Positions 1 through 64,000 of a DNA stretch of 64,000 bases are shown piece after piece. The notes below the pieces were generated by a model that saw only the letters and a list, made by a program, of their open reading frames with translations, was not told where the DNA came from and did not search any database. This DNA comes from Diadema setosum (taxonomy: Eukaryota > Echinodermata > Echinoidea > Diadematoida > Diadematidae): NCBI RefSeq assembly GCF_964275005.1, contig NC_092698.1:27151447-27215446 (forward strand), written 5' to 3'. Position 1 is the stretch's first letter. Each line of letters begins with the position of its first letter. Both the position numbers and the translations under genes were made by a program.

Positions 1-2615
1 CGTAATGATGACGCGGAAATATACAAATTTCGGCTCACTCGCTCGTACTAATTTAGAGTATTTTTTTAAAGTCCTCAGTTTGTTGGTATAAATCGTTATC
101 TATAAGGCCGTCACTATATCTTGATTTGAATTGTAAGATTCAATAAGCAAAAAATGACAAGAGTTTCATGATTTGCAAGCTGAAATACAAAAATTTTCGG
201 CTCGCTCGCTACGCTCGCTCGCCAAAATTTGTATAAAAAAAGAGAAGAAGATAAAAACAAAACGTGACGATGACGCGGACAAAATGATAATGTCTATTGT
301 TTTCACTCATGTCATTTTATATTTAGCAGGCAAAATGTTACACGGAGCAGCGACTGCAATTTCATTCGTTCTGAATCGATCGCCGATTGGATCAAAAGAG
401 GACGCCAACGGTTTCGAACATACGGGGGAGGGGGGCGCAAAAAAAAATCACAAAAGATAAGAAAAAACGTAATGATGACGGAGAAATATACAAATTTCGG
501 CTCACTCGCTCGTACTAATTTAGAGTATTTTTTCAAGTCCTCAGTTTGTCGGTATAAATTGTTATCTATAAGGTCGTCACTATAATTGTGAGATTTAATA
601 ACCAAAAAATTACAAGAATTCCATGTTTTGTAAGCTGAAGTACAAAAATTTTGGGCTCGCTCGCTGCGCTCACTCGCCAAAATTTATATATAAAAAAAGA
701 TAAGGACAATACGTGATGGTGACGAGGACATAATTTTATACAAATTTCAGCTCACTCGCGCGCACTAATTTAGAGTATTTTTTTAAAGTCCTCAGTTTTT
801 TGGTATAAATCGTTATCTATAAGGCCGTCACTATATCTTGATTAGAATTGTAAGATTCAATAAGCAAAAAATGACAAGAGTTTCATGATTTGTAAGCTGA
901 AATACAAAAATTTTCGGCTCGCTCGCTACGCTCGCTCGCCAAAATTTGTATAAAAAAGAGAAGATAAGAACAAAACGTGACGATGACGCGGACAAAATGA
1001 TAATGTCTATTGTTTTCACTCATGTCATTTTATATTTAGCAGGCAAAATGTTACACGGAGCAGCGACTGCAATTTCATTCGTTCTGAATCGATCGCCGAT
1101 TGGATCAAAAGAGGACGCCAACGGTTTCGAACATACGGGGGAGGGGGGCGCAAAAAAAAATCACAAAAGATAAGAAAAAACGTAATGATGACGGAGAAAT
1201 ATACAAATTTCGGCTCACTCGCTCGTACTAATTTAGAGTATTTTTTCAAGTCCTCAGTTTGTCGGTATAAATTGTTATCTATAAGGTCGTCACTATAATT
1301 GTGAGATTTAATAACCAAAAAATTACAAGAATTCCATGTTTTGTAAGCTGAAGTACAAAAATTTTGGGCTCGCTCGCTGCGCTCACTCGCCAAAATTTAT
1401 ATATAAAAAAAGATAAGGACAATACGTGATGGTGACGAGGACATAATTTTATACAAATTTCAGCTCACTCGCGCGCACTAATTTAGAGTATTTTTTTAAA
1501 GTCCTCAGTTTTTTGGTATAAATCGTTATCTATAAGGCCGTCACTATATCTTGATTAGAATTGTAAGATTCAATAAGCAAAAAATGACAAGAGTTTCATG
1601 ATTTGTAAGCTGAAATACAAAAATTTTCGGCTCGCTCGCTACGCTCGCTCGCCAAAATTTGTATAAAAAAGAGAAGATAAGAACAAAACGTGACGATGAC
1701 GCGGACAAAATGATAATGTCTATTGTTTTCACTCATGTCATTTTATATTTAGCAGGCAAAATGTTACACGGAGCAGCGACTGCAATTTCATTCGTTCTGA
1801 ATCGATCGCCGATTGGATCAAAGGAGGACGCCAACTGTTTCGAACATACGGGGGAGGGGGGCGCAAAAAAATAAAAAATGATAAGAAAAAACGTAATGAT
1901 GACGGAGAAATATACAAATTTCGGCTCACTCGCTCGTACTACTTTAGAGTATTTTTCAAGTCCTCAGTTTGTCGGTATAAATCGTTATCTATAAGGTCGT
2001 CACTATAATTGTGAGATTTAATAACCAAAAAATTACAAGAATTCCATGTTTTGTAAGCTGAAATACAAACATTTTCGGCTCGCTCGCTGCGCTCGCTCGC
2101 CAAAATTTATATATAAAAAAGAACAGAACAATACGTGATGATGACGAGGACATAATTCTATACAAATTTCAGCTCATTCGCGCGCACTAATTTAGAGTAT
2201 TTTTTTAAAGTCCTCAGTTTTTTTGGTATATATCGTTATCTATAAGGTCGTCACTATAATTGTGAGATTTAATAAGCAAAAAATGACAAGAATTCCATGT
2301 TTTGTAAGCTGAAATACAACAATTTTCGGCTCGCTCGCTGCGCTCGCTCGCCAAAATTTATATAAAAAAAGATAAGAACAATACGTGATGATGACGAGGA
2401 CATAATTTTATACAAATTTCAGCTCACTCGCGCGCACTAATTTAGAGTATTTTTTTAAAGTCCTCAGTTTTTTGGTATAAATCGTTATCTATAAGGCCGT
2501 CACTATATCTTGATTAGAACTGTAAGATTTGGTAAGCAAAAAATGACAAGAATTCCATATTTGTAAGCTGAAATACAAAAATTTTCGGCTCGCTCGCTGC
2601 GCTCGCTCGCCAAAA
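1..2615. repeat. Satellite array with 713-bp higher-order unit
   Basis: Seen in the sequence: blocks at about 257-970, 970-1683 and 1683-2390 are near-identical at a 713-bp offset. Each is built from three related modules of roughly 210, 235 and 268 bp. Most modules share an opening cgtRatgatgacg, the string tttagagtattttt, a word like ggtataaatcgttatctataagg, and a GC palindrome built from gctcgctcgc around position 200 of the module. The array runs off the left edge, and its later copies (2130-2615) are single modules rather than full triplets. The short open frames in it repeat with the array and are not genes. Confidence 0.9.
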
Positions 2616-4522
2616 TCTATCAAAATTCATTACATTTAAATCACCCTCAAAAGACCCCTTTTAAGTGCTTGAAAAAGCATCATGTGGACTTAAAGTCCCT
2701 ACCGGGATGGGGATGGGGTTGAACATTTTTTCAGAAATTAGGGGCGCAATTTTCGTGCTTGCCCCGGGCGCCGTTTTCCCCAGATACGCCACTGCGTAGG
2801 CCCTACCCTCTTTGCTTTGTTGGCGAAATATTAGGCCTATGTCCGGCTGTCCTTTCCAAAGTGCTAAAGAGCCGATTACGGGAGGCAATATTTGGACAAT
2901 CGCCGTTTGTTAGCATTATAGGTAGAGGGCCTATTATGTTCATAGTAATTAGGCCTACATGTACCATGACGTCTCACCGCGATCATCTTACCACTTACTA
3001 GTAGTTCATAAAGATTAGATTGAAGACAATGATGATATGACAACAATGACAACGACAATCATTATTCATATCTCTGCATTATATCGATATTTTCCAAACG
3101 ACCCTGAGACAAATTAGAACAAGGCTTTCTATTTATTGCCAACCCGACCCGTTCATAGGTTGAATCACCACATGAATGATAGTCAACGTTTTAGATATAC
3201 CTGTTATAACAGCACACTAAGAACTGAATTGGTCCCTGGCTTAGAAAACAATAAAAATTGAAAGTCTCGTCGAGTAAAAATCATAGTGTGGCAATTTGAG
3301 ATACATGCGCTCCCAGGGTATCATTAGATAAATTACTCAGCGATGTATACAGTGGATTAATAAGGAATAATTATTCTAATACCAAAAAGAGAGCCCCAAA
3401 GAACTCATGTGTGCAAACACAGTGCTAGATCTTGTATTATTGATTTGTATGCTACTTATTAATGCACTCTACTCTTATCTAGTTGTGCCGGCAAAAAAAA
3501 AAAAAGTTCAAGCCAAAGTTGAGCTGTCGATCAGAGTGGAGTGTTGTTCTTGTTGTTTACGTGGAGATCTTACACCAGCTGCAGTTGCCTGAACCTGAGC
3601 GCGTATACACACATTGTGCGCGCGCGCGCACACACACACCATAAGGTCCTACACTGTCATCTACACACAGTGTATTACTGTTATGTAGAGTACACGTTTA
3701 CTGTCATTCCGCGAGGTGCGTTCAACTCTCCACTCAGAGGGAATTAACCAATCAGAAACGCGTATTCGCGGCAAACTGAAATCTCGTCAAAAATTAACTG
3801 TACAACGCAATGATTTATTCGCCAACCTGACCCGTTCATAGGATCAGTCCACATAAAGTCATTATGTTTTCATAGAATGATATTTCCTCTTTCATTTTAT
3901 ACCTCTTCCATTTTGGTCCACCTTAATTTCGTCGGTCTAATGTACCCCTTAAGAAGAATGGAAAATATGCAAATTTTGTGTTTTATAATTTCCTTGTTCA
4001 GTATATTTTAAATGTCATAACCTTTCAAGTGGTCAAATTTCATCAAAGTACAACTCTTCAGCTTTTTATCGATATATAAATCATGAAGATTGATAATGTC
4101 GTTTAGATTTACAGACACTCTAAAAATGTGGTCTCCCAGCTCATTACGTATTCATGTCCGCGAGGTCCATGCATACGCGTACGATAAATGCGAAGGCTTT
4201 TCAGGACGTTGCGGTCTGACTGTTTATAGCCTAAACAAGTATGAATCTAAACGATAATCCATCTTGAAGATTCTCTGGCACAATGGACGCTGAGCCACTC
4301 AAAAATTTTACAAATGCGCGATCCTTCGGGCGCGTATTTCTTGAGCTACTTTGCGCAATGTGTTCCCCATGCTTTATGCCACGAGAGAGAAACGTAAGGC
4401 TGTGACAGCTAGGTGTAACTAGCCAGAGTGTTTACGCCAGTCTACATCCCTGACCCACACATGCAGCACGTGCCAAGATGAATTATTAGAGTAAGGTCGT
4501 TCCATGTTCTTTTGCTTTCAAA
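2616..4522. other. Intergenic / upstream flank of the C2CD6 gene
   Basis: I see no convincing coding exon here. It contains a short GT/CA-rich tract near 3605-3640 and unremarkable AT-rich sequence. The promoter and 5' UTR of the gene starting at 4523 must lie in its right part, but no TATA or initiator could be placed with confidence. An out-of-frame ATG at 4503 overlaps the chosen start and could act as a short upstream frame if transcribed. Confidence 0.5.
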
Positions 4523-18628
<14,106 letters not shown>

Positions 18629-20624
18629 ACCACCGATAAAGACGGATATCGCAGCTCCCGGCGTGAACATTAATTATTCTGCCAAATCTTTGTCATCTTT
18701 GTTCTCTGCAAAGAAGAGGAAGAGCGGGGATATTAGCCTGTCGTTATTGGCTTCAAACACATTGGTTATCATCTTGATGTACACTGATATCGGACACGCC
18801 ACCCGTGGCAGTAGTCCGTCTAATACTATTTTGATGAGCGATGAGCTATTAATGATATTGTACGTATGCTGTGCATGCCCTCAAATATTTTCTGCATTAA
18901 ACTTTGTTCTTTGTCCTTACTTGATTGCGGATATTGATCAAACGTATTTTGACATCCGTCACAGAGTTTTCCATACGTCCTGTATCAACATCGTCACTAA
19001 CTATTTCAGGTACAACTACATTTTAATCTGTTTATCTTCTCATTTGTTTTTGCACAGGATATTGAATATTCTGATGTCCACTCCTACCCCCCCCCCCCGA
19101 AAAAAAAGGAGTTACGGACAGTTAATACCATAAGGTTTATGGTAAGCGTGCAGATAAAGACAATGACAAGCAAATATCCCATTTTAATACTGCTCTTATA
19201 TCTAAGTAACTATTTTGTTGAATAGTTCTAATTTCTCATTTATTTTCCACCAGTCTGTTATTTTTAGAAAGTCTAAAAAGTTATAATTTGTACTTCCGTT
19301 ATTTCTTTTTTTAAAAAGTGTAGTTATTATGTCTGTGTTGTGCCTTGCAGAATGTATAAAAAGAATTCACTGAATTTAATTCATTGTACATGTAAATGGA
19401 TAGCCCATAATCTAAACGTTTGATGAAACACAATTTTTAAATGTCAGATTTTTGGTCATGTCCTATCATAATATGAGTGTGCTCTGTGTCTTGTTACGCG
19501 ACATTTAGATTACTGTAGTAATTCGCAGTATAAGTCCGCAGGGTGTGAGTTTGCGAATAGACAGATGAGAAGTGGTTTCCTAATCTTTCTCGAGAGAAAA
19601 AAAAAACAGCAACAACAACAAAAACCCTCCACCATATCTCCTGCTGGTGTTGTGTTTGACGACGAAAATTTATATGCCCTGGCAATGAAATATCCCAGCT
19701 CTTTTTCGGTTTTCTCATGAATTATATGCGATCACTTTTCCCTGTAAGAGGAGTACTCTTGTAAGGTGCTAGACAGTGTGAGATAAAAAGAAGAAGTGCG
19801 AGATCACATTACAGCAATGTGCGACAATAAGGCCATCTTTGTCTCTCCGTCATTCATTTCTGTGGAGTGTTTGGACTGTTTATGACAAAGAGCTGATGAG
19901 AAAAATCTCTTTGGTTTCCGACCTCAAATTCGAACAGCGCCAGCTTTCATTGTACTGGTACTCTCACACAGTGTGAACAAAGTATAGAAGCTAGCTTCTA
20001 TTTACTATATTCTGTAACTTTGGTGGGAACATCACGTCACGTTCACTGGTTGGTGGGTTGGTTTTGGGCAATGCGCGCGCGCTGTGTGTGTGTGTGTGTG
20101 TGCGTGTGTGTATGCGTGTGTGCGTGTGTGTCTGTGTGTGTGTGTGTGTCTGTCTGTCTGTCTTGATTGTAGGCCCTATGTGCGCTTGAACTTCCAGGAA
20201 AATATCAATAGGCTTTTTTTTTTTCGTACATGTCATGACATGACTTTCGTTAGTAGATCCTACTGTCCAGCCTTGTTTGCATTATGTTTGGTTCGATTTA
20301 TTTTCACATTCAGTCAAATTATTGCATTTTGCACAAGATTTTACAACAAATTGTACTACTATAGGCTGAGCCTGCTGTTTTTGTGACGTCGGTGGGCGTA
20401 TCGTGGCATCCGGCACCGAAAAAGAACTGCTGCAGTGATAAGATATTAGGTCAGTGGACGCCAAACATTCTCATATGCCCGCAGAACTCACGTTATTGTT
20501 CCAAATGTGCAGTATGCATAAGAAATGTGTAAAATAACGCTGTGATAATACGATTTCAGTTGGGTAACGACCAAAATGCAAAATATGAGCCAGAAATGGT
20601 TCGCCGGAAGTCCATAAGCTCGTT
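18629..20624. other. 3' UTR of C2CD6-like gene and intergenic DNA
   Basis: No coding exon recognised. Includes a poly-C/poly-A patch at 19087-19110 and the GT repeat at 20080-20162. The end of the transcript was not determined; ATTAAA at 18896 is one candidate signal. Confidence 0.5.
20080..20162. repeat. (GT)n microsatellite
   Basis: GT dinucleotide run with GC and TC interruptions, ending in tctgtctgtctgtct. Confidence 0.95.
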
Positions 20625-20692
20625 TGTTAAGGTCTTAAAGTGTAACCCGGTCTTAAAGTGTAACTCGGTGCCTAGGCTTCTGAAAATGTGTC
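20625..20692 (+). repeat. Left inverted terminal repeat of composite unit
   Basis: Contains two copies of ggtcttaaagtgtaac, then tgcctaggcttctgaaaatg. Partner at 29524-29591 on the opposite strand, differing at about two positions. Confidence 0.88.
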
Positions 20693-20845
20693 TCACATGA
20701 GAGCGCCACTGTGGTTTTGGATAAGTTAGGCCAGTTCTTTCTGTCGTCTGCTCACACACCATCCGTGGTTTTGAGTACGTTATCAGCAAGTTCTTTCCGT
20801 CTTCCGCTCGCTTGTTATAAGAATTGCGCTTTGAAAGTTTCGAAA

Positions 20846-20974
20846 ATGAATTGCAGAGTATTGTTATTGTGGTGTTTGTTCCTGTTTACATCGCTATTTG
20901 AGTGTCAGTGTCAACCACGTCCAGGCAGAATATCAGATGATGATGGCGAAGAAAGGCTCGGCGAATATGTATAA
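20846..20974 (+). CDS. Candidate small secreted peptide, 42 aa
   Basis: The frame starts MNCRVLLLWCLFLFTSLF, a strong signal-peptide-like hydrophobic core, with a possible cleavage near ECQCQ. The remainder, QPRPGRISDDDGEERLGEYV, is acidic with a dibasic-poor linker. TATAAG lies at about 20815, a poly(A) signal AATAAA at 21255-21260, and the ATG context is aaaATGa. I do not recognise a family. Alternatives: the first exon of a longer secreted protein, if the GT after GAATAT is a donor, or a chance frame. It lies within the 9-kb inverted-repeat unit, so it may be a captured gene fragment. Confidence 0.35.
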   Translation: MNCRVLLLWCLFLFTSLFECQCQPRPGRISDDDGEERLGEYV

Positions 20975-21254
20975 CGTACATATTGTCACTCTGAGGTGAC
21001 CAACCTTATTTATGTATCATGCACGTCATGTCAAGATACATTTTTAATATTGTATTGCTCGGAAAGGATTTGGTATACTGTGCAGTGTGTATAAGCGACA
21101 CAGTGCAGTGTGTATAAGCGAAGTGTGTATCAGCAGAGTCACGTTATATTTTCATAGCTTACCAACTCATTCATATCAGAACTTTTTTATTTGCTATGGT
21201 TTTAGAATAGAAAAAGTACATTTATTTTGCATGCCTATATTTCAACATGTCATA

Positions 21255-21260
21255 AATAAA
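21255..21260 (+). terminator. Poly(A) signal AATAAA downstream of the small ORF
   Basis: Canonical hexamer about 280 bp after the stop codon of the 42-codon frame. Its use is inferred only. Confidence 0.3.
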
Positions 21261-22557
21261 GAAATATAATTTTCTTCCCTACTTACAAGATTCCATCATA
21301 ATATGAAGTGTGCTTATATTTTAAGAGGCGTTATACAGATGAAGAGGTGGATGACAGATGAGGAGATGACGGATTAAATAGCACTGAAAGGGGGGGGGGG
21401 TGGAATGACAGGTATGTGTGCAAACCATCATACTGGCAACCTAAATTTAAGAAGTGAAATTGCCATCTTTTCACAATTTGGTTTGGTAGCTAATCTATAT
21501 GTGAGTGTCTCGTGTCAGTGTGTTGTTAACGCGTGATGTGCGAGTGTCTTGTATGACTTTAAGCAGCAATATGATACTGTCTTGTAGATGTTAAAACCTC
21601 TACAATAGTATTTGTTATACCAAGCAACTTTTCCTTATCATAGTGACTTGTAAAATGTTTGTACACTTAATAATCACAATAGGGATGATCATTTCTGTAT
21701 GCAGGATATTTTGTGGGGTGTTTTCGAGAACAATCATGTGCAATAAACCGCACATTACGTGGAGCAGATACCAATATGTAGGCCTACACGTCAGGTCCTA
21801 TGTGAGCAGTTCTTTTCATATCATTTATTGTTGTTTCTGTTTGGTATAATGTATCAACAAACACCTTCGAAAACATACTTATTTGTTCACCATTAATCAT
21901 GGCTAACTTTGCAAATGAGAAATAAGGAAATCATCAAGAAAGAAAGCAGAGATAAAATAAAAAGAAAAGTGAAAGCATGGGGAATGAAGTTTGCATTTCC
22001 AGATAAAATAGTGGATTTTACCATACAAGCAGTAGATACCTCACCGATCAGAAAAAAAAAAGAAAGGCAATGAAAATGATGAAATCACTTTCCTTCGCTG
22101 CATCAGTGGCCACCATCTGGGATTTCAAAGTGAAAAACCACAGAGGACCTTCCTCATCTTGGGATGTAAAACAGTCAGCATAGGCAAAAATTGAGCAAAT
22201 AAAAGTCCACAAAAAAGAGTTACAAGCCAGCAAAACCGTTACATTGTTTATGTAACAATACAGTGTTAGGTGTTGAATTACTGTGGGGATGCTACCTGCC
22301 ATGTAAAGTAAAAATCTTTTCAAGAAGATGTAAAAAAATATGAACATTACGCCCCCCTCCTCCTCCCCCTCCCCCCCATCCGACATAGCAAATAAAAAGA
22401 AATCATTCATACATTCACCTTCTATAATATAGCATTGCATCAGCTCTGTTACTTCTGGTTCTGGAGAAGATTTGGGTGTATTTTGTTCAAACAGTCCCGT
22501 ATGTTGAGGTCTTTGGATTTGGTGCCCCTTCCAACAAAGTGGGATTCCTTTACCCAG

Positions 22558-22726
22558 CGCCATTATGATTATAATTATAGTTATGTTGTATCAAGTGGCT
22601 TTCCATACTCTGATCGGTTTCCACGTGTTGTGCACGCTATGTGTTACGTGTGTGCTCGGTCACGGCCATTAAACTCTTGAACATCACATACCAAGATCGT
22701 CTGATGTTTCTCCTTATTTACTGGCG
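22558..22726 (+). repeat. 5' LTR (169 bp)
   Basis: Starts cgccattatgattataatt and ends cttatttactggcg. Contains the possible poly(A)-region word attaaactcttga. Unusually short for an LTR. Confidence 0.88.
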
Positions 22727-22745
22727 TGGTGGCAGCGCTGATTCG
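22727..22745 (+). promoter_or_regulatory. Primer binding site, tRNA-Leu type
   Basis: tggtggcagcg follows the LTR directly and complements the 3' end of a eukaryotic leucine tRNA (…CGCUGCCACCA, from memory). The following ctgattcgaa also resembles the T-arm complement. Sea urchin SURL elements are reported to use tRNA-Leu. Confidence 0.7.
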
Positions 22746-22905
22746 AATCCATGAATCATCAATAGACGCTACCAGGATCCTAGTGTAAGGTGAATCCAGC
22801 CCAATCAATAGGGGTCAGACGCTCACCAGATAATTTGGTGTGACAATCGAGGTTAAAGACACTACAGTTCGAGTTTATTAGGTTGCCGCAGCTTTACGCA
22901 CTGCA

Positions 22906-25146
22906 ATGCCCGCAGCATCGACGCAGCGATGCGCGGCTGTGGCCGAGCCCACTCGTAACGGCACGGCATCCGAGCGCGAGCGGCGTTGCGCTGCCGCCTC
23001 CGCGAAGCCGGAGGTGGAGAAAGCCAAGCCCTGGCGCCCGGTTGACAATGCCTCTTCGGACTTCGAAGTGACACGCAAGCCTGACGATAAGGTCCCTCAT
23101 TTCCCTGCTACCCTTCGGGGAGGTGATGACGAGATTTTACAGGTAGAAATGCATTCTGGTTCTCCCATTAATTTGGTGAGTGAGTCAACTGCTGAAGCGT
23201 GTGGTTTGGATATCGTTGTTGACGATTTTGGCTATGACGACTACGTTGATTTTGCTGAATCGTTTACCCTCCCACCATGCCTTGTTGGTTTCACTTCTTT
23301 CCGACTGGTCCACAGTGGTTATGAGATGTGGTTTGACGGCTTTGTGGTTGAGGGTGGGTATATGAATGCTGCGGTCGCAGCAGGTGCTCCATTCATGGAA
23401 CACAACGATTTGTCTATTAGGCCATTGAAACACAAGATCATGTTTGGTGACGAGATTGTGTTCACATACACTGATTCGACGGTAACCGTAGGTTGTGTTG
23501 ATATGCCTGTGCACACAGTGATGAGTGATACTGTCCATGTAGTGAAGATGGAGACAGAGTGTGAGTGTGTACGTGAGGCTACATCTGAACATACAGGTTA
23601 TGGGGAGTGTGATATCCCTGTGCAGATGAATAAAACTACAACAAGTACTAGTGCATGTGGGTATGAGCGGTCACATGAGCCTGAGTCGATCGAGTCTGAA
23701 CATGACAATGCTCAGATTACTATGTCTGCCCGGAAGTGCAAAGAGAGTGAGGCACATGAGCAATGTGTTGGGGATCAGCCCGATGGTAGTTGTGAGTGGT
23801 TTCTCGAAAGTATGGAGAAAGAAAGTGACACTGGTGGTCAGTCTGAAGTATGTCAGTCTGTTACATGTGAATGCTTTCCTGAGAATGAGAGGGAAGATGA
23901 ATGTGGCATTAGTACCCAGTCTAAGGGTGACAATCCTGGCTTTGACCTTGTTGATAAGGGTGATGGGTTGGACGATTTTCCAGTTACACGTAGGAGTAAG
24001 TCCTCCGGTATTTTGACCATTCCATGTAGTGGATCTGAGGTTGACCGTCCCACTGCTACTCCTGTCACTGAGCCCAGCTCTGCTTTTCCCTGTACGGAGG
24101 CCAGTAGTGTTACCATGGTTACTGAGCGTAGCTCTGAGTGTGACTCTCGTGGGACTGGTGCTGCTCCCTCTTCTAGTGAACATAGCATCTGTTCCTTAGT
24201 TTCCATGGATAGTTCTGGGTCCTCCCTAAATGAATGTACACACACTAAATCCCCAGTCGTTGATATCACGTGTGATACTTCCATCACTGAGCCTAGCTCT
24301 GATCCCCCTGCATGTACTTCTGAGGTTAGTCCTGATATGCTTGTGTTCATCACTGAGCCTCACTCTGGGAATCCCATAGGTCATACACTGATGGGACTCC
24401 ACCCATCTCCTGAGAGTGTTGGTCTTCCCAGTGCTGGTGAGACATTTCCCCCCTTGTATCCCGAGTACATCACCCCTCCTGATGATCATCAGAAGTGGCC
24501 CATCATCAGCTCTGATGGAGAGGCGCCAGGAGTTCCCCACAACAGTGATGGTGTGGCTGTCTCACCTCCGCTACATCACAACGCCAATCGTGACATGGCA
24601 GCATTTAGCTACCAGTGTCGGTCTGCCCTTGACCGGAGTGACCAGCTGTCAGCCCTGGTTGTTGCTGGAGAGCCTCGTGATCCTGTCCATCAGGTGGATT
24701 GCCATACTCCATCACCATACGTCTGTCCATCAACCAGTCAGACTGCGGTTTCTATCCTCGCTGCTGACCAGTCACGAACCCCCAATGCCGATGATGACAC
24801 CCTGGGCCTCCACCTGTCCTTGGATAGTGCTGGCCCTGCCTGCTTTGACGCTAGCCCAACCTGGAGTTCGTTCCCCTGGACCTTTGGCCACCGCCTGCCT
24901 TCAATCCCTGTTGAAGGAGGTCCTTCCCTTCACCCCATTGATGGTGCTCTGCATCTTGCCAGCTGGATGATGACCACCAAGAGCGATCCTGTTCACCAAG
25001 CTCCTTCCAATGCAATCACCGACTGGTTGATCGCGGACGTCAACTGCTCTCCTGTGCCTTGGATCGCGCATCCCCCAGCACCCCCAGCCTTTACTGGCCT
25101 CGCAGTGCCGTCCCACGCTCCCTTGTCCCCAGTCACTCCAGGTTGA
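22906..25146 (+). CDS. Retropepsin-like protein with Ser/Thr-rich tail, 746 aa
   Basis: Residues 1-50 are Ala/Arg-rich. About 66-190 follow the retropepsin-like layout of Mag/SURL-type elements: a GGDDEILQVEMHSGSPINLV strand-turn, a flap-like region, WFDGFVV, then AGAPFMEHNDLSIRPLKHKI. The catalytic triad that should read DTG or DSG reads HSG (83-85), so proteolysis is probably lost. From about 200 on, the protein is acidic and Ser/Thr/Cys-rich with recurring TEPSS-type words, then Pro-rich (about 480-746), and matches nothing I know. No zinc knuckle, RT or integrase. The frame is intact across 2.2 kb, which suggests recent activity or selection. It could be a Gag-like structural protein fused to a dead protease, or a captured host segment. 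Confidence 0.75.
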   Translation: MPAASTQRCAAVAEPTRNGTASERERRCAAASAKPEVEKAKPWRPVDNASSDFEVTRKPDDKVPHFPATLRGGDDEILQVEMHSGSPINLVSESTAEACGLDIVVDDFGYDDYVDFAESFTLPPCLVGFTSFRLVHSGYEMWFDGFVVEGGYMNAAVAAGAPFMEHNDLSIRPLKHKIMFGDEIVFTYTDSTVTVGCVDMPVHTVMSDTVHVVKMETECECVREATSEHTGYGECDIPVQMNKTTTSTSACGYERSHEPESIESEHDNAQITMSARKCKESEAHEQCVGDQPDGSCEWFLESMEKESDTGGQSEVCQSVTCECFPENEREDECGISTQSKGDNPGFDLVDKGDGLDDFPVTRRSKSSGILTIPCSGSEVDRPTATPVTEPSSAFPCTEASSVTMVTERSSECDSRGTGAAPSSSEHSICSLVSMDSSGSSLNECTHTKSPVVDITCDTSITEPSSDPPACTSEVSPDMLVFITEPHSGNPIGHTLMGLHPSPESVGLPSAGETFPPLYPEYITPPDDHQKWPIISSDGEAPGVPHNSDGVAVSPPLHHNANRDMAAFSYQCRSALDRSDQLSALVVAGEPRDPVHQVDCHTPSPYVCPSTSQTAVSILAADQSRTPNADDDTLGLHLSLDSAGPACFDASPTWSSFPWTFGHRLPSIPVEGGPSLHPIDGALHLASWMMTTKSDPVHQAPSNAITDWLIADVNCSPVPWIAHPPAPPAFTGLAVPSHAPLSPVTPG

Positions 25147-28100
25147 AGGACTTAATTAGGGTATTTTACCCCCTTGTCATCTTCTACTGCTTTAAGCAGT
25201 GTATTACTCTATATGTTGTTTTGTTTTTACTTTTCCTTAAACCATGGTTAGTATAATTGTAGACATAATTCTGACAGGTCCATGTTGGTGGACTATTACT
25301 TCATATTTTCTGCATTGCAGGATATTTTGTTCCTCAAAGTGGCATTCAGGTTATGTTAATTGTGTTCACTATTGTCACAAATGTGCCATTTTTTTTTTCT
25401 TAAAATTTATGATTCTTTTCTTTTTAACAGATGAGGGGAATATGTCAAGTTATATGTTTCAAGTGTTTTATCATTGTCTTATTGCAGCTCAGTGTCAATA
25501 GTAAGTTATGAACATAAAACTTTGTTACATTTTTTTATTTGCCAGCTCCTTGCAGCAAAACTTGTGTCTGCATGTTTTATACATGTATTGAAGAGTCAAA
25601 TACCTCCCATTATCTCCATACTTACCTTAGTATCAAGTCCAAGGGAGTATTTTTCCCTCAGATGTGACACACAGCTGTACGCGTATTTTGCTCTCCGGAA
25701 GGGACCGCACATTCTCCTCTTTCTACTGTGTGATGAAGTCTTTTACAGTGTACATGTTTGTGCTGGTTTTCAATATGTACCAATCATACCTGTTGGTACT
25801 CGCTGCTGGTAAATTCACATTGTGATGTACTCGTAGGTTGTATTTTATTTCTGGTTATCACAATGACTTTAACTTGTATACAAACTGTATTAGCTTCTCC
25901 CATGGTGGTGCCTGTATGCCTTGAATTTTCATTAAGGCCCGGTCCCACTGCACTTACGGATGCAAAGAGGATGTAAAGCGTACAAAAAATCTTGCCATCC
26001 GTTGGAAAACGCTACGAATCCGCTGTGTACCCATCGCATACGTGTTTCATCCGCTCTATCCATCGAGCATCCGTCCACTGTGATTTCATCCGCGCAAAAA
26101 GTTTTAAGCTGCTTAAAACTTTTAGAACGGATGAACTTTCCGCTGTGTACGATGTAAATCCGCGACATACGAGCAACAAACGTTGTATGTCCGTGCGGCA
26201 TCCCTTAAACATCCGCTGCATCCTCTCTGCATCCTCTGGGCATCCTCGCAACTCACATCCGCTGCAGCTACAAACGGAAAGAGGGAGGAAAGATATGGTA
26301 CGTGGAACGTCTTTACATCGTTAACAGCACGTTAATAGAAAGGATGTAAGCGTATGCATCTCGTATATAAAGCATTTCGAAAGCATCCCCTCTGCATCCG
26401 CTCTGCATCCGCTCTGCATCCACTCTGCATCCGCTTTTTCTGCTATGCGTCCGTTTCGCAATTTTCTCCGGTAACCCCTTCGGAGCTGTCATCCCCTTCC
26501 ATCCGCTTTCATCCGCTAGGCTTCCGATGAACATCCGTTTAACATCCCCGCTACATACTACCCACGTCCGTTCTATTTCCGTTCTGTTACCGCCAATTTT
26601 CGCCAATTTTGTCAATTTCTGGAGCGGATGAAAGCGGATGAAGCCATCCCCGAAATTTTGCTCGTCCGCTGTGTCCTTTCTGCATACGCTTTGTGTCCGT
26701 CGGCCAGTGGGACCGGGCCTTTACATCTTGTTGCATTTTTTTTTTTCAATGTACAGTGTAATTTGTAAGAGGTGTCATCTTTAGGCACAGTTTTCATATT
26801 GTATACCGGATCATTGCTTCTTATACCTGCCAATCATTTTCATAATATGTGTACCTGATATACGAAAATTTTGCTTACAAACGCAGCTTTTCTGAGGGGC
26901 AGGTACATGTACCCATTCTCCCGGCCTGACCCTCTGTCCACCTTTCGTAGTATCCTATGCGGATATCCGTAACACACTGTTTCATGAATGTTAATGTTTT
27001 TTTTTTTTTTGGTATATCACAGTACAATGTAGTTTGCTTGTACAGCCATACTTCAGGACAATTTTTATTCTTTATAGATTTCACACTCGGCCTTGGTGTG
27101 TATCGGATAATGTTTTGTTTTATGGACTTCTGTACTGCATGTGGTTATGTTTATTGTTCATTATAGTCTTGGACTATAGGTTTGGGGTTTTTTTTCCCAC
27201 TTCTCCCATGTATACACATACAGTGTATGTTTATGGCCCTTTTTCTAGTATCTTATACCCATTAATTGTTGTAACAACGATTTTGTTAATTTTTGCTGTT
27301 TTTGTTACACGCTATTCCTCTTATTGCATAAGCTGATTCATTGTAAGTATGCGTTTGGCTTAAGAAGGAAAATAGGAGTGAGGCGTGACGTAAGTGTTGA
27401 GTGTTTATGATAGATGTACAGTGTATGTAGTAAGATAGGTACAGTTGTAGTTACACATGTATGTACTTCCATTAGGCGTGATGGAAGTATTCCTTGAGTA
27501 TTCTTTATAGGGGTACGTATTGAGGTAGGTAGGTATATGTACTTCCATTGCTTGTTGTGCAAAGTGCCAACCTGTTCTCAACATTTCGTTCATTGATTTT
27601 ACTCTGTCAAAGTTTGGGGTTTAGTGTAACCTATTTATGCGTTACGCTGTGTGCTAAAGCAGTTATAAATGTGTCAATTATTTTGATGTTTGGTAAAGAG
27701 TGATTATTTATTAATGGAGGTGTTTTTAATCAGAATAATTTTAGTACATGTATGGTAATCGTGTTTTGAGTGATGTTATACAAGCTAAATACTATGTGAG
27801 TAAGGTAGGCTTGATTATGTAATGTGTTTGTGATAGTGTATGTATGTGCTAGTTGCATAATCAATCTTAATTGGTTTAATGTTATGTTGTCGATTGTTTT
27901 GTTCTATATATGTGACCAACATCTATTTTTAGAGTTGGCCGCTATAGATAATAGTTGTGTAACAGCTATAAGTTCTTCAGTGAGAAGGATATTGATAGTT
28001 GTTTTGTTTATACATTGTATATGTTACATTGTTCAAAGTTGGGCCCTATGTGGTGTGAAGGTTAGTGCTTGTGATTGTTGTTTTACTCATGCATAGCCTG

Positions 28101-28190
28101 ACACCGTATTGTTGATCAAGGCTGTTTCAGAAACAGTAGTTTCGAGTAGATTTGGTACAAGGTAGTACATTGTATCATCATTTAAGTAAT
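25147..28190. other. Non-coding 3' part of the LTR element
   Basis: T-rich on the + strand, with many short stop-bounded frames and none resembling RT, RNase H, integrase or envelope. Contains the Harbinger-like MITE at 25935-26720. Confidence 0.6.
25935..26720. mobile_element. PIF/Harbinger-like MITE, TSD TTA
   Basis: Perfect inverted ends aggcccggtcccactg and cagtgggaccgggcct with TTA on both outer sides. The interior repeats words such as gcatccgctctgcatccgct. A 3-bp TTA duplication fits PIF/Harbinger. It is nested in the non-coding part of the LTR element, so it is younger than that copy or moved with it. Confidence 0.8.
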
Positions 28191-28210
28191 AAGAGGAAAG
28201 AAGAAAGGGA
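28191..28210 (+). promoter_or_regulatory. Polypurine tract of LTR element
   Basis: aagaggaaagaagaaaggga lies immediately before the 3' LTR, as expected for plus-strand priming. Confidence 0.75.
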
Positions 28211-28213
28211 TCA

Positions 28214-28389
28214 CGCCATTATGATTATAATTATAGTTATGTTGTATCAAGTGGCTTTCCATACTCTGATCGGTTTCCACGTGTTGTGCACGCTATGTGT
28301 TACGTGTGTGCAGTTGACTCGGTCACGGCCATTAAACTCTTGAACATCACATACCAAGATCGTCTGATGTTTCTCCTTATTTACTGGCG
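28214..28389 (+). repeat. 3' LTR (176 bp)
   Basis: Identical to the 5' LTR except for a 7-bp insertion (agttgac) at about 28311. Confidence 0.88.
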
Positions 28390-29523
28390 CAGGGATGCTA
28401 TCTCCCAAGTTTAAGTTTAGTGGAGATGTATATGTCATAATTATATTTTTCAAGAAGATGATGGAAATGTGAAAATTCCACCTCCCCCTACCATGGACAC
28501 GCCTGGGTACCGCCATAATCTAACATGAAGCTTCTAACTTAACTATACTATTTGCCTAACTCTATCATTTGGTTCTTATTATTGAAGAAGGTATACAAAA
28601 AAAAAATCCACAATTTCTTATGTAATCATTTGCACATTAATTTTGGTAATGCAATATATTTTGATAATAGAATTATTGTGCACATTCATTTTTTTTCCTT
28701 TAAATCATGTACATAGTAATTTGATATTTTCTGAGATTTCGCTGAACGCTGAAAATGATTTTGATTCATAATAGCAAAATATGTTGAAGAAAAATCAATA
28801 AATCTTACAAACAAAATAAGAAATACATCATTTATGAAAAAAAAAATCATAATTGTTCTATTTATCGTTGATTTTGCTCTTTTTCTTCATTTTGTTCTTT
28901 TCCTTTTAATGTATCAAACCTATAGCTCATGTCTGCATCCCCCTTCCTATTATATTCTGAAGTACAGGCATCTTGTCCTAATATTGTCCGTGCTCGTATG
29001 TCTCGAGATGTGGTGTGCTGCGTTGTATAGTAACTATTTTCATTCCTTAGTTCTTTGTGCAAAAAAAAAGAAGAAGTTTGTTTCCTTTCTTTTCCTCTCT
29101 CCAGTTGCCCTCTAATCTATTTCTTTAGAAAGGTTATACTCTGAGGAGTACATGTCAAGCTATTGCTTTCTAGTGAACTCCTGCGTTCTTCAGTATGTGT
29201 TATTAATCTGTAATAGTTTGACATGAATTTTGTTATTTCGTTGGTGACAAGGTAAGGTCCTTTGCCTTTAAGTAGTTTGTATTCTTTAAAGATTTCATTT
29301 ATATCATGTTGAAGAACAAGTGAATTCAATTGAATTGAATTGAAATGAACGTGCTTGATGATGACAAATGTATTATTTATCATGATATACCGCTAGTTTG
29401 CAGGCACACACCCTTGTTGGTCGTAAATGAGTCTGCACCACAGGACCACTGGCACTGAGCCTCTCTCCCATGGGAGATTGGCACAACGAAATGTGTGCTC
29501 GACCGCTACATACGCATCGCTCT
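28390..29523. other. Right interior of composite unit
   Basis: AT-rich, no coding exon recognised. Short gaattcaattgaattgaatt run at about 29320. Confidence 0.5.
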
Positions 29524-29591
29524 GACACATTTTCAGAAGCCTAGGCATCGAGTTACACTTTAAGACCGGGTTACACTTTAAGACCGTAACA
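29524..29591 (-). repeat. Right inverted terminal repeat of composite unit
   Basis: Reverse complement of the left repeat, with one substitution near the middle and one near the tip. Confidence 0.88.
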
Positions 29592-29596
29592 TCGTT

Positions 29597-31680
29597 TGGA
29601 GCTTACTCCATCGTATAGTTGCTACGTAATTTTTATAATGAGCGATAATCGACAAATCAATCGATCTTCCGCGCTTTAAAAAAGTGAATCGAATTAATCA
29701 CATGGAAATTGTTAGAAAATTATTATACAATGTAATTGTAAGGGCGCAATCGATTTTCAGGTAATACCTTCCCACAGTAGGCCCCTAGTGCTGAACGGGG
29801 AGGGCTCTTCTGGAATTACGTCGCGTAGGCCTACTACCCGATCGAAATTATTCTACACTTTTTGATCTCAAGATACAGGTACCTTGTACTTCAAAATCGA
29901 ACCAACCATGGAAGTTTCTTTGTAGACACTTTCGATGTATTGCAAGCAAATTCCAAATGGTAGGGCCTACGTGGAACTCAAAACTGTTGTGTCACAGTTA
30001 TCCCGGTTTTATTGAGAATGACCAAAGAGGTTACTACTATAAGTCATGTTCGACACGATCATAATAGGAACGGTTTACGGACAAGCGACCATTTAATAGG
30101 GCATGCACCAGAAAGCGACACGTTGTGCTGCCCTCTTCACATGCCATGCTGTATGCGTACCGTGTCAACGAGAAAAGTAGGTCACTGGCAGGTTGGCAGG
30201 TCATCGTATGCGTAGAGGAAATACTTCGCGCGTATAACGGCGCGCATTACTTTGATTGCGCTTGTGCAGCACAAGACTAGTGCATGCAGCATGGGCCAAC
30301 GATCGAGGGTGTGCTGCGCGCTGGTGCGCATTTAGTATTAGCCCTACGCCAGCGCATGTAGGTAGTGCAGTTGGCCTACCACAAATTGCACCATTACCAC
30401 GTGTTTATGTACCACGTGGTATGCATCCATTGATCCAGCCAGCGCTCTCGCGCTATCTTTGATGTTTATGCACATGGCGCACCGCCGTGCACAACGCGTC
30501 GTATTCAACTTCTTCTGTAGCTAGCTCATAACTGCAAAGATCCTAACTGTTACAGCGTAAACCAGCAGGGTACCCGGCTGAAACTACCTCAAGCAGCACG
30601 TGGTAATTATAATCTGTATAAGTATAACAGTAGGGCCTACTATTTTCTAATCCCTTTCACTTTTTTTTTTTAGTGTTTATTAGAGCCTAACATTATAGAA
30701 TTGTTCTATACTAACCGTTCACAGATCATGTGTAGCCCAACCCAAGCCAGGTAGCCGCTACACGCAACGCTGTTTACGCGACTTCGTGTTTAGTTTAGAA
30801 GGTAGAAGTAATAGGCCTACTCAGTAGAACTTAGAAGTTTAGAACATAGACTCTATTGATACTTATTCTAACTTTGGTAGGCCTAAATCTATAATACTAA
30901 CTTGTCAGACTACAGGTCTAACGTTAGACTCTTAGAGAGTCTAGACCACCTCCAAGGAGTCCAACGTTAGGCTCGTGAGTCTTGATCTGTGAAACGTTAG
31001 ACTGTGGTCTATGCTTCTCTACTAAAGATCTCGCTGATTCTAGACATCTATACGTTAAAGACACACCTAACGGAATAGATTTCTACTTAACTTAGATCTT
31101 TGTTAGATACGGTCTAGAAAGACCCTAACGTTAGACCTCTAACAGTTACTCTTAAAGAATTTACTTTTAGATCACTAGAATACTGTTAAGGACGTAACTT
31201 ATCTCGGGACATAAGCCCGGGAAGTTTGAATAACTTATCCAGGGGTGTTATATAACATCATAGACCTCTATCGTTAGCTTCTAGGGTCTAGCTATGCCAC
31301 GATTTCATGAGATGATGAGTTTTGTTTTGTTTTGACTTCAGTTTTTCGTGAACTGCTACCTGCACCTATAAAATCGTACTAGATACAGCACTAGAGTTTC
31401 TAATGTTAGTTGAACCGACCGTTGCCGTTTGTGCGATGTAGGCCTACGGTAAGGAAGTAAACTGAGGCGTTTGACATTGCATTGTTTGGCTCCTTGAACC
31501 GGCGCGGCAATCATCACTATCACTCTAACTAACTTAGAGTAAAAAGCACGGTTGATGTCGCCACCGGTTGAAATGTATGTGTAGATCCTTTTACTAGTGT
31601 AGATCAGTCTATAAATATAGGGCCTACCAAACCTAGTGCTTTACACGAGTGGTTAAGGGCCCAATATTATAGAGTAGAAG
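29597..31680. other. Intergenic DNA
   Basis: No supported gene. 30000-30600 is locally GC-richer. 30880-31300 has many interspersed words of the type tctagac/gttagac (for example near 30911, 30967, 31002 and 31131), a loose low-order repeat. Confidence 0.4.
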
Positions 31681-32721
31681 TTAAAGATAATAAAAAGTTT
31701 TGGTACGTCAAAAGTTTCCCTGAATTTCCGTGTTTCAGGTTAAAGTATCTATCATATAACTAACACTGTGAGACTTGCTCGCCCCAAAGTGCTCTCATTT
31801 CTTAGTAATCATGCAATTAACCGCGACCAGCAGCCCCATACGCACAGCGACCAGCAGCCCCATACGCATAGCGTAATGGGGCTTCGCATTGTAGCATCCA
31901 GGATCATGACAGATTTAGTATCTCGGGCAAATATCAACTTAAAATCCACAAAATTCTTCAATTTGAAGACTTACCAATTAAGTTGAAGTCTTGAAAACAG
32001 GCTTCGGGCAACGTTTGGTTCTGCCAGTAGTCCCTTTCTGTTCGAATTGATGACTGAATGTGACTCTGTCGAGAGGACCGTGGGAGAGCTACATACACTG
32101 ATTACTACGGCCAGCGCATACGCACACATCACATGCGAACAAATTTCAAATCCATGAACGGATAAGATGTTTGTGTGCGCATGCGCTGGCCGTCAATTCA
32201 GTGTCAACGTAGCTCTCCCAAGGTCCTCTCGACCGAGTCACATTCAGTCATCAATTCGAACAGGAAGGGACTATTGGCAAAACCAAACGTTGCCCAAAGC
32301 CTGTTTTCAATACTTCAACTTAACTGGTAAGTCTTTAAATTGAAGAAATTTTTGGATTTTAAGTTGATATTTACCCGCGATACTAAATCTGTCATGATCC
32401 TGTAAGCTACAATGCGAAGCCCCATTTAGCTATGCGTATGGGGCTGCTGGTCGCAGTTAGCTACACAGTATGCGTATGGGGCTGCACGCTGCTGGTCGCA
32501 GTGATATTCGCACAATACGTGTACTACCTCGCCGCCGCCGTACGGCGGCGGCTCTGGTACGAAACCATTATTGCATGATTACTAAGACATGAGAGCACTT
32601 TGGGGCGAGTAAGTCTCACAGTGTTAGTTATATGAAAGGTACTTTAACCTGAAACACAAACTAAGACAAGGAAATTCAGGGAAACTTTTGAGGTAATACC
32701 AAAACTTTATATTATCTTTAA
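31681..32721. repeat. 1-kb imperfect palindrome
   Basis: Left arm 31681-32130 and right arm 32165-32721 are diverged inverted copies. Shared words on both arms include aagtttccctgaatttcc, ctaacactgtgag, gctctcat, ctgtcatgatcctg/caggatcatgacag, and cggccagcgcat/atgcgctggccg. The spacer is about 35 bp. The right arm has about 100 bp extra with a perfect 22-bp palindrome at 32531-32552 and an additional copy of the agcagccccatacgca motif, which is also tandem on the left arm. Confidence 0.9.
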
Positions 32722-32795
32722 TCTGTATCGGAAGTTCAAATTCAACTGGAATTGGTATTAACTTTTGATCTCAATGCAAAATACCTTCGAACTTT

Positions 32796-33110
32796 TCAGT
32801 TGTCAACGCTACAGCCTTCGTCGTCATGGGAATGACCTGTCTTCGCCTTGATCACGTGACAGTCGATAAGCGGGTCATAAACTTTCGGAAGTATACGGTC
32901 GGTAGAATCTGATGTAGATAATTGCTTCCTTAGCTTCACTTTCAAAGTATGTACCCTGAGAGATGCGATGTGAATGTGATGTGACACTTTAGAGGAGGTG
33001 GAGCTGGGGAGTCTGCGTTCAAGAAATCTGGTCCTAAGTGAGCGTTCTGTTTCACCAATGTATGAATCTATGATTCCTGACAGGCACCTTTGAATGTCTC
33101 TCCTTGGCAA
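32796..33110 (-). pseudogene. Penelope-like element C-terminal (GIY-YIG) remnant
   Basis: The minus-strand frame contains YIGETERSLRTRFLE, the GIY-YIG nuclease motif of Penelope-like elements. It is followed by SSKVSHHIHI, LPKVYDPLI and HDDEGC, words typical of the C-terminus of these elements. The central nuclease part (Glu-containing helix) is shortened, so the copy is internally deleted and not functional. It abuts the 1-kb palindrome; such elements often carry partial inverted or tandem copies at their ends. Confidence 0.72.
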
Positions 33111-35145
33111 AGAATCCTTTACAGGTTCGGTAGGTTTTTAATAGTAGTACGACTTTCTCTCTCTGTGTGTCGTTTTCGGATTCAATAACGAACCTTGTTT
33201 CATTTTTCGGATCAACGACCCTTAGGAATAGCGAACATCATTTCATTTTTGGTCTAACGAACCTTCGGAATACTGAACTCTCGGAATAACGCCACAAATG
33301 TTCGGATAAACGAACCCCATTGCATTTTCCGATTTACTAACATATAGATACGTACGGAATTTGTTCGTTTAGGCATTACGAACATCACTCTAACTTCCGG
33401 CTTGAGAGGCTGCCGTCTGTTAGTGCGTAAAGCTTCTTTTTTTTTTTTGACACTTTAATCTCTGGAAACTTTGGGCTGGATTTTTAACATAATCTACTTG
33501 GGAGGAATCATCAAAGGGGGAGTCGTAGTTTTACAATAAATGGTGGTGGTGTCATCAGGAGCCTTGGGAGGTGGGGCCTAATCAAATACCCAAATATTAG
33601 CTAATTTTCTTAATCTTATTAACATTTTCATGTTCTTGGAAACTGCATTGTTGCTGGGTTTGAACCGAACTTCACGGAAATCATGGGGGGGGGGGGGTGA
33701 GAGGGGATTGTAAGTGGTGTTTATGCGGGGGGGGGGGGGGTGCCCAACAATTCTTTATGACACTGATAAGTCTGCCACTATGTGGCGTCATGTGTCGTAA
33801 TATGACATATTTGTCATGTCAGTGTCCCACTCCTTAAGAGCGATTTTCAAGCACTGACATAAAGCCTCTGTTTGCAGGGGGTCTCGAAGTTATCAACCAC
33901 AAACACGAAATCCTGTGGTTGTCGGTGACAAACATCGTTGTATGTGAGAGCAAAGCACGATGGAACTCATCTGATTTGATGGCGGTAAAAATCAAGTCAC
34001 ATGCTCTCAAGTTCGACCGCCTTGCCTGGTGTGAACTATAGTCCCGAGTCTTGTCACGTCGGATGCAAATTAAAAACGCTCGCAGACAACGGAAAAATCA
34101 CCCCAAGACAAATCCGTCAAAAAGGACCGTAATACAGAGTGTCAAAATGTTATTATCACAGGTACCAACTGTGGATAAAGCGAAATAACCGTTATGGTTA
34201 CTTTTTTGCCACAACGCCACGTGCGTAGAAATTTGTAGAATGGAATTCGTGTTAGAAACATTGTCCTCGATATACGTTGTATCATTAGCAGGATCGCGAG
34301 AGAAATAAAAAGGATAACTCTCCAAGAAAAACTGTTAATCTCATTTTAATGTATTTCATGTCTAATCATATTTTGGTTGTACATATCAATGTCTAATGCA
34401 AGGATAGGAGATATAGATATTGTTGTGTATCACGCAGGTATAACATTGCAGTCTCATGACCACCCCGCCCCTTAAAAAAAAAAAAAAAAATGGCTATGCA
34501 TATTTCAAAATTTCCTCGAACTTTGGGTTGACTTGTTACTCGTATTCACTGCCTTTGGACAATCGAACATCACCTAATGAAAGATGAAAGCAAAAATACA
34601 TTACAGCATAGATACGAAAGGGTTTTATCAGGACTGAATCTATGTAACGTATAGATAACAAGGCAAACCTTAATCTTGCTGCCCTGAAAACCGTTTTGTC
34701 GTTACTTTAAAGATGAATGTGATACAGTCTCTATAATACAACATTTCTGCAAAAAATTTAGACAACGTGCACGCAAACACGCTGTATATTTGACTCCGCT
34801 TGTAGCTATAGCTGAAACAAGAAAGCTGAAACATACTATAAGAAGCTATAGGACCTATACACTGCGGTATTTTGTAAACTGCAACAAACACCATTAAACA
34901 TGGATGGTACATGCATGGTTTCTTCTTTTTTTTTCCTCGCTATTCTCTACATGTTGCCTGTGTGCACTGTAAAAGCTAACATTGGTGCTATTTGATACTT
35001 CGAGATGATTTGTGGCGAAAATTAACGTTCCAAGAACGCGGTATTTGAATCCTTTGTCACCATAGCAACAGTGCTAGCCCCAGCATGAGGCGTATTAGTA
35101 GAGGCCATGGACCTCAAGAAAGGATGTTCAACTCCCGCGCAAAGA

Positions 35146-35177
<32 letters not shown>

Positions 35178-36331
35178 AAGGGGGAGGGGTGGTGCTAAGG
35201 TATATCAATTTCAGCTCTATTTGGTTGCTCAATTCCATCGATTGCGAGTATAATTTTTAACGTTTGAGCATGGTCCTGATCAACACAATCCAAGAAGTCC
35301 TTGATATGGCTGTATTGTATTTCTAGGGAATCGCGTCAACACGCTGTACTATTCAATTTACCCGCTTCTATCAAGGAGGTGTTGCTTCTGTGCTATACAT
35401 GTAGTGACTGGGATTCGTTTGGATTTATTAGGTATTGCCATGTAATGTCATGATAGGGCAAATCTCGGGCAAGCTATCTTATGGCTGTTGAGACCAACTT
35501 TTAGAATCAAAGGTATATTGTTTATAAACGTCGAAACTGTTAATGAACGGAGTTTGAGTTGATATAGACTGATTTGCGAACATTTCCAGATCTGATGCAT
35601 ATCATACATAGTCCTCCTTAATTGCATTTTTAAAGAATTGTTTACTTATTTTAGTACTGGAAAACTTACTGAAAGCCTATACCAACATGATACTTTGTGC
35701 GCTTAAGTCGGATGTCATGACGTGATAGGTAAATATCGGGTGGCAGGTGAATAGACTAGGTAGATCGTTTATAGGCTCTCGAGAATGATTTTATGATATA
35801 ACGTTAGTACATCGTTAATGACATGAGAATCGTCGAAAGTGTAACTGGCAAACGTTCTGTCAAGAATCTGAATTATGTTTTCTTTATAAATAATATGGAC
35901 AGGGACAGTGATGACTCTTTTCACATAAACACGGCAAATCCATGAAGCTTCTTGTATTAACTTTAGGCCTATATATTAAGTAGGCCTACCGGTATCTGTC
36001 AATTTTCAAATATCATCCCTTTATGATATTGATAACATATAGGCACATCGAAATGAGCTGAATAATTTTTCATGCTTTGATTCTCTCGTCAGCCGAATAT
36101 TATCTTTCCATCTCACAGTGAATCTCACGCTGATTTATTCGGCAAAGTCAAAACTTCATGAAGGCCCTTGGTCTGATTGCCTTTTGTCAGTAACCAACTT
36201 CAGCCTTGGGCTTGATTGGAGCATCGTTTACATGCATCCAAGCCTGTCCGAATGGACTATAGACTTTCATGTAGAGTGGGAATAGGTCGACATGCTGGGT
36301 GTGCTCTACCAGTAACTTACTTCATGTATTG
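33111..36331. other. Intergenic DNA with low-complexity patches
   Basis: 33175-33390 is a loose repeat of the type ttcggaataacgaac. G-tracts occur at 33686-33700 and 33727-33740, poly-A at 34474-34491 and poly-T at about 35157-35177. No supported exon. Confidence 0.45.
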
Positions 36332-36457
36332 TGGGTCCTGTTGCATAAAACTTTAAAGTTGGGATAAAAAAATAACTAAGAAAATCACACATAGGTCTCT
36401 ATACTCTTCAGATACGTGCCGTATGTTTGATTGCATCTTTTTATGCAACGGGCCCGT
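36332..36457. mobile_element. Small MITE with (GGG)CCYGTTGCATAAAA ends
   Basis: Left ggtcctgttgcataaaac and right tttttatgcaacgggccc are inverted. Part of the ttgcataaaa / ttcataaa family of short MITEs also seen at 16649 and 57555. Confidence 0.6.
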
Positions 36458-36549
36458 TCTCAAAATTTTGCTTTCTTACCAATGATACGTCCCTCTTTGA
36501 CACTCAATCTTGTCACCAGATAAACCTGAATATCACTTCTGATTTACAG

Positions 36550-36655
36550 TGGCACATTAGAAAAGCAACGTGAAGGTGAAGGGAGCGAGAAATCAAACAC
36601 GTACGTCACCAATTTTCTCTACAAGGTGGCCCGGATTGTGTCAACAGACACCGGA
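36550..36655 (+). CDS. Candidate internal exon, unknown gene
   Basis: Acceptor gatttacag|T and donor ACCGGA|gtaaga; 106 nt, phase 2 in and 0 out. Encodes GTLEKQREGEGSEKSNTY then FLYKVARIVSTDTG. It is open in only one frame, with codon use like a real exon. I do not recognise the protein. It may belong with the exons at 39021 and 39547, but the phases then require a missing exon between. Confidence 0.4.
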
Positions 36656-37674
36656 GTAAGACAATAGCAATATATTTCGTATTCTAACACCTCTCGGATC
36701 AAATTTTTATTGGGGAGCGTGTTACATGGGGGAGGGGAAAAATAAAAGCGAGCTCTCTTTTGCTATCTGCTTCGTTTTCAAGAAACGTTGAAGAAAGTTT
36801 CTAGCTGTGAACAGATCGTTACTAATTACTGTCAACAGCTGGCATGCTTGGAAACGGCTCAAACAGGAGTTGATACTGATAGAGCAGTTGCAAACAAACG
36901 TCTCGGTCGTGGCAAGTAGGCGAACTGTTTGAAGACTACTTCTACGTGCAGAGGTTGGCATACCAACGGATGCCCCAGGGAGCTTGCGGCTTGGTCTCGA
37001 TGCCCTTGGTTGACGACATCAAAGTGTAATCCTACCCAGGAACCATGGCTCTCGCACCCCGCCCCACGCCACGTCGCTGCCTTCTGCACGGGGGTGATCA
37101 GGGAATACACCCCCTTTTCTTCTATCTACTTCCTTTCAAGCATTCCAGTTCACTCGTAACAAAGTGCTTAAAAGTACTAGTATACACGTTTGATGACTTG
37201 TGAATTCGTTTCATTCAAGAATTGTTGCTATGGTCATCAGCCACTTTCTTCACTGTGTGATGACTTCATGTGACAACTTCTACTGCAGGGGGAAATTAGT
37301 GACCACTTAGTGCCATAATAGAAAAGAATGTATAGGCCTATATTGTATCCTGTACCATTCACACACCCGCATTATATAGCAATTGAATATACGAGGTTTT
37401 AATTGTGTTTTGACAAGTCCTTTATAGGCTTAGTGAAGGCACAAGCCATTGCAGTGTGGTTTTAGAGCGTAAGGGTACAGATAATACTATGGCAAAGACG
37501 CTTCACGCTTGTTTCTTTCACACACAAACAAGACAACGAAATGACTGCATCATGCCATGGACCCAGTAGGTCCATGATCATACACCCCCTTCACTCAGAC
37601 ACCTGCAATCTCCATAGCTACACCACTGATTGTGATTCCACTGGAGATGGGGGAGCGTTCAGGATTGGCATTTC

Positions 37675-38064
37675 TCATTTCCCGCGCTTTTCGGCCGCAC
37701 ACATGGTAACGCGCAAAGTGAATTGCACTTCTTCAGAAAATTGATAGTGTTTGTGTTTGTTGCCAGGGATTCCGACCCGAAAATGACCGATGCGATTTGA
37801 GGTCAGATCACTTATGTACCAAACGCAACAAGCTAAAAGGAGGAACGATTTGAAAGAGATGATCGCGTGTGGAGCACACATGACAAGCTCTAGCATTAGC
37901 AAAGGGCTAGTAGCGTGTAGCAACCACTGCAAGTGATGTGTAAATATTCCTCTTGCAACGTCTTTTGGCAGGCTATTCCATTCGTTTGTGACACAGGGCG
38001 ATTTCGTCACGTTGGCTCCGTTCGATCTGTGTGTCACGAGGCCAGAGATCCATAAGAAGTTCAA
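37675..38064 (-). pseudogene. Probable LINE C-terminal remnant
   Basis: The minus-strand frame contains SPCVTNEWNSLPKDVARG, which fits the R/N..WNSLP.DV motif near the C-terminus of many LINE reverse transcriptases. The rest is degenerate. The sense-strand frame here looks protein-like only because it is antisense to this motif. Confidence 0.45.
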
Positions 38065-39020
38065 GAAGACATCATTTCCACCTCCCCGCAGATATGAATT
38101 ATTTATGTCTGCGTGTGTGTGCGTGTGTATGTGCGTGTGACTTGATGGGGATGGCGGACGATTTACCAGCTTTGTGGCTGGCTACGAGTGCACGCCGTCA
38201 GTTGCCGTGGGCCAGTGTTTTCTACACAACGAAATGGGTGCCGAAACATTGAAGGGTCCAGCCTCCGAGTCAGCGTTGAGTCATTCGCATCGCGGGACTA
38301 TCCACTACCTGCGACTTTGATCCACAGAACAGGTACTTGCTATTTTCTTCTTCAGTATGTTTATTTACTTATTTTTACATAAAATGGACCAAACCTAGGA
38401 TTTTCGAATGCAGTTTTGCATTTGTTCCCAGCAATTCATACCAAAATGACATTACGATGCATCCCGATCAGTAAAAACGTTGGCCACGTTTGCCCGCGTG
38501 CGTGCCCACACATACCAGCACCAGCACCTTGCACCATGGCGTTCTATAATTGTCACTTTCGCAGAAAGAAGAATAAAATCGGTTTGACTTTCGGTTTAAT
38601 TTGGGATGTTTGATTCGGGCCCACGCTGCCTCATTCATAGTGGCTTTAGGATAATGACAGCTTGTGTATATTGCGCATTGTTTGTCAACGATGTGAATAT
38701 GTGAATATCTAATGGATGAAATTTCAGTGTATTTTGCCTAGCGGGCGTTACGACCCCAGGTTGGGGTGCTAAGCAGAGGAACAACCACATGACACGAAAT
38801 CACAAAAAGTCACTGATTGCAGAATAGTACACCCTGATACTATTGATACATGTAGAACAGATGTACAGTGTACTCTCCCGACATATCGATTCTGCTAGTG
38901 CTACATGCTGGTCTGTCTCATGCGTGTCTTGTCATTACTTTAAACCATACCAGGAGTTTACGGTAGCTCCTTGCTTATGCCCCCTTTCTCTCTCGTATTC
39001 TCGGTCATTATCGATATCAG

Positions 39021-39115
39021 CGATGAAAAAAGAAAGACGACAGGATCAGGAATACTGGAAAAATTCCTTGGATGGGATTGACCCGACATACACGCTAGCG
39101 GACGGACAACAAAAA
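39021..39115 (+). CDS. Candidate internal exon, unknown gene
   Basis: A strong tract tctcggtcattatcgatatcag precedes it; donor CAAAAA|gtaagt. 95 nt, phase 1 in and 0 out. Encodes MKKERRQDQEYWKNSLDG then DPTYTLADGQQK. Phase-compatible with the next candidate at 39547. Protein not recognised. Confidence 0.5.
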
Positions 39116-39546
39116 GTAAGTGTTTCAACGGATATTTAATACATTGCAGTAGCTAAGCTTGTCCGCATATGAAGAGTTTGATTGCAAAAACAGATACCAT
39201 TGCCTTTCAGATATTCCGGTCATCAAGTAGAGACAAAAAAAAAAAAAAAAGAAATGTTCCAAGTAATGATACTGCATTCGTTACATAACAAGACGTATTT
39301 TGAAGATATTAAAGTGATATATTTTTAAATGATATCAATTGATAATGATATATTTGTTTTTGCATTTGAAATAAACTAGCTCTTCAACTTCATCTCAAAT
39401 ATTCATGGTACCCACCCGAGCATTGACGAGTTTAGTTAGCTATGAAATCCTTGGAGCAAGACATAGTCACGCCCGCAGCTGCCGATCTATGTTCCCCTTC
39501 TTAGTTCTACCATTTTCGTGGTTGTGGAGATTCTTTTCTTTGCGAG

Positions 39547-39672
39547 TGGTCATTGCGTAAACAAGAAAGGCAGAAGTTCAGTACTATTCTGAATTTTCAA
39601 ATTGCTACGATGAATTCGAAAGGAGAGTTCCTTCAAAAACCAATAAATATTCATCGCTTTCGCTCCCTGAAA
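39547..39672 (+). CDS. Candidate internal exon, unknown gene
   Basis: Acceptor ttcttttctttgcgag|TGG and donor CTGAAA|gtaagc; exactly 42 codons, phase 0/0. Encodes WSLRKQERQKFSTILNF then ATMNSKGEFLQKPINIHRF. Directly compatible with the previous exon, giving a basic segment of about 73 residues across the two. Not recognised. Confidence 0.5.
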
Positions 39673-39846
39673 GTAAGCCTTGTTCTTTGACGGATATGAG
39701 TATTATTATTGTTATTATTATTATTATATTTTTATTCTTGAATAGTGTTCAGTTGTCTCTATATTTCTCTCTGGTCTGTACGAACTGAAAGGAGCAAGGA
39801 TAGGCATATCTAGACTTCCTTGCCATTCGCATCCCACGCACCACAC

Positions 39847-39867
39847 CAGGGAGGTGCCCACTTCCCT
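39847..39867. mobile_element. Ultra-short palindromic insertion 1 (21 bp)
   Basis: Ends cagggaggtg / cttccct. Flanking 8-mers caccacac and gcgcacac agree at 5 of 8 positions in low-complexity sequence. Weak member of the family described in findings. Confidence 0.4.
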
Positions 39868-40094
39868 GCGCACACTCACACAGACACACGGGTTGATAAT
39901 CAACAGGTTGAACTGCTGCAAGTCGGCTCGCGGAGAACTCCCTCCGCGGGAAACCCATGGTCGCTAAAGTCGGATCGAGGTCACATTCCAAACTAGCCTC
40001 TTGGCAAGGCACTGCTTTTACGATCGTTTATCAGTTCGCGAACACTAGTAGACTGCCTTTCTGAGAAAGGAGACCTCGAACTCGATTTCCATAT

Positions 40095-40320
40095 TCATAA
40101 CATCATGCAGATTACAGTGAGGTTGGTAATTGGCAATCTGTCTTTGACCCTCGACTTGAGAATTGCTTTGAGGTACTGCATATAGTATGTTTCCAGTGTG
40201 TTTTTGTCTACTTTAGATAGGGACATGGTGTTGGCGACGGATAGAGGGAAGAGCTTGTATGGACAATGGAAGGTGTAAGTGAGAGCATGGTTGTAGTTCC
40301 GTGGTGAGAGGGAGACTATA
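40095..40320 (-). pseudogene. Degenerate LINE reverse transcriptase fragment
   Basis: The minus-strand frame contains NTMSLSKVDKNTLETYYMQY and LKAILKSR, matching the layout of the post-catalytic part of some LINE RTs (…MSLS..E...LE..Y...LR.I...). No catalytic motif is preserved. Low-confidence family call. Confidence 0.4.
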
Positions 40321-40698
40321 CAGTAGAGAGTGATTGGCGGAATTACCATGTAGGTGAAGCAGTGAGCAGGAATTGAAGCCAGGAATACTGTAAGGCGAGT
40401 ATCGGTACAACTTTTGAATTAAAAAAATAAGATTAAACTAAGATTTTACAATCTCTTGAAAACGAAACGAGCAATTTCAATTTTCCCACTTCGAGTATTG
40501 AACGCATATAGGCATATGCGTAGAAATGCACAGTCTTGTGGTATACTTGCCACAAGAAGGGCGAAACAGGGAGAAGGTTTGTCCTGTGTGGAACAGATGA
40601 CGGGAGTACTTGAATGATTTTGTAGATAAGAGTCAGACTACGGACTATCAGTCCCTGAGGTCCTCAGTTCAAGCCCTTTTGCGAAAGCAGATGTGCAA

Positions 40699-40718
40699 CC
40701 CCCCCCCCCCCCCCCCCC
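40699..40718. repeat. Poly-C tract
   Basis: Nineteen or so consecutive C, one of many G/C homopolymers in the window. Confidence 0.95.
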
Positions 40719-40959
40719 CACCCCGGTACCCCATGCAAAGCACTTTGTTCTAATTGCCTAAAATGTAGTTCTTTGGCGGGGACTTCAGAGCCATCGATCC
40801 CACGGGGTTGATTGGGGCCTACCTACAAGCATTCCTTGTTTCACTAGATTCAATTGATTGTTTTTCAATATTACTTTCAATATATTTAAATGAAAGCTTT
40901 ATTCTTAATGAAACATAAAAACAAGAATGTACCCGCGAAAAGTGAGAACAAACAGCGAA

Positions 40960-41354
40960 ACTTACGAAGGGACACGATATGCAACCCAAGTTTTAGTCAC
41001 TTTGCTTTCTTCTTGATCACAGCTTTGTTTTTGCTTTTTCCAAGTAATTAAACAAGTGTGAACGGCTGCACCTTTCTCACATCGCACAGGCGAGAAATTC
41101 CATTTTCTTTCAAAAGGAAAAAGAGAAAAAAAGTGAAGAGTCATCTCAAAATCACGTTTTTGGGCCATTTTCGGTAGGTCGGTAGGTCCAATTTTCGCGA
41201 AAATGGTGTCATATTAAAGATGTGCGAGACTTGAAAGTAAAAAGTCAGCGAGTGGCGCGGTTAAAAAAAAAAAAAAAATCGCGCGGCAGAATGGTCGCGG
41301 AAAATGTCGAGGGGGGGGGGGGGTTGATTCAACCTCCGGCCCTTTTAGGGTTAA
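40960..41354 (-). mobile_element. Truncated piggyBac-like MITE copy
   Basis: Ends cccttttaggg|ttaa at 41351-41354. Its reverse complement aligns with the left part of the full copy at 41545, sharing the G/C tract, ctcgacattt, a gacttttt...ctttc..gt word and cgcacat. The other terminus is absent, so it is truncated. Confidence 0.7.
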
Positions 41355-41544
41355 GACGTCGAAAATGCTTGAAAATGTAACGTATCAGCAACAGCATAAC
41401 TCATTGAAAAAGAAAACACGAAATGGAAACTACAGTCTAGCTTGAGACTGAAGACATGAATGGAAAGATTATCGTCTTGACATCCTTGGCGATGCCAATA
41501 TAGTAATGTTTGTGTCCTTTTCTGATCAGCAGTGCCACGGCTGA

Positions 41545-42327
41545 TTAACCCTAAAAAGACTGGGGGGGGGCCTAAAAGGCCCCCCCCCCTCGACATTTCG
41601 CGCAATTACTCTGCAACACGCAATGCTCTCGCCGCGATGCTCTATGACTTTTTTCTTTCGAGTTTCCCGCACATTTTGATGCCAAATTTGTGACACCCGG
41701 GGGTACGGTTCTGAAGTTACGTAACTTTTTGTACATGCACGTGAGACCGAAAATGGCTCGAAAATGTGATTTTGTGTACAAAGTCAATGCAAATTGAGTT
41801 TTTTTCACATGGTTCATATAAATATGCTTATTTTTACTCTCAATGGCTAAAATTAATTTGTTTTAGTAGTATTATGCTTCAAAAAGTGTCTGCCACAAAT
41901 TTTGTTTCAAAAAACAGCAAAATCAAAAGGTCGAAAAAACAAAGAAATACATAAGAAATTCATAAAACAATAAAATAAATAAATTAATTTTGATACCGAA
42001 TTTTTTTTTCAAGTACATTTGCGAAGAATGCCACAAAGAATAATTAGACCAAAAATGAGCACTTTTGGAGCTTTATTTACTGATTTAGATCAAAGAGTCT
42101 GATTTCTCGCATAAATTAGCATAATTAATCAAAATAAAATAAAAGAAGACTATTTTGGAAAATTTAAATATAAGATCTTGTAGATTACATCACATACTAC
42201 CATTGTGCAAATTTCCGCGGCGATCGCGCAATCCACGGCCGAGATCTTAAGGGGGGGGGGGCCTTTAGGCCCCCCCCCCCCCCCAGTCTTTCGAGCTAGC
42301 AAAATAGCCCAGTCTTTTTAGGGTTAA
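41545..42327. mobile_element. piggyBac-like MITE, TTAA target site
   Basis: TTAA|ccctaaaaagactggg at the left and cagtctttttaggg|TTAA at the right are a perfect inverted pair of about 16 bp. TTAA duplication with CCCT...AGGG termini is the piggyBac hallmark. Each terminus is followed by a G-tract and a C-tract that pair with each other (gggggggg cctaaaagg cccccccc), giving a hairpin at both ends. No transposase. Confidence 0.85.
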
Positions 42328-43387
42328 GCCTTTGTTTTCTCAGATTTTTCTTTGACTAAATTTCATTGTATAGTGACTTATTATGTATAATAGGTGCATG
42401 GTCATTGCCTGGTAATCACGTATGGAATTATTAAGATGAATACGATGAAGTAGAACGGTATTTCAACTGCGTTGCTCACAGAAAAATCGATAAAAAAGAA
42501 AATGTCGCTGTTGATTTCGCTTGATGCTTCCTGCCACCAAGAAGGTATTATCAATACCTCCTTGATGCTAGGGAAGGCGCCTAGTGAGGCATGATATCCA
42601 AAAGCAAGACAGACCAAGGAGGCAAAATATGCGCTGCTCTAATACCTCATGTACTCTTGTAGCTTCACGAACATGAAAAAGGAAGCAAGAAGTGCTATGC
42701 GAGGAAGAATATGCGCATTGTTTTTTAAGACAGTCGAGATGTTGAGTTGATACAAAATCCTCTCGAGTTTGTATAGTTTCCTTTCCAAGAATTGTAATAT
42801 TTCATAATAAAGGAAGGACCGCGCCAGAAGATGCCAATAAATGCAAATAGTGGAGGAACACGAGTCGCAATAGTGAAATTTCTTGTTGATTTAGCTTTAG
42901 TTATAACGTCTTTTGTGGCAATCAGTGAGTAACTGTGATGTGACTTGTTTTTGTATACTATCATCGTGAAAACGTCAATGGAAACAACATTTCTGTGTCC
43001 TACCATATATCAATAAAGATAAATCTGAATCTGAACATCACTGTTTCTCGAGAGAAGAGGTAGTGATTTTCCGTCTGCGCAAGTAGACTAGCTTGCCCTC
43101 GCCTGCCCCTTGATGCTTGACCCGAGAAAGCGCCTGAGGATTCCTTTCACTTTCAAGGTTTTCTGTGAAATTCCTCGGATTTTGCTCCCTCTCATAACAA
43201 CCAGTCGCTGCCAATGTCTTTTGCTGGAGGGATAGGTGCAGATGCTGTTGTGTGTGGACTGAGCCACAGGAGACTGGCACTTGTTTCCCTGCTTATACCA
43301 TGCACGCTGCATCAATATCGTTCGTTGCTTCATACAGTTATTGCAGACGTTCGTGGTACACTAAAATTGATATAGTTGTACCTTCAG
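42328..43387. other. Intergenic or intronic DNA
   Basis: No supported exon. A near-palindrome of about 27 bp (caagaaggtatt / aatacctccttg) at 42539-42565 resembles the ultra-short insertions but lacks a clear duplication. 43040-43330 is GC-richer, without a recognisable product. Confidence 0.4.
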
Positions 43388-43434
43388 ATGATGTTTGAGC
43401 AACTGAGACTGCTGGCTAGAAGTGCTGGGCCTCG
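43388..43434 (+). CDS. Candidate exon MMFEQLRLLARSAGPR
   Basis: Acceptor gtaccttcag|ATG and donor CCTCG|gtatgt; 47 nt, phase 0 in and 2 out. Phase-compatible with 39547-39672 upstream, and with the next exon, where the frame would end YRALNCNG and stop at 43571. Could instead be 5' untranslated exon sequence of the gene starting at 43564. Confidence 0.35.
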
Positions 43435-43543
43435 GTATGTTTCATTTCTAGCCATTTGATTTGGCCTTATTAACAGCCAGTCCCTTCCTCAGTGAAGATA
43501 AGATTTGCGTATATGTTTCGTTTTATTTTTGTCTTCTTTACAG

Positions 43544-43609
43544 ATACAGAGCTCTGAATTGTAATGGCTGACTATGCATCAGTTATGTTTGTGGACAATA
43601 GTGGCAACG
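43544..43609 (+). CDS. Candidate exon: either a gene 3' end or a gene start
   Basis: Good acceptor gtcttctttacag and donor CAACG|gtaaag. Two readings compete. (a) In phase with the preceding exon it adds YRALNCNG and ends at TGA 43569-43571. (b) ATG at 43564 in a good context (gtaATGG) opens MADYASVMFVDNSGN, which continues through an exon at 43721 (acceptor gtcttgcag) as ENEVRPFSK, then meets a stop or a weak donor gtgtga. The data here do not decide between them. Confidence 0.35.
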
Positions 43610-43905
43610 GTAAAGTTCGTGATTGTGCTCTATAGTTTTAGCAGTATAAAATATGATCAAACTCATTATCGCATTTAGTGTCACCATCACCGCAGCCATT
43701 TCTTTTCGTCTGTCTTGCAGAGAACGAAGTTCGTCCCTTCTCGAAAGTGTGAATATCTGTTAGCGCCCTCTACTGGGCAAAATAATGAGATGGTCTTATC
43801 CAGTGTGGCGCCTGCCATTGCTTACAGCTGCACATGCCAATTCCGTATTCAATTGTCCCGTTGATTGAGTGATATTTGATGTCTAAACGCACTTATGTAT
43901 ATTAC

Positions 43906-43935
43906 CAGGGAGGTGGAAGTACCTCTTTCCACCTC
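43906..43935. mobile_element. Ultra-short palindromic insertion 2 (30 bp)
   Basis: Starts cagggaggtggaa and ends ttccacctc, with a perfect 9-bp stem (gaggtggaa/ttccacctc). Flanks tatattac and tacatttc agree at 6 of 8. Confidence 0.55.
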
Positions 43936-45001
43936 TACATTTCATATCACAGTGATTTAATTTTGATAGATTTTAAATATTATAGTCATTGCACTTCCAA
44001 ATTTCGTGGAGCGCTATAGGGACCCTGATGCATAACACATCCTATCAAAATGGAATTCGAGGAGTTGCTTTGAATAGAACTTGTGAAATTCAGGGTAAGG
44101 GTGCAAGTTGGAAAGAAGCGGATAAAAGTCATCTAAGGAGACACGATGTCATTAGGGCCCCCCCCCAAAAAAAAAACAAAAACAAAACAAAACAAAAACA
44201 AAAAACAAAACAAAAAAACAAAACAAAACAAAACCATCACGTGGTCACCTTGGTCACATGATTATGACGTTGCTTGCGGAGAGGTTCTTGGCTGTTACGA
44301 CAAAGCAAAATATACCAGACTCACATGAAACTATTAGAAAATTTATAAACTTTGATAAAGCGCCGTTCCTGTGGCGTAGGGGCCTATACTCATCCTATAG
44401 TGGTCGTAACTTTCAAAGTATGTCTGGCTTCGCTCAAATATTCAATTCGTGATTTGTTCCGCTATACTTCCGTCACGAAGTGTAGGCTACATATAATTTG
44501 TCTATTTGCTTTCAATTTCGGATTTATCATGCGTTTGTGTTTTGTTGAGAAGTGCATGCATGGTAACTTGACATCGCACATTTTTTTTTTTGCGTCTTGA
44601 CTCCATATTGTGTTCACTGAGCACTAAGGATCTGAGATTAAGTAATTCCTTGAATGATTTTCGATCTCCCTTATTTACCGGTACAATGTATTCCCATATC
44701 TTTTAGAACCCCGAACTGAAATGGACTCACTGTAAAGTGTTCATATTTGAGTGCAATTCCACTCATTGTCCAATCTGGTTGTATAATATCTACCATGAAA
44801 TCATACAGACAGGACGATAGAAGTTCCAACAAAATCTGTTATAAAAGAAAGTAACAAAGTCACAGGACTTGAAATTGAAAGTTTTCCCTGTTTTCAACAA
44901 GTAGCGCTGTCTGTCAAAAGCAGATAAGAAAATAGTTAAAGGTATGAGCCTCGCACTGACCTGCACTCAAACCCGCTTTTGAAATGGTATATATCGTTGT
45001 G

Positions 45002-45226
45002 CGATACTCCCGTACGAGCTGAAATTTTTGCGGTGGTTTTATTTTCGCGAATTTCGCGAATCGCCTTTGAACCGCGAAAATAACACGCGAAAATAACAAC
45101 GTGCGAATAGATACGTACAGTTAGACCTCGCAACTGCGAAATTAACAACACGTGAAAATGTCCTCCTAGTAGCAATTCGCGAAAATATCTGTACGCGAAA
45201 ATTTCAGCTCGTACAGTATACCCTTA
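45002..45226. mobile_element. MITE with GTACGAGCTGAAATTTT ends
   Basis: Left cgtacgagctgaaattttt and right aaaatttcagctcgtac are inverted. The interior is repetitive in cgcgaaaataac words. Confidence 0.75.
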
Positions 45227-45351
45227 TAATAGCGGCTTCAAGGGAAGGGTATCTGTGGCGAAAGTTCATTGATTCCTAACAATGCAAATCAAAAGAAAAG
45301 GGGTAAAACGAGAAAAAGGTCATGGCCTAGATGTCCGTCAGATTGGTCTCA

Positions 45352-45378
45352 GCAGGGAGGTGGATATTGTACCTCCCA
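45352..45378. mobile_element. Ultra-short palindromic insertion 3 (27 bp)
   Basis: Contains cagggaggt and acctccc arms. With the boundaries shifted by one base, the flanks tggtctca and tgatctct agree at 6 of 8. Confidence 0.5.
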
Positions 45379-48135
45379 TGATCTCTTTATACCCCTCTCA
45401 AAATCCCTGTCTACACATGTATGTAGGGCCTATGACGTATAATTATCAGTACCATTTCTAGAACTTCATTTTCTTTTTCTTATGAAGTTATGATGTACTC
45501 AAACAGAGCGGCCCATGTTTTTTTGAAACGTGTGATGTTGCTCTCGAAAATAAGTGTGATTGTGACCCAAAGAGAGAAAACGGGGGGGGGGGGGGTAGGG
45601 AGGGGTGAAAAAAAGACCAAAAAACCCAAACGGATGTAACTTCCTAGAAGAGGGAGAAACTGAAAGAAAAAAAAAAACGCAATTCCACTGCGGAACTGCG
45701 CTCCCCCCCCCCCCTTTTTTTTAAGTTTTAGATGGGGGTGGGACTGTCACTGTTATGTCAGTGCATATCTTGTAGGCAGCCCCTTCCCCGACACCCTCTT
45801 CATATATTATACTCATCGCGTAATTCGACATACATCGATGATCACGGAAGGCATAGCTGTAGAGTACAGTTTGTCATAAGGGTCGGTGATGGCTGATGTT
45901 GCCTTTATTTCAAAGACCATACAAAGAAACTGCTGCTGCTCAGTTACTGCCAAACGGAATGCCGAGGGCGCAAAATTTTACCGTCTCGTCTAGTTAACAG
46001 GAGTCGAGTTCACTGTCCTGTCATAACCCGTGTTTTTTGATCGCCTAACCTTGTTTATCCGTCAGGTCAGATATAGGGGATTGTTCAGTACACCAATGGA
46101 GGAGGGGAAAAACGTTAGCCAGCAAGGCTAAAATTTTTGGCCAGCTTTTGCGATTGTACATATTATTTTTTAGTAGTGGGGCGCGTAACGTTTTGCCAGA
46201 GGACTATCAAATCCTTTTAACATATTTTGCATTGCTCTAGTGAAGCTGTAAGGTTTCTTCCAACCTGACTTTCCACACGGTGTAAGTCCTGACGTTTTAG
46301 CACAATTTCATGAAAACTTATGTTTATACCTTATGTTATCTGATTTGTTTGTTCAGAGTTCTGTGCCATCACACAATCAGTGATATTCCAGTATACGATG
46401 ACAAACAGGGTTACTTTTCACCTCTTGTAGGATAGAATAAAATAACAATAACAACAACAACAACAACAACAACTTTATTTTATTGAAAAAGGTTAGGCCT
46501 ATAACTTATCTGTAACATTGATATTCCATTTTGGAAAACGCGAAATTAGTGAAATGTGTGACTTTCAAGTTGAATTGCGTTCAGTAGTAATATTCTCAAA
46601 GGAAAACACAGACTAATTTGAGATGACGGTAATCGTGCTTGGGTTCCTATGGCCCTCTGGGCGTAGTGCAATATTGTTCGTGCAATTCATCTGCTCCATT
46701 TTGAATGTTACCATGCATCTTCACAATAATACGGGCAAGATCAAATTATACAATGCTGTTTACATTTTTGTGCTGCGAGAGTTACAAAATTCAATGGAAG
46801 TCTTCTGTAGCAGATGTCATGTGATGCCAAAGCTACGATCAAACTCTATGTGTTCCTGTCCTACCCCCTGCCCCCTTGCCCCTTCCCCGCCCCCTCCGCA
46901 GCAGTCTTCCTACCTGATAATTTTCCCGCCATTTCTGCGAGGGGCTTATACCGTGCCTCGCGACCAAGCGGGATCGCCCCAATTTACATATCTATGGATG
47001 TGAAAAGGGTGTACTCGGCTCAATCAATGCTGCTTGGAATGCACCGAGAACGAGTTTTGAAAGGAAGCATATTTAAGATTTCCTTTCCCATGCACTCAGG
47101 CATTACCACCCTTTCATTTCAGTTCAAATGATTCTCGGTCGTCGGACATGCATTTTTGTAGTATTGTACAATGGCAAGAGATTTATCGTGCCCCTCAAAA
47201 CTGCATCACCCATCAACGATGTGGCATGCTAGCAGGCTTTCATTTCGTAAAACTTTGACCTTATGAACTGATTTGTCCCTCGCAGGAACCATTTCATGGG
47301 ATCCGATTGGAAGATATAAAAGTTGCTTGACACACTTTTCTTTCGTTTCCTCATAAAAGTATCCTGATTATTTATTCTTCCTGCAAAAATATGGAGGCAA
47401 TGACAAAGCAGTTGAGTAAAAAAAAAAGATTTGTGTGTGTGTGTGCGTGTGTGTGAGTGAAATGATCAGAAGTCTTTTTTTTTTGTTGATCGGTTTGAAG
47501 GAGCATGCATTCATCCTGGACATTTTAATCCTTGGAAAATAGATGGCTTCGAGCTGTGGTGAAAGGGGTGCAAAGTTTCTTTCCATCGTTGCTTCGATTT
47601 CAATAATATGACATTTCGTTCAGAATTTCTCTCTGAGCTAAATTCTGCATTTAGCATAGAATACAGTGTGTGGGTACGACTTCACTCGCAGTATAGGCAA
47701 AGATGACAAAACCAAATAAATCGCGAACGTTCACGCGAAGTACGCAGTCGAGACATCGACATCTGGAAAACAGAAATAAGCATTCCTGCCTGAAAGTTCA
47801 TTAAAAAGTAGAGAAAAACCGCATCTGTGCTCTTGCTCGCCAACACTTAACACATGCACATGCCTGTTGCTATACGATGCCTTAGCAGATCCATGGACCT
47901 GCTACACATGGACATTCATCATTTCGTTAATTAATGCATGTCTCCGTGTATGTTAAAAGTATCACAAAAATATTTTAAACATTCTTCCCTGCTTTGATGT
48001 TATGATCTCCTCCGCCGGAAGCCGGGGCAAAACACAACGCAGCTTTGAAAAATCTATAAAATAAATGCGCAGAAGATGTTAACTGTTTTAAATCAAAGAA
48101 AATGCTTGTGAGTTTGTGGTATATATTGGTATATC

Positions 48136-48159
48136 CAGGGAGGTGGAAGAGAACCTCCC
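48136..48159. mobile_element. Ultra-short palindromic insertion 4 (24 bp)
   Basis: Arms cagggaggt / acctccc with an 8-nt loop. The palindrome extends outward as atcc...ggat. Flanking 8-mers agree at only 4 of 8, so the duplication is unproven here. Confidence 0.4.
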
Positions 48160-48594
48160 GGATAAACTGCTCCGACACTTTCAATAACGAAATGCAGGTT
48201 TAAAGAGGAATAGTACTCTCGTTTTCCACCTTTTCCGCACATTTTCGAGAGTAAAAACGGATAGCAAGGGAAGAGGTTATGTATAGTATTGGTTGAGATG
48301 AAAAGCAAGATCATTATTTGAGCCATATAGCGAGCCAATCGGTAATTTCCGATCCCATGACACGAAATTAGTCATGTTTTGAGGTTTACTGCTTCTCATC
48401 ATTGGCGTTTATTCAAAGACGTTTCCATCTGAAAAGGCGCATCAGCCAAATAAGACTGGGATTAGGGAAACAGTTCTCTTGTCAGTGACAGTGCATGATA
48501 TTATGCAACCATTATTTTCGAGACATAGGTGGCGGCTGATCTCGTACTTCAAATAAATGGAATTCGTTGAAAGTCCATTCGTTATTGGACTGTA

Positions 48595-48957
48595 CAGTAC
48601 TGGTTGAGGTGGGGATTCATGTTTTGAACATTCCTAAGTGAGATAATGAAAAGCCTCTTATGAAATATGAAAGAGCATGTAATTTTAAGAAGGATTCAAC
48701 GTTTATTTGATGAAAATTGGTTTCCAAATGGCTGAGATATCCAAAAAAGTGCTAATAATAAAAGGCGACATGCCACAACTTTATTAGGATCTCTTTGTTT
48801 CACCTTGTTTTGGGGTATCTCAGCCATTTCAAAACCGATTTTCATCGAATAAACTTTTGATACCCCTTAAAATTGCATGCTCTTTGACATCTCATAGAGT
48901 GATTTCTGAATATCTCGCAAAACGTTAAAAGCTAAATCCTCACCTCGACCAGAACTG
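48595..48957. mobile_element. Palindromic MITE, copy 1
   Basis: Left cagtactggttgaggtgggg and right cctcacctcgaccagaactg are inverted. The interior is also inverted: ggtttccaaatggctgagata against tatctcagccatttcaaaacc. A second, diverged copy is at 60457-60802. Confidence 0.82.
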
Positions 48958-48980
48958 ACCTCTCTGGTCCATGGTGAATC

Positions 48981-49001
48981 CAGGGAGGTGGGACCCTCCC
49001 T
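48981..49001. mobile_element. Ultra-short palindromic insertion 5 (21 bp)
   Basis: Arms cagggagg / cctccct with a 6-nt loop. Flanks ggtgaatc (48973-48980) and ggtagatc (49002-49009) agree at 6 of 8. Confidence 0.6.
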
Positions 49002-50648
49002 GGTAGATCGCTGCCAATTGCATGCGTTCGACGGTCTTGTAATTCATGGGATAGGATAATAATGTCCTATATACCTTCAAAGGACAATATCGATACAGTT
49101 GAGTAACATCATGTCCGTATGATGCATATCCTTTCATAGTCGGTTGATCGGACTCGATGTGAATGTGTAATTCTTTCTGGTCCCCCTTTTCTCTCGCGTT
49201 TAGGCTTGTAGAGTTTGGCAGAGGAAGCCATTTCTGTATGTGTATGTTTCTTTTGCCCCCCCCCCCCTTTGCTTTTCACGTCAACCCAAAACGCAAAAGA
49301 CGATGGAGAGGGATTTAAAGGGAAAACCCAGTAAGAGCAAATGAGTTAATGAAACATCGCTACGAATGCAGAAGAGCATAGATTTGTTGCTGTCTTTATG
49401 TGAAACTAGCTGTGCGTATCGCACAGATCAGCATGTAGCGGTAAATCCCTGTTCTTACTGTGAGTTTTGTGAAAAGCTTGCGAATGGAAATGAAGCAGTA
49501 TGGGGAACTGCGTCGTGGGGGTTTTAGAACACGGCGAGTCCTAAGTACACAAAAGAAGTAATAGCCTAAAACAGAACTTTTAATTCTTGGTAGATGGCAT
49601 TACACTAGTACATGATGTGAATTGGTCAGAGGCTTCAGTCTAAGTTTACTCAGTAGTATGGTATCTTTGGTCAAAACTTGCAACAGAGCTGGCATGGATT
49701 AAATTTCATTGCAATTGCGCGACTGTGTATGATACATAATGCGTTAAAAAGTATGGTTGTTCCGACTTCCGTCCCGCTAACCTGGCCTGGAATATTATTA
49801 GGTGATCCGAGTATCCTCTCGGATCACCTTCTGTATTTGTACGGATTCTTTGTTGGTTCTTCTTCTTATTTCTGGACAAAAGTTGTGTATCTACTTACTC
49901 AAAAAGTTCTCAGAGTATCAATTTCAAACTCATACCATATATGTATCATGTCCCAAAGACGACAAATTTTATGTATCACTGTGATCAGTCGACCGTGACG
50001 TCACTATGACGTCATTATATGAAAACACATTTTCATTCATATCTCATTAATGGAATGGAATTTTTCAATGAAATTTACGTCACATACATTTCAAGTTATG
50101 CGCATTTTACTCATATTCTCAAAATTCATATTTTCTCTTAAAACGTGCGCGTACGCGCGCGTTAAAATATTTGTATGCTCAAATCGAGCTCAATTTTTTT
50201 TTGCACACGTTTCAGACAATTTGGAGCATTTTTTGAAAAATTGAAAAAATTGGACGGACGCGTACGCGCGCGCACATATACGCACGTACAGCTCATACGC
50301 AATAGAAATTCCCCGTTTTTTCACACCTATCGGATGCGTAAAATGTCAAGGAATATTTCTACCAAGTTTCAAGTCGATCCGACTTAATATGACGTCATAC
50401 GGGCCCGTCAAAGTTGAAATTCCGCGCGCGCGTCAATGGCGATATACAGTGCAACAATGCAAAAAAACCGCCAATTTTAAATCCGATTTTACTCGTCAGG
50501 ATGGACGGTGACCCCCCATTTTCTTTACATATTCTGAAAGCTGATGAGTTGTACATGTCATCTCATGGGTTGGCGATGCTGAAAAAATGATTAAAAGATA
50601 TCAAATTTCTTAATAAATTTTAAAAAGTAAATTTTCAAAATGACGTCA
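49002..50648. other. Non-coding stretch
   Basis: No supported exon. Includes a C-tract at about 49257-49267 and, at 49800-49830, gtgatccgagtatcctctcggatcac, a small hairpin. 50140-50280 is rich in cgcgcg and cgtacg words. Confidence 0.4.
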
Positions 50649-50649
50649 T

Positions 50650-52380
50650 CAAATTTCAAGTTCACTCAAGCGTATCTCACTTATTCTTTTGTTGATTTTC
50701 GTCCAAATTTCAATATAATGTAGCTTATTAAATGGTCTTTCAGTCATATAATAACAACATTTTGATTGGATGATGGCATCACCTCGTAAAAAGGGATTAA
50801 AAGTAACATTGTCAAATTTGACCAGTTTACGTGTTATCTCTATGGGAGTGCAGTTTTTCTGGAAATGAGAACTGACATGACTATTTTTATCGAGCACTAG
50901 CTCACTTATGCTTCGGTGAATTTCTCCCATATTTTAGTATGTTGTAGCTGAGACTTTGGGCTATCGTGAGTGTACCCTTCGTTTTTTCATACGTTGTCGG
51001 CATCACGTCCAAAAACTTGGTTGAAATTAAAGCTTATCTTCGATGTATTGAAATATTTCTTCCTTTCTGCAACTTTCTTTGCAATAACTCAAGAAAAACA
51101 TACCCTATCACCACCATGTTTTGCACATGTTTAGTTCTTGTCACGTCCATTATTTCATAAAATAACAACTACTTGATCACACACCATCTTGGGTATGTAA
51201 ATTAGGGTCAAAGGTCATAAATGTTTCATCCTGTATCTTGGTGAATACATGTCCTATCTCTCCCATATTTTGCACACGTAAAGACCATATTACAAGGATC
51301 ATTTCATGAAATAAGCATTTTTGGCTCAGAGGCCATCTTGTCTGTGCAAAGTGGGGTCAAAGGTCATATGTACTTCTTCCTGTATCTTCGTTATGACGTG
51401 TTATCTCTATGGCAGGGAATTTTTCTAGATGTGAAAATTGACATGATTGTCTTTATTGACGACTAGCTCACTTACCCTTTGGTGAATTTCTTCCAGATTT
51501 TAGTATGTTGTAGCCAATTTAATACTCTTTAAGTTTTGTTCATCAAAGTTTTAATCGGATGATGTCTTCACTTCGTGAAAATGGATATAATGTAACCTTG
51601 TCAAATTTAACCAGTTTACGTGTTATATCTATGGGAGGGAATTTTTCTGGAAATGAAAATTGACATGACGGTCTTTATCTAGCACTAGCTCACTTACTCT
51701 TCTGTAAATTTCTCCCAGATTTTAATATGTTGTAGCTGAGACTTTGGGCTATCGTCAAAAATTCTCCGTTTTTTCATACGACGCCGAGATCACGTCAAAA
51801 AACTTGGTTGAAATCAAACTTATCTGCGATGCATTGAGATATTTCTTTCTCTCTGCAACTTTCTTTGCAATAACTCAAGAAAAACAGCCCCTATCATCCC
51901 CATATTTTGCACATGTTTAGTTCATGTCACGTACATTATTTCATAAAATAACAACTACTTGATCACGTTAAAAAACTTGGTTGAAATTAAAGCTGATCTT
52001 CGATGTATTGAGATTTTCTTTCTTTCTGCAACTTTCTTTGCAATAACTCAAGAAAAACAGCCCCTATCACCCCCATATTTTGCACATGTTTAGTTCATGT
52101 CACGTACATTATTTCATAAAATAACAACTACTTGATCGGACACCGTCTTGGGTATGTAAATTAGGGTCAAAGGTCATAAATGTTTCATCCTGTATCTTGG
52201 TGAATACATGTCCTATCTTTCCCATATTTTGCACACGCAAAGACCATGTTACAAGGATCATTTCACAAAATCACCACTTTTTCCTCAGATACCATCTTGG
52301 CTGTGGAAAGTGGGGTCAAAGGTCAAATATACTTCATTCTGTATCTTCGTTAGTGTATACGGAATTCGGTACCAAAGATG
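50650..52380. repeat. Complex tandem duplication, about 790-bp unit with internal 183-bp triplication
   Basis: Landmarks recur: accagtttacgtgttat at 50820 and 51610; gactttgggctatcgt at 50952 and 51740; gggtatgtaaattagggtc at 51190 and 52150. A shorter unit from aaaaacttggttgaaat to caactacttgatc occurs at about 50985-51178, 51797-51963 and 51969-52137. Four perfect GGGTCAAAGGTCA words lie at about 51206, 51354, 52164 and 52312. Confidence 0.88.
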
Positions 52381-53022
52381 GCAGGTCTGACTCCCTTTTC
52401 TAAATGAGAATCCAAACATCACACGGTAAATATCCCCTAAACGCAGATGAAACATTTATGGCCATGCCTATTGGGATCAGGATTTGAATCGTTGATTTCC
52501 AAATAGATCGGATCACCTAATTTGTCAGTGTTGACAAATTCCAAGTCTAGTTTCTCACTTGTTTCGTTTATTTTGACACATTGAAACGCGTTGATGCACG
52601 TTGACGACCTTGCCCAAACTTGTTCGCTGCTCTTGAGCAACCGATTCTTCCGTTCACGACTCGGTTCCCAGATACAGATCGGAGTTTTTCATGTTGTGTT
52701 AGCGCCCTCATTAAAAAAAAAAAGAAAGAAAGAAAGCACTGGTATAGCAGAGAGTAGTGGTGTATATACATTATGCACGTTATGTTACCCTCTTTTTATT
52801 GTTTACAGGTTGTAGTAACGTGATATAATAGTGGGAACAGCAATATGGAAAGTGCACATGATGAATTTGTTGACCTTCATGAACTTTCTTGAGAAGTTTC
52901 CTCCCATAAATTTATGTAATGAACATATCCTTACGTTCTTTGACCCATGACAAATGACAATCATAGAAAGACCCCGTGCAATTAGCAACTTGTAACAACG
53001 GATGTTTAATCGTAACTCATGT

Positions 53023-53588
53023 TTAAAGGGAAGGTAAACCCAAAGAGCAATGTGGATTGAGTGAAAGCAGCAACATTAGTAGAACACATCAGTGAAAGTT
53101 TGAGAAAAATCGGACAATCGATGCAAAAGTTATGAACTTTTAAAGTTTTGGTGTTGGAACCGCTGGATGAGGAGACTACTAGAGGATATGACGTGTGAGT
53201 GGACAACAATACAAAGAAAATATAAAGGATATTCAACAAAAATTCACTTTTCTAGAATTATGAAAGAGCAGTGGACCAACCGCTTTCAGAAAGCAGGGGG
53301 AATAATTGGTACCCTTAACATATGTCAACATCAACTTGATGGAATTTGTAATTTTCATGAAAAATGGATTTTTGTAGTATTTTCTTTATATTTTCTTGAT
53401 ATTGTAGTCCACTCATACGTCATAACCTCTAGTAGTCTCCTCATCCAGCAGTTCCAACACCAAATCTTTAAAAATTCATAACTTTTGCATCGATTGTCCG
53501 ATTTTCTTCAAACTTTCACTGATGTGTTCTACTAATGTTGCTGCTTTCACTCAATCCACATTGTTCTTGGGGTTTATCTTCCCTTTAA
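53023..53588. mobile_element. Kolobok-like MITE, TTAA, long inverted repeats
   Basis: TTAA|agggaaggtaaaccc at the left and gggtttatcttccct|TTAA at the right. The inverted arms extend for about 170 bp each (gtggattgagtgaaagcagc against gctgctttcactcaatccac; ggagactactagagg against cctctagtagtctcc). TTAA duplication with AGGG ends suggests Kolobok. No transposase. Confidence 0.85.
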
Positions 53589-55236
53589 CCTTAATTAATT
53601 GCACGTTATATTTACTTTACCTTTCACCATTGCCCTTCCTGTACAAAGTGTTCTGTAGTCACAGTTTGTTTCTGTTCAATCCCGAGAGACTGACACTTGC
53701 TGCTGATCAGCTACATTAATAATTGTGTAACCTCATTACGAGAAAGAAAATACTTAATGAAGTGTTTAACCGAGACTACTGTATACCCTCAACTTCTCGG
53801 CGAACTGCGAAGTGCATCAAAGGGTTATGTATACATTAATATAGCAGGTGCAACAGAACTTGTGTGAGTGGTCGAGAGGACGAATTTGAGTTGATGGGTA
53901 TATGATCCGTGCTTCGGTAACCTTTATGAAGTATACTCGTACTAGTATTTGAATATAGTGGGTAAAAATGTATTTGTATTGTGATAGAGTATTTGTGATG
54001 AAAAGGAAGTGTCCCAAAAGGTCCCGCACCTTCACCACTCAGTTCATGCAGATCCAGACGCAATGGGACAGAAATGGAATCAACGTAAAGTGCTGGCGAG
54101 TTTCTTTGTGCTAAAAGGCCAATGAGTAAAGGTATTGTATGGATTGTACAGCAGTCCAGTCAAGATGGTGATCATCCCCTCTGTGTTTGCTCTTGGCATA
54201 CAATCGCCTTTAGTTTTCCCTCGGAAATAATGTGTGTTCCGAGGTAAACTGGGAGACGTTTGGTTCTTTCTTTTTTTTTTCCCTCGCATACCCTGGGTAA
54301 ATTTGCCGAGCGGGATCTTCACATTACCTCTTTGATTGTGTGCAGATAATTGGTATTCCCAGAGGCCGCTTTTATGTGTCGGATTGTATATCGATTGCGA
54401 AGATTTAGATCACATTCGGCAATCGATAGTCCTTGCACAAAGAATGGCACCATGCCGTGGTACCATGTATTGGTGGAAAAGTATTACGCTCTGTTGCAGG
54501 TGTTGATATAGTCTTCACACACAAACTGTTTCATTTATGAGCCGCAATGTTTGTATTTTCACTTGGGGACTATAGCTGGAAGTACGATTTAATTCCCATA
54601 ATAGAAAGAGATCCATCTTGTGAAATCACTTGCCGTACAATATGCAGCTCTGTAGATGGTTGAAAGGTCTTGCTGTGATTCTCATGTTTAGGGCGGGAAC
54701 AGATCCAGAAGTGAATATGAAATCAGAGCCAAAATGGTGCGAGGATTTGTCAAATTGGCCGCTAACGTCGACCGCACGTCAGGTTCTGCAGTCAGAATGG
54801 TGGTTTTTCTCGCGAGGCCAGGGTTCATGGCATCTGTATACGGCGCTATGTCAACATGAAAGGTGAACTTTCAAATTTTGTGGTCAAGGTTCCGCGACCT
54901 TATGGTGCTTACTTTAGGTTTTCACAATCTGATGGAAGTGATTGGTCCTTCTTCGAGTGGACTATTTCCCAATTTTTGAGTTAGGAACCTGAAAGTGTCG
55001 CATTTATTTTTAGGGGTTGGTTTTTATTTTGTTTCCCTGTGCAGGGGACCCAGTGCCAAAACACACCGTCTCCATGGCAACGTGAATCGCAGCGTAACTA
55101 TTACAAATGAAGAGCATATTATGGAAACGAATGAAGTACAGTGTACCCGGTACTTAGCAACGCAAAGCTTTGGAAGTGTTTCCATTAATGTGATTTGATG
55201 TCGGGATGTTTTTGTTTTGTTTTGTTGTTGTTGTTG

Positions 55237-55267
<31 letters not shown>

Positions 55268-55684
55268 TTGGGGGGGTGTAAATTCTTCTTTTTATTCATT
55301 CGGATAATTATGTGTTTTAAACCAAAGTAAGAGGAATCAAAACCCATTTCCTTCAACCGTGACAGACGTTCCTAATTCTGTGGATTCTTTGAGCACCCAT
55401 TAGTATGCATTAGTATCGTTTTCTGTATGTGTTAAAGCAAGTGGCTTGATGTACTAATAACAGGAAAGAGAAAGCGGTTTTCGAAATGACGTTTTGAATG
55501 CGTCCAATCGACTCCGTGCACGTAAATAAGTAGAAAATGAGATGCATGTCCGAGTTCGATTAATCGAGCAAAACACAGCATTCTCTTTAGAAGAATTAAT
55601 GGTCAGCGAGGAGTTATCATGCGTTTGAATAAGAGGAGTAAGTCAGCGACCAACATTTCTTTGAAACGTGCATGTTAATTCTAC
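53589..55684. other. Non-coding stretch
   Basis: Two weak exon-like segments near 54347-54500 and 54713-54800 have acceptor-like borders but poor donors and competing frames, so I do not annotate them. (GTTTT)n at 55211-55266. Confidence 0.35.
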
Positions 55685-55897
55685 CTGTGTCAAATTTCAA
55701 TGTTGGATCGATGACTGGATGATAGTAACAATGGTTATTCATATCACAGCCAAGAAAGACTTGCTCCAAAGATGCTCCGAACCCACTTGCCCACGTAACT
55801 GTACGTCTATTATATGGGTCAACTACAATTCCCTGTTGATCATTATTCAGACTGAACATGAATTGATTGTTGAAAAAGATGCCTAAGCCCAAATGCC
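55685..55897 (-). CDS. Candidate internal exon on the minus strand, unknown protein
   Basis: Read on the minus strand: acceptor actgacctcag|GG, 213 nt, donor GACACAG|gtagaa, phase 1 in and 1 out. Encodes HLGLGIFFNNQFMFSL, then DPYNRRTVTWASGFG and VFLGCDMNNHCYYHP. Symmetric phase-1 exons are typical of shuffled extracellular modules, and the two close Cys fit that, but I recognise no domain. No partner exon was found nearby. Confidence 0.4.
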
Positions 55898-56910
55898 CTG
55901 AGGTCAGTTGGTTGTTACAAGTGGTATGGTACAATGCACCATAGTTATTTTTATGCCTTCATCTCGAAGGGTGTCCTATGATTGGGTCCAGAAGCAACAT
56001 AAGGTGTAGATGCGCAGAATGGAGTTTGGACAAAATGAAAGGTCAAAATTCACTGTACTTTAGCTAACATAAATAGGCTATGCGTATTATATGCTCTAAC
56101 TTCATCTCGAAATGTCCAGTGGTGATATAATTTGATAGGAGTATAGAAATATATAGAAAAATTATTTGTTTGAAGTCATAAGGGTCAAAGTTCAAGGTCA
56201 ATCATGGCTGTCAGTGTACTTTTTGAAAAAATAAATCCTTTCCAGAGAATAGTTGGCTAGCAACCAAAGGTCCACTAGGCCCCTATGTGATAAAAATGAA
56301 TAAGTAGGGCAAAATGAAATTTGGCAAGTATTTGCATCAACTTTTAAGTCGTGAAAGGTCAAAGCTCAAGGTCGAAGGTCAGTGTTCTTATGAAAAGAAT
56401 ATTTCAGTCTGGATTTCTAGATGAGCTTGGAATTGCTATTGCAGAGATGCCAGTTTCTCTTTTGTTGTACAATTGTATTTTGACTCGATTCTGACTCAAC
56501 CTCCTCTCATCCTCTCTCCAGCCCTTCCATGCATGTAGCAGTATGCATGCAGATATGTTTGTATGTGTATGTACGTATGAATCTTTCCACTCACCCCAAG
56601 AAGTGAGATTAAATCATGTTCTTGTGTGGAGTACAAGAAAGTGCTCTGGTCGACGCGATCAACTGAGTTCTGCATATAAACTGCAACGATTATGTGCATG
56701 AGAGGAAGAGAAAAGACCTCAGCTAACACAGGGTTGGGCGGGCAACTAACGCCAATAGCAGCTAGGTTTGGGAGCAGATGCTATTGTCTGTTCTTGACAT
56801 GTTTCGTCATTCTTTGTATTTGACAAGACGATATTCGTGTGTCTCGAGCCTATGATCATCCACCAATTCAAGACTCGTGTTCACCTTTGTATCTTCGCCT
56901 CCTTCTATAT

Positions 56911-56931
56911 CAGGGAGGTGATACCTCCCTG
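56911..56931. mobile_element. Ultra-short palindromic insertion 6 (21 bp, perfect 8-bp TSD)
   Basis: Perfect 9-bp stem cagggaggt / acctccctg with loop gat. The 8-mer ttctatat flanks it on both sides (56903-56910 and 56932-56939) without a mismatch. Confidence 0.82.
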
Positions 56932-57554
56932 TTCTATATCTTGTAAACGTGTTGTGCCGCACAATTTCGTGATGAGGAGCCTGCGTGGAAGGAACAGGTC
57001 TTTCTCGTCGTGCACTGAAGCCTGTCGTGTGGAGAGCTTTTTGTTCCTATGACGAAGCCATACACAATAAAGCCCCTCACAAATCCTCATATTTCATATG
57101 CATTCGATCCCCTGACCTCTCCTTTCGAATCTGCACTAGATCTCCTCGGGCAATTTGGCGCAGACGACGGGGGTTACTGCATGGGGCACGGAACTGGTGC
57201 CACCATTGAAAAGGGGCCTATCGTAGAAGAAAATTCAGCGCTAACTTTTTTCCACGGAGCTTTTGTGTAGCACCCTGATGCTGGCGGAAAGTTAGCTTTT
57301 CCTCCAACATGAATTCAGTTTTAAGAGCTCTGTAAGAACGTCGTTCGTGTGCACCGAAATTTTGTCATCCATTATCCTGAAAAGGAAGAGATGTAGCGAT
57401 TGCGAAGGAGTAAATAAAACAGGGAGCTGTCTAAAAGGTCGCTGACACGCGATGGTGATGATATTAGGGTAATATCTTGTATGGAATATGGCAGTCTTAT
57501 ACTTTATGCCACAACAAAATTGCACACGTGTGCGTTACACTCCCAGGTGACCTG

Positions 57555-57712
57555 GGGGCCCGTTTCATAAAACTTGTCATCAGTGACAAGTTGTCATGGA
57601 TGTGACAAGCTACTGAAATCCTTGCATCTGATTGGCTGAGAGCAAATTTGTCATAGAAATGTGGCAGTTGTCACTGATAACAAGTTTTATGAAACGGGCC
57701 CCTGGTACACCG
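57555..57712. mobile_element. Short palindromic MITE, GGGCCCGTTTCATAAAAC ends
   Basis: Left ggggcccgtttcataaaact and right agttttatgaaacgggcccc are perfect inverted repeats. Subterminal gtcatcagtgacaa pairs with ttgtcactgata. About 158 bp, no coding content. Confidence 0.88.
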
Positions 57713-58124
57713 GAGTCCACGCGCACGTACTCACGAGTCCTTGGAATAGGGGTGTAGGTAGGGTAGGGTTTAGGCTCAGGTACAGTAGAAGGGCATCAAG
57801 TATGACAATGCCGTATTACGTATGATGTGCACACAATTTCTCAACCAGGCAAACTTTAATTTTTGCATGTTCATTTATGCCCTATGGAAGAGTAAGAGAC
57901 CAGAAGAAAAAAAAAAAATCAAAGGTGAAAAACGACTAGCATTATCTACGCGATCTTCATATTCTCCCGTGTGCACAGTATGCCTCTCCCCATGCAAGTT
58001 AACACACCCACCTGACGCGACACGCCCCTCTGCCGACAGAATGCGTCCTACCGGATATGACCTAAAGCAAGGTTCCTGCCCCTGCTTTTTTTTTCCTCCT
58101 ACCACCACGTTTGATCTTCGTAAC

Positions 58125-58155
58125 TAGGGAGTTGGGAAGAGATTCCTACCTTCCT
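58125..58155. mobile_element. Ultra-short palindromic insertion 7 (31 bp)
   Basis: Diverged arms tagggag...ggaa / ttcc...cttcct. Flanks ttcgtaac (58117-58124) and gtcgcaac (58156-58163) agree at 6 of 8. Confidence 0.5.
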
Positions 58156-59079
58156 GTCGCAACCATGTCGTGGAGGGCTAATCTGCTGACTACCTAATGG
58201 CGAAGGGTGCGCTGGTCTCCATGCACCTCAAAGGATGCATGCCGTTGAGATTCAGCTGTCACGCGCAAAGAGATTTATTTTTCTTAAAGGAAATGCAGTA
58301 AACTGACAAAGAAATTACTGTGAGCAAGTATTAGGATGCAATAGTTCAGTGGTAGTATTATTGTAGAGCTTATTAGAAAATGATGATTGGTTGTGCTGCA
58401 AAGCCTATAGGAGAAACCTCACACCAGTCGACTCCGTCGCTTGACAGCAAACCCTTCACACCGGAGCGTGGCTTGCTCACCCAGAATTCACTTTTGTTTT
58501 GTATTTAGAGTGGCTAGGCCTATAAAATATGATTAGAACTTATCGATCTGTCTTCGGTAGAATTAATAAGCCTCCTGTGACCGGGGTAATAATAGTCTGT
58601 ACTAAAAGCGCATTGAGATGCTTATCAAGTGTGAAATATGCGCGATATGAAAACCAGCTATCATTATTATTATCACTGAGGAGAATGCAAGGGAATGTGA
58701 AAATGATATTTCGTGCATAATAGAATATGGGAGTTCCACATGAGCATCACACTGCAAGTAACATACCAAGGCACTGGTCTCGCTTTGATATGCGCGGAGA
58801 TGGTTCTGGCTTCTAGTTAATGATTTTCTTGTGGCCACACCTTATAATGGTGTTAATATTTTCACTTAGTGTTAGTGTGTAGTCTTTATTAAAAATTATT
58901 GGGTTAAGTTTTCCTCACTTTGTCATTAATGTTTTCCGCTTCTTTTACAGTACTTGACTTGTCATTTTTAAGCAAACTCAGTGTTTTATCATCGTTATCG
59001 GTATTTTCTATGTAATCTGTGTGTATCGTGTGTATGTATGTGAAATAACACCGGCCATTTTTCTTGTGTCCCGTTGCAG

Positions 59080-59145
59080 AAAAGCACTTTGCGACAGCTT
59101 TTCGCCGATAATGATGTGGGATGTCTCCAACATACGCCGAAATAA
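59080..59145 (+). CDS. Weak candidate exon STLRQLFADND
   Basis: Acceptor cccgttgcag|AAA. The frame reads KSTLRQLFADNDVGCLQHTPK and stops at 59143-59145. If a weak donor after GAT (59115, gtggga) were used, it would join in phase 0 to the exon at 60179. Either a terminal exon or chance. Confidence 0.25.
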   Translation, partial: KSTLRQLFADNDVGCLQHTPK

Positions 59146-59240
59146 GCAGTGGCAACTCATTCTGCTCGTACGTTTGCCGAGGTGGGAAACGTAGCACTGC
59201 ATGAATCCTTGGCCCATACCACCTTCAAAGGGACGAGAAG

Positions 59241-59259
59241 CAGGGAGGTAGGACTCCCT
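59241..59259. mobile_element. Ultra-short palindromic insertion 8 (19 bp)
   Basis: Arms cagggag / ctccct. Flanks acgagaag (59233-59240) and actagaag (59260-59267) agree at 7 of 8. Confidence 0.7.
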
Positions 59260-59995
59260 ACTAGAAGGGTAAGTACATTCACCATGTATATCATATATTT
59301 GTTCAACTCACCAATTGTTTGGCGGGAATTTTCCCTGATTTTATGGAGAGCACAGAGGTCGCGCCGTCTGCCGCAGTCCTCCAGATCACACATGTTGCAT
59401 CGATTTATAACGTCACCTCTGAAAGTGCTCGCGGTGGACTGCAATTCCTCGAAAAGCAGCCCCATTATATCACCATGGAGCTACTTGGTAGCTCCATGAT
59501 ATCACTTCCACTAGCGGTACTCTTGCTAAACATTAAGTATTCAGCGAGGGTCTCTTCCACTTAGAAAAAAAAAAAGAAGAAAAGAAGAAGAAGATAATTA
59601 TGGCCCTGTCACATTAAAGATTTCCTGAATATGACAGAAACTAGAAAAAACAGAAAGCTGCTGCCATGCTCCTGGCAATTATTGTCCTGACAGAAGTAAA
59701 ACACCATAAGCCATCGTCTGCTACATAAAGCAAAAAGGGTTATAGGGCAGCTTGAAAACCAGGATCGTGCACGTTCTGACAGAACATGGCAGAGAGAGGG
59801 AGAAAGACATGTGGATCTCTTACGTGACTCGAAGGCTGATGATGCTTGTTGTGCAAGGAGTTTGCTCCACTATGGAAAGTGGACATGTTGTGTATGCAAT
59901 TAAACCATGCAAGAGGAATAGATTTGTTTGAATAATGACTTGTCTGTATCCCCCTATACACATTTTCCTTCAAAGTTTGATTTATTTGTTTGTTT

Positions 59996-60022
59996 ATGTA
60001 TGTATGTATGTATGTATGTATT
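59996..60022. repeat. (TATG)n microsatellite
   Basis: Six tandem tatg units. Confidence 0.95.
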
Positions 60023-60178
60023 TACTTCTTTTTTTTTTTGCTTAAGATTTCCAGTGACATTGCGTTGTCCGACATCCTCCTGAGAGTTTAGAGGAATGGC
60101 TTAATTATAGTCTTATGCTATATCAGCAGTGAATTGTCAAGTTTTATGTAAAATTATCCTGTCTGCTCCTCTCCACAG

Positions 60179-60238
60179 TCACATACTTTGGAAGTCGTTC
60201 ATGACAAACTCGAGGGTAACAGGGAGAAGGCAATTTAT
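60179..60238 (+). CDS. Candidate 60-nt internal exon, unknown gene
   Basis: Strong acceptor ctgctcctctccacag and consensus donor TTTAT|gtaagt; 20 codons, phase 0/0: SHTLEVVHDKLEGNREKAIY. It is an amphipathic helix-like peptide. Partner exons were not fixed. This is the best-spliced coding candidate in the right third of the window, so a plus-strand gene probably extends here. Confidence 0.5.
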
Positions 60239-60456
60239 GTAAGTATGATAAACGTCCCTTCTCCCTTCCGAGCGCTGCTTCTTTTGAAGCAGGTCCTTCT
60301 GGAGATTCTCCCTCAAGTAATCTTCCCACCAGTCATCTCTATAATATGAGCCCCTAAAACAAAGCAAAAACAAAAATTATTTTATGATCAATAAAGAAGC
60401 AAAGGGCAAGTCCTCTGTGAATGTCACTTATTGTAGTTGGGATTTGAAAGGAAGGG

Positions 60457-60802
60457 TATAGCTTTGGTTGCAAGATGGGGCTTCAGGTTTCAAACTCTTT
60501 GTGAGGTAATGAGAAAGCTCTTGTGAAAAATGAAAAAGCACGCAATTCTAAGAGGAATCCAAAGTTTGTTTGATGAAAATTTGTTTTGAAATGGCTGTGA
60601 TATCCAAAAACAAAGAGGTCCTGATAATTAAGACCACTTTGTTTTACTTTGTTTATGAATATCAGTCATTTCAAAACCAATTTTTCATCAAATAAAATTT
60701 GAATTTCTCTTACAATTTTATGCTCTTTGATATTTCATAAATGTTTTTTCATTGTCCCGCAAAAAGTTTAAATATAAATCCGCACCTCGTCCAGAACTAT
60801 AC
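60457..60802. mobile_element. Palindromic MITE, copy 2
   Basis: Diverged relative of 48595-48957: shared words include gatgaaaatt, aaatggctg and gatatcca, and the right end cacctcgtccagaact. Confidence 0.75.
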
Positions 60803-61879
60803 CACCGCTTTAATGGTGGCGCATGACGGTTTCACCAAGGATGTGGAAAAGATAGTCCCTTGCACACACCTCTTCTCGATATAGTATAGGGTCTACTTAT
60901 GAGGTAAACCTTGGTTTTAGAACGATATGATTTGTTATTTACTGACAGCAATGGTATTAGGCGACTGTATTTTCACGTGATCGAAATTCATAAAGTCGTC
61001 CCAGTTTAGTCGCTGATGGATTGTAGCATTAAATTTGCTGTTTTTCGTAATGATTAATTACATTGTACATTTATTTCATTTACTCCTCTTTTCTGAAATG
61101 TAGTCTACTATAGCTTGAAATCAGCCGAACTTCAATCGAGTAGATACATTATATTGACAACATCATGAAAAGGTTGATGATAAATATAGTTATTACTATA
61201 GGGCCTTTATATTCATCACAAATACTTCATAATGCATACGCCGTGCAATCAGGGTAATCGTACATTGTATTCGCGTTCAATTTTTGTGTGATAATGCTAT
61301 ATGTGATCTGGAAATGGATTTATAACTCATCGTGTTCTAATTTCGAAATCTACAAGACGAAGCCCATATCCATATACGGTATATGAATAGAAGCTGCCGA
61401 ACAATTATTGTGACGACCAATCGGGCTCTGAACGGTCGCCTCAGAATTGTTCGAAGATTGGGGCTCTGGACAGACTAATTTATTAGTCCTCGAAGGGTCA
61501 AGGCCGGGCGCTGAACTGAGTGGCCTCAATATGGGTGGTAAATGACCCCGAAAATATTTGCTTACTCTTTCATGACCCCACTAGCTGTATGTTTCATAGC
61601 TCCCAAAGGATTATCTGGTAGTTTTGTTGCGTGCGTGAGCCACTGCTAAGCACAATGTATTTCTTCACTTCTCACCCTTCCCCCATTAATTGTAGCAACA
61701 CTTCACTACTTCACCTGATGGTACATGGAATCGGGTTGTAGGCCTATTCATGCCTCGGGCTGGATCATCGTAATATACAATGAAACACTGTCTTAGAGAT
61801 GGAAATGCTCGTTAAGTGCCATAAAACGTATGTGTGTACGCATGTCTGACAAAATGATACCTTTAGAGAAGGTTCGAGG

Positions 61880-61901
61880 TAGGGAGATGAGACACCTTCT
61901 T
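61880..61901. mobile_element. Ultra-short palindromic insertion 9 (22 bp)
   Basis: Diverged arms tagggag / ccttctt. Flanks gttcgagg (61872-61879) and gttcgaag (61902-61909) agree at 7 of 8. Confidence 0.62.
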
Positions 61902-61987
61902 GTTCGAAGCATGGACCTACGTGAGGAAGTTATAGAGCTCTTCTCATCTTTCTCCTTGGCAAGTTGGCAGGAAAATTGCATTTAGTT

Positions 61988-61988
<1 letters not shown>

Positions 61989-62030
<42 letters not shown>
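61989..62030. repeat. Poly-T tract, about 42 bp
   Basis: Uninterrupted T run. May mark a reverse-orientation poly(A) retroposition scar, but no flanking duplication was found. Confidence 0.95.
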
Positions 62031-62032
<2 letters not shown>

Positions 62033-63041
62033 TAGACGTTTGATCACGCAGATTCGCGTGTACTCTGGGTCGAGTGACTCACAATGTGAGTGTGGAAATT
62101 AGGATCACAAGGAGCGCGAGCGCCCCCCCCCCCCCCTCGAAATAGAGAAAAGGCTTGGTCGTTGAATCGTCATCTTTGTGCCAGAGATGAATGGTCAGTC
62201 ATTTTCCATGTGATGAGGATCTTTAGAGATTTCCGTAAAATACTTCCAGGTTTTTCAGGAACTCGAAGAGGGGTTATGAAATTGTTAGTGAGTTTGGGGA
62301 GGGGGGGGGGGGGTTGTGCACTGTGGACTCTGCGTGCGTGGTAGCCCATGGCTGAATAAAAAAGGAGGATTTTGGTGTAGTGGTGTAGTTCAGGGTGCAT
62401 GAGACGAGTTCGATATCCATGAGTCATACAGTCCAACAAGAGTCATACAGCCCATGAGCTCGACACGAGGCAAAAAAAAAAAAAAAAAAAGAGAAAAATA
62501 ATAATGATAACAATACATAGGGTCCTAAATAAATGAAAAACGATAATGATGATACTTAATGAATAAAGGCCCATGAGTTCGAAGCTAGGCAAACAAGGCC
62601 GACGAATCCGACTTTTCCCTAGTGTCGGACTCGTGGACCTTGTTCAACTGTCGAACTCATGGGCCCTATTTTCCTAGTGTCGAGCTCATGGGCTGTGTGA
62701 CTCTTGGGCCGGATGACTCGTGCGTGTCGGTCTTGTGGACAGCAAATAACTGTAGCGGACGACGTGCAGTTTTGCACTGTGGAGAAACTTTACCTGCTGT
62801 GCCTAAGGCAGAAGACTTTATAGACTGGTAAAACCACTCTGACCCAGTGAAATAACACCACACAGGGCAAAAGTAATACTCTGATGTACAATCGAAATGT
62901 TATTTTGACATGGTTGCTTGATATTGATAACTGTTCAGCACAGAAATCAGTCTCAATCCACGATGGGTCTTTCACTTTTGTTTCATAATAATGGTCCACT
63001 GACATAATCCGATTCGTGCATCCATTCATGCATGACCCAAT

Positions 63042-63240
63042 TTTCAATTCAATTCAATTCAATAGTTTATTTAATTTTCCATCATCAAACAAAAAAGAAA
63101 AAGGAAAAGAGAACATGATACTAGTAGGCACCTATACGATACAAACATACATACATGTCAGGGATTTTACCCCTAACACCCGCAAAGCTTGTCACAGACA
63201 ATGCCCGACATAGCATTAACTACATGCCAGCCTGAATCTT
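63042..63240 (-). mobile_element. LINE 3' end fragment, minus strand
   Basis: ttcaattcaattcaattcaa then tagtttatt is the reverse complement of the (GAATT)n tail with AATAAA-like signal seen at 16960-17005. The right boundary is approximate. Confidence 0.55.
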
Positions 63241-63503
63241 TGTATCAAAGGCATTCAACTGGAGCAGGTTTTTGAAGAACCACCTACAGGTCTTTCTTTC
63301 TATATGTTTGCGTTTTACCCCTCTCCCTGAATTTCTGTCTGTTTCTGTGCAGATTTGATGAATGTAACCATGTTCCTGCAATCTTTTCCAGTGTAAGATA
63401 TGCAGTGAAATTTCGAGGTGCCAATTCAGTGATCATGATGATAGCACCTGCAACAAAATCCTCCAGGATTTGATACGTAACAAGGAAGTGAAGACTAGTT
63501 ACC

Positions 63504-63835
63504 GGTGATTTGGCTCAGTCGGTAGCGCCTCTGCCCCCAGATCCAAAATGACCTGGGTTCGATTCCCAAGTCTAACTGAGCAATGTTGTGTGTAATCATA
63601 CCGTCGCCATGTAAGAGGCAAAACACACACTGTCCCTCGGATATGACCAGGGAGGTGTTCCACCTCCCTGATATGACATAAAATGGAGGTCCCGTGTGTG
63701 AGAAGAGTCACAGCTCATGCACGTAAAAGATCCCGCTTCATTCATTCATCGCAAAGAGCAGGGTTCCTAAACCCGGTGAAGTGGTCCCGCCTCACATCCA
63801 ACTGGACCCCATGGAAGACCAGGTAGTGCAGCTGA
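63504..63835 (+). mobile_element. tRNA-derived SINE
   Basis: The head resembles a tRNA: ggtgatttggctcagtcgg, with an A-box at 63511-63522 (tggctcagtcgg) and a B-box at 63555-63566 (gggttcgattcc). The body includes gaggtcccgtgtg and acgtaaaagatcccgc, words common in invertebrate SINEs. It is not a functional tRNA: the acceptor stem does not close. The 3' end is approximate. It carries palindromic insertion 10. Confidence 0.8.
63648..63669. mobile_element. Ultra-short palindromic insertion 10 (22 bp, perfect 8-bp TSD, inside SINE)
   Basis: Perfect stem cagggaggtg / cacctccct(g) with loop ttc. gatatgac flanks it exactly on both sides (63640-63647 and 63670-63677). It sits within the SINE body, where removing the insert and one copy of gatatgac restores ...ctcggatatgacataaaatgg. 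Confidence 0.85.
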
Positions 63836-64000
63836 ATATAGGCTATCCATCCATCTTCTGAGATGGAAAAAAATGAGACGAACCTTATTCTGGCAACATC
63901 TCAAATATCAGAAGGAATTCAGTCACATTTTTGGCACAACAGTATTTCGCCGAGACGAATTAAAGATTTGGCCAGGATTATAAGTAGATTATGCCAAGGT

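Follow-up and report, generated by a model that had tools for sequence, protein, structure and literature searches.

Excision by cut-and-paste transposons usually leaves scars of only a few bases, which are hard to recognise later. Departures of P-type elements remain readable because P-type cuts leave long tails. Excision junctions of the P{wa} element of Drosophila melanogaster, as described in the available part of PMC2895639, carry an 8-bp duplication and tails of up to 17 nt per side. Galileo, a member of the P superfamily in Drosophila, generates 7-bp and sometimes 8-bp duplications with a preference for palindromic GT...AC targets (PMC2775673 and PMC4168063, in the portions available). 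Here we describe a family of short palindromes in the genome of the echinoid Diadema setosum. Very probably they are footprints left by the excision of a cut-and-paste transposon of the P superfamily whose ends read CAGGGAGGTGG... and which mostly duplicated 7 bp of its target.

The window, the whole stretch of 64,000 nucleotides that was analysed, derives from contig NC_092698.1 (positions 27,151,447 to 27,215,446). A preliminary description listed ten palindromes clustered in its right 24 kb and all ten sequences were confirmed at their positions. The exact 9-mer CAGGGAGGT occurs eight times, always forming the left arm of one of the listed palindromes and only at or to the right of position 39,847, in agreement with the clustering and with the absence of copies from the first 39 kb; the palindromes at 58125 and 61880 open with TAGGGAG instead. 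A scan for paired arms, allowing up to four mismatches, yielded 23 rows in the window as against 0 to 7 in each of 30 Markov shuffles. Four of these rows fall in the first 39 kb and they look like chance matches because they carry three to four mismatches and their flanks match at no more than 2/8 positions. A blind palindrome scan of the window produced 59 rows, mostly simple repeats, and 0 to 5 rows in shuffles. The palindrome at 21098-21112, which carries an 8-bp repeat, was rejected as a footprint since it is part of a short tandem repeat. No P transposase was detected in the window by tblastn with the frame of P-type locus L024 and relatives as queries.

The flanks had been scored earlier as 8-bp repeats. 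Their duplication is real but they are mostly 7 bp in size, the flanks having been slid by one base, and in a fixed 8-bp register a score of at least 6/8 occurs only at 56911 and in none of the 30 shuffles. When both arms are taken in full, the putative footprint at 56911..56931 (21 bp, with two perfect 9-bp arms) retains its exact 8-bp duplication, TTCTATAT, which is the minority size, whereas that at 63648..63670 (23 bp, CAGGGAGGTG joined to TTCCACCTCCCTG, with 10 nt of one end and 13 nt of the other) carries an exact 7-bp duplication, ATATGAC, rather than the 8/8 match proposed. Three others score 6/7, at 58125..58156 (decayed, 32 bp, TAGGGAGTTGGGAAGAGA and TTCCTACCTTCCTG, flanks TCGTAAC/TCGCAAC), 59241..59260 (20 bp, flanks CGAGAAG/CTAGAAG) and 61880..61902 (decayed, 23 bp, TAGGGAGATGAGA..CACCTTCTTG, flanks TTCGAGG/TTCGAAG). 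Two score 5/7, at 39847..39868 (22 bp, CAGGGAGGTG and CCCACTTCCCTG, decayed flanks ACCACAC/CGCACAC) and 48981..49002 (22 bp, with the two outer arms present and flanks GTGAATC/GTAGATC).

For two further palindromes the 6/8 score stands only with a shifted or shortened register. At 43906..43935 (about 30 bp, flanks TATATTAC/TACATTTC) 14 nt of the left arm match an intact end (CAGGGAGGTGGAAG) and the right arm, TTTCCACCTC, has lost its outermost bases, while 45353..45379 (26-27 bp, CAGGGAGGTGGA..TACCTCCCA with or without a final T, flanks TGGTCTCA/TGATCTCT) has an extra G at the left. At 48136..48161 (26 bp) 17 nt of the left arm match an intact end (CAGGGAGGTGGAAGAGA) and the duplication is not convincing (3/7). 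Two palindromes were found beyond those listed earlier. One, at 59474..59498, is a perfect footprint-like palindrome of 25 bp with a sister end type, CATGGAGCTAC TTG GTAGCTCCATG, flanked by the exact 7-bp repeat ATATCAC. The other, at 42538..42564, is decayed (CAAGAAGGTAT TATCA ATACCTCCTTG), with an unconvincing duplication (4/7), and it resembles the CAAGGAGGT end type which is spread genome-wide.

The genome-wide scan proposed in the preliminary description, performed with the pattern AGGGAGGN{0,20}CCTCCCT, yielded 4,453 places, some of them multiplied by host repeats, as against 43 for the reversed control. A sister end type occurs at 827 places, some likewise multiplied by host repeats, a figure that is not the count for the type at 59474. 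Among 37 copies with distinct flanks, 22 carry an exact 7-bp repeat and three an exact 8-bp repeat, with no exact repeat of any other size from 4 to 12 bp, and in ten the duplication is not recognisable; mispaired flanks reached at least 6/7 in 0.35% of 2,000 draws. Target duplication as such was correctly recognised earlier, with its size now revised to mostly 7 bp. In the least selected subset, the first 25 places listed for C1 minus two apparent duplicates, 12 of 23 have exact 7-bp repeats, two score 6/7 and two have exact 8-bp repeats. The target preference is GTYNRAC, and 37 of 44 strand readings have T as their second base. One copy of a host repeat (L111) carries a single GTCAGGC and no insert, and this empty single-7-mer site can be read directly from the assembly, as can the footprint anatomy and the 7-bp duplication. 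Spacing was examined among the first 50 C1 places after removal of six apparent duplicates, which left 44; gaps below 10 kb number 5 of 43 against 1.7 expected (p 0.025) and gaps below 30 kb number nine against 5.0 (p 0.045), which hints weakly at local hopping.

The palindromes had been considered to be possibly among the smallest mobile units, and transposition of 19-39-bp palindromes as such would accommodate the dispersal of well-duplicated copies. It would also accommodate the presence of one inside, AGGGAGGTGGATTCCACCTCCCT, between different flanks at C1:4816724 and C1:6120783, of short insides, for example AGGGAGGTACCTCCCT and AGGGAGGTGACCTCCCT, twice each among the first 50 places, and of one recurrent 48-bp version. 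It is nevertheless most improbable. The insides of the 37 distinct-flank copies all differ, and repair can be expected to generate the same short inside repeatedly, as with a P{wa} junction that was recovered independently 14 times (PMC2895639, available part). Of eight fetched copies of the 48-bp version, five share both flanks and three share one, so this version was carried by a host repeat. Moreover, the arms end at nt 18-20, whereas the intact terminal repeat continues beyond that point.

This limit was defined with 17 independent non-intact sites, selected for having an arm at least 18 nt long. Agreement of the arm with the intact end extends over 18 nt at three sites, 19 nt at eleven, 20 nt at two and 22 nt at one (L084, outside the general range). 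Two of the 17 (L086 and L089) lack the right arm and no duplication was found for them. One-armed products also occur in which L122 consists of a 7-mer, an 18-nt arm and a 7-mer, and L124 of a 7-mer, a 19-nt arm, CCCTG and a 7-mer. Since arms leave the intact-end sequence after nt 18-20 at 16 of the 17 sites, a stop directly visible in these long-armed copies, the data suggest that the cut is staggered and reaches about 19 nt into the terminal repeat.

An internal deletion could, in principle, yield similar structures if synthesis-dependent strand annealing copied a little of each end before joining, and such interrupted gap repair is documented for P elements (PMC2895639, available part). The 48-bp host-repeat copies retain, by eye, one of the ends over about 34 nt, which exceeds a single overhang, and they fit gap-repair synthesis or internal deletion better than a footprint. 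As a general explanation this route is very unlikely, because it should produce a broad spread of retained lengths, in contrast to the narrow range at 16 of the 17 long-armed sites, and the simple two-armed copies, read by eye among the matches listed, reach no further than about 39 bp apart from a few arguable ones of 43-44 bp. Gap repair probably accounts for a small minority.

Two elements with intact ends were identified. A 3,928-bp element at C14:23980297-23984224, on the same chromosome as the window, has ends CAGGGAGGTGGAAAA.. and a 7/7 duplication, TTTATAC. Its 481-aa frame matches PF21787, the RNase H domain of P-type transposases (1.2e-25), and 6p5a, the solved Drosophila P transposase (3.2e-9), so that one same-ended element with a P-type frame is directly at hand. 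The frame ends 163 bp within the element, the two frames scanned revealed neither a GTP-binding domain nor a C-terminal RNase H domain, and in the upstream frame THAP was not found and matches to zinc-ribbon and zf-AD were weak and below cut-offs; this transposase-bearing copy looks incomplete. PF21788 is present in the relatives P0007, P0010 and P0020. A 164-bp end segment of the element has a single match in the genome and the closest other match to its transposase is 41% identical, and, on these comparisons, the majority of footprints must derive from other members with the same terminal bases, whose transposase was not found. A second element, at C1:33204031-33206266 (2,236 bp), has a 24-bp terminal repeat with one mismatch and a 7/7 duplication, ATTAGAT. 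Among P-type loci L005-L034, which are 30 of 52 P-type matches and were examined for 1.5 kb on each side, exact CAGGGAGGTG occurs in L024 only, and L005, L018, L025 and L033 have arms with one mismatch. When these loci were searched blindly for paired ends flanked by a duplication, a single weak candidate emerged (L023), and wider stretches of five relatives yielded none. A CAGGGAGGTGATTACC arm without a partner is common to L077 and L078, where it lies 2.5-3.4 kb away from the frame.

CAGGG-like ends are frequent in the hAT superfamily, and the palindromes had been ascribed to an abortive process that joins CAGGG-type hAT ends carrying 8-bp duplications, in line with the exact 8-bp duplications of three of the 37 copies and of 56911. 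Exact 7-bp duplications in 22 of the 37 and the P-type nature of the sole coding element found with the palindrome ends argue strongly against this assignment. In addition, hairpins arise at the donor flanks during hAT excision (PMC3878927, available part), and retention of about 19 nt per end would therefore not be expected of it. A hAT origin is very improbable, and the parent looks like a member of the P superfamily. The earlier mechanism was sound in invoking a target-duplicating insertion, and its option of a repeated process joining two ends came close to the present reading, but the palindromes look like an ordinary by-product of P-type excision, not an abortive one.

For P-type excision footprints, we envisage that the element would insert with duplication of 7 bp of target and later be excised by the transposase, one strand being cut at the outer boundary of the terminal repeat and the other about 19 nt further in. 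On either side of the break, the donor site would retain a 3' tail about 19 nt long. Host end joining would trim, fill and join these tails, so that the two copies of the 7-mer enclose an imperfect palindrome no longer than about 38 bp, in some cases including filler. The cut positions, overhang polarity and repair route are inferred by analogy with Drosophila P.

The palindromes are best read as footprints of an already known kind, unusual in their number. It is conceivable, though doubtful, that the P-type lineage was almost entirely removed from the germline by its own transposase or a domesticated relative, leaving thousands of scars (at 4,453 and 827 places) and few intact elements; the scars would then archive germline end joining and preserve the trace of a stagger near 19 nt instead of 17. 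Thousands of scars in one assembly could provide an experiment-free estimate of the stagger, target preference and hopping pattern of an uncharacterised transposase, and they would show how the germline joins breaks, whether blunt, by microhomology or with filler. They also resemble a new class of palindromic micro-elements and could mislead repeat annotation. A literature text search for the letters of CAGGGAGGTGG yielded no transposon paper by title, and no description of P-type footprints by the thousand in a genome appeared among the matches listed, subscription journals lying outside the scope.

Among described systems, zebrafish Pdre2/THAP9 is likewise a P-type element of an animal and has short terminal repeats, but it differs in its ends, CATACCTGTCAAC, and its 8-bp duplication (PMC10983969, available part). 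Galileo is closer in its 7-bp, sometimes 8-bp, duplications and its GT...AC preference, both shared with the palindromes, but its terminal repeats are long and internally repetitive whereas the two intact-ended elements found here share about 15 and 24 bp; a footprint array like the present one was not found in the available parts of the Galileo papers (PMC2775673, PMC4168063). The P{wa} junctions, on the available account (PMC2895639), are laboratory events in a spn-A mutant with 8-bp duplications and 17-nt tails, whereas the palindromes are known from a genome assembly and show mostly 7-bp duplications and about 18-19 nt. The two are alike in architecture, with a duplication, at most one overhang of each end, optional filler or microhomology and the second duplication, and near one-armed products occur in both.

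The palindromes of the window are mostly explained as excision footprints of the P superfamily, that is, repair scars left at the donor site of an excised P-type transposon between two copies of its target duplication, mostly of 7 bp. The preliminary description, which had assigned them hAT-type ends and 8-bp duplications, had seen a real phenomenon and partly misread it. All ten of its palindromes were recovered in place. The 9-mer left arm of the main type, CAGGGAGGT, occurs exactly eight times in the window, every time as the left arm of one of these palindromes, and only at or to the right of position 39,847; four loose pairs in the first 39 kb are at the level of shuffled sequence. Two further palindromes were found, one of the sister CATGGAGCT type (CATGGAGCTAC..GTAGCTCCATG, 59474-59498) with an exact 7-bp repeat ATATCAC, and a decayed one at 42538-42564. 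The window (C14:27151447-27215446 of the 912.7-Mb assembly) holds three strict copies (48981, 56911 and 63648) versus about 0.3 expected from the genome-wide density, and it is therefore locally rich. In the palindrome at 63648, 10 nt from one end abut 13 nt from the other.

Elsewhere the window carries two large fold-back-like inverted repeats (31844-32457 and 53023-53588) with arms of 249 and 235 nt that are 91-93% complementary and about 100 nt apart, a 421-aa open frame (10573-11835) resembling, by eye, a non-LTR retrotransposon reverse transcriptase, and two tandem arrays, one at 20-2629 (unit about 251-262 bp) and one at 7388-8072 (unit about 157 bp).

The whole-genome search for arm pairs proposed earlier showed that the family is genome-wide, with AGGGAGGN{0,20}CCTCCCT matching 4,453 places versus 43 for a reversed control; these are places rather than independent events and part of them lie inside host repeats. 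Apparent duplicates made up 6 of the first 50 places on chromosome C1, where clustering was weakly above random. At gaps of 21-50 the same arm pair yielded 510 places versus 81 in the control. About 50 distinct places among the matches listed, inspected by eye, comprised simple copies with both arms, 37-39 bp long, a small number of arguable ones at 43-44 bp and, for the rest, a 48-bp host-repeat version and nested, compound or chance matches. The sister type CAAGGAGGTN{0,20}ACCTCCTTG occurs at 827 places versus none in the control; the longest copies among the matches listed reach the 38-bp limit of the pattern, so that a length ceiling is not readable from them. At locus L074 (C1:40726535-40726590) a CAAGGAGGT-type footprint, with flanks GTCTCTC/GTCTCAC, is nested in a CAGGGAGGT-type footprint, and this nesting gives the order of the two events.

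Flanks were compared for 23 copies (the 25 places heading the C1 listing, minus two apparent duplicates), 20 longer or recurrent copies picked by hand, one copy at locus L075 and the window's three strict copies. A length limit of 42 bp left out L074 (58 bp) and the eight copies of 48 bp, and collapsing the near-duplicate L069 reduced 38 copies to 37. A target duplication does flank most of the copies, but its size is rarely 8 bp: exact repeats were of 7 bp in 22/37 and of 8 bp in 3/37, while none of 4, 5, 6 or 9-12 bp was found among the 37. Two more matched at 6/7 and ten lacked a recognisable repeat; with mispaired flanks, 6/7 was reached in 0.35% of 2,000 draws. The C1 subset gave 12/23 exact at 7 bp, 2/23 at 6/7, 2/23 exact at 8 bp and 7/23 with neither, and in one batch of the hand-picked copies the 7-bp repeat was exact in eight of nine simple ones of 36-39 bp. 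Taken on both strands, the 22 exact 7-mers yield GTYNRAC, with T at position 2 in 37/44. Duplications of 7 bp, and sometimes of 8 bp, are described for Galileo, a member of the P superfamily, with GTAGTAC or GTATTAC as the consensus (PMC2775673, PMC4168063).

Genome-wide, PF21787, the domain of P-type transposases, is matched 52 times, and exact CAGGGAGGTG is present in one of 30 such loci fetched, L024. The element at this locus (C14:23980297-23984224, 3,928 bp) begins with CAGGGAGGTGGAAAAGAG on the left and, reversed, CAGGGAGGTGGAAAAAGA on the right, with TTTATAC on either side. It carries a 481-aa minus-strand frame matching PF21787 (1.2e-25) and the solved Drosophila P transposase (3.2e-9). 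This copy is probably defective, because the frame ends 163 bp inside the element and the two frames scanned yielded no GTP-binding or C-terminal domain. The next best genome match to its transposase is 41% identical; named relatives include Anneissia japonica, Asterias rubens, Ptychodera flava and two cnidarians. The end segment has a single genome match, and most footprints therefore descend from other members. Within the element, two nested footprints with exact 7-bp repeats (GTTAATC and CTAGGAC) and a one-armed footprint, AGTACAC-CAGGGAGGTG-AGTACAC, were seen by eye.

In a second intact-ended element (loci L090 and L104, C1:33204031-33206266), the terminal repeat spans 24 bp with a single mismatch, and the ATTAGAT flanks match 7/7. 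No P transposase was detected in it by tblastn; an open frame in it matches a ribosomal protein (Pfam Ribosomal_S11, 1.9e-45), presumably RPS14-like and perhaps a captured retrocopy. Among other P-type loci, three groups (L007/L008; L011, L012, L014 and L015; L028/L030) share pieces of up to 3.4 kb, about 96-99.7% alike, on different chromosomes, and such likeness points to possible recent mobility of further P-type families.

P transposase is described as making a staggered cut, on one strand at the element edge and on the other 17 nt further in, generating 17-nt 3' extensions (PMC7776569). Long-armed copies were used as a test of this cut. Arms of at least 18 nt occur at 507 places in the genome versus none in the control. 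Thirty of these, ten of them from one host repeat, represent 18 independent sites, of which one is an intact element. At the other 17 the arm follows the intact end for 18 nt (three sites), 19 (eleven), 20 (two, both ambiguous by one shared T) or 22 (one), where the search set the 18-nt floor and not the ceiling. Some stops could reflect subfamily divergence, because the reference is the end of one element; at two-armed sites the other arm or filler takes over where the first arm stops. The right arm is present at 13/17 sites, of which seven have one or more copies whose 7-bp repeat is exact, three reach 6/7, one reaches 5/7 and two show none. Loci L086 and L089 are without it, and two one-armed products read 7-mer, 18-nt arm, 7-mer (L122) and 7-mer, 19-nt arm, CCCTG, 7-mer (L124).

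In a host repeat (L099, L105-L116), two GTCAGGC enclose a footprint of 35 bp, which was present in seven of 11 further copies examined among 41 matches listed. Three others (L109, L114, L116) hold different small inserts at the same point, and the remaining one, L111, lacks an insert and has GTCAGGC once; in other copies (L082, L091, L093) the left arm alone is kept. The empty site ties the 7-bp duplication to insertion, and by itself it fits a site never inserted as well as one precisely excised. Because its copies show a range of repair states at a single insertion point, this repeat is useful for ordering excision events.

Some observations fit less well with excision footprints. Locus L084 retains 22 nt of the end; in the 48-bp version roughly 34 nt of one end are left, judged by eye, perhaps from gap-repair synthesis; the ten of 37 copies without a duplication also belong here; and a few short insides were found again at unrelated sites. 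Repeated repair would likewise give recurrent short insides, and one junction of Drosophila P{wa} is recorded as recovered 14 times (PMC2895639). The scar is of a known kind, here in a new family and unusually numerous. Junctions after P{wa} excision are described as opening with an 8-bp duplication, followed by at most 17 nt from each end, then filler or microhomology, and closing with the duplication again (PMC2895639). In sequence the window palindromes look the same, sharing this layout, with a 7-bp duplication in place of the 8-bp one of Drosophila.
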